Assembly: GCA_016744695.1 (NCBI GenBank)
Contig: JADGDV010000029.1
Location: 1-47,103 of the forward strand
Length of the DNA: 47,103 nucleotides
Source of the DNA: Hahellaceae bacterium
Lineage (GTDB): Bacteria; Pseudomonadota; Gammaproteobacteria; Pseudomonadales; Oleiphilaceae
Direction of reading: 5' to 3'
The position numbers and the translations under genes are program-made. Each line of letters opens with the position of its first letter. Position 1 is the first letter of the stretch. Below the pieces are notes generated by a model. The model was given only the letters and a program-made list of their open reading frames with translations, was not told the DNA's origin and did not search any database. Shown one piece after another: positions 1-47,103 of this stretch.

Positions 1-1
1 T

Positions 2-109
2 ACTGAACTATATAGAGCAACGATTCCGTTTTTCTTTATATTGCTAACAACCGTTCTATTAATTACTTACGTGCCTTGGTTAAGCCTCGTCTTTATTGAC
101 TCGTATTAA
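2..109 (+). CDS. TRAP transporter large permease (DctM-like), C-terminal end only
   Basis: The window opens inside a reading frame that runs to a TAA at 107-109. The 35 visible residues form one hydrophobic helix with a YRATIPFF start and a TYVPWLSL end. This resembles the last membrane helix of the DctM/SiaM-type large permease of TRAP transporters, which import carboxylates and related solutes using an ion gradient with a periplasmic binding protein. The usual end of that family has a Pro-Phe entering the last helix and a P-x-hydrophobic-S-L motif near the C-terminus, as here. The next gene starts 20 bp downstream on the same strand, so the two may be co-transcribed. Only the tail is visible, so the substrate cannot be inferred and the assignment rests on a short match. 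Confidence 0.5.
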   Translation, partial: TELYRATIPFFFILLTTVLLITYVPWLSLVFIDSY

Positions 110-129
110 AAGTAAAAACAGGAACAAAA

Positions 130-1185
130 ATGAAGCGCCCTCTAACTCTAATCATTGCTTTAGTCTCCACATTTATAATCATACAAATCTACTGGGGCAT
201 TGAAAGATCAGGAATCTTTTATGCCATAGAGCCCCATTTCTCTGGTCAATGTGAGGCTGTTTCGGGGGTCACAGGTGCGGAAGACATCACCATTGATCAG
301 ACTGAGCAATATGCCTATATTTCTGCAGATGACCGACGGGCGACTATGGCAAATAAGCCTGTTACTGGAGGGATTTATGGTTTTGACCTATCAAACCCCA
401 AGGCAAGGCCAATACTATTAACAAAAGGATTCTCTGAAGACTTTCATCCACACGGTATTAGCCTCTACCAAGGCGACCACGGTGAGAAGTCGTTATTTGT
501 TGTTAACCATCTCAACAATGGTCTACAACAGGTTGAGATTTTCGATATTAGCACTGTAAATATACTAACTCATAGAGCCAGCATCACCTACCCTGAGCTA
601 ACTACCCCAAATGATTTGGTCGCTGTTGGCCCTTCTCAGTTCTATGCAACCAATGACCATGGCTACCCCCATACTAGCTCAATGCAAGTGGTTGAAGAAT
701 ACCTAGGCCTACCGCTTTCTACTATCTCTTTTTTTGATGGAACCAAGGGAAAAATTGTTGCATCTAATTTGAGTTACGCAAACGGTATTACTATAAGCGC
801 TGACCTTAAAACTGTTTATGTGGCTGAAATATTAAGTCGGCAAATTAGTGTTTATACTCGTGATATAAGCAACAATGAATTAACAAAACAAAGTGAAATT
901 GATATTAACACTGGGGGCGATAACCTTGAGTGGGATGATGCGGGTAACTTGTGGGTGGGCGCTCACCCTAAATTATTAGACTTTGTAGCTCATGCAAAAG
1001 ACCCTGCAAAAGACTCTCCCTCTCAGGTGTTGAAAATTACCGTCAACACCGATCAGCCTAAAGTTTCAGAAATATATTTAAGTACGGGGAATGATATTTC
1101 TGCATCAACTGTTGCGGCCGTTAGTGGGAAAACACTATTAATTGGCTCAGTATTTGAAGACAAAATCCTAAAATGTGAGCTTTAA
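130..1185 (+). CDS. Paraoxonase/arylesterase-like calcium-dependent lactonase (SMP-30/PON family)
   Basis: A 351-residue six-bladed propeller enzyme of the PON type, expected to hydrolyse lactones or esters. The PON calcium and active-site positions can be traced: E51-D52 in GAEDI, H127 in VVNHLN, N161-D162 in PNDLVA, N218 in YANGI, and D264-N265 in GGDNLEW. Cysteines at 41 (GQCEAV) and 349 (ILKCEL) match the pair that forms the N-to-C disulfide closing the propeller in PON1. The N-terminal hydrophobic stretch (residues 5-22) is probably a signal anchor, which puts the enzyme in the periplasm or on the membrane. The ATG has an AGGAA site 5 nt upstream. The stop overlaps the convergent arsJ stop by a few bases. 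The natural substrate is unknown; acyl-homoserine lactones are a possibility the sequence cannot decide. Confidence 0.85.
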   Translation: MKRPLTLIIALVSTFIIIQIYWGIERSGIFYAIEPHFSGQCEAVSGVTGAEDITIDQTEQYAYISADDRRATMANKPVTGGIYGFDLSNPKARPILLTKGFSEDFHPHGISLYQGDHGEKSLFVVNHLNNGLQQVEIFDISTVNILTHRASITYPELTTPNDLVAVGPSQFYATNDHGYPHTSSMQVVEEYLGLPLSTISFFDGTKGKIVASNLSYANGITISADLKTVYVAEILSRQISVYTRDISNNELTKQSEIDINTGGDNLEWDDAGNLWVGAHPKLLDFVAHAKDPAKDSPSQVLKITVNTDQPKVSEIYLSTGNDISASTVAAVSGKTLLIGSVFEDKILKCEL

Positions 1186-2399
1186 TGAGCTTTAAGTTGA
1201 TGCTTGGGCAAGCCAATAGAAATAAGTGCTGTAGCCAGTAAAAACGCGCTAGATATAAGTAAGCAAGCCTCAAGCCCAGCATATTGATACACCAGCCCCG
1301 ACAACACTGTACCTATTAACCGCCCCATCGCATTGGCCATGTAGTAGAACCCTACATCTAATGAAACCCCCTCTTCTTTTGAGTAAGCCAAAATCAAGAA
1401 GGAATGCACCGATGAGTTCACTGCAAAGAAAACACCAAATAATAGTAACCCTCCTACAACGACCCATTCTGCATTCAAGCCAAAAAACAAAGGCACAGCA
1501 ATAAGTAAGGGGATTAAGAAAAGAGGTAGTACCCACGCTAGCGCAGTAGTGCCATCGGGGACTTTTCCTTGTTTCAACCCGGTTAACTTAGGCGCAATAC
1601 CCTGCACAAAACCGTAACCGATAATCCACAAGGCCATAAACGTACCTACTTGAGTATGCGACCAACCAAGCGATACCTGAAAATAAACAGGCAAAGCCAC
1701 CACAAACCAAACATCTCGCGCACCAAACAAAAATAACCGTGCTGCCGATAAAATATTAATTGCGCGGCTCTTTGAAAAAAGGTGTTTGAACTTAGCCTTG
1801 TATTGGGTTTTTCCCATCTCATCTTGAAGCAATAAAACACTTAAGATAAATACCACAACCAATACAGCCCCCATCGACAATAAAGAAGCCTGAAAGCCTA
1901 TCCACGATAACAGTGCAGCACCTAAGAAGAAGCCAAAACCTTTAAGGGCATTTTTTGAGCCCGTAAGAATCGCCACCCATTTGTAGAGTGCGCCTTGCTG
2001 AGCTTGTGCAGGTAGCAGAAACTTAATGGCGCTCTTAGCACTCATCTTATTCAGGTCTTTAGCAATACCAGACAAGGCCTGAGCAGCCATAACATAAGGC
2101 ACCGATAACCAACTGGCATCAACCGCCAACATAACCAGCGCAACCACCTGTAATAACACGCCGATATGCATGGTGCGGTTAAGCCCTAATCTAGCGCCCA
2201 ACCAGCCACCAAACAAGTTCGTCACCACACCAAAAAACTCATACAACAAAAACAACATGGCAATTTCAAGTGCAGAATAACCTAACTGGTAAAAGTAGAG
2301 CACCACCAGCATACGCAGGGCACCATCAGTGATGGTGAATGCCCAGTAGGTTCCCGTAACCACGAGATATTGTTTTAGACTTTGGCTTAATCCGCTCAT
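1182..2399 (-). CDS. arsJ: Organoarsenical efflux MFS transporter ArsJ
   Basis: A 405-residue major facilitator superfamily protein with about 12 membrane segments. The N-terminus (YWAFTITDGALRMLVVLYF), the GIAKDLNKMSAKSAIK loop and the immediate neighbour identify it as ArsJ. ArsJ is known to export 1-arseno-3-phosphoglycerate, an unstable product made from arsenate by a partner GAPDH; outside the cell the product breaks down and arsenate is lost. The gene starts 17 bp after the GAPDH stop on the same strand, the standard two-gene arrangement. No clear Shine-Dalgarno site precedes its ATG, so translation may be coupled to the upstream gene. No arsR, arsC or arsB is visible nearby, so regulation would have to come from elsewhere. 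Confidence 0.88.
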   Translation of the reverse strand: MSGLSQSLKQYLVVTGTYWAFTITDGALRMLVVLYFYQLGYSALEIAMLFLLYEFFGVVTNLFGGWLGARLGLNRTMHIGVLLQVVALVMLAVDASWLSVPYVMAAQALSGIAKDLNKMSAKSAIKFLLPAQAQQGALYKWVAILTGSKNALKGFGFFLGAALLSWIGFQASLLSMGAVLVVVFILSVLLLQDEMGKTQYKAKFKHLFSKSRAINILSAARLFLFGARDVWFVVALPVYFQVSLGWSHTQVGTFMALWIIGYGFVQGIAPKLTGLKQGKVPDGTTALAWVLPLFLIPLLIAVPLFFGLNAEWVVVGGLLLFGVFFAVNSSVHSFLILAYSKEEGVSLDVGFYYMANAMGRLIGTVLSGLVYQYAGLEACLLISSAFLLATALISIGLPKHQLKAH

Positions 2400-2416
2400 A
2401 TTATTTCAATACTGAC

Positions 2417-3421
2417 CTAGAGATCCTTACCCACTTTCTTAACCAGCTCCATCATCCGATTCACGTAACCAATTTCGTTGTCATACCAAACTAGCAACTT
2501 AACCTGTCGCTTATTAATTACCATAGTCGATAAAGCATCAACAATACCCGAGCGCTTATCGCCCTTATAATCTACCGACACCAAAGGACGCTCTTCATAG
2601 CCTAAAATATCTTTCAGTTGATTTTCAGATGCGCTTTTAAGCAGTGCATTCACCTCTTCAACCGTGGTATCTCGTGACACTTCAAACACACAGTCAGTTA
2701 ACGACGCATTCGCTAAAGGGACTCGCACTGCCACACCATTTAACTTGCCTTCCAACTCAGGAAAAATAAGCCCTATTGCAGTAGCAGAACCGGTGGTGGT
2801 TGGAATTAGCGACATACCACATGCTCGAGCGCGGCGAAGGTCTTTATGAGGTTGATCAAGAATGCTCTGGGTGTTGGTTATATCGTGAATTGTGGTCATC
2901 GAACCATGGGTGATATTCAAGCCTTCATGTATGACTTTAACCACCGGAGCCAAACAATTTGTGGTACAAGAAGCGGCGGTCACAATATCTGGCTGCTCGG
3001 CATCATAAAGATCGTCATTCACTCCCATTACAATATTTAATGGACCATCTTTAACCGGGCAAGAAGCAACGACCTTTTTAACACTTTGCTTAAAATAGGG
3101 CTGTAATGAGGGTGTACTCTTATGCACACCCGTGCAATCAATAACAACATCTACACCGTTCCAATTAGTTGCATCAATATCACGATTCATGGAATAAGAG
3201 ACGGTTTGACCATCAATCAACAAGGTCTGTTCATCTTGCGCTTTTGCTTCTAAATGCCAAGTACCCTGAACTGAATCAAAGTTTATCAGGTGAGCCGCTG
3301 TTTTAGCATCGCCACTAATTTCATTAATATGAACAATGTCGATCTCAGGCCAATCCCATGCTTCACGCAGCGCTAAGCGCCCCATTCTTCCAAAACCATT
3401 AATAGCGACTTTGATAGTCAT
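2417..3421 (-). CDS. ArsJ-associated glyceraldehyde-3-phosphate dehydrogenase
   Basis: A 334-residue NAD-dependent GAPDH. The NAD-binding motif NGFGRMGR is at residues 8-15. The catalytic cysteine is C152 in [10 protein letters not shown], with the general base H179 in TIHDIT. The phosphate-site segment reads [10 protein letters not shown] where central-metabolism enzymes have a TGAAKAVG-type sequence, and the C-terminus has WYDNEIGY. The location directly before arsJ marks it as the arsenic-resistance paralogue, which uses arsenate in place of phosphate to make 1-arseno-3-phosphoglycerate. I chose the ATG at 3421 over an upstream in-frame start because GAGGG lies at a normal distance and the protein then starts [12 protein letters not shown] as the family does. 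An arsR-type regulator normally accompanies this pair but is missing here. Confidence 0.9.
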
Positions 3422-3499
3422 ATTTTTACCCTCAAAAAAACGTGTATTCAAACTATATTAACTGCTAAAAAAGACAGAAGTATTACTCAATTATCAATA

Positions 3500-4633
3500 T
3501 CATTGAAGACTAACCCGCAAATAAGCCGCCACAGCCGGATCAAACAAACGCAGACAACCGTCACCATCTCTGTAAATATGATCATGACTAATCAGCTTTT
3601 CAACGCTTTGTTTAATTGAACTGGTGGATATTCCACACTTCTGCGCAAAGTCAGACGATAATGGCTGATTCGTTGGGCTAAGGGCTAAATTAGACAGCAC
3701 GATATTCTGGTTGGTACTGAGTTTAGAAAGCGTTCTTTGGTACGCAGAATAATCAGAACTAACAATATCCTTATGCCAGGTTGAGATCACCTCCTCCTTA
3801 GAGGGAGGTCCGTCTCGTAACCAAAGCAAACCACACAAAGCATTCACATAATAAGGGTGGCGATCTGTTTGCTGAACAATCTCTTCAATAATCGTCTTTT
3901 CAATGATCACACCCCAATGCAATTTCGCAACTTTGGTTAAGTGTTTAATATAATCTTTACGGGTAATTCGCCTAATATCTATTCTCTGACATTGCTTATA
4001 AAGCGGGCGAGAGTCATCGGCAAACTGCTGCTCTAATAAGTGCCTAATAGAACCAGAGAAAATAAACGAAGTCGATTTCGTTAACTGCAAGGCCCCTCTA
4101 ATTTCTGCCTCAACGGAAACCCCATGGTCTATTTCACCCAATTGCTGAAACTCATCAAAGAACAACGCAATGTTAACCTTTTTCTCTGTAGCCACCTGAT
4201 CCAAAGCCAGCAAAGCGTCTTTAACCGAGTTTTGCTCCTTATCGATCGATAACTTCAACTTAGGCCCCGCCGCCGTAATAACTAACTCAGGCTTAAGCGC
4301 CGAAAAAGTACCTAAAATATTCTTCAGCGCTTTTTCACTATAAGCCAACACACGCTCAGTTACTTCAGCAACGGCTTGCAAGATAAGACGTACCGCTACA
4401 TTACGGTCATAGGCCGATAACAGCTCAGTATGAACGGCATAAATACTCTTAGAATGATGTTTTTCAATATCTAATATGGTCTGACGTAATAACGATGACT
4501 TACCAATACGACGTCGGCCTTGTATCCAGCCATGACGAGAGTTTTTAATGAGCGTTATGAGTTCTGCTCGTTGAGAGGTTCGATTGCAGAATGCAGGGCC
4601 ATCGGCATAACCCTGTGGGAATAACGTAGCCAT
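3500..4633 (-). CDS. AAA/STAND-like ATPase with C-terminal winged-helix-like region
   Basis: A 377-residue P-loop ATPase resembling the archaeal-type ATPase family (PF01637-like). The Walker A GRRRIGKSS is at residues 39-47 and the Walker B is in IALFFDEFQQL. A sensor-like FSGSIRHLL follows, and residues from about 290 to the end look like a winged helix-turn-helix (LSSDFAQKCGISTSSIKQSVEKLI). Such proteins are often orphan regulators or parts of accessory or defence islands, and their substrates are generally unknown. The start is the ATG at 4633, preceded by GGAGAAGGG; a GTG at 4660 is less likely. It is transcribed away from the small unknown genes that begin at 4824. I cannot name a specific function. 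Confidence 0.65.
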   Translation of the reverse strand: MATLFPQGYADGPAFCNRTSQRAELITLIKNSRHGWIQGRRRIGKSSLLRQTILDIEKHHSKSIYAVHTELLSAYDRNVAVRLILQAVAEVTERVLAYSEKALKNILGTFSALKPELVITAAGPKLKLSIDKEQNSVKDALLALDQVATEKKVNIALFFDEFQQLGEIDHGVSVEAEIRGALQLTKSTSFIFSGSIRHLLEQQFADDSRPLYKQCQRIDIRRITRKDYIKHLTKVAKLHWGVIIEKTIIEEIVQQTDRHPYYVNALCGLLWLRDGPPSKEEVISTWHKDIVSSDYSAYQRTLSKLSTNQNIVLSNLALSPTNQPLSSDFAQKCGISTSSIKQSVEKLISHDHIYRDGDGCLRLFDPAVAAYLRVSLQ

Positions 4634-4683
4634 AATTAGCCCTTCTCCTTCTTTATTCACTTCTATTAAGCGACTGTAGAGTT

Positions 4684-4802
4684 ACATACTTATGTATTGC
4701 ACATTAGCATGCAATAGAAATGTAAGATATAGAAAGCAAGCAATGAAAATGGATGAATACTCACTAAACAATCATGTAGAATGTAGTTTCAATGGATGAA
4801 TA
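4684..4802. promoter_or_regulatory. Divergent intergenic region with two inverted repeats and a 12-bp direct repeat
   Basis: The gap between the ATPase gene (leftward) and the unknown gene at 4824 (rightward) contains a palindrome ACATA-CT-TATGT (4684-4695). An adjacent inverted repeat TATTGC-N10-GCAATA lies at 4695-4716. A perfect direct repeat AATGGATGAATA occurs at 4748-4759 and 4791-4802, 43 bp apart or about four helical turns. These are seen directly in the sequence. That they are binding sites for a regulator of one or both genes is inference; no known operator is recognised. Confidence 0.3.
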
Positions 4803-4823
4803 ACACTTAAAAAGGATTTTAAT

Positions 4824-5234
4824 ATGTCAAATTGTATTGGCTGGGCTGAAGCGTTCAAGCAAAATATGGATGCTCTAAATGTACCCGTACCCTCCTCATT
4901 ATTCGATTCCTATGACAAAGCAGTCACTACACTAGGAAATTTAATAGCTGTAGGTAGTATAAGCCCCAGCGCTTCAGCAGCCACGGTTTTGTCCGGAAAA
5001 TTAGGTGCAGGCCCTCTAACCATAGGGTTTGCAGCAATTAGTGCTTCCGCTTATGCAGGGCTAGTTACTGGCAGCATGATGGTCGCCACATCTAAACAAT
5101 TAGGCTGCGCAATGAAACGTCAAATTATGCCTATTACCGTTAATGCTTTTTTAATTGAAAATGGCATTTATGATGGAGGCTGGGTCTACACCGAAATGAG
5201 AAGAAACCCTCAACTGATGGCAATGGTGGCTTAG
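4824..5234 (+). CDS. Unknown small protein with Gly/Ala-rich hydrophobic core
   Basis: A 136-residue protein I do not recognise. Residues 1-35 are soluble and mildly amphipathic. Residues about 36-90 are rich in Gly, Ala and Ser with glycine spacing (GKLGAGPLTIGF, AYAGLVTGSMM) that suits a pair of closely packed membrane-inserting helices. The C-terminus is again soluble, with two lone cysteines at residues 4 and about 95. There is no signal peptide. AAAGGA lies 7 nt before the ATG. The next gene starts one base after the stop and encodes a membrane protein, so the two form one unit. The pattern would fit a membrane-active toxin or bacteriocin with its immunity protein, but this is only a hypothesis from composition and layout. 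Confidence 0.6.
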   Translation: MSNCIGWAEAFKQNMDALNVPVPSSLFDSYDKAVTTLGNLIAVGSISPSASAATVLSGKLGAGPLTIGFAAISASAYAGLVTGSMMVATSKQLGCAMKRQIMPITVNAFLIENGIYDGGWVYTEMRRNPQLMAMVA

Positions 5235-5235
5235 T

Positions 5236-5505
5236 ATGATGTTATGGGATGTTTTTACATTAATACTTGCTGTTTGGTTTTTTACAGCGTTACTAGCCTG
5301 GCCATTGTTAGATATATTGTGGGTCAAAATAGGAAAACTTCCTCCCGTTTCAGGTTGCTCCCTTTCAGAAATAAGACAAATACAGCAAAAAGGTTTTTTT
5401 TTCCACTATTCAGCGTTTAAGCGGTATAAAAGGTATAAAGGAAGCCGAAAGCCGTTTGCTTGGGTTCTTTTGAAAGAATATAAAAAAGATATGTCAATAC
5501 GTTAA
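5236..5505 (+). CDS. Unknown small membrane protein paired with the preceding gene
   Basis: An 89-residue protein with one clear membrane segment (about residues 5-28, LILAVWFFTALLAWPLL). A strongly basic cytoplasmic tail follows (KRYKRYKGSRK, KEYKKD). It starts one base after the upstream TAG at an ATG ATG pair, which indicates translational coupling. No family is recognised. A small basic membrane protein right after a gene for a Gly/Ala-rich membrane-like protein is what toxin-immunity pairs often look like, but no motif supports that directly. Its 3' end abuts the remnant of an Uma2 gene on the opposite strand, so the module may have been inserted into that gene. Confidence 0.5.
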   Translation: MMLWDVFTLILAVWFFTALLAWPLLDILWVKIGKLPPVSGCSLSEIRQIQQKGFFFHYSAFKRYKRYKGSRKPFAWVLLKEYKKDMSIR

Positions 5506-5507
5506 GC

Positions 5508-5719
5508 CTGCACTCGATAGAGAACTCTGATTCCCATGTAGCCCTCAACAAACTTGAAACCGTAACCGCAATTAAGTTATGAATTCGACTGGCTCCGGCC
5601 TGGGCAACGACAAAACCATTAGCAAACTCATGACGCACTTCGCTGTTCATCTCTGCTTCAAGGTATTGTTCGGGGGAAACCCGAATGCCTTTAAATGCGG
5701 TTGCCATATCAGCCGTCAC
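5508..5719 (-). pseudogene. Uma2-family (DUF820) endonuclease, N-terminal remnant
   Basis: The first 70 residues read from the ATG at 5719 match the start of Uma2 proteins: SPEQYLEAEMNSEVRHEFANGFVVAQAGASRIHNLI resembles the family's Y-L-x-x-E, S-x-x-R-H-E, D/N-G, A-G-A-S, H-N-x-I pattern. Intact Uma2 proteins are about 180-200 residues and carry the PD-(D/E)XK-like D-x-x-V-x-C-D core further on, and that part is missing. Soon after IECR the reading frame enters sequence belonging to the 3' end of the opposite-strand gene at 5236-5505. The gene is therefore truncated, apparently where the two-gene module joined it. The left boundary given here is approximate. Confidence 0.6.
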
Positions 5720-5797
5720 TCCTCATGCTCTAACTATGCGTTTATTTACTATATGTCAGAGTCAGGGGTTCTGGAAGAAGAATTTATTAAATAGCAA

Positions 5798-8191
5798 TTA
5801 CTTCATCACATCCTTATACACTTCTTTTAGCTCCGAAAAAAGCTTTCGCCCATCTAACTCCGATGACAAAGTAAGCTTCAGGTGATGCCCTCGTGCAGCA
5901 AAGCCACCTAAAGGTGAAGTCAGTTTCACTGAGGTACCCAGTTCAAACAACCAATAAGGTTCAGAGGAATTAGAGCCACTACCCGCCTGCTCTAATTCCA
6001 ACTTATCCCGCTCAACCAGAGAAACATTAAGCACAGGCCATAAATAGTTAACTTGACGGCCTGCTTTATCATGCGTCGCAATGGCACAATACCGAATTTC
6101 TTTCATTACATGTTTGGCAATATTTTCCCGCTCAGATGCTTTCAGTTGCATGTGATACCACTGAGCAGTGCCATCTTTAAAACGTTGAATATAAGCGGCA
6201 TCACGCCCCCGCTCAGGCGCTCCGGTTACGGCTAATGTTAAATCATGATACCGAACCTGCTGCATCCCGTAATACGGTATCCTTGCCGCCTCTTCAACAA
6301 AGTATCTCTCCGTAGCGGCCTGCTTGTATATTACAGGCTCCTTTTTACCTAATTTTTCAGCCAAAAATGTGCGTAGCCATGCATGACCAGCAGCAGAGTT
6401 ATTAGTAAGCTCACCACAAGGAAGCAAAGGAAAGGCACCAATGCCAATTTCTTCAATAGCTTCGCTATAAGGGTTTTCTGCGCTGTTGGTATCATTCTGA
6501 GAGTAAAAACCCGGATATAAAGCAAATGCACCAAAGACCGGACGTGATTTATTAGTTTTTGAGTGCAGGTGAATCAACGCATCACGATATCGATGCATTT
6601 GATTAATGGCATCATTTGGTACTAAATCATGCTTGTCTGTAAGGTCTTCATCCCCTTCTTCACGTTTTGTTTTAATGCGATACTTTGCATCAAAAATCCA
6701 AATTACTTTTTCTCCTGATGCAAACTCTGCTTCTAATACAATATCCGGTTTATGCTCATGTGACCATGAACGGATAGGGTTTGTACCTTTATTAAAACGA
6801 GGTTCATGGGCCAACTTTATTGTAATGCCATCATCACGTTTAAACTCAAAAGCTCCCTTCATTCCATCCGTTAATTTCTTTTCAACGCCGCTATTTCTAA
6901 GCACTGCTCTCTGGTGGGTCGTTTCCTCAAACCCAAGGTGCTCTATAAGGATGTTACGAATTTCCAGAAAACACCATACCTCATAAAGCTCAGCAACCGA
7001 CTTCATAGAAATAGAGCTTTGGCTTCCCAGTACATCAAGATACAGTTTAAGTTGCTGCCACACACGATAAACACCCGCATACCCCGCCTTCTGCTGTAAA
7101 ACCAAAGACGCTTTGCTCATCCCTTTAAAAGAACCCACCTCATGAAACAGTGGATGCAGACGGTATTTCTCTAAGGGTTTTTGCCAGCAGGCTAATTTAC
7201 TAAAGAACGCATTCGATAAACGGGGGTTATCTAATTTATCATTATGTTTTTTAGCTGCATGAGAAAATTTAGATAAGTTAAGTTGTGACTGCGCTAACAC
7301 CATTTTAATAAAACGATTTTCAGGTGTATCTACACTCAGTTGCTTTTGCTGTACCTGATAACGGCGATCTGAACGTTTACCAGCAATATCTTCTTTCACT
7401 TTTTCAGCTAAACGCGCAGGTAGCTTCCCCTTTAAGCGTTCTGCTTTTAAGTATTTAATGTGAGGCAGTAAACGGCTATGAGGTTTATTAAGAATGAGTT
7501 TAACCCCTTCATTCAACTGCTCCCGTAAGGCTTCAAATTGCACCAACCACAGCAAGGGGAATGAAGGGCCTGAGTGATGCGAGCGATCAAAAGCCTGTTC
7601 TGTTTTTTCTGCCAGAGCAAAACGCCACAAGGGGTATTCATTATCAATAGTCTGATGAATAACATCCAGATCACTGGCCATATCCATTTTTGTGGGTAGC
7701 ACTTCAAATGATAAAGAAATTTCTGTGAAGAGCCCCTTAATGCCATAACGCACAGGCAATCGAAACCAACCAATATCATTCCCGAAATTTACACTACCCT
7801 GTAGCACCCAGCCCCGATATGAACTGAGGTGAAAGGCAGAGTTAATGCTGTTCAGGTTGTGAGTGGTGGAGGCATTAAAGGATGTATCTGATGCAATATT
7901 TTTAAAGAGGAACTCAAAAGAGTATTGAGTGTTTTCAAAAAATAGGGGTTTGTTTAGTATCAACTCACGGCAAGGTGAAATAGACACATCCACCTGAGTT
8001 TCTTCCACTTCTGCACTTTCAATGACTATGCTTTCAATAACGACAGTCTTAGAAAAACGTACCGAAGAATGGCTTAAATGCCTTCCTCTAACATCGAGCG
8101 TGGCTGCTAACTGGTTTTGCTTATAGCGAACATCATTCGTACAAATCCGTAAATCCCAGTCTGAAGTTTTTAATGTCAGAATGCACTGCAT
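5798..8191 (-). CDS. DUF2357-type nuclease of a McrBC-like system
   Basis: A 797-residue protein with a long all-beta and helical N-terminal part of the DUF2357 type (conserved-looking TPENRFIKMVL at about 289-299). A PD-(D/E)XK nuclease core follows at about 400-510: E402/E410 region, PD at 482-483 and D501-A-K503 in IFDAKYR. After the nuclease there is about 200 residues I cannot assign. Proteins of this type are McrC-like partners of McrB-type GTPase or ATPase motors in modification-dependent (type IV) restriction. The motor gene ends 21 bp upstream on the same strand, and GGAG sits 7 nt before this ATG, so the two are an operon. All nuclease residues are present, so this subunit looks intact. 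Confidence 0.75.
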   Translation of the reverse strand: MQCILTLKTSDWDLRICTNDVRYKQNQLAATLDVRGRHLSHSSVRFSKTVVIESIVIESAEVEETQVDVSISPCRELILNKPLFFENTQYSFEFLFKNIASDTSFNASTTHNLNSINSAFHLSSYRGWVLQGSVNFGNDIGWFRLPVRYGIKGLFTEISLSFEVLPTKMDMASDLDVIHQTIDNEYPLWRFALAEKTEQAFDRSHHSGPSFPLLWLVQFEALREQLNEGVKLILNKPHSRLLPHIKYLKAERLKGKLPARLAEKVKEDIAGKRSDRRYQVQQKQLSVDTPENRFIKMVLAQSQLNLSKFSHAAKKHNDKLDNPRLSNAFFSKLACWQKPLEKYRLHPLFHEVGSFKGMSKASLVLQQKAGYAGVYRVWQQLKLYLDVLGSQSSISMKSVAELYEVWCFLEIRNILIEHLGFEETTHQRAVLRNSGVEKKLTDGMKGAFEFKRDDGITIKLAHEPRFNKGTNPIRSWSHEHKPDIVLEAEFASGEKVIWIFDAKYRIKTKREEGDEDLTDKHDLVPNDAINQMHRYRDALIHLHSKTNKSRPVFGAFALYPGFYSQNDTNSAENPYSEAIEEIGIGAFPLLPCGELTNNSAAGHAWLRTFLAEKLGKKEPVIYKQAATERYFVEEAARIPYYGMQQVRYHDLTLAVTGAPERGRDAAYIQRFKDGTAQWYHMQLKASERENIAKHVMKEIRYCAIATHDKAGRQVNYLWPVLNVSLVERDKLELEQAGSGSNSSEPYWLFELGTSVKLTSPLGGFAARGHHLKLTLSSELDGRKLFSELKEVYKDVMK

Positions 8192-8212
8192 CGGTTTTCT
8201 CCAGTCGCTCGC

Positions 8213-9538
8213 TTAAGGCCAGAAACTGGTGAAGCTATTTCTTTCCAGTTGATTTTTCATCCACTGAATCTTCACTTTACTGCGGCATTCAATAAGCTCA
8301 AGTTGGTAGCTACCTACAGGCTCTAACAGCAATTCAGCGCGTGGGGTATCCCAGATTTTATTAAACTCATTCGTCAAAAAGGTATTCAGTCGATCTAAAA
8401 GTGTTTCATTACCGGCATCATCCCCAAGCACCGCTAACTTATCACTATCACCCTCTATTCGTGGCAAGACCTTACACATTAAAAAGTCATCCCAAACGGA
8501 TTGTAATTCTTGCTCGTCTTTCGGATTAAAACAAACCACCGATATTAACGCTTCATTTAAGGCGCGATAGGCCAGCTCAAAAGGGGTGTTTTTTAATACC
8601 TCTTTATTAAGCTTTTCAAAAAACTGAATGGTCTCATTACCATCAGGGTCAGCAGCTACGCCGGACAAGTCTTTTTTACTAACTGCCGATAAAGTAGGAA
8701 AACTCAGCGTTTTAGCCTGTGTTTTTGCTTCAAAAATCTGATCAAATGTATTCGGGAAGAATTCACCAAAATCAAAGGTTAAAGCACGGTCTATTACCTT
8801 TCTTGAGAAACCATGGGTTGTTTCATCCATATTCACCGTACCCGCCACTATCAGGTTAGGAGGCAACGGTATTCCCTTTACACTGATATAGGCACAAAGT
8901 GCATTCTTTAAGTCACTAGAGATTGAAGCTGGCAACACTTCATCAAAAAATTTATCTAAGGCATTTTCTGCTTTAAGGTCATCAAATACGGCTTTCTTCA
9001 AAATGGGCGCACTGGAATATTCCTCACCATCCCATTCACGGGTTTCAATAATCGACAAGTAATCAGCAAAATATTGCTCAACCGGTGCGAGGTTCATTTC
9101 ATCAAGGCATAACCAGTATGGGGGGATAGTTTCTGCTTGTTTCCATTGAATGGTATTTTCTTCTACAGACTCCACCGCAGCGCACAGAGCTTTTAGCATG
9201 AATTTCAGGAAGTCAGTGGTGATATAACGTGTACCATTCAGGCGGGATATGTAGCCAAGTAGGTCTGAGGGCTCATGCCAGTCTGGTCGAACGGGGACTA
9301 GGCATAGGTTTTCTTCTTTTGGTAAACCGAAATTTTCAGCAGAGGCTTCTGCTTGTTTTCTGACGAAGCGGGTTTTGCCTGTGCCTGAGATACCTGCTAG
9401 AAGGATGAAGGGCTTTGGGAGGGGAGTTGCTACAAAATTTGTCAGCGATACTTTAGATTTAAAATTTAATTCATACTCACATATCTTTATAATTGATGCT
9501 TCATAACCCAAAAGGAAGTTCTCGTAATCTAAACCCAA
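8213..9538 (-). CDS. McrB-like AAA+ motor ATPase/GTPase (possibly interrupted at its N-terminus)
   Basis: A 441-residue McrB-family motor. The Walker A GISGTGKTR is at about residues 49-57. The McrB-like VRPDWHEPSDLLGY comes next, then the Walker B in LCLDEMNLAPVEQYFADYL. The family signature GTVNMDETTHGFSRKVIDRA contains the sensor asparagine and arginine finger region. It would power or recruit the nuclease encoded immediately downstream. The start is a problem: within this ORF the first usable codon is a TTG at 9538 with no ribosome site. Upstream the frame stays open for 12 more codons to the TAA at 9575-9577, and that TAA ends the short ORF starting at 9781 in the same frame. The motor may therefore be the larger part of a 523-codon gene broken by one stop. 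Confidence 0.8.
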   Translation of the reverse strand: MGLDYENFLLGYEASIIKICEYELNFKSKVSLTNFVATPLPKPFILLAGISGTGKTRFVRKQAEASAENFGLPKEENLCLVPVRPDWHEPSDLLGYISRLNGTRYITTDFLKFMLKALCAAVESVEENTIQWKQAETIPPYWLCLDEMNLAPVEQYFADYLSIIETREWDGEEYSSAPILKKAVFDDLKAENALDKFFDEVLPASISSDLKNALCAYISVKGIPLPPNLIVAGTVNMDETTHGFSRKVIDRALTFDFGEFFPNTFDQIFEAKTQAKTLSFPTLSAVSKKDLSGVAADPDGNETIQFFEKLNKEVLKNTPFELAYRALNEALISVVCFNPKDEQELQSVWDDFLMCKVLPRIEGDSDKLAVLGDDAGNETLLDRLNTFLTNEFNKIWDTPRAELLLEPVGSYQLELIECRSKVKIQWMKNQLERNSFTSFWP

Positions 9539-9574
9539 ATCAACAAATAAGGATGGTAGATTATTATTTTTCCT

Positions 9575-9781
9575 TTACTTTCTATTAATATCTTGTGTGG
9601 TGATTTTTTTATTTGTAAGGCTTACCAATAAATCTTGAATCAACTGCGTAGGAATTATTCGTCGTTGATTATCTTGCTCCAAGCGCAAATATATATTTTC
9701 AGAGTTAACTTTTTCAACAATAATGGCTCTGCCGCCCTCACCTAATATAATACCCTTTTTTATATTGAGATTTCTGTGCAT
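9575..9781 (-). CDS. Short beta-rich ORF in frame with the McrB-like motor (probable N-terminal domain)
   Basis: A 68-residue ORF beginning at an ATG with GAAGG about 10 nt upstream. Its sequence is an alternating hydrophobic beta pattern (KGIILGEGGRAIIVEKV, NIYLRLEQ, RRIIPTQLIQDLL), which could be a small beta-barrel recognition module. It ends at a TAA at 9577-9575. The next ORF, the McrB-like motor, is in exactly the same frame with no frameshift and lacks a convincing start of its own. N-terminal target-recognition domains are usual in McrB proteins, so I read this as that domain, cut off by a nonsense codon or joined by readthrough. The alternative is a separate small accessory protein translated alone. 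Confidence 0.5.
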   Translation of the reverse strand: MHRNLNIKKGIILGEGGRAIIVEKVNSENIYLRLEQDNQRRIIPTQLIQDLLVSLTNKKITTQDINRK

Positions 9782-9863
9782 CAATAATGTACCTTCTGAC
9801 TATTAGATTGATAGAGCCATCATTCATCCCAATCATACCGTTATACTAAGTATTAAAATAGAC

Positions 9864-9905
9864 AAAATTAACTTCAAACCAAGTCAGCCTGATTTGAAGT
9901 TAAAC
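9864..9905 (-). terminator. Rho-independent terminator after the DUF3085-like gene
   Basis: TTAACTTCAAA (9868-9878) pairs perfectly with TTTGAAGTTAA (9893-9903) across a 14-nt loop. Read on the minus strand the stem is followed by TTTTG. It lies about 30 bp beyond the stop of the gene at 9934-10437 and before the McrB-like locus, so it separates the two transcription units. Confidence 0.6.
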
Positions 9906-9933
9906 GTTTTGTAAGACCTGCGCCTAATTTTTC

Positions 9934-10437
9934 TTATTCAACAAGAGAGACCGTATTTTTGGTAAGTTTTATTTTCAACTTTCTTTTACCCTTTTGAATA
10001 GCCTCCTCTGCCCACTCTAAAGGAATTGTTACAACACCATCACTCCCTCCAAACAACCTCCTTTTATTTTCGTCGAAATCCTCATCATGCTCTGGATTAC
10101 ATTTTTCAGCGTAACAAATAACGTCTTCTATTTTTGATGATGTCTCTTTTGGTTTATGGTTAATATTACTCATAATATATACCCCTTGATCACCAACCAA
10201 CATTAATACAGGAATCTTCTTTTCCTTAATCATGTGTACTTCTGAAGGCCAGAAATATTCTAATTTACTATTTATTTCCGTGTTACCATCTTCATCCAGT
10301 GGTTCCCCTCCTTCAAAATTATCACCAGAAAATAACATGCCGGTTGTAACACTAAACGCCCCCCCATCTAATTGATGTTTTCGGGCTGCTTCAACTATAA
10401 GTTTTAGAGTCTGAATATTGAAATTGGCAATGGGCAT
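9934..10437 (-). CDS. DUF3085-like protein of unknown function
   Basis: A 167-residue soluble protein. The segments VLMLVGDQGVYIMSN, then YAEKCNPEHDEDFDENKRRLFGGSDGVVTIPLEW, resemble the DUF3085 family, small proteins found on plasmids and in accessory regions with no known activity. The family call is from memory of the motif and was not searched. The start is set at the ATG at 10437 (MPIANFN) because AAGGA lies 6 nt upstream; an ATG two codons earlier abuts the ribosome site, and a longer reading frame reaching 10539 has no support. A terminator follows it, and its upstream region has a direct repeat that may be an operator. Confidence 0.55.
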   Translation of the reverse strand: MPIANFNIQTLKLIVEAARKHQLDGGAFSVTTGMLFSGDNFEGGEPLDEDGNTEINSKLEYFWPSEVHMIKEKKIPVLMLVGDQGVYIMSNINHKPKETSSKIEDVICYAEKCNPEHDEDFDENKRRLFGGSDGVVTIPLEWAEEAIQKGKRKLKIKLTKNTVSLVE

Positions 10438-10509
10438 ACTCATTCCTTTTTGATGTGTTATATGGTCGTAGTCGTTATTATTTTGGTTTGTCTCCACAAC
10501 AATAACACT

Positions 10510-10550
10510 GTACATACAACCAGGCAACTTTAACTTCAAGTATATACAAC
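10510..10550 (-). promoter_or_regulatory. Direct repeat GTAYATACAAC upstream of the DUF3085-like gene
   Basis: GTACATACAAC (10510-10520) and GTATATACAAC (10540-10550) are spaced exactly 30 bp apart, about three helical turns. They lie 70-115 bp upstream of the ATG at 10437. The spacing is typical of a dimeric regulator binding one face of the DNA. No known regulator site is recognised, so the role is inferred. Confidence 0.3.
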
Positions 10551-10593
10551 AAACCGCAAGCTTCTATCATACCTTCCCATAATTTCACTTAAG

Positions 10594-10653
10594 TTAGCTA
10601 TAATTACGCAAGCCCCCACACCCTTGATTCCAGTCGTACCCAAAGCGTTTCAC
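10594..10653 (-). other. Possible 19-residue ORF behind a perfect Shine-Dalgarno-like AAAGGAGG
   Basis: The 174-bp gap between the DUF3085-like gene's upstream region and the gene at 10714 is more GC-rich than its surroundings. It contains AAAGGAGG on the minus strand (10674-10667), then after 13 nt a GTG opening a 19-codon frame (KRFGYDWNQGCGGLRNYS after the start) that ends at TAA 10594. The spacing is longer than ideal and the frame is very short. It may equally be the remnant of a mobile element or a non-coding RNA, so I record it without calling a gene. Confidence 0.15.
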
Positions 10654-10713
10654 GGGGCAGGCACTACCTCCTTTCATCACGGCTACGGGTCAACTCAAAG
10701 TAGTTCTACACAA

Positions 10714-10926
10714 TCAATACAACCCGTTAACTATTTCACTAATTCTGGTTCGATAGCTTAAAGCCACTATATTTTTGCAGCTCATATCAGAACAAGCACC
10801 GACCGACTCCAAGGCACCGACAACAGCGGTCACTGATTGCTCATTTAATGGTACTAGCCTTGCGTTATGCACACCCCAAAAAAATGATACGACTCGTTTA
10901 AAGTCATTTGAGTCTTCAATGTTCAT
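10714..10926 (-). CDS. Unknown 70-residue protein
   Basis: A small soluble protein with no recognised domain. It has two cysteines in GACSDMSCKNI (about residues 44-50), and the rest is helical in pattern. It starts 14 bp after the lipoprotein gene stop on the same strand, so the two are probably one operon. The ribosome site is weak (AAAGATGA). The call as a real gene rests on the spacing, the intact frame and ordinary composition. Confidence 0.4.
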   Translation of the reverse strand: MNIEDSNDFKRVVSFFWGVHNARLVPLNEQSVTAVVGALESVGACSDMSCKNIVALSYRTRISEIVNGLY

Positions 10927-10940
10927 AATTCATCTTTAAA

Positions 10941-11453
10941 TTAAATATCTTCCAAGCTTTCCATTAGCTCTGACATGCTCATTCCAGTAGTTTCTACTGA
11001 CACCCATAATTCAGGGCGAGCATTGTTATAAATAACTGCATACTCTTTAACATGGTAACTCATTATGTAAATTAATTTATCACCCTGATCTATTTGGTAA
11101 CGGGACACTTCATCTTTAGAAAGCATCTGTTTAAGTTTATTTAGTCTTGTATCTTGTGTGCTTGCATCACCATAGATAACCGATAAAAACGCCTTAGCAG
11201 AAATATTATAATCATCGAAATTTTCATAAAAATTAAGGGCAAATACAGCCTTTTCAGTATGATCGTTCAATGTAATAATTAAGGCATCACTAGCACTAGC
11301 GCCTATAAACTCAGGGGACTCAGGAATAGTAAAGTAGTACCCACCAAATGAAATTTTTGCAGTAGTGGAGGGAGTGGATGAAATGGAAGAGCAGCCGTTT
11401 AAAAATAAACTAAGGCTGACAATAAACAGAAGCGATAATAAGTACTTTTTCAT
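10941..11453 (-). CDS. Predicted outer- or inner-membrane lipoprotein of unknown function
   Basis: A 170-residue protein. Residues 1-20 form a lipoprotein signal peptide (MKKYLLSLLF start, then SLFLNGC with the lipidated cysteine at C21). After the Ser/Thr-rich linker the mature part alternates beta strands and helices (FGGYYFTIPESPEF, ALIITLNDHTEKAVFALNFYENF). No family is recognised. The start is the ATG at 11453 with AAAGGAA at proper spacing; a longer upstream frame has no ribosome site and would hide the signal. It precedes the 70-residue gene and follows the hip operon after a 61-bp gap, so it may have its own promoter. Confidence 0.65.
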   Translation of the reverse strand: MKKYLLSLLFIVSLSLFLNGCSSISSTPSTTAKISFGGYYFTIPESPEFIGASASDALIITLNDHTEKAVFALNFYENFDDYNISAKAFLSVIYGDASTQDTRLNKLKQMLSKDEVSRYQIDQGDKLIYIMSYHVKEYAVIYNNARPELWVSVETTGMSMSELMESLEDI

Positions 11454-11514
11454 TGCATAGATTCCTTTCTTGCATAAGCGATATTTTAACAAACATGTTA
11501 TTGAAGTCAAAAAA

Positions 11515-12561
11515 TTATTCCATACCTAGCCTAACCTCACACCGCGCTTCAAGTGCAGTTTTTAAGTTTGTTAAATTGCACAAAAACTCGACTAATTTTG
11601 TTTTTTGTTTAATGCCTTTTTGTATCCCTTCAAGGTGCGCTTGGAGTTTTCTATCTCGCGTTTTTTTAGTGACGGCATAGAACTTTCCATGAACAGCGTA
11701 ATGCATTGGGCTTTCATCAATCAGCGCTTCGCGCGTCATATCCAATTCTGTTTTTTGGTTTTCTAATAAGCAACATAGCGTATTAATGTCTGCTTGCTCC
11801 ATTAATAACTCGCCATCATCAACATGCTCACTATAAAGTTGCATCATGGTCATTATGTCTTGCTGCTCTCGGGCATCTAGCAGTTGCGTCATAAGTTTTT
11901 GCTTTTGCTGGTGCTGTTTTGGGTCTTGCTCTTTATCGGGGTGCAGTACACGCGCTGTACGCCGAAATAGCTTTTGTATCCACTTTTCGTTAATCGGCTG
12001 CTCTTTACGTTCAGTTGATGAGGTAGCCTCAGTATTATCCTGGCTAAAAAGGTCATCGTCTTCGTCATCAAAACCAAACAAATCTTCATCATCAATATCT
12101 TCAGCTTGTTCATTATCAGCTGTCATTGACTCGAAAAGTTCATCGTCTTCTGATTCATCAGGTTCTGTTAACGCTTCTAGCGGTATATTGTAATATTCAG
12201 CTAAAACCTGATTGTAATCTTTGCCAATCTCTTCTGCTTTTCCGACGTTGTACTGGCTTATTTCATGCAATGTTTCTGCAATCCAATCTTGTAACTCTGC
12301 CCTTTGCCATTTCGCCAAGCTCTTTCGCCCAGAAAAATCAATCAAACGATACGCCAAACGCACTAAAGGCTCTTCTAAGCCCAGCTCAACAGGCATCACT
12401 TCTTTTGTGTAAGTAGCGAGCAGAGCTTCCATTTCTAATTTGAGTTTGTCATTTTGCTTTTGTTTCTTTTTAACCTCTTCCCAAAGCGTATTAAAGCGTA
12501 TTTGATCTGCGCTTTTTTTAGGTTTTTTATCTATTTCGCTATTTGTAATAGTGATATTCAT
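11515..12561 (-). CDS. J-domain (DnaJ-like) protein, third gene of the hip operon
   Basis: A 348-residue acidic protein. The N-terminal 130 residues are helical. Residues about 133-175 are a very acidic low-complexity linker (EDIDDEDLFGFDDEDDD). Residues 191-260 form a J-domain with the diagnostic HPD at 207-209 (RVLHPDKEQDP), which is the signal that stimulates Hsp70 (DnaK) ATPase. No zinc-finger or G/F region is present, so it is a class III type J-protein. Its ATG overlaps the hipA stop by 4 bp (ATGA), so it is translationally coupled to a HipA kinase, a pairing I do not know as a standard one. Inference: it could deliver HipB or HipA substrates to DnaK, or act as an accessory antitoxin. 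Confidence 0.75.
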   Translation of the reverse strand: MNITITNSEIDKKPKKSADQIRFNTLWEEVKKKQKQNDKLKLEMEALLATYTKEVMPVELGLEEPLVRLAYRLIDFSGRKSLAKWQRAELQDWIAETLHEISQYNVGKAEEIGKDYNQVLAEYYNIPLEALTEPDESEDDELFESMTADNEQAEDIDDEDLFGFDDEDDDLFSQDNTEATSSTERKEQPINEKWIQKLFRRTARVLHPDKEQDPKQHQQKQKLMTQLLDAREQQDIMTMMQLYSEHVDDGELLMEQADINTLCCLLENQKTELDMTREALIDESPMHYAVHGKFYAVTKKTRDRKLQAHLEGIQKGIKQKTKLVEFLCNLTNLKTALEARCEVRLGME

Positions 12562-13874
12562 GACAAGCCCTTTGGGTTATACCCTGATAAAAGCACTTTA
12601 TTTTGCTGCCACACTGAATTTAGGCTACCTGCAATCAAGCGCCGGGTATCGGTGTGTATCTCTAATTCTTTAGCGACGTCATTCCAAGTCTGAACCGCAT
12701 CGACTACTTGTTCAATGCATTGCTGAGCTTGCTTCCAGCTACTGAAATTAGCCTGCAGTGCCAGCTGCTGAATTACTTTCAGCGGCGGTGCTTTGCCATA
12801 GCCACCAAACGCAGTGGTATGTTCATTATGAGGGTTGGGACAAAAGGTTACATCATAAAAGGGTGACGGTTTCCAGTTACCCTTATCATCCATTATAAAT
12901 GACCAATTTTTGCTGTGATCATCCTGGTTAAGTGCAAATAGGTTAAACATCGCCCGTGCAAACATGACCTGTCCTTCTGCGGGGCTTTTACACAGAATCT
13001 GACTTGCTTTAATCAGGTCTTCATAATCCACAGAAGGAGTGCGGAAATCAGCATCTAGCAGACCACACAAACTGTGGAGATGATAACGCCCTGCTTCTGG
13101 TTGCTCTGGATTACAATCAAAACGACGTAGTGCTAACCAAGCAATAGCATGACTACTTTCTGGTGCGGGTATTAACGCCCATTCAGGCACATCAATACCC
13201 GCATTTTTAGCCATGGTTAAGTAAGCGGCTTCACACAATCCTTCTTCGTGACCTAACGCAAGTGATGACGATGTAAATTTCACAAGCCAAGGTACTAACC
13301 CTGTTTGCGATACGGTGCTCGCTCGTTGAAGATCATCAGGCTGAACATAGATTTGAGCCTTCGGTCTTGCGCCACCTGAGCTACCCGCATTGGCCAGTTG
13401 GGCAAGTACGATATCAGTCTGTCCTTCGAAGAGCAGGCCCGCCTCTTCACCTAATCGGGCAATATCTATCCAGCTATCTTCAGCTGTCGTTAAAAAGTCG
13501 GATGAGGGTTCGAACGTAAGCGCACCCATGCCCCGGCTACCGATATAAGAGAGCCTGTCCATTGCGGTGAGTTGTTGCGGTAGCAAGCCTCGACGACGTA
13601 GCACTCTATCCATCAATAACAAACCCCAGCCATCTGGCAAAGAGTCTGAGAATACGCCATGAAGCCCTTGATGGGGTGTTTTAGGGGCCTGATGCAAGCC
13701 TTCATCAAACGGCAATTGAAAAGGCGATAAACTGTGATATGTCTGTAAATATTCTGGATCATACTGAAAGAACACGGCTTGAGTGTTTTGTGCAAGCACA
13801 CCAACCCGTACCTTCTCGCCGCTACTTAAACGACGAAATACACTCAGCTTATTAACCGGCGTAAAAGTGCTCAT
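12558..13874 (-). CDS. hipA: HipA-family serine/threonine kinase toxin
   Basis: A 438-residue HipA protein. The N-terminal subdomain (1-120) includes FSDSLPDGWGLLLMDR. An ATP-binding P-loop-like GSSGGARPKAQ is at 164-174 with Lys172. The catalytic loop NQDDHSKNW is at 316-324 and the metal-binding aspartate D341 is in PFYDVTF. HipA kinases phosphorylate translation-related targets such as glutamyl-tRNA synthetase and cause growth arrest; the target here is unknown. The ATG overlaps the hipB stop by 4 bp. All recognisable kinase residues are present, so it appears active. The following gene encodes a J-domain protein, also overlapping by 4 bp. Confidence 0.9.
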   Translation of the reverse strand: MSTFTPVNKLSVFRRLSSGEKVRVGVLAQNTQAVFFQYDPEYLQTYHSLSPFQLPFDEGLHQAPKTPHQGLHGVFSDSLPDGWGLLLMDRVLRRRGLLPQQLTAMDRLSYIGSRGMGALTFEPSSDFLTTAEDSWIDIARLGEEAGLLFEGQTDIVLAQLANAGSSGGARPKAQIYVQPDDLQRASTVSQTGLVPWLVKFTSSSLALGHEEGLCEAAYLTMAKNAGIDVPEWALIPAPESSHAIAWLALRRFDCNPEQPEAGRYHLHSLCGLLDADFRTPSVDYEDLIKASQILCKSPAEGQVMFARAMFNLFALNQDDHSKNWSFIMDDKGNWKPSPFYDVTFCPNPHNEHTTAFGGYGKAPPLKVIQQLALQANFSSWKQAQQCIEQVVDAVQTWNDVAKELEIHTDTRRLIAGSLNSVWQQNKVLLSGYNPKGLS

Positions 13875-14149
13875 TGGCTAAGCACCTCATCAATAGTACG
13901 CGGCGTTTCAGGAGTCGTTTTACCCAAAGAGTCCAACGCCTCCAAACGATCAACACACTGCCATAACAAAATAAACTGCCTTAGTGAGATTTGGCCTGTG
14001 GTCTCAAATTTTTTAATCGTCGGTTCTGGGACTGTGCTGCGTTCAGCCAGTAATCTACGCGATAGCTTTTGCTGCGTGCGCTTTTCTCTAATGGTCTCAG
14101 CCAACCGTTGCTGAACATCAGTAGCAGTAAGTAAAGATAATTTGTTCAT
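13871..14149 (-). CDS. hipB: HipB-like Xre-family antitoxin and repressor
   Basis: A 92-residue protein with a Cro/C1-type helix-turn-helix at about 15-65 (IREKRTQQKLSRRLLAERSTVPEPTIKKFE). HipB binds HipA and represses the operon. I start it at the ATG at 14149; an upstream in-frame start would run through the palindrome at 14175-14190 and has no ribosome site. A purine-rich GGTGG lies about 8 nt upstream of the chosen ATG. It is first in the hipB-hipA-J-domain operon. Confidence 0.85.
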   Translation of the reverse strand: MNKLSLLTATDVQQRLAETIREKRTQQKLSRRLLAERSTVPEPTIKKFETTGQISLRQFILLWQCVDRLEALDSLGKTTPETPRTIDEVLSQ

Positions 14150-14172
14150 AGAAAACCACCACAACAAATAAA

Positions 14173-14228
14173 TTAGATACAATAATATCTATAAATTATA
14201 GTTCACACAACAATTAGATACAATTATA
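14173..14228 (-). promoter_or_regulatory. Probable HipB operator: repeated TTAGATACAAT sites, one palindromic
   Basis: TTAGATACAATAATA (14173-14187) and TTAGATACAATTATA (14214-14228) are near-identical and 41 bp apart, about four helical turns. The first forms a perfect palindrome AGATA-N6-TATCT (14175-14190). They lie 25-80 bp upstream of hipB, where an autorepressor would bind. HipB operators of this form (short half-sites with 6-8 bp between) are known in other bacteria. Assignment to HipB is inferred from location. Confidence 0.5.
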
Positions 14229-14358
14229 CCCATATACTTATAATAAATAAGCTGAAACAGTAATTCAATTCGTGCCTCTCTTCATGCAAGGCTACGAATA
14301 GGGCATAATCCCCGCTATATTTCTTAATAAACACAACATTAAAAATACAGGTAAAGCA

Positions 14359-15513
14359 GTGGAATTATTAAAGTTCGAGTTCTTGGGTAAAAATCTTCGT
14401 TTAGAGGGCTCGATGGCTGGCTGGCAGCAGTTGTTTTGGGGTGATTCTTTGGTATCTGAAATTGCCGCTTCAGCTGATGACTCAGAACAGCGAGTTCACC
14501 GTTTTGAAATGCAGCAAGTACGCAACGCTAGCCACAATGATGCTGAAGAAGCTATTGTTGAATCCGGAGCAGAGTTCGGTGCTGAAAAAGTGGTTGATAT
14601 AATTGAGTGCTGCCTTGAAGTCGCGTTGCAATGGCAGCCCTTTGAGCTTAATTACCGCGTACTGGTTAATGATCAGGAATACGTCTCTGGCGACAGAAAC
14701 ACGAAAGATATTGAGCAACAAGTACCTGAAAAACCGATTGCTGAAAAAACAAAATTTAGCCTAGTAGGCTTAGGCCTTTTGGCGATGAAGCTACTTAAAA
14801 GTGCCAAAATGATTAAGGTAGTTTTGGCCGGCGCTAGTTTAGCGGCCTATTCATGGTTCTTTTCGCTGCAATTTGCTTTAGCTTTGCTAGCTTGCTTGGT
14901 GTTTCATGAGTATGGCCATATTCGTGCTATGAAGTATTTTAATATGCCTACCAAAGGTATTTATTTGATTCCTTTTTTGGGGGGATTAGCGCTTTCTGAC
15001 GGTAAAATAAATACCCGCTGGCAAGATGTGATGATTTCCATCATGGGGCCATTTTTTGGTCTTATTTTATCGTTGGCCTGCGTGGTGGCCTATTGGATAA
15101 CCGGCAATATATTCTTTGCAGGTCTTGCTTCCTTTAATGCGCTATTGAACTTATTCAACCTATTACCCATTTTACCTTTGGATGGTGGGCACATTCTAAA
15201 AAGCGTGACCTTTTCGATGAATAGCAAAGTAGGACTAGTGGTTTGTGTGGTCGCCGCCGCTTTTGGTGTGTGGCTTAGCTATAGCCTGGGCTTAGCCTTG
15301 CTTGGGTTTTTGTTGCTCATTGGCAGTGTTGAAATATTTATAGAATGGAAAACCCGTCATCAAAGCCACTTATTACCTCTTGACCGTTATGGACAGATAT
15401 TTTCTGCGGTGTGGTACTTTGCGACTGTGGCAAGTTTTGTGGCGATAATCTGGTACTTTGCGAGCTCTGGTGATGATCTACTGGGCTTACCTATGAAGAT
15501 ATTACAGAGCTAG
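14359..15513 (+). CDS. M50-family (site-2 protease-like) membrane metalloprotease
   Basis: A 384-residue protein. Residues 1-130 are a soluble, mostly beta N-terminal domain I do not recognise. From about 133 it is a multi-pass membrane protein with the zinc motif HEYGH at 183-187 and the second motif NLLPILPLDGGHIL at 267-280, whose D275 would complete the zinc site. Enzymes of this family cut membrane-embedded substrates, often to release anti-sigma factors, but no sigma or anti-sigma gene is nearby. The start is a GTG preceded by an AGG-containing sequence. It is transcribed away from the hip operon and stands alone. Confidence 0.8.
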   Translation: MELLKFEFLGKNLRLEGSMAGWQQLFWGDSLVSEIAASADDSEQRVHRFEMQQVRNASHNDAEEAIVESGAEFGAEKVVDIIECCLEVALQWQPFELNYRVLVNDQEYVSGDRNTKDIEQQVPEKPIAEKTKFSLVGLGLLAMKLLKSAKMIKVVLAGASLAAYSWFFSLQFALALLACLVFHEYGHIRAMKYFNMPTKGIYLIPFLGGLALSDGKINTRWQDVMISIMGPFFGLILSLACVVAYWITGNIFFAGLASFNALLNLFNLLPILPLDGGHILKSVTFSMNSKVGLVVCVVAAAFGVWLSYSLGLALLGFLLLIGSVEIFIEWKTRHQSHLLPLDRYGQIFSAVWYFATVASFVAIIWYFASSGDDLLGLPMKILQS

Positions 15514-15619
15514 CTTAAAGATAAACGCAAAATAGTGATTCCCTTAGGGAACTAGCGTCAATTTTGCTACTCTGAACTATTTGCCACTCGCCTGTTACTA
15601 CAAAAAACGGAGTTTATGA

Positions 15620-16999
15620 ATGAGTTTTGCATTGCCGATTACAATCGCAATTATAGCGTTAATATCCATCTTACTTTCACCCAAGGCACGTGCTGAATCT
15701 GGTTTTTTTGCGGGTACCTCCCCAAATGGCAAGTCACCCGGTTTAATGACGATGATCCTCAGTCAGGTCACAACATGGATATTCGCCCGCTCACTTCTTA
15801 ATGCGGCCATCCTTGGGTTTTATTATGGCATATGGGGAACCATCGCTTATGCAGCCTATTACCTATCGTTTCTAACCGGTGGTTTGATTATCGATTCACT
15901 GAGATTCAAGCATGGCTTTAACAGTATTCAAGATTTCTTACGTGACCGTTTCGGTTCAATGGGTACTCGCTGCTACAACTTTGTTATTGGCTTACGCCTG
16001 GTCAGTGAGGTATTTGCCAATATACTGGTGATTGGCATTTTGTTTGGCAGTACCGGAAGTTCAGCATACACCATAGCCGTTATGGCCTTTGCCGCAGTAA
16101 CCTTGCTGTATTCCATGCTAGGAGGCTTACATGCCTCGTTGCGTACTGATGTGTTTCAAATGGTGGTGTTTATTGCTGTCTTGGTAACACTAGTATTTAT
16201 GGTCTTTTCTGATGGACTAGTCAGTATAGAGAGCTTGTTTTCAACCCCCTTCGTCATCTCAGAACCCGGGCCGATATTATTAGTAGTGGCATTATTGCAA
16301 ATATGGAGTTACCCCATGCATGACCCTGTCATGATGGATCGAGGGTTTATAGCCGACCGCAAGACGACACGCTTAAGCTTTCTTCACGCAGGTTGGATAA
16401 GCGTATTATGTATTTTAGTTTTCGGTTCGTTTGGGGTGATCGCGGGAGCCAATGCAGCCGCAGGCGAGGAGATGAACGCGGTGCTTAACCGTTTATTAGG
16501 TGACCTACCGATGTTTCTTTTTAATGCAGCGCTGGTGATCTCCGCGATGTCGACGTTAGACAGTACGCTATCTAGTTCTGCAAAGTTGGTCGCGGTAGAT
16601 ATGCGAGTGGTCAAACCCACCATACAAAATGGCCGAATAGTGATGGTCATGTTTATGCTGTTAGGCTTAGCAATGGTATTTTTCGGTAGTAAAGATTTAT
16701 TCAGTGCCGTTGCCGTTAGTGGCACCGCATCAATGTATTTAGCCCCAGTGGTGTTCTTTTCACTTTGGGCTGGAATACGTGATATTCCTGTATGGAGTTA
16801 CGCCGGGGCATTTGCGCTCGCAGTGGGTGGCGCACTCTTGTATTTTATGGAGTCTTCAGGCCATAGCCAATGGTTGGGGGAAGCGCATAAGTACACTAAA
16901 TTACTATGGATATGCCTAACAGTGCTCGGTGGAGGCATCTTATTATTCTTTATCGGGGGTGCGACACGACAACCATCCGTACTACAAACGTCGGCTTAA
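15620..16999 (+). CDS. Sodium:solute symporter (SSS family)
   Basis: A 459-residue protein with about 13 hydrophobic segments. The conserved family segments are visible: an N-terminal GLMTMILSQVTTWIFARS loop, YSMLGGLHASLRTDVFQ, and ISAMSTLDSTLSSSAKL in the region that binds sodium. It would import a small solute with sodium into the cytoplasm; the substrate cannot be read from sequence. CGGAG lies 9 nt before the ATG. It ends against a convergent ABC exporter gene with a small hairpin between them. Confidence 0.85.
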   Translation: MSFALPITIAIIALISILLSPKARAESGFFAGTSPNGKSPGLMTMILSQVTTWIFARSLLNAAILGFYYGIWGTIAYAAYYLSFLTGGLIIDSLRFKHGFNSIQDFLRDRFGSMGTRCYNFVIGLRLVSEVFANILVIGILFGSTGSSAYTIAVMAFAAVTLLYSMLGGLHASLRTDVFQMVVFIAVLVTLVFMVFSDGLVSIESLFSTPFVISEPGPILLVVALLQIWSYPMHDPVMMDRGFIADRKTTRLSFLHAGWISVLCILVFGSFGVIAGANAAAGEEMNAVLNRLLGDLPMFLFNAALVISAMSTLDSTLSSSAKLVAVDMRVVKPTIQNGRIVMVMFMLLGLAMVFFGSKDLFSAVAVSGTASMYLAPVVFFSLWAGIRDIPVWSYAGAFALAVGGALLYFMESSGHSQWLGEAHKYTKLLWICLTVLGGGILLFFIGGATRQPSVLQTSA

Positions 17000-17013
17000 T
17001 ACTGGGAATAAGT

Positions 17014-17034
17014 ATCCGGGTGAAATGCCCGGAT
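17014..17034. terminator. GC-rich hairpin between convergent genes
   Basis: ATCCGGG (17014-17020) pairs with CCCGGAT (17028-17034) over a 7-nt loop. It lies between the stop of the symporter and the stop of the ABC exporter. There is no long T-run on either side, so it may be a weak bidirectional terminator. Confidence 0.4.
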
Positions 17035-17068
17035 TCTAGGTCGAAATTAATGACTGTTCTATAACGAC

Positions 17069-18901
17069 TTACTCATCAACTCCTATAAACCCACCGGACT
17101 GATGAGCCCACAATTGAGAATAAATACCACCGCTTTCTACCAATTCTTGATGTGTGCCCTGCTCTACCAGCTTACCTTCATCCAATACAATCAGCCGGTC
17201 CATAGAGGCAATCGTTGAAAGTCTATGAGCAATGGCTATTACTGTTTTGCCCTCCATAAGCTTCGTTAAACTGCGCTGAATAGCCGCTTCAACTTCTGAA
17301 TCAAGCGCAGACGTCGCTTCATCTAAAATCAAAATGGGTGCACTTTTCAGCAACACTCTGGCAATGGCAATTCTCTGTCGCTGTCCACCTGACAAGGTAA
17401 CACCCCGCTCACCAACGTGTGCATCGTAGCCTTTTCGGCCCTGCAAGTCGGTTAAGTCCTGAATAAAATCATGCGCTTCAGCCATACGGGCGGCCGCTAT
17501 CATTTGTTCTTCTGAGGCATCTGGGTGGCCATATAATAGGTTATCTCGCACTGAACGGTGCAACAATGACGTATCTTGAGAGACCATGCCGATTTGAGCC
17601 CTCAAACTTTCTTGAGTCACCGTCTTAATATCTTGGCCATCAATTAAAATACGGCCCTCTGCCAGGTCATGAAATCTTAGTAATGAATTAACCAGTGTTG
17701 ATTTTCCTGCACCAGAGCGCCCTACCAAGCCCACTTTTTCACCCGCTTTTATAGTCAGGTTAAGGTCATCAATTACGCCACTCTTTTTGCCATAGTGAAA
17801 GCCAATATGGTCAAAATGTAAGGCCCCCTTATTAACGTCAAGTTGCTTGGCATTAGCTATATCAACGACTTCCAACGGTTGAGAAAGGGTTGTCATGCCG
17901 TCATTCACGGTACCTATATTTTCAAACAAGGCACTGACTTCCCACATAATCCATTGGGCCATACCGTTTAAGCGAAGTGACAAACTCACCGCAATGGCAA
18001 TAGCCCCCACGCTCACTGCATTATCCATCCACAACCAAATAGACATGGCCGCTACGCAAAAGACCAATGCATAATTTAAGGCATGAACTGTGACGTTAAG
18101 ACCGGTTGCCAGCCGCATTTGTTTATAAACCGTTTGGAGAAAAGCATTCATGCTCTCTTTGGCATAATCTGATTCGCGCTGGCTATGAGAGAACAGTTTT
18201 ACTGTGGAGATATTGGTGTAGCTATCCACAATACGCCCCGTCATTGTTGAACGCACATCGGCCTGAAGAGACGCTACTTTCTTGAGTTTGGGTACAAAAA
18301 AGGTTTGAAGACAAATATAAAGTACGAGCCACACCACTAAAGGCATTACCAACCGCCAATCAGCTTGGGCCACTAGCACTAGCATCGAAACAAAATAAAC
18401 AATAACGTAAACCATCACATCTAAGAGCTTCATAACCGCTTCACGAACAGCCAGAGACGTTTGCATGACTTTAGTGGCGATACGTCCAGCAAAGTCATTC
18501 TGGTAGAATGACATGCTCTGTCGTAATAAATAACGATGCGCTAACCAGCGTATAGACATGGGGAAGTTCCCCAGTAATGCCTGGTGCACCATCACGGCAT
18601 GTAATAACACCAGTAAAGGCATACCAAAAAGTAACAAAGCCCCCATTGCAATCAGTGTGTCGCCTTCTTGCTCTAGTAATGTATCGGGAGTTTGTACACT
18701 CAACCAATCAACTAATTCACCTAAAAAGCCGAATAATATGACTTCAGTCATCGCCAACAAAGCGGTAAGCACCGTCATTAAAAGCAAAGGTACTTCCATT
18801 CCTCGCATATAATGACGACAAAATGCATATAAGGTGCCGGGCGGTTGCTCAGGCTCTGCAGGCGGAAAGGGCTGAATAATTTTTTCGAAAAAACGGAGCA
18901 T
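17069..18901 (-). CDS. ABC transporter, fused permease and ATPase (MDR/lipid-A-exporter type)
   Basis: A 610-residue half-transporter. The first 340 residues contain six membrane helices. The nucleotide-binding domain shows the Walker A VGRSGAGKST, Q-loop in GMVSQDTSLL, signature LSGGQRQR, Walker B LILDEATSALD and the H-loop in IAIAHRLST. It would dimerise and export a hydrophobic substrate, drug or lipid. The N-terminal PFPPAEPEQPPG before the first helix is typical of this subgroup. It stands alone; the substrate cannot be assigned. The ribosome site is weak. Confidence 0.88.
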   Translation of the reverse strand: MLRFFEKIIQPFPPAEPEQPPGTLYAFCRHYMRGMEVPLLLMTVLTALLAMTEVILFGFLGELVDWLSVQTPDTLLEQEGDTLIAMGALLLFGMPLLVLLHAVMVHQALLGNFPMSIRWLAHRYLLRQSMSFYQNDFAGRIATKVMQTSLAVREAVMKLLDVMVYVIVYFVSMLVLVAQADWRLVMPLVVWLVLYICLQTFFVPKLKKVASLQADVRSTMTGRIVDSYTNISTVKLFSHSQRESDYAKESMNAFLQTVYKQMRLATGLNVTVHALNYALVFCVAAMSIWLWMDNAVSVGAIAIAVSLSLRLNGMAQWIMWEVSALFENIGTVNDGMTTLSQPLEVVDIANAKQLDVNKGALHFDHIGFHYGKKSGVIDDLNLTIKAGEKVGLVGRSGAGKSTLVNSLLRFHDLAEGRILIDGQDIKTVTQESLRAQIGMVSQDTSLLHRSVRDNLLYGHPDASEEQMIAAARMAEAHDFIQDLTDLQGRKGYDAHVGERGVTLSGGQRQRIAIARVLLKSAPILILDEATSALDSEVEAAIQRSLTKLMEGKTVIAIAHRLSTIASMDRLIVLDEGKLVEQGTHQELVESGGIYSQLWAHQSGGFIGVDE

Positions 18902-19050
18902 AAAGAAAAACCAGAAAGAGTCTTAGAGTGGTAGTAATAATCGCACTATTGTAGCCTTTTATTCATGTCAAAAACATTCAAATTGTTGGCCTCATCATGC
19001 TATTCTGGCGATCAAATATAAGTAGCAAAACAGTGTGAGCGTAACCTTCC

Positions 19051-19983
19051 TTGATAATTATTCAGATATTCATTGCCTTTGTTTTAGACAAAACCCTTGG
19101 CGAACCTAAAAATAACCACCCACTGGTTATTTTTGGCACTTTCGCTAATAAAATTGAAACCCAAAACAAGCAAGCCAAAGCGACCAAAATGGACGGTGTA
19201 AAATCCCTAATTGCTTGCGTACTCCCCGTTATTCTTATTGTTGGTTTTTTACAATATAAGGTCTTTGATGATGGTTTAGCGGCGACTGTTTTCAGTGCCG
19301 TCTGCTTATATATCAGTATTGGCTGGCAAAGTTTATTTGAACATACCACCGCCGTTATGACACCGTTGAAAGAAGGTAATATAACGAAAGCACAACAAAA
19401 TCTAGCCATGATTGTAAGCAGAGATACAGAGCAACTAAATGAACAACAAATCACCTCTGCCACCATAGAAACCCTGCTTGAAAACGGTAACGATGCCATC
19501 TTTGGTGCCTTATTCTGGTTTATTGTTTTAGGGCCAGTCGGTGCAATACTTTATCGCTTAGTTAACACGCTAGACGCTATGTGGGGTTATAAAAATGAGC
19601 GATTCCTCAGCTTTGGCTGGGCTGCTGCACGGTTTGACGATGGTTTAAATTGGGTGCCTGCCAGACTTTGTGCCTACAGTTATGCTTTGGCGGGCAACTA
19701 CCGCACAGCGATACAATGTTGGAGAACACAAGCACCACAATGGAAGAGCCCCAATGCCGGCCCCGTAATGGCTTCAGGCGCTGGCGCCTTATCGATAACC
19801 ATTGGCGGTGATGCTATTTATCATGGCGAGAGTGAACAAAAACCAACGCTGGGCGCGGGCAACAAGCCCACTCACCAACACATTAAAGAAGCGCAATCAC
19901 TCATCAACCGAGCACTTTTAATTTGGTTAGTTACCATATTAGTAACCACATTAATAACCACAGTGACGCTAAACCTATGCTAA
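19051..19983 (+). CDS. cbiB: Adenosylcobinamide-phosphate synthase CbiB/CobD
   Basis: A 310-residue membrane enzyme that joins adenosylcobyric acid to aminopropanol (phosphate) late in cobalamin synthesis. Family motifs seen are LGEPKNNHPLVIFG near the N-terminus, GNDAIFGALFWF, the VNTLDAMWGYKNERF segment and the SPNAGPVMASGAGALSI stretch. The start is a TTG at 19051, the first possible codon after an in-frame TAA at 19042-19044; no good ribosome site precedes it. Its stop overlaps the start of cobC by 7 bp. No B12 riboswitch could be recognised in the 149 bp upstream. Confidence 0.85.
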   Translation: MIIIQIFIAFVLDKTLGEPKNNHPLVIFGTFANKIETQNKQAKATKMDGVKSLIACVLPVILIVGFLQYKVFDDGLAATVFSAVCLYISIGWQSLFEHTTAVMTPLKEGNITKAQQNLAMIVSRDTEQLNEQQITSATIETLLENGNDAIFGALFWFIVLGPVGAILYRLVNTLDAMWGYKNERFLSFGWAAARFDDGLNWVPARLCAYSYALAGNYRTAIQCWRTQAPQWKSPNAGPVMASGAGALSITIGGDAIYHGESEQKPTLGAGNKPTHQHIKEAQSLINRALLIWLVTILVTTLITTVTLNLC

Positions 19984-20990
19984 ACCATGGTGGTAACCTT
20001 ACGAAAGCCTCAGCAGAATTTGGTATCCCAGAAGATCAATGGCTAGACCTATCAACAGGGCTTAACCCTGCATCGTGGGTACCCAAAGAAACCATTCCAA
20101 GCAAATACCTAGCTCAGTTACCCTACCCTGATAATACGCTATTAAGCGCAGCCACTGATTACTACGGCACACCGCAGTTATTACCTGTGCCGGGCTCACA
20201 AGCCGCTATTCAGCTGATACCTCAGATACAAAAATCCTGCTCGGCTCTTATGCCTGTGCCTGGTTATGAAGAACATATTTATCATTGGCAGAAAAACGGA
20301 CACCAAGTAAGGCCCTATAACCCACAAAAAGATGAACTATTAGAGATCATTCAGCGGGATCAACCTGACGTTGTACTCGTAATAAACCCAAATAACCCAA
20401 CAGGGTGTCTTTATACCAAAAGCGAGTTGTTAACACTGTTAGAAGCCGTAGAGCGTTATATGGGTTTATTAATTATCGATGAAGCGTTTATTGATACCCG
20501 TCCAGAGCATAGCCTAAGTAGCGTAAATTCAAATTCACTCATAATTTTAAGGTCTTTGGGTAAATTCTTTGGCTTACCGGGTATTAGAGTCGGTTTTGTG
20601 ATTGCCAACCAAAGGTGGAGAGATGCTATTGAGTCTGCGTTAGGGCCCTGGGCGGTAAGTGGGCCTAGTCAATGGATTGCTAGCCAATGCCTAAGCGATA
20701 TAGCGTGGCAGCATGAAACAAAGAAATCGCTTCAAACGTTATCCAATCAACAAGCTGCATTTTTATCTGAAGTGTTTGATCATATTAGTTTAAAAATAGA
20801 ATCAAGTGATTACTTTACTACTCTACAATTACCTATAGAAACAGCGAAAGCCATTCAAAATCACTTCGCACGAAACGGTATATTAGTTAGGAAAATTGAT
20901 ATAGAAGAAGGGGAAAGTTTACTTCGTTTTGGATTATGTGCCGGTGAAAAATCAATATTACTTCTTCAGCAAGTGGCGTCTAGTTATTGA
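19977..20990 (+). CDS. cobC: Threonine-phosphate decarboxylase-like aminotransferase CobC
   Basis: A 337-residue PLP enzyme of the histidinol-phosphate aminotransferase fold, which supplies the aminopropanol phosphate arm of cobalamin. The N-terminal NHGGNLTKASAEFGIP and DLSTGLNPASW match CobC/CobD decarboxylases. PNNPTG and IIDEAFID are in the cofactor pocket, and the PLP lysine is in LRSLGKFFGLPGIRVGF. The start is the ATG at 19977 inside the end of cbiB; an upstream start at 19923 would add residues unlike the family. The pair is coupled. The other cobalamin genes are not in this window. Confidence 0.85.
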   Translation: MLNHGGNLTKASAEFGIPEDQWLDLSTGLNPASWVPKETIPSKYLAQLPYPDNTLLSAATDYYGTPQLLPVPGSQAAIQLIPQIQKSCSALMPVPGYEEHIYHWQKNGHQVRPYNPQKDELLEIIQRDQPDVVLVINPNNPTGCLYTKSELLTLLEAVERYMGLLIIDEAFIDTRPEHSLSSVNSNSLIILRSLGKFFGLPGIRVGFVIANQRWRDAIESALGPWAVSGPSQWIASQCLSDIAWQHETKKSLQTLSNQQAAFLSEVFDHISLKIESSDYFTTLQLPIETAKAIQNHFARNGILVRKIDIEEGESLLRFGLCAGEKSILLLQQVASSY

Positions 20991-21011
20991 GATATTGAAA
21001 GAAAATAAGAT

Positions 21012-21036
21012 GCCACCTACCTTATTAGTAAGTGGC
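21012..21036 (-). terminator. Terminator hairpin between cobC and the glutaredoxin gene
   Basis: GCCACCTAC (21012-21020) and GTAAGTGGC (21028-21036) pair; on the minus strand the single exception is a G-U pair. On that strand the stem is followed by ATCTTATTTTC. It lies 20 bp beyond the stop of the glutaredoxin gene, between convergent genes. Confidence 0.5.
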
Positions 21037-21055
21037 TATATTAGCTCAATTTACA

Positions 21056-21424
21056 TTAAGCCGTCTGGGCTACATTTTGCTCAAGAAAACTAATAATTTC
21101 TGAAGACTCATACATCCAACGATCTTCGCCATTTTCCTGAATTCTCAGGCAAGGTACTTTAAGTTTTCCGCCTTTTTCAAGCAGTTCACTTTTAAAGGTT
21201 TCATTGCGTTTAGCATCGCGCGTTTCAATTTTTAATGTATTACGCTTCATTGAACGACGAACCTTGACGCAAAAAGGGCATGCTTCATACTGATAAAGCG
21301 CCATTGTAGCCGTTTGTTTATCAATAGCTTGCTGGTCTGTGGCTGAACGCTTAATACCGCGAGGAGTAAACACCCAATTTAACAATAAAATGATACGTCC
21401 AAGAACCCAACGAATTACAACCAT
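21056..21424 (-). CDS. Membrane-anchored glutaredoxin-like protein
   Basis: A 122-residue protein. A hydrophobic N-terminal segment (residues 5-19, RWVLGRIILLLNWVF) suggests a membrane anchor. A thioredoxin-fold domain follows with the redox motif CPFC at 49-52, the cis-proline in KVPCLRI and the glutathione-binding YESSEII. These features match glutaredoxin or glutathione S-transferase N-terminal domains, so it may reduce disulfides or glutathionylated proteins close to the membrane. GGAG lies 11 nt before the ATG. No partner gene is apparent. Confidence 0.8.
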   Translation of the reverse strand: MVVIRWVLGRIILLLNWVFTPRGIKRSATDQQAIDKQTATMALYQYEACPFCVKVRRSMKRNTLKIETRDAKRNETFKSELLEKGGKLKVPCLRIQENGEDRWMYESSEIISFLEQNVAQTA

Positions 21425-21640
21425 TACTTAACTTCTCCAAAATTTTAAAAACGAGTACGACTGAACTCAAAACGGAGGCATTCTATCACAAGACATCGAT
21501 TACACATCAACTAAGTGAACAATAATTAATCACATTTAATAAAGCTAACAATTGACTTATTCCCCTTAAACTCTAGAATTCTGCCCTTATGATTAAAACC
21601 CATGAATTATCTTCACACATGCAAAGAAAGATCAGCCTCT

Positions 21641-22438
21641 ATGAACACCGATAAGCTACAACAATCTTTTCTGAAAATACGCAGCAATAAAGCATTTGAG
21701 CTATTTGTTATCTCTATCATCGTTTTCTCTGCCTTGGTTATCGGCGCTAAAACCTATGATATTCCACAAAATGTGCTCACCCTAGTAGGTTGGTTAGACC
21801 ATTTCATTACGCTAGTATTTCTAGTTGAGATTATCATTCGGTTTTTAGGTGAAGAGCATAAAAGAAACTTTTTCAAACACGGCTGGAATATATTCGATAC
21901 TTTAATTGTGATCGTTAGCCTGATACCTATCGAAAATACTGAAATGGCATTAATAGGTCGACTAGTGCGTATCTTCAGAGTACTCAGAATGGTTTCTATC
22001 ATTCCCGAGTTACGCATGTTACTTAATTCACTAGTAAAAGCACTGCCTCAGCTAGGGTATGTGATTCTATTAATGTTTATTATCTTTTACATCTATGCTG
22101 CTATTGGTAGTACTTTTTTCGCTCAAATTAATGAAACACTATGGGGTGATATATCTATTTCGATGCTTACGTTATTCAGAGTTATGACGTTTGAAGATTG
22201 GACAGATGTGATGTATGAAACAATGGAGGTCTACACCTTTAGCTGGACTTTTTACCTATCATTCATCTTCTTTACCGCGTTTGCCTTCCTTAATATGGTG
22301 ATCGGCATTGTGGTCAATGTATTAGAAGATGAACATGCAAAAGAAAAAGCAGCTAAAGACAAAGCCGAAGGAAAGCACACACTAGAAGACTTACATGAAC
22401 AATTGGAAGAACTTAAAACCTTAATCAAACAACGATAA
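21641..22438 (+). CDS. Voltage-gated cation channel of the BacNav type with an acidic filter
   Basis: A 265-residue single-domain six-helix channel. The voltage sensor S4 shows arginines every third residue (GRLVRIFRVLRMVSI). The pore-loop filter reads TFEDWTD, in a typical P-loop context between S5 and S6. S6 (FFTAFAFLNMVIGIVVNVL) leads to a charged C-terminal helix likely to be a four-helix coiled coil (LEDLHEQLEELKTLI). Four subunits form the channel. Known sodium-selective relatives have TLESWS; acidic residues at filter positions 4 and 7 are what make engineered NavAb variants calcium-selective. I chose the ATG at 21641, as the extra 13 residues from an ATG at 21602 do not resemble the family; neither start has a strong ribosome site. 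Confidence 0.8.
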   Translation: MNTDKLQQSFLKIRSNKAFELFVISIIVFSALVIGAKTYDIPQNVLTLVGWLDHFITLVFLVEIIIRFLGEEHKRNFFKHGWNIFDTLIVIVSLIPIENTEMALIGRLVRIFRVLRMVSIIPELRMLLNSLVKALPQLGYVILLMFIIFYIYAAIGSTFFAQINETLWGDISISMLTLFRVMTFEDWTDVMYETMEVYTFSWTFYLSFIFFTAFAFLNMVIGIVVNVLEDEHAKEKAAKDKAEGKHTLEDLHEQLEELKTLIKQR

Positions 22439-22439
22439 C

Positions 22440-23630
22440 TTATTTAGAGTCACTACCCTTAACAATACTATCAAAGCTTTCTAGCCAGCGAACCAGCTCT
22501 TTAAACGGTTTAGGGCGACTAATCAGAAAGCCTTGCGCAATGGTGCCTTCGAACCGTCTGACTAAATTAAGGTCTTCCTCACTCTCAATACCTTCACAGA
22601 CGACTTCAAGCTCAAGGTCGTGACTCAGCCTCAAGCATGATTCCAGCAAGGTTTTCGCCACTTCGTTGTTAGATGCGTCGGTCACAAAAGAACGATCAAT
22701 TTTAAGTTGAGTGAAAGGCATATTCAAAAGATTATTAATAGCCGCATAGCCTGTTCCAAAATCATCAATCGCTAATTGAAAGCCCTTGAGACGCAAACGG
22801 CTAAGGGTCTCCATCGCTTCTCGGTCATTAACGATGCCAAAACTTTCAGTGATTTCTAAAATGACTTCTTCCGGGTTAATCTCATATTTTTCGACCTGCT
22901 TTAAAAGGTTGTCAGGAAGCTTATGAAGATTCAACAATGTTGCAGACAGATTAAAAGAAAGCTGGAGTGGATAACCGAGCAGTTTTAATGTTTGAAAGTC
23001 TTTAAGCGCTAGCTCAAACATTAGGTTAGTCAGGGTATAAATAACCCCCTTCCGCTCTGCCATAGGAATAAATATATCTGGCGGGATCATCCCTAGTGTT
23101 TTGTGCTCCCAGCGAGCTAAAGCTTCAATGCCCACTACTTTTTCATTACGTATATCAACAAGCGGTTGATAATAAGGCTTAATCTGTCGATGCATCACCG
23201 CATCAAAAAGATCATCTAACTGTAAATTTCGAAAAGACTCATCAGCCTTTCCTGTTAAATTAACCGTACGCTGAAGTAGTTTTGTTAACTCAATTAAATC
23301 AATAGGTTTAGGTAAAGCCCCTACAACATTCAGAGGGTGCATGCGTGCTACTTCCAACGCCCCTCTAAGAACACTCTTATCAAGCCCACTAATAACAACC
23401 AAACGTCCAGAAAAATTTCGTTCAGCAAGCGCCCTAAGAAGTTCGATTCCATCCATTTCAGGCATACAAAGATCGATAATCATTACTTCAACTTGATCAG
23501 GGTACTGATCAACTAAAAAAAGGGCTTCAACACCAGAAGCCGCCTCTTTAACATCAGAAACTCCAATCTCATCGAGCATGGCAACTATAAGCTGCCGTAT
23601 AGATCTGTCATCATCAGCGATCAAAAACAT
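22440..23630 (-). CDS. Response regulator with EAL-type cyclic-di-GMP phosphodiesterase domain
   Basis: A 396-residue protein. A receiver domain (1-120) has phosphoacceptor D53 in IIDLCMP and the conserved lysine K108 in LPKPID. An EAL domain (about 140-385) has E169-A-L in GIEALARW, N227 in SFNLSA, E259 in LEITES, D289-D290 in IDDFGTGY, K310 in QLKIDRSF and E346 in VCEGIES. All metal and catalytic residues are present, so it should degrade cyclic-di-GMP when phosphorylated. It faces away from the EPS locus, whose initiating gene starts about 520 bp to the right. The likely phosphodonor is a hybrid kinase such as the one at 40953, but this is inferred. Confidence 0.88.
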   Translation of the reverse strand: MFLIADDDRSIRQLIVAMLDEIGVSDVKEAASGVEALFLVDQYPDQVEVMIIDLCMPEMDGIELLRALAERNFSGRLVVISGLDKSVLRGALEVARMHPLNVVGALPKPIDLIELTKLLQRTVNLTGKADESFRNLQLDDLFDAVMHRQIKPYYQPLVDIRNEKVVGIEALARWEHKTLGMIPPDIFIPMAERKGVIYTLTNLMFELALKDFQTLKLLGYPLQLSFNLSATLLNLHKLPDNLLKQVEKYEINPEEVILEITESFGIVNDREAMETLSRLRLKGFQLAIDDFGTGYAAINNLLNMPFTQLKIDRSFVTDASNNEVAKTLLESCLRLSHDLELEVVCEGIESEEDLNLVRRFEGTIAQGFLISRPKPFKELVRWLESFDSIVKGSDSK

Positions 23631-23893
23631 ATCACGTTCTTATTTTTCATTGAATATTATAATAAGTATAGACACTGAAAATAATTATGAGTGAGAACTC
23701 GATATAAAAGTAGAAAGTACAACGGAGCGAGAGCAGCTAAGCCATGTTAACTAGTATAAACAGGGCCAACAAGCCTACCAGCATGACCAGCCCAACAGTA
23801 TGCCCTAACTATTTTAAGCCCCGAATACGCCCTCTGGACGATGTGGTTACGCCCCCTCCACCTCTATTATGAACTCATCGGATCAGCAGATAG
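23631..23893. other. Divergent intergenic stretch, no gene recognised
   Basis: This is the left part of the 524-bp gap between the REC-EAL gene and the transferase start at 24155. I find only tiny frames: a rightward 29-codon ATG frame (ending at the TGA near 23870) and a leftward hydrophobic stretch of about 23 residues ending near 23737. Neither has a good ribosome site. Two successive rightward terminator-like hairpins begin at 23894, so an unannotated rightward transcript could end there. Confidence 0.3.
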
Positions 23894-23930
23894 AAACGAA
23901 GTAAGCCTTCAGGCCGTTTACTTCGTTTTT
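23894..23930 (+). terminator. Rightward terminator-like hairpin in the divergent gap
   Basis: AAACGAAGTAA (23894-23904) pairs with TTACTTCGTTT (23918-23928). An inner GCC-TTCA-GGC makes the stem longer, and a run of T follows. No rightward gene lies upstream, so it would terminate an unannotated transcript or shield the EPS promoter. Confidence 0.5.
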
Positions 23931-23978
23931 AACTTAGCTTTCCATAAGGGCCTCCCTACAATATTAGCCCTATCGTAT

Positions 23979-24023
23979 AGCGATAACATGATTCGGTTCG
24001 GCTTCATGTTATCGCTTTTTTTT
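23979..24023 (+). terminator. Perfect 13-bp hairpin with T8, inside repeat copy 1
   Basis: AGCGATAACATGA (23979-23991) pairs perfectly with TCATGTTATCGCT (24004-24016), followed by eight T. This is a textbook intrinsic terminator on the plus strand, yet no rightward gene precedes it. A weaker overlapping pairing TATCG (23971-23975) with CGATA (23981-23985) could compete with it. Confidence 0.7.
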
Positions 24024-24050
24024 GCTCCCTACTCCTCTATCGCTTACTAT
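24022..24050 (+). promoter_or_regulatory. Possible sigma70-type promoter for the EPS initiating transferase
   Basis: TTGCTC (24022-24027) and TACTAT (24045-24050) are 17 bp apart, a good fit to -35 and -10 boxes. The second repeat copy keeps the same layout (TTGCTC at 40890, TGCTAT at 40913) even though the sequence between has changed. It starts right after the terminator hairpin, so the element could be an insulated promoter. This is inference from spacing. Confidence 0.4.
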
Positions 24051-24154
24051 ATACAATACAAAAACTGAAAGATTTTACGTATCTAGTTAAGGCCATGATA
24101 TGACTCACTTTGGTGATCATATACTTAGCTACGGCTGTGTATAATGGAGTATTC

Positions 24155-25552
24155 ATGGATAAGGGATTAATCAGGCCTCATAGCAATGCCTTGGGGCTTA
24201 TTTATCGCACGATAGATGCATCTCAATTGTTGGCAATTTTATATATTTGCGTACTCTACCAGCATGGAGAGTTCAATATATCTTGGAGCCTCGTAGGACT
24301 CACATCAGTTTTACTTTTTTGGTTATATGCAGAAATTTTTTCTTTATACCGCTCTTGGCGGTCATCAAATTATACTGAAGTCGTTTTTTCTACATTAAGC
24401 ACATGGGCATTAACAGTCTCATCATTAATTGTACTGGGCTTTCTTTTTGAATTCAGTGAGCAGTTAAACAAAGATATCCTTCTTGTTTGGATTGCAATTA
24501 CATTCATTACACTCAATAGTTGGCGATGGTTTTTCAGACATTTCCTTTTTTGGTTAAGACGTAATAATTTTAACACCCGCTCAGCCATAATTGTTGGTAT
24601 AACAAAAAGTGGTCTTCAATTATTAGAAGAAATTAACAAGCATCCTCAAATTGGCATGCGCTTTATGGGCTTCTATGACGATCGCCCTCCTGAAAGAACT
24701 GATTACTCTGAATCAGACTATAAAGGTAAGGTTAATGAAGCCGTAGAGCTTGCCAAAAGCGGCCAGGTAGATCGCATCTATATAGCCCTTCCTCTATACG
24801 CCACTGAGAGGACAGATCATATCCTCGGCTTATTTGCTGACAGTACTGCAACGGTTTATATAATACCCAATTTATTTGAATATCAATTGCTTCATGCGCA
24901 ATGGCACAGTATTGGTAACGTTACCACTTTGAGCGTTCACGATAGTCCAATATACGGAATGGGCGGTTGGTTAAAACGAGCTGAAGATATTATATTGGCA
25001 ACGATTTTCGTTTTGTTACTCGCCACTCCAATGGTGATCATAGGGGCACTAGTAAAACTTACATCCAAAGGCCCTGCCTTATTTGTTCAACAGCGTTATG
25101 GGTTGGATGGTCAGAAGATTAACGTTTATAAATTTAGAACAATGACAACCATGGATAATGGCGATGTAATAAAGCAAGCGACAAAAAATGATAGTCGATT
25201 TACATTGATTGGTCGTTTTTTACGCTCCACCTCTTTGGATGAGTTACCGCAGTTTTTAAACGTGCTGCAGGGTACGATGTCAATCGTAGGTCCCAGACCC
25301 CACGCCATCGCGCATAACGAAGAGTACCGAAAAATAATACGAGGTTACATGCTACGCCATAAAGTGAAGCCTGGCATAACTGGCTGGGCTCAAGTTAATG
25401 GCTGGCGAGGGGAAACAGATACACTTGACAAAATGGAGTACAGAGTAAAATATGACCTTGAATATATAAACCGTTGGTCTCTGTTTTTTGATATCAAGAT
25501 CATTATATTAACCGTTGTTAACGGCACCTTAAGTAGCAAAAACACCTACTGA
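24155..25552 (+). CDS. Undecaprenyl-phosphate sugar phosphotransferase (WbaP/WcaJ type)
   Basis: A 465-residue polyprenyl glycosylphosphotransferase that starts repeat-unit assembly by placing a sugar-1-phosphate, usually glucose or galactose, on undecaprenyl phosphate. The N-terminal third has several membrane helices, and the middle (about 140-260) is a Rossmann-like domain with AIIVGITKSG. The catalytic C-terminal domain has a membrane hairpin, KFRTM, SLDELPQFLNVLQGTMSIVG, and PGITGWAQVNGWRGET. I set the start at 24155 because TGGAG sits 5 nt upstream; the frame stays open back to 24110 without such a site. It is convergent with wzx. Confidence 0.9.
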   Translation: MDKGLIRPHSNALGLIYRTIDASQLLAILYICVLYQHGEFNISWSLVGLTSVLLFWLYAEIFSLYRSWRSSNYTEVVFSTLSTWALTVSSLIVLGFLFEFSEQLNKDILLVWIAITFITLNSWRWFFRHFLFWLRRNNFNTRSAIIVGITKSGLQLLEEINKHPQIGMRFMGFYDDRPPERTDYSESDYKGKVNEAVELAKSGQVDRIYIALPLYATERTDHILGLFADSTATVYIIPNLFEYQLLHAQWHSIGNVTTLSVHDSPIYGMGGWLKRAEDIILATIFVLLLATPMVIIGALVKLTSKGPALFVQQRYGLDGQKINVYKFRTMTTMDNGDVIKQATKNDSRFTLIGRFLRSTSLDELPQFLNVLQGTMSIVGPRPHAIAHNEEYRKIIRGYMLRHKVKPGITGWAQVNGWRGETDTLDKMEYRVKYDLEYINRWSLFFDIKIIILTVVNGTLSSKNTY

Positions 25553-25570
25553 TCAAACGGTAATGGCTTC

Positions 25571-27007
25571 CTACTTAGAGGGGGCATTATCATCCCGATC
25601 AAAAAAACCAGACAATTGCTTAAGGTCATCTGAGGTGATTCCCTTAAGCAATACCATCGCAATTATATATACAAAAAAGCCTATTGAAATACCCAATGCC
25701 AGATTTGAAATCCAATACTGTGCGAAAATCATTACTGCACCAGCCAATAGTAACGGCGGTATTTTGAGCTCTACCAATGTAACCCCAATTATAGTGCGGG
25801 CGTAATAATAGCGAACAAGAACCTTCATAACCAAGGCGATTAGAGTCGCCAGCGCAGCCCCCAGGCTCCCAAGGTAAGGTATAAAATAAGCTAGGCTAAC
25901 CATATATACGACAAACGTTATAGCCAACACGCGCAACTCTAGCTTTTCTTGCTTGGCCGCCAATAAGACTATAGACAACAATTGATCTAAGGCGGTGCAA
26001 AATATGGCGCCACATAACAACTGAAACAAAAAGACTGATTCTGCATATTGAGCGCCAAATATTAAAGGTAACAATATTGGAGAAAACACGCATGTAGCTA
26101 TCGTAAAAGGCAGCCCTATACCGCTTACAATGCGAGTAATGATGCTAAACTGCTGAGTAAATTCATGACGATTGTGAGCATAAAGTCGGGAAAAAATAGG
26201 GAACAACACGACAGATATCATAGCAGGAACCATAACACCCACTTCATAAATCTTAAATGCGGCCGAGTAGATTCCTACATCATGCATGCCCTCTCCCCAT
26301 AACGAAAGAAAGATCAGGTCAAGCTTCCCGATACTCGCAGAAAAAACCAAAATACCAAAAAACAGCGGCGCCTGCTTAACCAACGTCTTCAACAAAGAAA
26401 TATCAAATAGTTTGGCTTCCCACTTAACAATTTTTTTCACCTGAATAAGGTATAAAGCAAGCGCGATCAAACGACCAAACAACAACACCCCGACTAATGA
26501 CGCTAATGGAGCATCTATAGCAATCAGTACGGCGCTTAACCCCGTTCGGATGATACTTTCGATAATGTTGACCTTTGAAATAAGGGTCATTTTTTCTCGA
26601 CCAATCAGAGCCGATTCAATACTGACAATGATCGCAGTAGGAAAGCAAGTTAGCGCTAATATAAAAAAAGCGTCATGCAATGGAGCCCCATAACCCCACA
26701 AACCGATAGCCACAACCATTAAAGCAATAATAAACGAGATACTAAGGGATAAGGCACTGCTTGCAACGATATATCGTCCTATATTGTCATGACAAGCCGC
26801 TATATCACGCGCTACAATAATGTGCAGTCCTAGCAAAGGAAACTGCATAAGAAAGATAAAATAAGTAAAGACTGTGCTGTACTCACCCAATCGCTCTGGC
26901 CCCCAACTGCGAGCAATCAAGCCAAACAAAGCAAAAGAAAAAACAGCGGTAAGAATGCGCATCAACGACAATGAAAATAAGTTTTTTAATGCTAGTCGAA
27001 AATTCAC
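25571..27007 (-). CDS. wzx: Wzx-like oligosaccharide flippase
   Basis: A 478-residue membrane protein with about 12-14 hydrophobic segments of the MATE-like polysaccharide translocase family. The N-terminus (FALFGLIARSWGPERLGEYSTVFTYF) and GSLGAALATLIA near the C-terminus are typical. It should flip the lipid-linked repeat unit to the outer face of the inner membrane. The start is a GTG that overlaps the wzy stop (GTGA). It is the last gene of the leftward EPS transcript. Confidence 0.8.
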   Translation of the reverse strand: MNFRLALKNLFSLSLMRILTAVFSFALFGLIARSWGPERLGEYSTVFTYFIFLMQFPLLGLHIIVARDIAACHDNIGRYIVASSALSLSISFIIALMVVAIGLWGYGAPLHDAFFILALTCFPTAIIVSIESALIGREKMTLISKVNIIESIIRTGLSAVLIAIDAPLASLVGVLLFGRLIALALYLIQVKKIVKWEAKLFDISLLKTLVKQAPLFFGILVFSASIGKLDLIFLSLWGEGMHDVGIYSAAFKIYEVGVMVPAMISVVLFPIFSRLYAHNRHEFTQQFSIITRIVSGIGLPFTIATCVFSPILLPLIFGAQYAESVFLFQLLCGAIFCTALDQLLSIVLLAAKQEKLELRVLAITFVVYMVSLAYFIPYLGSLGAALATLIALVMKVLVRYYYARTIIGVTLVELKIPPLLLAGAVMIFAQYWISNLALGISIGFFVYIIAMVLLKGITSDDLKQLSGFFDRDDNAPSK

Positions 27008-28521
27008 CGAGCAACCTGTATTGTATTTTGACGTGACAGTGTCAACTCTTCTTGAATTTGCTTTTTTTGCAACTTCATAACTGCGGTCACAAGGCCGAAA
27101 TAGACAAATAGTAACGTAATACGAACATCACCATAAAAGTGGTCAAATGCAAAAAATATTACTTGCCCAAAAATACCTGCAGACAAACCCAGCCCCACGG
27201 CAAAATAGACAGGGTCAGTCCAATATTTAAACCGTATGACCGCAGTAAAAAAACTAATCAACATCAATACGAAGATCACGATACCGATCAGTCCAAGCTC
27301 AGCCATCGTTAGAAGATATTTATTGTGCACTACTCCTTTTAACAACTCCTCTTGATACCACGGGGATAGTACGGCAAACGATTTGGGAATATTATCTTTA
27401 GCCGCTTCGCGATAACCGCTAATTCCAACACCTGTCAGAAAGTTTCTCTTTATAACCAACGAGGCATGATCCATCATTACAAAACGGGACTCAGTCGACC
27501 GTTGATCACTCTCTGTTATACGCAGCAACGCCGCAGGGAAAGCAATAACTACGCAGATCATTCCTACAATACCCAAAACAGCCAATCTTGAGATCAATTG
27601 CGCGGTAACAATCCCTCTCATGTAACCAAACCCCAGCACAAAAAAGATGGCGAATGCAAACGATATCCAACCACCGCGAGATAAAGTCACAACAATGGTA
27701 GCAACGCCTAAAATAAAGAATAACACCACACCAAACCAGACTGGGCGACCAATACGTTTTACTCCTAACACTGCCAAAGTAAATAATAACGGCAGTACAA
27801 ACACCAGATAATCTGCAAGCATATTAGGGTGCCCCATAAAACCAGAGGGACGAAAAATATGCATGCCGCCAGCGTTCTCAAAGACTAGCTTTGTTCCCAT
27901 TGTTGCCGTCTTTGTCCCTTGTATTTCAAACGCACCACCTGTTGCAATCTGTAAAATCACCAAAACAAGATGTAAGGCAATCGCGCCACCTAAACCAAAG
28001 AGCGCTAGTCTTAATTGTTTCGGCCTTTGTATAAAATCTGCGATCAACACGAAAATAAGAAGATAACGAGTGTAGTTTATGCACATGAGAATAGAGGAAA
28101 GTTTATCTTCTGCATGCCCTATGGTAAACCAACACCACAAAACATACAGAAGTGGCAAAAGATACATTTTATTCCAGCGTATTCTCTGGCGATTCAGTAC
28201 CATCTTTTCAACTAGCCATATGCCCAGCAATGGCAAAAAAAAGATATCCATGAGCGTAATTGAAAGGCCTGGCACATATACTCCACCTTTCGCAATGAGT
28301 GCTTTATTAATATCAATCGAGCTAGTTAGCATCATGCCAATAAATAGAAAGTCCTTGGCATTGCCAGACCAAAGAACGGCAGCAACAAATCCCAAGCCCA
28401 TGAATAGCAAAACCAGCCAAGTCATACTTAGCTCTGAAAGCACCACAATCATCAACGACATAAACAATGCCATGATGATATGCCGTAAGCCTACCGAGTT
28501 ACTCTGCCCTAATCGATCCAT
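27004..28521 (-). CDS. wzy: Wzy-like O-antigen/EPS polymerase (O-antigen ligase family)
   Basis: A 505-residue protein with about 12 membrane segments and a long periplasmic loop at about 330-400. The region FRPSGFMGHPNMLADYLVFVLPLL, followed by TLSRGGWISFAFAI, is characteristic of the Wzy_C/O-antigen ligase family. It should join repeat units at the periplasmic face. The stop overlaps the wzx start by 4 bp, and the BY-kinase gene ends 6 bp upstream, so the three are tightly coupled. Confidence 0.8.
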   Translation of the reverse strand: MDRLGQSNSVGLRHIIMALFMSLMIVVLSELSMTWLVLLFMGLGFVAAVLWSGNAKDFLFIGMMLTSSIDINKALIAKGGVYVPGLSITLMDIFFLPLLGIWLVEKMVLNRQRIRWNKMYLLPLLYVLWCWFTIGHAEDKLSSILMCINYTRYLLIFVLIADFIQRPKQLRLALFGLGGAIALHLVLVILQIATGGAFEIQGTKTATMGTKLVFENAGGMHIFRPSGFMGHPNMLADYLVFVLPLLFTLAVLGVKRIGRPVWFGVVLFFILGVATIVVTLSRGGWISFAFAIFFVLGFGYMRGIVTAQLISRLAVLGIVGMICVVIAFPAALLRITESDQRSTESRFVMMDHASLVIKRNFLTGVGISGYREAAKDNIPKSFAVLSPWYQEELLKGVVHNKYLLTMAELGLIGIVIFVLMLISFFTAVIRFKYWTDPVYFAVGLGLSAGIFGQVIFFAFDHFYGDVRITLLFVYFGLVTAVMKLQKKQIQEELTLSRQNTIQVAR

Positions 28522-28527
28522 AGTTAT

Positions 28528-29187
28528 CTAACCTAGTTTTTTATAGAAAAAATCAGGTATATACTTTGGACGCTGATTGAGAATGACCCCTAGATAATTA
28601 TCCTTACCAACATTGAATTCAGACATTCCTTCTTTCACTAAATCCCGACTTGTTTTATCACCCTTAATCACCAAAACAACGCCATCTGCACGATGAGCCA
28701 ACGAATTAGCACCAGACTTCAATAGTGAAGCGCCATCAATTAGAACGAGGTCATAATGCCCAGATAAGTCATCTATTAGCTGCTCAACCCTTTCATGCAT
28801 ATACAGCAAGCCTGGTTTACATAGAGTCCCTGCAGGCAAGAAATCAAAACCGTGCTTATCTACTTTTACAATCGTATTTAAAATGTCAGTGGTGTTATTG
28901 GAGAAATAATCCGACAGACCTTTGCCTTTACCTTTAGATAACAATGATGGGGCATCCATATTCCCGTCGATCAATAACACTCTATGGACGGATGAGTTCA
29001 CCAATGACTTTGATAGAGCCTGAGAAACAAACGACTTACCTTCACCGGCAATCGCACTGGTGATATAAATTATCTTTGGGACAGAAGCTTTGCCATCATG
29101 TGAACTATTAATGTCCGCTTGGCGGGCTTCCAGACGAGATAATATCTTTAAAGCAATACGCAGAAACTTATCCATTAAACTATTCAT
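28528..29187 (-). CDS. Separate BY-type tyrosine kinase (CpsD/CapB/EpsG-like) with degenerate Walker A'
   Basis: A 219-residue cytoplasmic ATPase, the stand-alone kinase partner of the chain-length protein encoded just upstream. The Walker A is AIAGEGKSF with K51, and the Walker B is DLVLIDG with D151. The Walker A' reads LLIDGNMDAP (72-80), where the family has DxDxR; the second Asp and the Arg are missing. The C-terminus ends in a short tyrosine-bearing tail (PKYIPDFFYKKLG), not the usual tyrosine-rich cluster. It may be weakly active or act as a regulatory subunit. The ATG at 29187 is preferred over a TTG three codons earlier. Confidence 0.78.
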   Translation of the reverse strand: MNSLMDKFLRIALKILSRLEARQADINSSHDGKASVPKIIYITSAIAGEGKSFVSQALSKSLVNSSVHRVLLIDGNMDAPSLLSKGKGKGLSDYFSNNTTDILNTIVKVDKHGFDFLPAGTLCKPGLLYMHERVEQLIDDLSGHYDLVLIDGASLLKSGANSLAHRADGVVLVIKGDKTSRDLVKEGMSEFNVGKDNYLGVILNQRPKYIPDFFYKKLG

Positions 29188-29208
29188 TAAATACAACTCT
29201 TTTTTAAA

Positions 29209-30543
29209 TCAATGCTTGAAGAAATATTCCATTGAACTAGGGCTTTCTTCAGGAATTTTACCGATCAACTCAAGACCTAGATGCTTAGCCACATCAGAAT
29301 CATCACGGATACTATTGTCTAAAAACTCTCGAATACCGGCGAGCATTACGCCAAACAACAGCCCCACGATCGACCCGAATATGCCAAGTAAGAGATCTTT
29401 TTTCCAACTAGATTCGCGAGGAGCGATAGGCGGTTCAATTATTTCGCGTGAGCTGATATTGTGCTCATTCATATCAATAAATAGTTCGATCTCAGAAAGG
29501 CGCGTTTTAAGCTCCAAGTAGACAGATTCAGCCAATTCAAGATTACGTTCGAGTACAGCTTGTCGTGCATCATTACTCGCGTAAAGTTCTAACTCTGCCT
29601 GTAATCGCGCACGCAATTTTTGTATTGAACGAGTCAGTTTGCTTACATTATCATCACCTGGCTGGAAGGTATCGTTAAGGGCTGACAACTCGAATTCAAG
29701 CTCAATAATTTGTTCCTTTATCAACTGAATCGTCGATAAATCCCCTGGTGTTGTTAATAACTGTGCACTTTTATCAACTACAACCGGCCCATTACTCTTA
29801 TTCGATAAAAAGATCCTCAGCTCTGCTTGCGCTGCCGTTAGTTCCTTATAGGTTTTTTGAACCTTTGCATCAACAATGCTATAGGCTAACTCAGCTGCTT
29901 TCTGATTCACTTTGATATCATAATTACGATAGTACTCCAACGTTTTCTGAAGAATCTGTTGAGCTATAAGCGGATTTGGTGATTTAAGTGAGATAAAAAT
30001 AATATTGGAGTTTGTATCGGCGCTTTTACTGAGGACCGGTGCAACCATAATGCTTTTAACAAGCTCTTTAACCGTATCATTAAAGCCGTTTTTTTCCGGA
30101 TCAGGCTGAAAGCCGAGCGCTCGCATTATCGGGTCGGTAATATAAAAACCAACAGGCTGCAACAAATGCACCAGAGGCTTGTGATAAACCTGATCCCACG
30201 TGATGTCCAAATCTCTTATAACTTCTTCAGCAATTACCCGCCCTTCGATCTTCTGCATTTCTGTTTCGATCTTACGTTTAACTGGGTCACTGGTCATTTG
30301 TTCTTTAACCGAGGAAACACCGGTAAAGAATGACGGAGTACTAGGCATCTCTGTGTGAATGAGCACCTTCGCCGAGGTCTCGTAAACCGATGGTATGAAC
30401 CAAAGCATCATATTTACAGACACAGAAATAATTAGGAAAACAGTAATAATGAGCGCTTTATGCTTGAAACAAAGTGCAGCAATATCCTTACCAGAATAGG
30501 ATTTAAACTGATCTTGTTGATCAACTTCAAAAATAGGCGTCAT
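29209..30543 (-). CDS. Wzz/GumC-family polysaccharide chain-length determinant
   Basis: A 444-residue inner-membrane protein. One helix near residues 30-50 (LIITVFLIISVSVNMMLWF) and one near 385-410 (LLLGIFGSIVGLLFGVMLAGI) enclose a long periplasmic coiled-coil region (KLTRSIQKLRARLQAELELY). The proline-rich EPPIAPRESSWKK before the last helix is the family signal. It lacks a fused kinase domain, which is supplied by the next gene. I start it at the ATG at 30543; a TTG four codons earlier overlaps the wza stop. Confidence 0.85.
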   Translation of the reverse strand: MTPIFEVDQQDQFKSYSGKDIAALCFKHKALIITVFLIISVSVNMMLWFIPSVYETSAKVLIHTEMPSTPSFFTGVSSVKEQMTSDPVKRKIETEMQKIEGRVIAEEVIRDLDITWDQVYHKPLVHLLQPVGFYITDPIMRALGFQPDPEKNGFNDTVKELVKSIMVAPVLSKSADTNSNIIFISLKSPNPLIAQQILQKTLEYYRNYDIKVNQKAAELAYSIVDAKVQKTYKELTAAQAELRIFLSNKSNGPVVVDKSAQLLTTPGDLSTIQLIKEQIIELEFELSALNDTFQPGDDNVSKLTRSIQKLRARLQAELELYASNDARQAVLERNLELAESVYLELKTRLSEIELFIDMNEHNISSREIIEPPIAPRESSWKKDLLLGIFGSIVGLLFGVMLAGIREFLDNSIRDDSDVAKHLGLELIGKIPEESPSSMEYFFKH

Positions 30544-30547
30544 AAGT

Positions 30548-31651
30548 CTACTCAATTTTATTAGTAACAGTGGTTTTCTGGTCTTGTGCCTTCAGCTCAT
30601 ATACAAAACTAAGCGAGCTGTTTCGCAGGGCTGGCACCAAATCGTATAAGTACTGGTCGAGGTAATCTTTAACGTGTGCAATAGTGCTTTTCGGTACGAT
30701 AACAACATCATAGGGATGCAATTGAAAATCCCCTACAAAGGAAGTCATGATTCCACCACCATCAATCGTTTCTTCGCTATCAACCCAATCTGTTGTAAGA
30801 TCACGTATAATTAATTTTGGTTCCTGATCAGGCTCACGACGCAATATAGCAACCTGTTCGGTTTCTCCACTTAACTTAGCTCCACCGGCTTTAATAATCG
30901 CCTGAATCGCAGTAACGGGGCCTGTGTAATCAAAGAATATAGGTGAAACCACCTCGCCACCCACAAAAATTTGCATCGGCGTTGTGCGCCTCATAATAAC
31001 GACGGCATCATCGAGGTTTTTAAATGGCGGGCGCTGTTTACTACCATCAACATAGTAATAGTCAGACGTATATTTTCGTACAATAACAACCAGCATAGGG
31101 TTGTTTAGCTTGCTTGTATAAAGTTCCGTAAGTTCACGTTCCAGGGCCTGAGGTGTTTTGTCTTCAACATCGACCTCTCCGATCAACGGTAAAGAAAATT
31201 TCCCATCTGGGCGAACAACCGCTAATTCATCTAAACCTTTTTGATTTGAAAATCGAATCTCTATTTCATCGCCAGCAGTGATTCGATATTCCTTCTTCAC
31301 TTTCTTCTGAGAGTTTCTAGACTGGGATATTTCATAATATCTATTACGAATTTCCTCCTGCAACTGATCAGGTGTTTTACCGGCGGCCCTCATCGTTCCA
31401 ATAATAGTGAGTGATACATTGCCATCAGGGCGGATAGTATATCGATCGTTTAATAGAGGTTTATATGGAAACTGCACCTCCAACTCATCACCCGGTGCCA
31501 CGTAGTAAAAGCTTTGAACAACCGAAGTAGAAGCCTCCTTTTGTGACGCTATTTTAGGTGCATCTATCGTTAATTCCCTATTTTCCACTTGCGCACAGGA
31601 CGCTAACAGTCCCGGCAAAAAGAATATCATCCACTTTTTAATGTTTTTCAT
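30548..31651 (-). CDS. wza: Wza-like polysaccharide export lipoprotein
   Basis: A 367-residue outer-membrane export protein. It has a lipoprotein signal with LLASC and the lipidated cysteine at C19. Two poly-export modules follow in tandem (YYVAPGDELEVQF ... RPDGNVSL and YRITAGDEIEIRF ... RPDGKFSL), then an SLBB-like segment (IFVGGEVVSPIFF). It would form the outer-membrane exit for the polymer. The duplicated poly-export module is clear from the sequence itself. It is the first gene after a 188-bp gap in the leftward series and may have its own promoter. Confidence 0.88.
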   Translation of the reverse strand: MKNIKKWMIFFLPGLLASCAQVENRELTIDAPKIASQKEASTSVVQSFYYVAPGDELEVQFPYKPLLNDRYTIRPDGNVSLTIIGTMRAAGKTPDQLQEEIRNRYYEISQSRNSQKKVKKEYRITAGDEIEIRFSNQKGLDELAVVRPDGKFSLPLIGEVDVEDKTPQALERELTELYTSKLNNPMLVVIVRKYTSDYYYVDGSKQRPPFKNLDDAVVIMRRTTPMQIFVGGEVVSPIFFDYTGPVTAIQAIIKAGGAKLSGETEQVAILRREPDQEPKLIIRDLTTDWVDSEETIDGGGIMTSFVGDFQLHPYDVVIVPKSTIAHVKDYLDQYLYDLVPALRNSSLSFVYELKAQDQKTTVTNKIE

Positions 31652-31839
31652 AAGGTGACTCTAAATAACAAATTCAAATTAAGCTAATATACGTTTATAA
31701 CTACGCGTGCTCGGCCTACTACATTGCAGAACATCAATTTTGATCCATGACTTACCTACCTCCAACATCTTTGTTATCTCGCTATGCAGAGAAATACAAT
31801 CTACAGACAATGTAGTTATTTTAATAAGAAAAGCGATTC

Positions 31840-32394
31840 TTAAACAGTTTTTTTAAGTTTAATTTTTGCCGGATTACCGTAAACCGTAGCGCCAACCGGA
31901 ACAGACTCATATAAATAAGTACAGGGTGCTATTTTGACATTTTCTTCAACAACTACCGGACCAAGAATCATCACACCGACACCGACTTGTACATTGTCCT
32001 TGATATAAGGCATTCCAGGACCTGCACCCACATCTTTTGTTAGGTCACCTACGCCGCTGCCAATACCGACCTTACCAAACACAGTGACATTGTTCCCTAA
32101 TCTACCCGTAATGATGTTCCCGTTAGAGTGCCCTAAAAAGAACCCTCTACCGATAACCGATGACGGATGAATATCTGCTCCGGTCAGCGTAATATTGAGT
32201 GCCCAAAGTGGCCAGCAAAGAAAACGGATATTATTCACATAAAAAAAATGAGAAACCCGGTAAAGCATAATTGCTAACATCGTTGGCATCATGACCATTT
32301 TCAGACCACTGAGAAAGGTCAATTCTTTACCCCAAAAGTCTGATAAACGAACCACATCAGATTTCATCAAAGACAATAGCTCTCTTACTTTCAT
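31840..32394 (-). CDS. Hexapeptide-repeat acyltransferase (serine acetyltransferase-like), leftward paralogue
   Basis: A 184-residue left-handed beta-helix acyltransferase. Residues about 70-175 have the hexapeptide rhythm (IHPSSVIGRGFFLGHSNG, IITGRLGNNVTVFGKV, VGAGPGMPYIKDNVQVGVGVMILGP). The N-terminal helical part resembles the CysE family. In an EPS locus it most likely adds acetyl or other acyl groups to sugars. AGGAG is ideally placed before the ATG. Its twin of the same length is encoded divergently 55 bp away. Confidence 0.8.
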   Translation of the reverse strand: MKVRELLSLMKSDVVRLSDFWGKELTFLSGLKMVMMPTMLAIMLYRVSHFFYVNNIRFLCWPLWALNITLTGADIHPSSVIGRGFFLGHSNGNIITGRLGNNVTVFGKVGIGSGVGDLTKDVGAGPGMPYIKDNVQVGVGVMILGPVVVEENVKIAPCTYLYESVPVGATVYGNPAKIKLKKTV

Positions 32395-32449
32395 TTCAAA
32401 CTCCTATTCAATACAATTAGTTATAATTTTCCATTAGGAGACTACTTTT

Positions 32450-33004
32450 ATGAAGCTCAAACATGTTCGTTATCTAATGCACTCTGATATGGCTAGATAT
32501 GCAGAAGAAATTGGTGTGCAACTATCTCTAGGTAAAAAAATAAGCTTTTTCTTCTTACCTTGCGTTTGTTCTTTATTAATATACCGCATATCACACTACT
32601 TTTTTTCCCATAACTACTACCTGATAGCACGATTTTTCTACACTGTGAACTTGATACTGTTCGGTATTGACATAGCACCCTCGTCTCGTCTCGGGTCCCA
32701 CGTTTACATCCCTCACCCAGTAGGTGTAATCATTGTCGGTAATGCCGGCGACCACTGCACGTTCTTTGCTCTTGCGGGCATTGGTGGCGGTCTTGAAGAA
32801 ACCGACATCGGTGCTGGTGTAGGGCTTCCGGTGCTGGGTGATTACGTTACCATTTCTGCCTCGTCAAAAGTGTTAGGGCCCATTCACATAGGCACTAATG
32901 CCGAAGTTGGTGCGCTGTCACTAGCAATAACCGACGTGCCTGAGAACAGTATATTGATCGGCGTCCCTGGCAAAATCATCAAGACCAAACCTGCTCGCTC
33001 ATAA
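32450..33004 (+). CDS. Hexapeptide-repeat acyltransferase (serine acetyltransferase-like), rightward paralogue
   Basis: A 184-residue protein, the same length as its divergent neighbour and alike in layout: KxRxLM-S-D-x-x-R at the start, then a membrane-leaning helical segment (FFFLPCVCSLLIYRISHYFF), then hexapeptide repeats from about residue 75. It lacks some residues seen in its twin's coil (HPVGVIIVGNAGDHC in place of HSNGNIITGRLG), so the acceptor or donor may differ. It is the only rightward gene inside the leftward part of the EPS locus. AGGAG lies 9 nt before its ATG. Confidence 0.8.
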   Translation: MKLKHVRYLMHSDMARYAEEIGVQLSLGKKISFFFLPCVCSLLIYRISHYFFSHNYYLIARFFYTVNLILFGIDIAPSSRLGSHVYIPHPVGVIIVGNAGDHCTFFALAGIGGGLEETDIGAGVGLPVLGDYVTISASSKVLGPIHIGTNAEVGALSLAITDVPENSILIGVPGKIIKTKPARS

Positions 33005-33012
33005 TTAATATT

Positions 33013-34206
33013 TTAACTTTTAGCATTGCTGCGAGGCAATAAGATACTCGAATCTTCATTTGTTGTCGCAGTGCCAGTACTCGTTGAAAGTAATTTTTCA
33101 AAGTGTTGAAGATACTCGCCAAGCACTTTTTCCCAAGTAAACTCAGCTTTAAATCGATCTTTACTGGCAATACTTAATTCATCACGCAATAGCGTATTAT
33201 CAATAAGCGCTTGTATGTTATTTGAGCACTGATCAATAGTCGAAAAGTACAACATTTCATCGTTGGTAACCCAGCGATTAAATGCATTATCATGGGCGAT
33301 AACTGCTGAACCAGTTCCCAAAGATTCGACTAAAGAAGGGTTAGTACCCCCAACTCTATGGCCATGGATATATCCAAGTGAGTAATACCTCAAGGCAGCA
33401 ACATATCCTTGCTCATAAATGGCACCAGGAAAGACAACTTCATCAGAAGCTACGGCTTCTATTTTTTGGTGGTAGGGTGAATTTTCAAAATCAAATACAC
33501 CTAATACAACCAATTTTTTACCTCGTTCCTGCTGTGAAAAGGCCGCTACAATTTCGTAAATTGAGTTTTCACTAACTGGCCGTGCAATAACCACAAAATA
33601 GTCATTGGGCTTTAAACCCAAGGTATCAATAAATCGGTTATCTGCTTCTACCAGTTCATTACGGCTTATATCATCAGCACCATACGCGATAGTTGTTATT
33701 TTGGAGTCACTCACTCTGGTTGACAGGTGTCGAGCTATTTCCGGGTGGTCTGCGATTAATTCATTGCCAAGTTTACAGGTTAAAATCTCATTCAAATAAA
33801 ACCAGACTTTGACCGGCCATGGCCATTTATCGCGCTTCCACTCCAAACCATCCATATTAATGGTTGTGTGGTGGCCGGAGAAACGAAAATACGCGTTTAA
33901 GAACCCCGTATTATACCCTAGATTCAATATGAAGAATTTTTGCTTAACCGCATGTTTTACACACTTATAGTCATAAGCAATAGTATGCAATGGAGTGTCG
34001 CCGGCAACATAAACATCTACAAGGTTTACGCCTCTCCATTCACGCTCTTCGATCGGTGATTTGCCTTCTTTCTGACAATACACGGTCACTTTCCAGCCAT
34101 GTTCAACTAAATACAAAGCAAAGCGCTCGGCGAATGTTTCAAAGCCTCCATGGCAAGCAGGTAAACCCCTTGTTCCAAGTATCGCTATATGTTTCTCTTT
34201 ATTCAT
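33013..34206 (-). CDS. Glycosyltransferase with DUF1972 N-terminus (GT4-like)
   Basis: A 397-residue cytoplasmic glycosyltransferase. The N-terminus IAILGTRGLPACHGGFETFAERF is the DUF1972 signature, and residues about 180-370 form a GT4-type GT-B domain. GYIHGHRVGGTNPSLVESLGTG holds the donor-binding E-x-x-G region. Relatives are often rhamnosyl- or related transferases acting on lipid-linked oligosaccharide. The ATG at 34206 is preferred over a TTG eight codons earlier, with AGGAG 11 nt upstream. Its stop is 8 bp from the convergent acyltransferase stop. Confidence 0.82.
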   Translation of the reverse strand: MNKEKHIAILGTRGLPACHGGFETFAERFALYLVEHGWKVTVYCQKEGKSPIEEREWRGVNLVDVYVAGDTPLHTIAYDYKCVKHAVKQKFFILNLGYNTGFLNAYFRFSGHHTTINMDGLEWKRDKWPWPVKVWFYLNEILTCKLGNELIADHPEIARHLSTRVSDSKITTIAYGADDISRNELVEADNRFIDTLGLKPNDYFVVIARPVSENSIYEIVAAFSQQERGKKLVVLGVFDFENSPYHQKIEAVASDEVVFPGAIYEQGYVAALRYYSLGYIHGHRVGGTNPSLVESLGTGSAVIAHDNAFNRWVTNDEMLYFSTIDQCSNNIQALIDNTLLRDELSIASKDRFKAEFTWEKVLGEYLQHFEKLLSTSTGTATTNEDSSILLPRSNAKS

Positions 34207-34245
34207 GAGACCTACACTCCTGCTTTCCAATATCGATAACGTACC

Positions 34246-34944
34246 CTAGGGCCGCTGAAGAATGATCATATAATCAGAGTGAGTCAAATCTCGATTCGCT
34301 CCAAAAAGCGTTCTAGATACAGCCCCCACAAAACCAAATAAAATATCGACTATTTTATGTTTTTCCCGAAGATAAACAGGAACAGGGCCCTCATATTTTT
34401 TCATGTAAGGGACTGTGAGCCCTTTAGCTAACGCCGCTTTTTTAATTTGGTCAGGCCACATGGCTTTTCTGAGATAAGTTTTGAAGGGCCCCTGATCATC
34501 AATGCCTGCTCGCTTATCTCCGATCACGTAACGATAAAATGCAACCTGTAACGAATGAGATAATAACTTAGTGACAATACCTTTAATCGATACAATATTA
34601 GGCGCAGCCAACACAACAATGCCTTTATCTGCGACTGATTGAAACAAATTTTCTAGGGCAGCTTCAGGCTTATCCAGATGCTCTAAGACATCCCAAGAAA
34701 CAACAACGTCATACTCACCATGACCAAGAGGGTAAGACTGTAGGTCACCTACAATTTTTTCGTTTAACTGCTCATTCCTGTTCAACTGTTTCTCAGATAT
34801 ATCAATACCTACCATTTTACCAGTATTAGGTATATTAATATGACTTACTGAGCCACAACCCGCCTCTAGTACCGTTAGATTATCTCGACCACTTAGTAGC
34901 TGGTTGATCTCTACTTGCAATAGTTGATTAGCAACACTCATCAT
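34246..34944 (-). CDS. SAM-dependent methyltransferase
   Basis: A 232-residue class I methyltransferase. The SAM-binding motif I is VLEAGCGSVSH, and motif II contains MVGIDISEKQL. The acidic post-motif VVSWDVLEHLDKPEAALEN is typical of type 11 (ubiE-like) enzymes. In this setting it probably methylates a sugar of the repeat unit, but the substrate is not readable. It begins where the glycoside hydrolase stops (TGATG overlap), so the two are coupled. Confidence 0.8.
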   Translation of the reverse strand: MMSVANQLLQVEINQLLSGRDNLTVLEAGCGSVSHINIPNTGKMVGIDISEKQLNRNEQLNEKIVGDLQSYPLGHGEYDVVVSWDVLEHLDKPEAALENLFQSVADKGIVVLAAPNIVSIKGIVTKLLSHSLQVAFYRYVIGDKRAGIDDQGPFKTYLRKAMWPDQIKKAALAKGLTVPYMKKYEGPVPVYLREKHKIVDILFGFVGAVSRTLFGANRDLTHSDYMIILQRP

Positions 34945-36530
34945 CACATCTCGACAGTAATTAAATTAATGGAATGAGGCGCCAGCATGACCAAATTTCC
35001 CTTTGCTTGTCCTGCCGTTGTTGTCCAGGTCATTTTTTTAGCCTGAGACACTGAAAAATAGTTTTTAGCGGTTAACGTTTCTGTGACTAGTTTTTTTACC
35101 GACTTATTACCAAGAGCAAGCGAGAGGTTGGCGGCTTTTATAGGATGCTTATTTACCACCCATAACTTTAACGTGTCATTCCCATCCTCTTTCTTGATCA
35201 CTGTGCCAAGTGAGGAGATAAAGCCTACACCTTGCTGCGCAGTTAAAACACCGGTCTGCTGTATGTTAAAAGATGGCGCTGCTACTGACGTTTCAACGTG
35301 CTCCCCATCTATCATTTCGTGGAACTTGCTTAGCACTTTATAGGCCGCTCGCTCACGCCCCTGCTGATCAATCGCACCAAACTGCCAATTACCCGTTAAT
35401 GACCAAAAATTAGCCATTAAAATATCAGGCTCCTGAGATAATAGACTTAGCAAATCAGCAATATACATGGCACCTGTCAACGTTTGAATATACTCATCCG
35501 TCTTGCCTCTACCGATTGAAAACATAGAGTTCATCTCGGTAATCGCTATAGGTATGTTGGACTCTTTTCGATACATTTTTAGTTGTTTTCGCGTGCTTTC
35601 AAGATCTTTACGCACAACATTTGTAGACGCCATGGACGCCAAATAGATCTGTTCTGGGTTTGAAGGTAAGTCTGCCCAAATAAAAGGGAAGTAGGTATTA
35701 TGCACTGCTGCAAAATCAATTTTCCCAGAGAAATTTTCAAGTACTACTTTATTAAAACCAGGCATAGGGGTAACGGGCATACCATCAAAGTCATCACTTC
35801 GCAGAGGTATTCCAACTTTAATGGAAGGATCTGCCTTCCTAACCGCCTTCACTAAAGCGTTCGCCTTTTTCGCATACTCCTGTGGAGTAATCGCCAGCTC
35901 TTTTTTATTGTCATCTATTAAATAGGGCTCATTGCCAATTTCCAAGAAACCAACCTTTGGCAGTGGTTTACCATTATCCGTAATGCGCTCGAAGTTTATT
36001 TTCTTAATCCAGTCAATTGTTTCCGAAGGGGGGGCCGTAATAACATTTGCGGTGAGAATTGGCTCAGCGCCAGTCAGCTGACAAAGTTTCAAAAACTCTT
36101 TTGTTCCAAACAAAATGGTATCTTCGCCATCACCATGAAACCGGCTTGATTTCTTGCGATCTTTTACACTACCCATCCCATGCTTCCATCGGTACAGATC
36201 TGCCAAAGACCCCCCAGGATAGCGCAGCACTGTGGGCTTGAGTTCAAGAACTTTTTCCAGCATGGCTGGAGAGAAGTCTGTCGTACCTTTTTTCAGTAGT
36301 TCATCACCTCGATCAACCCATTGAATATTATTACCCAATAAACGCTTATTCGACGGATAAGTTACGTCCAAGTTAATCGTTAGAGTTGCCTCGTAGGGGG
36401 CGTTACCTTTAGGTAGGGCTTGATACGCAGAGGCCGCCTGAAGTGAACTTTCCTTACAAGCAGTCATCGATAACAATACCATCACTACAATCGAACGCGA
36501 GACATTCGAATTAAACATCATTTTTCTCAT
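34944..36530 (-). CDS. Lipoprotein glycoside hydrolase of the arabinofuranosidase-like (GH-A clan) type
   Basis: A 528-residue exported enzyme. Residues 1-25 are a lipoprotein signal (VVMVLLSMTAC, lipidated C25). A TIM-barrel catalytic domain (about 60-400) has LLGNNIQW, LRYPGGSLADLYRW, acid/base E201 in EIGNEPY and nucleophile E332 in AITEMNS. A C-terminal beta domain follows. Similar GH51/GH39-like enzymes release arabinose or related sugars. A lipidated hydrolase inside an EPS locus probably trims or turns over the cell's own polysaccharide. The ATG at 36530 fits the signal peptide; an earlier ATG at 36560 would put ten polar residues in front. Confidence 0.72.
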   Translation of the reverse strand: MRKMMFNSNVSRSIVVMVLLSMTACKESSLQAASAYQALPKGNAPYEATLTINLDVTYPSNKRLLGNNIQWVDRGDELLKKGTTDFSPAMLEKVLELKPTVLRYPGGSLADLYRWKHGMGSVKDRKKSSRFHGDGEDTILFGTKEFLKLCQLTGAEPILTANVITAPPSETIDWIKKINFERITDNGKPLPKVGFLEIGNEPYLIDDNKKELAITPQEYAKKANALVKAVRKADPSIKVGIPLRSDDFDGMPVTPMPGFNKVVLENFSGKIDFAAVHNTYFPFIWADLPSNPEQIYLASMASTNVVRKDLESTRKQLKMYRKESNIPIAITEMNSMFSIGRGKTDEYIQTLTGAMYIADLLSLLSQEPDILMANFWSLTGNWQFGAIDQQGRERAAYKVLSKFHEMIDGEHVETSVAAPSFNIQQTGVLTAQQGVGFISSLGTVIKKEDGNDTLKLWVVNKHPIKAANLSLALGNKSVKKLVTETLTAKNYFSVSQAKKMTWTTTAGQAKGNLVMLAPHSINLITVEM

Positions 36531-36552
36531 ACTACGGTGACTCTCTGCTAAT

Positions 36553-37386
36553 TCAGTCATTCTTTTCAACCAAAGCCATCATCCAAGGATTAAATCCGGT
36601 AGATAAAAGTCCTTTAGGTAAATGTTTCACGTACAATTCAGCAAGTTTCCGGAAAGGCCCCGGTACACGAGAAAAGTGTACTAAGCCTTCAACACTCTGG
36701 CCTTGCATTGAATAAGGTAACCCTTCAAGGTAATGGTGAATATCTGGATACCCCCACAAGAAGTTTTCACCCCAAGTTTTGTGGACAGTTGAGCCAACTT
36801 TATCTGTCAAACGCTGCTCCCACGCGGTACAACGAGAATCTGGACCGTGAGCCGTGTCGATCGGAAAGTTCCGATTAGGCCCACCAATCAGCATGCGCCC
36901 TCCTGGCTTGACGATACGAAATACTTCCCGTAACCACTCTTTACGAATCTCGTGATAATTGGGCAAGCGATCTGAGTGCCCATTTGATGTGCCTACATGT
37001 TCAATAACACCGAGAGTAAAAACAAAATCCACACTATTGTCAGCAAAGGGAAGTTCAAAGCGATATGGGTCCGCCAAAAAAAACCGTTCCCTATCAAGAT
37101 TCAACTTTTCCCAATATCGACTCAGTGTAACGAGATCCACACCATATGCCTCGTAACCTTCCTTGCCAATGGTATCGACCATGGTGCCAACACCACAACC
37201 AATATCAACAACAGTTTTGGCTTTATATTTTTTTAAATATGGCAAAATATAATTATGAGTTTTACCGACATTCACTTCGGCCTGGTCATTAGCATACTCA
37301 TCAGTAGTAGAATTAAAAAGCTCTTCTACCTGCCCTTCCATCATGGTGCCAAAACCTGACACTCTCTGCTTAATCGGTTTTAACAT
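36553..37386 (-). CDS. SAM-dependent methyltransferase
   Basis: A 277-residue class I methyltransferase. Motif I is VVDIGCGVGTMVDTIG, motif II is YGVDLVTLS, and FVFTLGVIEHV lies in the region that closes the SAM pocket. It also has a longer C-terminal part (WGENFLWGYPDIHHYLEG) of unknown role. It starts on the last base of the glycosyltransferase stop (TAATG), and the hydrolase gene follows at once. It is unlike the other methyltransferase of the locus outside the SAM-binding core, so the two likely act on different positions. Confidence 0.8.
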   Translation of the reverse strand: MLKPIKQRVSGFGTMMEGQVEELFNSTTDEYANDQAEVNVGKTHNYILPYLKKYKAKTVVDIGCGVGTMVDTIGKEGYEAYGVDLVTLSRYWEKLNLDRERFFLADPYRFELPFADNSVDFVFTLGVIEHVGTSNGHSDRLPNYHEIRKEWLREVFRIVKPGGRMLIGGPNRNFPIDTAHGPDSRCTAWEQRLTDKVGSTVHKTWGENFLWGYPDIHHYLEGLPYSMQGQSVEGLVHFSRVPGPFRKLAELYVKHLPKGLLSTGFNPWMMALVEKND

Positions 37387-38489
37387 TAGGCCACAATCTC
37401 CTTAAACACCTGTAATGTTTTTTCAGCCGCATTTTTCCAGCTAAATTGCTTAGCACGCTGAAATCCTTTCTCAACTAATTTATCGCATGCTGTCGTATTA
37501 TTAGCTAAATGTTCAATCGCCAGCATCATTTCATTTTCACTGTATGGGTCAATATAGTACGCAGCATCGCCTCCAACTTCTGGTAAACATGATGCAATCG
37601 AACTTATTACGGGAGTGCCACATGCCATCGCCTCAACAAGAGGCAAGCCAAATCCTTCATAGAGGGAAGGATACACAAACAAGTTAGCTTTGTTATATAA
37701 GGCAACCAACTCATCATCTGAAACATAACCCGTAATATGGATATGCTCTTTTATTCCTAGAGATTCAACCTCATCAAAAATAGCGGCACCTCCCCACCGA
37801 AGCCGACCAACCAATACAAGATCAAGGTCTATTTTCCCTGCTGAGCGCAGTATTGAGTATGCTCTAATTAATCGCTCTATATTTTTCCTTGGCTGAAGGT
37901 TACCTACAGCCAGAATATAAGGTTTATCCAAAGCAAAGCGTGCCAGTTTCTGAAGGGTAAGCAGCTCGTCACCCAATACACGAAACTGATCACTAACGCC
38001 ATTATAAGTGACCGTTACTTTCTCTTCCGGGACCCTATACTTCTCAACTATCTGCTGTTTTGAATACTCAGAAACGGTCAAAATATGCTGACTCTTACGA
38101 GCCGAATACGGTATTAATAATTTCATCCGCCGGCATTCCATTGGATTAAAATACTCAGGATGAAACTCGTACGATATATCATGAATCGTCACCGCTGTAG
38201 GGCAGCACGTTATTGGCGGTATCACATATTGAAAATGAGCTACATCTATCTTTTCTTTGTGTAACTGATAAGGAAATACAAAGGGAATTCTGAATATAGA
38301 CTGGGGTGGCGTAATCCGAGTCTGTGGCACCCGAGCATCTACCTTCATTTTATCTTCATGCGTATAAAATAAATGAAAATCAGTATCGTCAGAATCAAGA
38401 TCTAATAAATTATCTACCAGGTTGCGGATATATGTTTCATTACCCGTTTGCTGTTTCCCTACTGAATGAATATCTATCCCTACTTTCAT
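37386..38489 (-). CDS. GT4-family glycosyltransferase
   Basis: A 367-residue GT-B enzyme. It begins [24 protein letters not shown]. In the C-terminal half, [15 protein letters not shown] and [27 protein letters not shown] contain the donor-binding E-G-F-G-L-P-x-x-E motif of GT4. It should add one sugar of the repeat unit to the lipid carrier in the cytoplasm, but the donor cannot be told. I start it at the ATG at 38489, in line with the family N-terminus; the frame stays open to 38516. It lies 6 bp after the GT2 gene stop. Confidence 0.87.
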
Positions 38490-38494
38490 ATTTC

Positions 38495-39475
38495 TCACTG
38501 CTTTTGCTGTAAACAATCGTTAAGCTTTCGTTCTTGCTGTATTATTTTTTGGGTGATATGAATATAACTCAGACTCGATTTGGCTTTTTCAGCATAATGC
38601 TTCTTACGAGTGAAAAAACCCAATATGCTATAAAGTCCCCACCGAACCCCAAAACCCAAAATAGTAATAAAATCTACTAACCAGACCTTCTGCTTACCAT
38701 GAAGCAAGGTATAAAATGAGCGTAGTCCTTTAAGGGAGCTTAGCAATATATCCCCCTCCTGACTTTTCATGCTTGCACCCTGAACATGTACAACCGATGC
38801 AGCAGGAGTATAAACAATACGCCAGCCACCACTCTTAAGGCGGTGACACAACTCCATATCTTCACCGTACATAAAAAAACGATCGTCAAATAATTTATTA
38901 TCTAGAGCCTCAGATCTTAGTAACATACAAGCACCTGAAACCCAATCAACATCAACATCAACATCAACATCTGTCTCAAGGTATAGTGACTGCGTGCTAC
39001 CAAAATAGGATAGAAGACGAGAGATGAATAAATAATGCCCAGTGATATTCATGATATTTGGAAAGGAACCACCAGTCCAACGTTGCAGTGAATGATCAAC
39101 ATTAAGTAGCCTTGCCCCCCAAACAGCTACATTTTTCTGCTGATCCGCATGATCTAATAGTTTATCAATCGCATTATTTATCGCCATCGCATCAGGATTG
39201 AATAACAATACATATTCTCCCCGACACTGATCTAACACTTGGTTATTTGCTTTTCCAAAACCCACGTTTTCTGTATTAGCAACAAGGTGTACATCAGGAA
39301 AGTGCGCTTTAACCATATCAACACTGCCATCCGATGAATCATTATCCACTACAAATACTTCAAACTGCTCTTTAGGCATAGCGGTTTCCCGATAAACACT
39401 ATCCAAGCATTCTTTCAAAAGCTCTCTTACATTCCAATTAACTATAATAATGGATAGGCGCTTACGATTACTCAT
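38495..39475 (-). CDS. GT2-family glycosyltransferase
   Basis: A 326-residue GT-A enzyme similar to rhamnosyltransferases. SIIIVNWNVRELLKECLDSV and VVDNDSSDGSVDMV are at the N-terminus, NTENVGFGKANNQ and LLFNPDA hold the nucleotide and metal sites, and GEDMELCHRLKSGGWRIVYTP holds the catalytic aspartate. The C-terminal part has a hydrophobic helix. GGGAGG precedes the ATG with good spacing. Residues about 168-178 are four tandem Val-Asp units coded by a hexanucleotide repeat, an oddity in the acceptor side of the fold. Confidence 0.87.
   Translation of the reverse strand: MSNRKRLSIIIVNWNVRELLKECLDSVYRETAMPKEQFEVFVVDNDSSDGSVDMVKAHFPDVHLVANTENVGFGKANNQVLDQCRGEYVLLFNPDAMAINNAIDKLLDHADQQKNVAVWGARLLNVDHSLQRWTGGSFPNIMNITGHYLFISRLLSYFGSTQSLYLETDVDVDVDVDWVSGACMLLRSEALDNKLFDDRFFMYGEDMELCHRLKSGGWRIVYTPAASVVHVQGASMKSQEGDILLSSLKGLRSFYTLLHGKQKVWLVDFITILGFGVRWGLYSILGFFTRKKHYAEKAKSSLSYIHITQKIIQQERKLNDCLQQKQ
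38945..38971 (-). repeat. Hexanucleotide repeat (ATCAAC on the plus strand), 4.5 copies, within the GT2 gene
   Basis: Four full and one half copies of ATCAAC lie inside the GT2 gene and encode alternating Asp and Val. Since the unit is six bases, slippage would add or remove two residues at a time without shifting the frame. Confidence 0.8.
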
Positions 39476-40598
39476 TCAACCTCCCTGGTTCAACAACAGA
39501 CTGGTAGTATTTTTCTTGCTGGAGAGCAATTTCATCCCAGCTATATTGACTGGCCCACAACCTGTTTATTTTTGCATCAGTAAGTAAATTTTGATGCGAA
39601 CGCTTTAGTAATTCCGATATACCCACTGAGTACTGATCAATATCAAATGGCCGCACCTTCACACAACAACTAGAAGCAACCTCGTTCATAGGAGCCTTAT
39701 CAAACAGCACAACACTTTTGCCCGCAGCGCAGGCTTCAGTAATAACCATACCAAATGTTTCTTCACGAGAAGGCACGCACACAAACCTACATTTCTGCAT
39801 TAATTCGTATCGCTGTTCTCCCGATATCTTTCCTATTAAAGATACCTCATGCTCAATGCCTAATGATAATGCAAGCGCATTAATCTGAGGCTCTTGAAAA
39901 CTATGCCCTGCCAAAACCAGCGGTATACGTTTTTCCCTAGGAATCTTCGCATATGCCTGAAGTAATAAATCAACACCTTTTTGATTGGTATCTACGCGAC
40001 CAACAAATAATATATAGTCACCAAATTCATCTAAGCACTTAAAAAAACCGGCATCGATGCCGTTCGGTATTATAGATGTGCTTGCTTTACTATTACGTTG
40101 CAGAATAGTGTTTTGCATAGATTGTGTAAGCACAACAAAGTGCTTATAGAGCTTCACACCGTAACGTTCCCCTAAATAAAAAGGGAGTTTATATTGCCTA
40201 GACAACGCTTCAGCAAAAAACCATTGAACAGATGCTATCGTCGGAGCTTTAGAGAATAAGGGGTTTAACGTGGCAGACATTGGCGGCATAAAGTCCTCTA
40301 CCAAGAGATCGTAATCAAACTGCCTTATAGCCCTAGGTAGACTGAAGAAAAAAGTAATGTGATGCGAAGAGCCATGGTCTCCGATCTTTCTCCCAAGCCT
40401 TATATAGCGTACATTATCCCTGATTAATTCCTGAGTAGATCCTTCAAATGTAGGTGTTAGCACGGTAATTTCGTGTTTATGGGATAATCGCCTATAAATT
40501 TCAAAATTACGGCGAGGCCCCCCACCACTCATAGGGTTATCAATATCATCAGGGTCAATGTGGAGAATTTTAATGGAGTACCTCCATGTATTACACAT
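39468..40598 (-). CDS. GT4-family glycosyltransferase, first gene of the leftward EPS transcript, start uncertain
   Basis: A GT-B enzyme of 368-376 residues. PMSGGGPRRNFEIYRRLS at the N-terminus, FVGRVDTNQKGVDLLLQAYA in the middle and VPSREETFGMVITEACAAGKSVV near the C-terminus carry the GT4 donor-site E-x(7)-E pattern. The outer limit given is an ATG at 40598 with no ribosome site. An ATT at 40574 has GGAGG exactly 6 nt upstream and gives the typical start MKILHIDPDD, so I favour ATT as the true start (cds 39468-40574). It overlaps the GT2 gene by 8 bp and begins the long leftward series that ends at 33013. Confidence 0.82.
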   Translation of the reverse strand: MCNTWRYSIKILHIDPDDIDNPMSGGGPRRNFEIYRRLSHKHEITVLTPTFEGSTQELIRDNVRYIRLGRKIGDHGSSHHITFFFSLPRAIRQFDYDLLVEDFMPPMSATLNPLFSKAPTIASVQWFFAEALSRQYKLPFYLGERYGVKLYKHFVVLTQSMQNTILQRNSKASTSIIPNGIDAGFFKCLDEFGDYILFVGRVDTNQKGVDLLLQAYAKIPREKRIPLVLAGHSFQEPQINALALSLGIEHEVSLIGKISGEQRYELMQKCRFVCVPSREETFGMVITEACAAGKSVVLFDKAPMNEVASSCCVKVRPFDIDQYSVGISELLKRSHQNLLTDAKINRLWASQYSWDEIALQQEKYYQSVVEPGRLNE

Positions 40599-40689
40599 CT
40601 ATTCAAGTTAATCATAAAACATATACTTGTACTTGCTACTTGCACTAAGCAAAGAAGCCCCCTATATATAATCCTTCTTATAGAGTTTT

Positions 40690-40704
40690 GTAACGTTATG
40701 TTAC
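40690..40704. promoter_or_regulatory. Inverted repeat GTAAC-N5-GTTAC upstream of the leftward EPS genes
   Basis: GTAAC (40690-40694), five bases, then GTTAC (40700-40704). It sits about 90 bp upstream of the leftward glycosyltransferase gene in the 354-bp divergent gap. Apart from this palindrome and the long direct repeat, the gap holds nothing I can name. A regulator site is possible but not shown. Confidence 0.25.
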
Positions 40705-40792
40705 GTCATCCTTCCATTAATTAGTAGCCCATTTCAGTACTCACGTCCACTATAGAAACACTCACTATTATGATCGTGTGAACCTAAAACCT

Positions 40793-40926
40793 GTTTTTAA
40801 CTTAGCTTTCCATAAGGGCCTCCCTACAATATTAGCCCTATCGTATAGCGATAACATGATTCGGTTCGGCTTCATGTTATCGCTTTTTTTTGCTCCCCAT
40901 TCTTCTATCGCTTGCTATACTCAATA
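40793..40926 (+). repeat. Direct repeat copy 2, upstream of the hybrid kinase gene
   Basis: Positions 40793-40897 are identical to 23925-24029, and similarity fades out by about 40926. It ends some 30 bp before the start of the hybrid histidine kinase gene, as copy 1 ends shortly before the initiating transferase gene. Both copies lie between divergently transcribed genes and point toward the rightward gene. Confidence 0.95.
40847..40891 (+). terminator. Perfect 13-bp hairpin with T8, inside repeat copy 2
   Basis: AGCGATAACATGA (40847-40859) pairs with TCATGTTATCGCT (40872-40884), followed by eight T. There is no rightward gene upstream; the neighbouring gene on the left runs leftward. It must therefore end an unannotated transcript, act within a leader, or serve as an insulator. 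Confidence 0.7.
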
Positions 40927-40952
40927 AAAATCAATGATTGTTTGAGTAATCA

Positions 40953-43604
40953 ATGCCTCAGCAAGAGCAAACTATTCGTCCAAAGGCCAAATTTGTCCGC
41001 GAGGGTTACCCTCTACGAATCATTGCGTGCTTTATCGTTCTGGGCATACACCTTTCACTATTTCATTCAACGCTCAGTTTGCTTCCTTGGTCTTTTGTAC
41101 TCATACAGACATTAATTTATCCTCACATTGCTTATTATCTATCGACCCAAAGAAAGCATGAAGAATATAATATACAAATAGACGCCTTTTTCTTTGGTGG
41201 CTATATCACTTTCTGGGGCTTTAGCCCCTTATCTACTACTCTGTTTTTCTGGGGGGTAAGCCTAGTAAGCTTAGCTGTCGGTGGTAAAAACCTTCTAGTA
41301 AAGTGCATGGCTATGATGGCGATAGGTATAACCGTTATGGCACTTTCTAATGGTCTCTATTATCGAGAGACCTTGCCAACACTGGCTACATTAATTTCTT
41401 CTTTCGGTTTAATCTGTTTTGGTGGTTCATTGGGTTTCTCTTTCCATAAAATAAATACCCATCTACGAAAAGTACAACAAAACCTATCTAAGCAAAAAGA
41501 CCAGCTCATCGAAAGTAATGAACTGGCCCAAGCAATTAATGCAGAGCTAGATCTAGATAAAGTAATGGAGCAGGTAATAGCGACATTACGCCGTCTTTAC
41601 TCCGTAGAACATACATACATTACTCTTTTTGATAAAACCCATGAGAACCTTAAAATTATAAGGAGCTATGGTGATTCACTAACTCCACTAGAAAAAGCAC
41701 AATTTAACGACTTTACATTTTCGATAAAAACAGACTGCGATAGTATTTTTGTATCCCCTTTACTAAAAAATAAATCACTTTATTTAAAAAAACTCAATGC
41801 AACAACGATTGCTAAAACAGGTGCAGCTATAGATCAGCGTCTTTACAACATCAAACCATCCAAAAGTATTTTGTACCTCCCTCTTTCAATTGAAAATGAA
41901 GTAGTAGGGGGGCTCGGTTTCATCAATTACGAAGCACCTATCCAAATCGGAAGTGATGACATTGACCGAATGACCGGTTATCTCTTACAAGTGGGTACAG
42001 CCATAAGAAATGCCAAATTATTTGAAGATGCCAAACAGGCCAGTGATATTGCAATAGTCGCCCAACAAGCAGCCGAGGCCTCAGAAGCGGCAAAAAGCCA
42101 TTTCCTAGCCAATATGAGCCACGAGATTAGAACGCCAATGACCGCAATTATTGGTTACTCTGAGTCACTTCGTGACGAGGAACTCTCTAAAGAAGAACAG
42201 CATCAATTTGTAGAAACTATTATTCGAAGTGGCAAGCACCTGTTGACCATCATTAATGACATTCTAGACCTTTCAAAAATTGAGGCTCATAAGCTAGAGG
42301 TTGAGCATTTAAAAATTCCGTTAGCAAATTTAATAAAAGACTTACACGCTCATATCAGCATTAAGGCAGAAGAAAAAGGACTGGCATTTGATATATCTCC
42401 TATTCTTCCACTCCCTTCATTTTTTATGTCTGACCCAACCCGAATTAAACAAATTCTGTTTAACCTTGCTAGCAACGCCGTAAAGTTCACTCATCAGGGC
42501 ACGATTAACATACTTATTCGTTATGAAGAAGAATCAGATACGCTGTACTTTGAAGTTAAAGACACAGGGATAGGATTAACTACAGAGCAAAAAAACAAAG
42601 TATTTGAACCTTTTGTGCAAGCAGACAACACAACCACCCGTAAATATGGCGGCACAGGGCTAGGCTTATATATATCCAAACAATTAGCTGACATTCTCAA
42701 GGGCGAAATTTATGCTGATAGCCAGCCAGGGTTAGGGAGCGAGTTTGTATTAGCGATTCATCCGGGGAATCTTTCTGAAGCTAGTTGGTTTAAAACCCCA
42801 GAAGCCCTACATCAGGAAATTAAACGTATCAGTGAAGCACTAGAAAAAACGGACGTAATCCCGCTTGAAGGCAACATACTCGTTGCGGAAGACAACCCCG
42901 AAAACCAACGTTTACTATCACACCTTTTTAGTATTATCGGACTCAAGGTAACCATGGTAGACAATGGTAAAAAAGCCCTGGAGGTGGCAGATTCATGTGC
43001 CTTTGATTTGGTCTTACTCGATATACAAATGCCAGTAATGGGAGGAGAAGAAGCAGCCTCACTATTGAAGCAACAACACAGTGACTTACCCCTTATTGCA
43101 TTAACGGCCAATGTCATGCAACACCAAATCGATAACTATTTGAAAATCGGATTTACAGATATCATCGGAAAACCCTTCGAGCGAAAGCACTTTTACCAAA
43201 CATTGAAAAAATACCTGCCAGAAAAAGAACTGCCAATTAAAGGGCGAGTACTTATCGCTGAAGACAACCCTGTTAATTTAAAATTATTAACCCGTCAGGT
43301 CGAAAAAATAAGTAAAAACATTTCCGTCACAAGTGTTGTTAATGGCGCTCAAGCACTTAAAGAAGTGTATAAGAATGCATTTGATTTGATCTTAATGGAT
43401 ATGGAAATGCCCGTCATGAATGGGCTTGATGCACTTAAAGTACTTCGAAGTAAAGGCGATAACACGCCTGTTTATATGGTAACAGGTAATATAAACCCAG
43501 AAGCGGTCAGAGATTGTTTAAAGGGAGGGGCCAACGGTCATATAGAAAAGCCTATTGATACAGAACAACTTAATATAGCCTGTATAAAACACCTCCCAGC
43601 ATAA
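40953..43604 (+). CDS. Hybrid histidine kinase: MASE2-like sensor, GAF-like domain, kinase, two receivers
   Basis: An 883-residue membrane kinase. Residues 20-165 are a membrane sensor resembling MASE2 (YPHIAYYLS, then paired helices), a domain usually found on cyclic-di-GMP or cAMP cyclases. A GAF-like domain spans about 195-355. The dimerisation and phosphoacceptor helix has H390 in NMSHEIRTPM. The ATPase domain has N-box NLASNAVKFTH, DTGIG and YGGTGLGL. Receiver 1 has D690 (VLLDIQMP) and receiver 2 has D816 (LMDMEMP). No HPt domain is present, so a separate phosphotransfer protein is probably needed to pass the signal on. It lies beside the EPS locus and downstream of repeat copy 2. Confidence 0.88.
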   Translation: MPQQEQTIRPKAKFVREGYPLRIIACFIVLGIHLSLFHSTLSLLPWSFVLIQTLIYPHIAYYLSTQRKHEEYNIQIDAFFFGGYITFWGFSPLSTTLFFWGVSLVSLAVGGKNLLVKCMAMMAIGITVMALSNGLYYRETLPTLATLISSFGLICFGGSLGFSFHKINTHLRKVQQNLSKQKDQLIESNELAQAINAELDLDKVMEQVIATLRRLYSVEHTYITLFDKTHENLKIIRSYGDSLTPLEKAQFNDFTFSIKTDCDSIFVSPLLKNKSLYLKKLNATTIAKTGAAIDQRLYNIKPSKSILYLPLSIENEVVGGLGFINYEAPIQIGSDDIDRMTGYLLQVGTAIRNAKLFEDAKQASDIAIVAQQAAEASEAAKSHFLANMSHEIRTPMTAIIGYSESLRDEELSKEEQHQFVETIIRSGKHLLTIINDILDLSKIEAHKLEVEHLKIPLANLIKDLHAHISIKAEEKGLAFDISPILPLPSFFMSDPTRIKQILFNLASNAVKFTHQGTINILIRYEEESDTLYFEVKDTGIGLTTEQKNKVFEPFVQADNTTTRKYGGTGLGLYISKQLADILKGEIYADSQPGLGSEFVLAIHPGNLSEASWFKTPEALHQEIKRISEALEKTDVIPLEGNILVAEDNPENQRLLSHLFSIIGLKVTMVDNGKKALEVADSCAFDLVLLDIQMPVMGGEEAASLLKQQHSDLPLIALTANVMQHQIDNYLKIGFTDIIGKPFERKHFYQTLKKYLPEKELPIKGRVLIAEDNPVNLKLLTRQVEKISKNISVTSVVNGAQALKEVYKNAFDLILMDMEMPVMNGLDALKVLRSKGDNTPVYMVTGNINPEAVRDCLKGGANGHIEKPIDTEQLNIACIKHLPA

Positions 43605-43666
43605 TTTGATCATTTAAATCAAACAGCCTAGACTGTCATGACTAACTGTGAAAATTTGGGTTTATT

Positions 43667-44239
43667 TTGAAAAAAAAATGTGTGAACGTTAACGCCACTT
43701 CCAACGCTGGCTTTACCCTTATAGAACTTATCGTTGTTATTGTCATTCTCGGCATCATCGCTGCTTTTGCTTTGCCTCGTTTTGCAGACCTGCAAGATGA
43801 AGCAGAACTCAGCGCCGCACAATATACTGCCGCATCACTAAAAGTAGGCGTTGATACAGTAAAGGTTGTCTTTAACAGCAAAGGCCACTCAACCCGCACT
43901 CAAAACCTAGAAGGCTTTGGCGACGGCACAATTGATACCAATAATATTGGCTACCCTATTGGTACAACTAAAGGGACTGGCAACGAAAATATAGGCGTAG
44001 GTAATGAGGGGTGTGTTGGTGTATGGGAGGGTGTTCTCCAATCGCCTCCTTCCGTTGCCATGAACAACAACTCGGACTATCGCTCTTACCGACACACAGG
44101 GAATAAAGTTTGCAGTTATGCTTATCGTCTCAATGGAGATACTGCAAACCGAAATCAGTCACAGTTAGTTATCCGTTATGATTCTCGGGACGGTACCGTT
44201 GATGTCTGCGGAAGACGTAGCGATATTCCTAACTGTTAA
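43667..44239 (+). CDS. Type IV pilin-like (MSHA-type) prepilin
   Basis: A 190-residue prepilin. The cleavage site is AG/FTLIELIVVIVILGIIAAFALPRF, with the processed protein starting at Phe16 and the conserved Glu at +5. A globular C-terminal domain follows with several cysteines (GCVG, VCSYAY, VCGRRS, PNC), likely forming the pilin disulfides. The start is a TTG (43667) or an internal GTG (43682), neither with a good ribosome site; both give a short basic or neutral leader. No assembly ATPase, secretin or peptidase gene is nearby, so it would be used by machinery coded elsewhere. Confidence 0.8.
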   Translation: MKKKCVNVNATSNAGFTLIELIVVIVILGIIAAFALPRFADLQDEAELSAAQYTAASLKVGVDTVKVVFNSKGHSTRTQNLEGFGDGTIDTNNIGYPIGTTKGTGNENIGVGNEGCVGVWEGVLQSPPSVAMNNNSDYRSYRHTGNKVCSYAYRLNGDTANRNQSQLVIRYDSRDGTVDVCGRRSDIPNC

Positions 44240-44251
44240 TCGTGAAAATTA

Positions 44252-45016
44252 TTACTTCTTTTGCCATAACGTATCATCAACATAACTATCAATTATTTCC
44301 TGATAACGGCCAGATGACTTTAATTTAGATAAGCCGGCATTGAACTCATCACGCATTGCTTTGCTATTAAATGCTGCCAGCCTAGGTGATGGAGGAAGAA
44401 TATCATAGAAGATTACAGGGGCGTCAAAGCCCTGTTCATTTTTGTGTAATCCCTTAAAATAGCTGAAAATTCGCTTATCTATAACAATCACATCGCAACG
44501 CTGATTAAATAACATCTGCAACTGAGAAAACTGACTGACTAGCTCATCATATCTTGGGTTATTGCTCACCATCTCTCTATATTCTGCACTGAAATACTTC
44601 GATGCATTTTGAAAGGAAACCACACGAAGGGGTGACAAATCTGAAATTGAAGTAATCTTTAAATGGTTACTTTTTAGAGCAACGGCCCCATTCTGATACT
44701 CAATAATCGATTCAGAATAGAACATATTTGGAATATTGGGAGGCACATTAATCATTCCATCCACTGACTTCGCTTGCAATAAATTCAAGCTTCTTTCATT
44801 CGATGCGTAACTTATTTTTGTTGTATGCCCTGCATTAGCTATCGACGCTTTAACTAGCGCCAACTGAATACCACTATTTGATTTCCGAATAACATAAGGG
44901 GGAATGGTGTTAGGGCTTACGATATTAACCGTGTCAGAAAATACAAGTGGAGACCCTAATAAGCTAAAACACGTTAGCACTATATTGGGTATAACTACTA
45001 GTGTCTTAAAGTTCAT
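44252..45016 (-). CDS. Periplasmic solute-binding protein (SBP_bac_3-like)
   Basis: A 254-residue exported protein with a signal peptide (about residues 1-27, cleavage after VFS). The mature part is of the amino-acid binding protein or transporter-like fold: TIPPYVIRKSNSGIQLALVKASIANAG at the N-terminus, and SDLSPLRVVSFQNASKYF and DVIVIDKRIFSYF in the second lobe. No permease or ATPase gene is adjacent, so it is more like the orphan periplasmic proteins of this family seen in marine gammaproteobacteria than part of an ABC importer. Ligand unknown. Confidence 0.7.
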   Translation of the reverse strand: MNFKTLVVIPNIVLTCFSLLGSPLVFSDTVNIVSPNTIPPYVIRKSNSGIQLALVKASIANAGHTTKISYASNERSLNLLQAKSVDGMINVPPNIPNMFYSESIIEYQNGAVALKSNHLKITSISDLSPLRVVSFQNASKYFSAEYREMVSNNPRYDELVSQFSQLQMLFNQRCDVIVIDKRIFSYFKGLHKNEQGFDAPVIFYDILPPSPRLAAFNSKAMRDEFNAGLSKLKSSGRYQEIIDSYVDDTLWQKK

Positions 45017-45075
45017 TAACGCATCAGTCCACTATTTATCGATACCTTAATTTATAGCATATTAGCTGAATTCTG

Positions 45076-45954
45076 CTACCCACCATTTTTCTTCAGTAAA
45101 TACATAACAGGCATGAATATCCCTAACATCACAATCAACCCACCCAGTATCTGTTGCAAGGTTGGAAACAGGCCTAAAAATGTCCATGATAACAATGCTG
45201 TAAATACAGGGCTGAGCATAATAAAAAGCGTTGATTGGCTAACAGGAATATAACGAACCGAGTACATATATGACAAGCGAGAAATGAGCGGGCCAAAAAA
45301 AGCAGAAGCCATTGCGTATAACCAGATATCAACCCCTAAATTAAGTAGCCCTGGTATCACCCCAGGAATAAAGCTGATAAATATGCAGCCTATAATCAAC
45401 CTCAAAAAATTAAGCGTTATTGGCTCAACCTTGTGAATAATATATTTCAAAATAACCTGGCTTACACCAAAGCAAAGCGCCGCTGTAATTCCCCACAGGT
45501 AATAAACAAAGTCCCCGCCTAATTTAAGTCCTTCGTTATAATTCATAATCGCAAAACCAAAGAACGCAATTAAAGCACCAGGGATAAGATACTTAACCAT
45601 TTCTTCTTTTAAGAAAAACCAACCCAAAAACAACACAATCATAACTTGAGTGCGCGTAACCAAAACAGTTACCGCGGGGTCAATTCCTTCCATTGAACGG
45701 CCAATGGCATAGTTACCCACAACTGAAAGTAGTGCAAAAATAAGGGCTCCCCAAAGGGTTGTTCTATTAATCTTAATCACATTTTTTTTAGCGGCACTGC
45801 CAATAAAACTGAAAATGAAACCAATAATATAAACAGCGAGTAAATAGGTTTGTGTATCTGTGGTTTCAAGTGCTTTTTTAAAGGGTACAAAAAACAATGC
45901 CGCAGACAACGAGCCAAGAATAGCAAAGAGGAAACCTTTAGTTTGGGGGCGCAA
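45076..45954 (-). CDS. EamA-family (DMT superfamily) transporter
   Basis: A 292-residue protein with ten hydrophobic helices in two repeats of five, the EamA layout. The first repeat has SLSAALFFVPFKKALE and a conserved glutamate-bearing loop (FFLKEEMVKYLIPGALIAFFGF), and the second repeat ends WTFLGLFPTLQQILGGLIVMLGI. It would move a small metabolite across the inner membrane. The start is a TTG at 45954 with AGGGA 9 nt upstream; no ATG is available further out because of an in-frame stop. Confidence 0.85.
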   Translation of the reverse strand: MRPQTKGFLFAILGSLSAALFFVPFKKALETTDTQTYLLAVYIIGFIFSFIGSAAKKNVIKINRTTLWGALIFALLSVVGNYAIGRSMEGIDPAVTVLVTRTQVMIVLFLGWFFLKEEMVKYLIPGALIAFFGFAIMNYNEGLKLGGDFVYYLWGITAALCFGVSQVILKYIIHKVEPITLNFLRLIIGCIFISFIPGVIPGLLNLGVDIWLYAMASAFFGPLISRLSYMYSVRYIPVSQSTLFIMLSPVFTALLSWTFLGLFPTLQQILGGLIVMLGIFMPVMYLLKKNGG

Positions 45955-46231
45955 TGGGGAGTATCCCTATAGATTGTATAAAAGCACGTGCCCCCTTATA
46001 TACGCTTTAAGATCAACTGTATAGAAATACTATTTGTTTTGACTTAACTATGGTCGAGTAATAAAGATGAATGCTAACTTCGCATAGCCTTCAATTATCA
46101 ACGGCTCAATACAATTAAAGAACAAATAGACCTATGGACTCGCGTAGTTTCCCCCGCCAAGTCTTTTACGTAGCGACAGTCGCACAATAATATAACTCAA
46201 TTCATCTACCCACTTACAAATGTCATCAGCG
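45955..46231. other. Intergenic stretch with no recognised feature
   Basis: The gap between the EamA transporter and the parDE operator is AT-rich and holds only very short frames. I see no tRNA, hairpin with a T-run, or coding remnant that I can defend. It should contain the transporter's promoter on the left. Confidence 0.4.
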
Positions 46232-46264
46232 AGTTATTAATGGCAAAGATTGCCATTAATAACT
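46232..46264. promoter_or_regulatory. Perfect 33-bp palindrome, probable ParD operator
   Basis: AGTTATTAATGGCAA (46232-46246) and TTGCCATTAATAACT (46250-46264) are perfect inverted repeats of 15 bp around AGA. The palindrome lies 38 bp before the parD ATG, where the ParD or ParDE autorepressor binds in related systems. The length and perfection make chance very unlikely; the binding protein is inferred from location. Confidence 0.65.
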
Positions 46265-46302
46265 ATAATCATCTCGTATGATCAATTTTTGGAGTCAGTA
46301 TC

Positions 46303-46539
46303 ATGGCAACTATGAATATATCGCTTCCTGGCCCTATGCGCCAATGGGTCGAGTCTCAATCACAAGATGGCGCATATGCGAATAATAGTGATTACGTGCG
46401 GGATCTAATTCGTAAGGATCAGCTTCAGGCACAAAAGCTTAGGGCTATGCAAGAAGCAATCACTAAAGGTCTTGAAAGTGGTGAGGCTAAAGCCTTTGAT
46501 AAAGAGTCCTTCAAGAAGCGTATGCAGGATAGGTTATAG
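46303..46539 (+). CDS. parD: ParD-like antitoxin (ribbon-helix-helix)
   Basis: A 78-residue protein. The N-terminal ribbon-helix-helix is ATMNISLPGPMRQWVESQ, followed by YANNSDYVRDLIRKDQ, the pattern of type II ParD antitoxins. The C-terminal helix (KAFDKESFKKRMQD) would wrap the toxin. TTGGAG lies 7 nt before the ATG. Its stop is directly followed by the parE start. It should repress the operon through the palindrome just upstream. Confidence 0.88.
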   Translation: MATMNISLPGPMRQWVESQSQDGAYANNSDYVRDLIRKDQLQAQKLRAMQEAITKGLESGEAKAFDKESFKKRMQDRL

Positions 46540-46836
46540 GTGGAAAGTTTTAGGTTACTGCCCGAAGCTGAAAATGATTTAGAATCTATTTGGTTATATA
46601 GCGCGAATAATTGGGGTGCTGATCAAGCACACGCTTATATAGATGGTCTCGTCGATATATTTCAGCTTCTATCCGATAACCCTCTAATGTGTCGCGAACA
46701 AAGCAAGTTCACACCGCTAGTTTATATTCACCATCATGCTCATCATTTGATTGTTTTTATTCTGTCAGATATCGGAATCGATATTGTGCGCGTTTTACAT
46801 GAGTCTATGGATATCGGCACGCAACTTGACACATAG
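46540..46836 (+). CDS. parE: ParE-like toxin of the RelE/ParE superfamily
   Basis: A 98-residue toxin. LLPEAENDLESIWLYSANNWGADQAHAYIDGL at the N-terminus and HHHAHHLIVFILSDIGIDIVRVLHESMD at the C-terminus match ParE, which poisons DNA gyrase in known members. The start is a GTG immediately after the parD TAG, so translation is coupled. The usual arginine and valine-rich final strand (IDIVRVLHESMD) is intact, suggesting a functional toxin. Confidence 0.86.
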   Translation: MESFRLLPEAENDLESIWLYSANNWGADQAHAYIDGLVDIFQLLSDNPLMCREQSKFTPLVYIHHHAHHLIVFILSDIGIDIVRVLHESMDIGTQLDT

Positions 46837-47023
46837 CTCCATTCAAAAGGATTGCTAATAACTCAAAGTTGAATTAACACACTCCAGTTTTACTCATATT
46901 GAAACTTCCACTAAGAGTCTGCTGCTGACCTTATAAACGATACTCATCTAGCTCAGCCATCGGCCAGAAGCAGTCATTTGAGTTGAGGGGAATTGGTTAG
47001 ACCCAGCGCTAGCTTTTGACCCA

Positions 47024-47103
47024 GGCTGTGTGAAAACTCGTATTAAAGGTAAAAATGAACTTATAGCGGCCCTCACAACCCCCGTAACCTTTTCTATAAC
47101 GTG
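47024..47103. mobile_element. Possible insertion-sequence terminus running off the right edge
   Basis: GGCTGTGTGAAAACTC (47024-47039) resembles the inverted-repeat ends of some IS1182-like elements, and the sequence after it has no coding frame. The rest of the element would lie outside the window. Only one end is visible and there is no transposase or target duplication to confirm it, so this is a guess from sequence resemblance. Confidence 0.25.

Follow-up and report, generated by a model that had tools for sequence, protein, structure and literature searches.

A direct repeat bracketing an EPS gene cluster probably forms the 3′ portion of a predicted sRNA gene

Introduction

In a Hahellaceae bacterium (assembly GCA_016744695.1, contig JADGDV010000029.1), an EPS gene cluster stands between two copies of a perfect direct repeat. 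What is this repeat, and how did it come to lie on both sides of the EPS genes? A sequence-only reading had taken it for anonymous non-coding DNA which offered a route to the excision of the EPS genes or might show how they were acquired. We analysed the whole 47,103-nucleotide stretch of DNA around it (the window), the rest of the genome (G000) and related genomes. Most likely, the repeat makes up the 3′ portion of a predicted sRNA gene, and the truncated duplicate of that gene is a footprint of rearrangement.

Results

Re-measurement gave the repeat exactly as first described: positions 23925 to 24029 (copy 1) and 40793 to 40897 (copy 2) align over 105 nt with 100% identity, on the same (plus) strand and at a spacing of 16,868 bp. 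The weaker similarity noticed past this block extends to 24062 and 40930, giving 138 nt at 95% identity. A scan of the window with an exact seed of 14 found no other direct-repeat family of 25 nt or more. In 20 mononucleotide shuffles of the window, exact direct repeats reached at most 14–17 nt, and in the window from which copy 2 had been excised, 21 nt. The bracketing of the EPS locus was also borne out, the two copies precisely enclosing a unit of 15 genes (24110 to 40598; domain search) that has a collinear counterpart elsewhere in the congener G004; the gene count leaves out two overlapping antisense ORFs (28079–28531 and 29090–29521). A REC-EAL regulator identified by domain search lies to the left of copy 1, on the minus strand (22440 to 23630).

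Copy 1 belongs to a longer element on the plus strand. A pattern search tolerating at most two mismatches placed the promoter box TACGCCCTNNGGACGATNNNNNTACGCCC at 23826 to 23854; the box has three such sites in the genome, and the reversed-pattern control gave none. The −10 element TATTAT is located 10 nt past the box (23865 to 23870), and the predicted transcript would run from about 23876 to 24023. Folding and alignment define a 5′ hairpin, HP1 (23889 to 23931), with the conserved UUCAGGCC in the loop region, and hairpin 2 (23947 to 23971; AGGGC-CUCCCUACAAUAUUA-GCCCU), whose C-rich loop CUCCCU is anti-Shine-Dalgarno-like. These are followed by the U tract of an intrinsic terminator (24016 to 24023). 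The fold z-score is −3.85 for 105 nt and −6.43 for 150 nt. Judged from its sequence, the sRNA has its own promoter and terminator (box, −10 element and U tract). We infer that copy 1 (about 23826 to 24029) is a complete gene, composed of an activator box, a −10 element, an HP1 presenting UUCAGGCC, the CUCCCU hairpin and a terminator, and that its product most likely acts in trans by base pairing with mRNAs. The non-coding block of the first description is retained, but now read as the 3′ portion of a predicted, conserved sRNA gene.

A generic promoter and terminator scan of the sense strand called neither element at copy 1 or copy 2, probably because of its 8-nt loop limit and because no −35 hexamer is present. 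On the opposite strand at copy 1, the scan gave one promoter-like site. Rfam 15 had no match over either copy at E≤5 (window positions 22000 to 42000) or at E≤1 in eight related loci, and therefore lends the sRNA no independent support. Searches of plasmid collections, phage collections and viral contigs returned no match to it. The sRNA was not recognised in the titles and abstract openings of the papers listed for Marinobacter, Oleiphilus and Hahella, on sRNAs and sibling sRNAs, and on integration sites. Repeated GGA loops are the motif of CsrB/RsmZ-type RNAs; none were seen by eye, and a function of this type was set aside.

The structure is conserved in relatives. A consensus of 31 pairs on 12 sequences, scored on the alignment from which it was derived, leaves 94.3% of cells paired. 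Both sides are altered in nine of the 31 pairs; shuffles averaged 4.5 such pairs, and one of 500 reached nine. Slid controls gave 32.6–49.3% of cells paired and 0–4 pairs of this kind. In HP1, which is poorly aligned in the row of the distant genome G021, both sides are changed in 5 of 14 pairs. These data demonstrate a conserved RNA structure with compensatory changes.

The promoter is conserved as well. The box occurs three times in each of the five genus genomes and, with at most two mismatches, in 132 of 163 genomes of the family (Oleiphilaceae/Marinobacter group), the reversed control again giving none; in the other 31 it was not found within this limit. Loci of this type are also present in culturable Marinobacter species, M. 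nauticus and M. algicola among them. Eighty of 86 matching stretches were examined, among them a Phycisphaerales locus (L066) that was kept although it is probably a chance match. A −10-like TANNNT is found at a fixed distance from the box in 77 of the 80, and an exact TGTGAN6TCACA (CRP site) upstream of the box in 47, both counts being taken without a random-locus control; the latter motif was not seen upstream of copy 1 in the window. Four loci were too short to be scored for the transcript. Of the remaining 76, 74 have a terminator (no shuffled or random-locus control applies to this count) and 68 have TTCAGGCC, the eight without it including all four from Hahella.

The search of the whole genome for the block located a third copy on contig C42 (24417 to 24516; 100 nt at 100% identity), where the match to copy 1 is perfect over 140 nt, and a diverged paralogue of the sRNA on contig C71. 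Neither is accompanied by EPS genes. At least two highly similar copies are found per genus genome: by blastn, G000 has three A/B-type copies, one of them truncated, G003 has three, one without the box, and G001, G002 and G004 have two each; every one of the five genomes has in addition one diverged, box-bearing copy. The A and B sRNAs occupy separate sites with separate neighbours, and differ between species yet keep their structure. Their predicted transcripts are 98.6% identical in G000 versus 76.5–89.3% in the four congeners. Recent gene conversion would best explain why the window copies match each other and C42 perfectly. As the draft assembly of 77 contigs contains three nearly identical stretches of 100 nt, there is some risk of misassembly.

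Copy 2 is different from copy 1. According to the alignment and the box search, it comprises hairpin 2 and the terminator, without box or HP1. It is followed on the same strand by TGCTATACT (40913 to 40921), an extended −10-like sequence and putative promoter of a hybrid histidine kinase gene (40953 to 43604; MASE2, HisKA, HATPase_c and two REC domains by domain search). The same nine letters are found downstream of the kinase-side sRNA in G001 to G004, and an sRNA copy adjoins the kinase in all five genus genomes. The alignment also revealed what may be a degenerate version of the kinase promoter region (TTACTATATACAAT, 24045 to 24058, plus strand) in the gap that separates copy 1 from the first EPS gene. 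Copy 2 is most likely a silent footprint ahead of the kinase's own promoter: the sRNA/kinase junction may have been duplicated, and the EPS cluster would have come to sit between the two halves, either by duplication with reciprocal loss or by homologous integration at the sRNA.

We then compared the kinase-adjacent site between congeners. In three of the four (G001, G002 and G004) it contains one sRNA copy and is free of EPS genes within the 20 kb examined. A single copy in relatives without EPS genes there was what the sequence-only reading had proposed to look for, and the comparison shows that such a state exists. In G003 the site is doubled, two sRNA copies bracketing a phosphonate (phn) operon; as in G000, the kinase-side copy has no box. 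Since the phn operon is located beyond the kinase in G002 and G004, the G003 bracket arose by local rearrangement, not by acquisition. A bracket of this kind can therefore form locally, and by analogy with G003 the truncated duplicate is most likely a rearrangement footprint in the source species too.

Deletion by recombination is open to any 105-nt direct repeat. An excisable EPS unit, from which RecA-dependent deletion would yield EPS-minus variants with one sRNA gene, is a tentative alternative. Exactness over 105 nt, common orientation, precise bracketing and the single-copy EPS-free sites of G001, G002 and G004 speak for it. However, these properties are not specific, as such repeats permit deletion in general, and the left neighbours in the single-copy relatives are 822–826-aa CTI-size, 200-aa and 324–369-aa genes, not REC-EAL, so simple deletion does not account for these relatives. 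A search of G000 for the CTI and MarC neighbours of the relatives gave no close orthologue (best identities 42% and 27%). Geometrically, recombination between the copies could delete the EPS genes, but this would be of secondary importance.

That an EPS island integrated at the 3′ end of the sRNA is rather unlikely. Its topology would match exactly, the direct repeat holding the 3′ end of an RNA gene that is intact on one side and partial on the other. Furthermore, G004 carries the same 15-gene cluster elsewhere, with no sRNA adjacent, the EPS Wzy was not found in G001, G002 and G003, and there is a precedent at PrrF1/PrrF2 in Pseudomonas (PMC8373256). Against this, none of the 15 cluster proteins has an integrase or transposase domain (E≤0.001), the sRNA has no match in the mobile-element collections searched, and the DNA bracketed in G003 belongs to the resident neighbourhood of the site in two congeners. 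The base composition is not foreign (41.0% GC in the cluster, 41.6% and 39.6% in the flanks). The GC match and the G003 gene order weaken the island idea, and acquisition as a mobile island is not supported.

A cis-acting role as leader or attenuator of the downstream genes (first EPS gene and kinase), in place of an independent sRNA, is very unlikely. In its favour, each window copy precedes a gene in sense orientation and has a terminator at its end. However, the kinase has the conserved TGCTATACT of its own, the C42 copy precedes an oppositely oriented gene, and in 61 of the 80 box loci it is the end of a DinG-like helicase gene that points toward the sRNA, with no shared downstream gene; a cis role is rejected on these last two grounds. 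Pairing of the HP1 loop and of hairpin 2 with the 38 start regions in the window ranked the first EPS gene 14 and 23 and the kinase 24 and 32. Only 3/38 (HP1 loop) and 1/38 (hairpin 2) start regions passed the 5% level of letter-shuffled queries. With so few passing and such low ranks, no target is claimed.

An insertion sequence, a MITE or a generic dispersed repeat was discarded, the block having three copies in the genome and internal inverted repeats that are the terminator and hairpin stems. Because it belongs to a predicted, conserved sRNA gene that also occurs elsewhere without EPS genes, the repeat counts neither as EPS-specific nor as a dispersed repeat of the generic kind.

Discussion

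CyaR is an sRNA activated by CRP, and the TGTGAN6TCACA upstream of the box in many loci recalls such sRNAs; the likeness is one of sites and does not extend to copy 1 of the window. Islands integrated at tRNA or tmRNA genes are flanked by the intact RNA gene on one end and by a direct repeat of its 3′ part on the other, whereas the EPS cluster has neither an integrase nor a compositional difference.

Multiple highly similar sRNA genes per genome are shared with PrrF1/PrrF2, OmrA/B, AbcR1/2, Qrr and the CsrB copies. Sibling sRNAs, several highly similar genes per genome in tandem or dispersed, are attributed to gene duplication (PMC4211561), as are csrB copies (PMC6262261). The predicted sRNA appears to differ from these in sequence and promoter, and 16.8 kb of EPS genes lie between its two window copies, of which one is truncated. 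The PrrF1/PrrF2 locus of P. aeruginosa, where sRNA copies likewise form direct repeats around intervening DNA, is described as an integration site of islands encoding XerD, for which loss by recombination between the repeats is suggested (PMC8373256). In contrast, no recombinase gene is present here, and the operon bracketed in G003 is resident in congeners.

The findings caution against taking such a bracket for an acquired EPS island. The same sRNA site is doubled around unrelated modules in two species, EPS in one and phn in the other, and so provides a concrete example of an sRNA gene that marks where rearrangement takes place. It is a more speculative and improbable idea that this gene is a recombination hub whose family members move around within the chromosome, convert one another and time and again become doubled beside the kinase; if so, bracketed modules such as EPS and phn could be lost or moved, and the copy number of a regulatory RNA would be tied to which surface and nutrient modules are gained or lost. 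The sRNA family is a more valuable result than the EPS bracket: an anonymous repeat becomes a testable gene, a predicted sRNA unmatched in Rfam where scanned, with its box in 132 of 163 genomes of the family.

A duplicated predicted sRNA gene brackets the EPS cluster

Positions 23925-24029 and 40793-40897 of the window are identical at 105 of 105 nucleotides, lie on the same strand at a spacing of 16,868 bp and are followed by weaker similarity, as the sequence-only reading had described; across 138 nt, repeat included, identity is 95%. The chance level for repeat length, from 20 shuffles of the window, is 14-17 nt. The 15 EPS genes (24110-40598) are indeed bracketed by the two copies. On the + strand the repeat ends with a strong hairpin and a U tract, and this terminal hairpin is preceded by a small one, AGGGC-CUCCCUACAAUAUUA-GCCCU. 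Searching the host genome (4.07 Mb, 77 contigs; the window is on contig C66) revealed a third copy at C42:24417-24516. It matches the left copy perfectly across 140 nt (23885-24024), nearly the entire predicted transcript. This span takes in another hairpin on the 5′ side, which the right copy lacks. The window carries an intact predicted sRNA gene on the left and its 3′ part on the right, adjoining the promoter of the hybrid kinase. Homologues of the kinase-site (A) or other-site (B) type were found in four congeners (two copies each in G001, G002 and G004, three in G003). One of 33 other genomes searched (G021, outside the genus) has a match, giving six of 38 genomes with the window's own. 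The search of the genome and relatives suggested by the earlier reading yielded further copies, and our verdict is that the repeat is a duplicated predicted sRNA gene and not an EPS-specific excision repeat.

The RNA gene is supported by a consensus structure of 31 pairs with 94.3% of cells paired in a 12-row alignment. Nine pairs are changed on both sides (shuffled mean 4.5; at least nine in 1 of 500 shuffles), the structure being derived from the alignment that scores it and the G021 row fitting poorly in the 5′ hairpin. Slid controls gave 32.6-49.3% paired and 0-4 pairs changed on both sides. The promoter box TACGCCCTNNGGACGATNNNNNTACGCC (at most two mismatches) precedes the left copy, the C42 copy and, with one exception (the G003 copy beside the kinase), those of the congeners; the same search found none before that G003 copy or before the right copy of the window. 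Each of the five genus genomes has three box sites (reversed-pattern control, 0), the third belonging to a diverged sRNA copy (on C71 in the window's genome). The intact copies are most likely trans-acting base-pairing sRNAs, which would expose UUCAGGCC in most of the family and CUCCCU in most A/B-type copies, and the right copy is most likely silent. A pairing test found no sRNA target in the window.

Promoter and distribution of the predicted sRNA family

The box pattern matched 86 stretches in a collection of 84,980 genomes, and 80 of these loci were examined. By title, 64 are from Marinobacter, and 12 come from Hahella (four), Oleiphilaceae (three), Oleiphilus (two), and Halospina, Halovibrio and Mangrovitalea (one each). 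The other four are two from Vreelandella, one from a Halomonas MAG and one from a Phycisphaerales MAG that is probably a chance match. The box is present in 132 of 163 family genomes and absent from 31 (control, 0). Independently of the search pattern, 77 of the 80 loci have a −10-like TANNNT at a distance of exactly 39 nt, counted from where the box begins, and an exact TGTGAN6TCACA, presumably a CRP site, lies at most 90 nt upstream of the box at 47. TTCAGGCC within the first 110 nt (68 of 76 loci) and a terminator (74 of 76) are likewise pattern-independent, these counts having no random control. Family-type copies mostly lie downstream of a MalT-like LuxR-type regulator gene and face a convergent helicase gene (Helicase_C_2 and DEAD domains) that we take to be DinG-like. 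Motif tests found the upstream neighbour at 49 of the 80 loci, the downstream one at 61, both at 43 and neither at 13, some loci reaching contig ends. The A copies of G001, G003 and G004 carry half-sites with an 11-bp period (TACGCCC-4-TACGCCC-4-GACGATT-4-TACGCCC), which would suit an OmpR/PhoB-type regulator; such a regulator or the MalT-like neighbour is our guess for the activator of the box.

Gene order at the kinase site

The window reads ion channel, REC-EAL regulator, intact sRNA, EPS cluster, truncated sRNA, kinase, prepilin. In G004 an ion channel sharing 91% identity with that of the window comes first, then two more genes, CTI, genes of 200 and 324 aa, sRNA, hybrid kinase and prepilin. 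G001 has the ion channel (88%), 822-, 200- and 369-aa genes, sRNA, kinase and prepilin, and G002 an ion-channel gene (69%, more distant, in opposite orientation), 826-, 200- and 331-aa genes, sRNA, kinase and prepilin. G003 has Yip1 and phytase-like genes first, then an sRNA, the phn operon, another sRNA, the kinase and MarC, with no prepilin between the last two. Pfam assignments cover the CTI gene of G004 and the Yip1-domain and phytase-like genes of G003; the latter two align with the 200- and 324-aa genes of G004, and the CTI-, 200-aa- and 324-aa-type genes of G001 and G002 were assigned by size and place. Past kinase and prepilin, G004 and G002 have a phn block before MarC, with extra genes between in G002. 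Elsewhere in the window, 12558-14182 looks like a HipA-like kinase and a small HTH partner gene, a putative hipBA-type pair.

G001, G002 and G004 each have one sRNA beside the kinase. Deletion between the window's copies would drop the EPS genes and leave one intact sRNA before the kinase, as in these relatives; to this extent the proposed excision is possible, and the repeat is not specific to EPS. The kinase promoter TGCTATACT, at 40913 and also in congeners, has a degenerate counterpart region between the left copy and the first EPS gene (54-column alignment), and the duplicated block was therefore longer than the repeat. The cluster recurs gene for gene at another G004 site (15 of 15, 66.6-91.3% identity). 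No A/B-type sRNA lies close to it, and the nearest box, about 34 kb off, belongs to the diverged copy. Its Wzy was not found in G001, G002 or G003, and the position of the cluster thus differs between species. Its GC content resembles that of the flanks, and no recombinase domain was found in any of its 15 proteins. Insertion of the cluster at the sRNA, or a shift of the sRNA-kinase block past the cluster, could account for its present place. Immediately past the G004 cluster (L148, contig C3, ~250.2-251.9 kb), the GH39-like protein of the EPS genes has a paralogue that is 62% identical to window 34944-36569.

In G003 two direct sRNA copies flank the phosphonate (C-P lyase) operon (L013:4964-16922); compared with G002 and G004, this operon and the hybrid kinase stand in swapped order. 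DNA alignment with G004 gives collinear blocks in swapped order: the phn block (G003 3242-14346, G004 13463-24565) comes first in G003, followed by the sRNA and kinase blocks (14763-15219 and 15526-17676; G004 9964-10421 and 10728-12882). The second sRNA copy begins just upstream of its −10, and the 416 nt between phnC and this copy, at the rearrangement junction (L013 reverse complement 14347-14762), have no match in the G004 region. The simplest account is a tandem duplication of sRNA-kinase-prepilin-phn with reciprocal losses, or a transposition of an sRNA-kinase block; under either, the sRNA is the only part retained twice.

Origin of the near-identity

The A and B transcripts of the window's genome are 98.6% identical, against 76.5, 89.3, 80.7 and 87.3% in G001 to G004, and their promoters differ visibly despite the near-identical transcripts. 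The B site is mutually syntenic in the four congeners, and the C42 copy stands at another site. In the window's genome the right-hand part of the congeners' B site is on C52, where a stretch of 3.3 kb was read and shows no sRNA, and its left neighbour is on a separate contig, C47; this site was therefore rearranged or split by assembly. The sequence-only reading had taken the perfect identity to suggest recent duplication, gene conversion or strong selection. Relocation with recent gene conversion would explain it best. The 105- and 140-nt identities could have misled a short-read assembler; the order from ion channel to kinase is consistent with G001 and G004, and the single-contig genome of G003 has the same bracket architecture independently of the window's assembly. 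Selection alone would fit poorly, because the near-identity is confined to one species. Beside the C42 sRNA, two adjoining ORFs (L021:8952-9621) look, by eye, as if a frameshift had divided a single solute-binding protein; a Pfam scan of the smaller gave no hit.

A precedent for sRNA copies that bracket other DNA is given by PrrF1 and PrrF2, which are direct repeats around islands (PMC8373256). Within the literature searched, the predicted sRNA family is new, as is its doubling around two different modules, EPS and phn.
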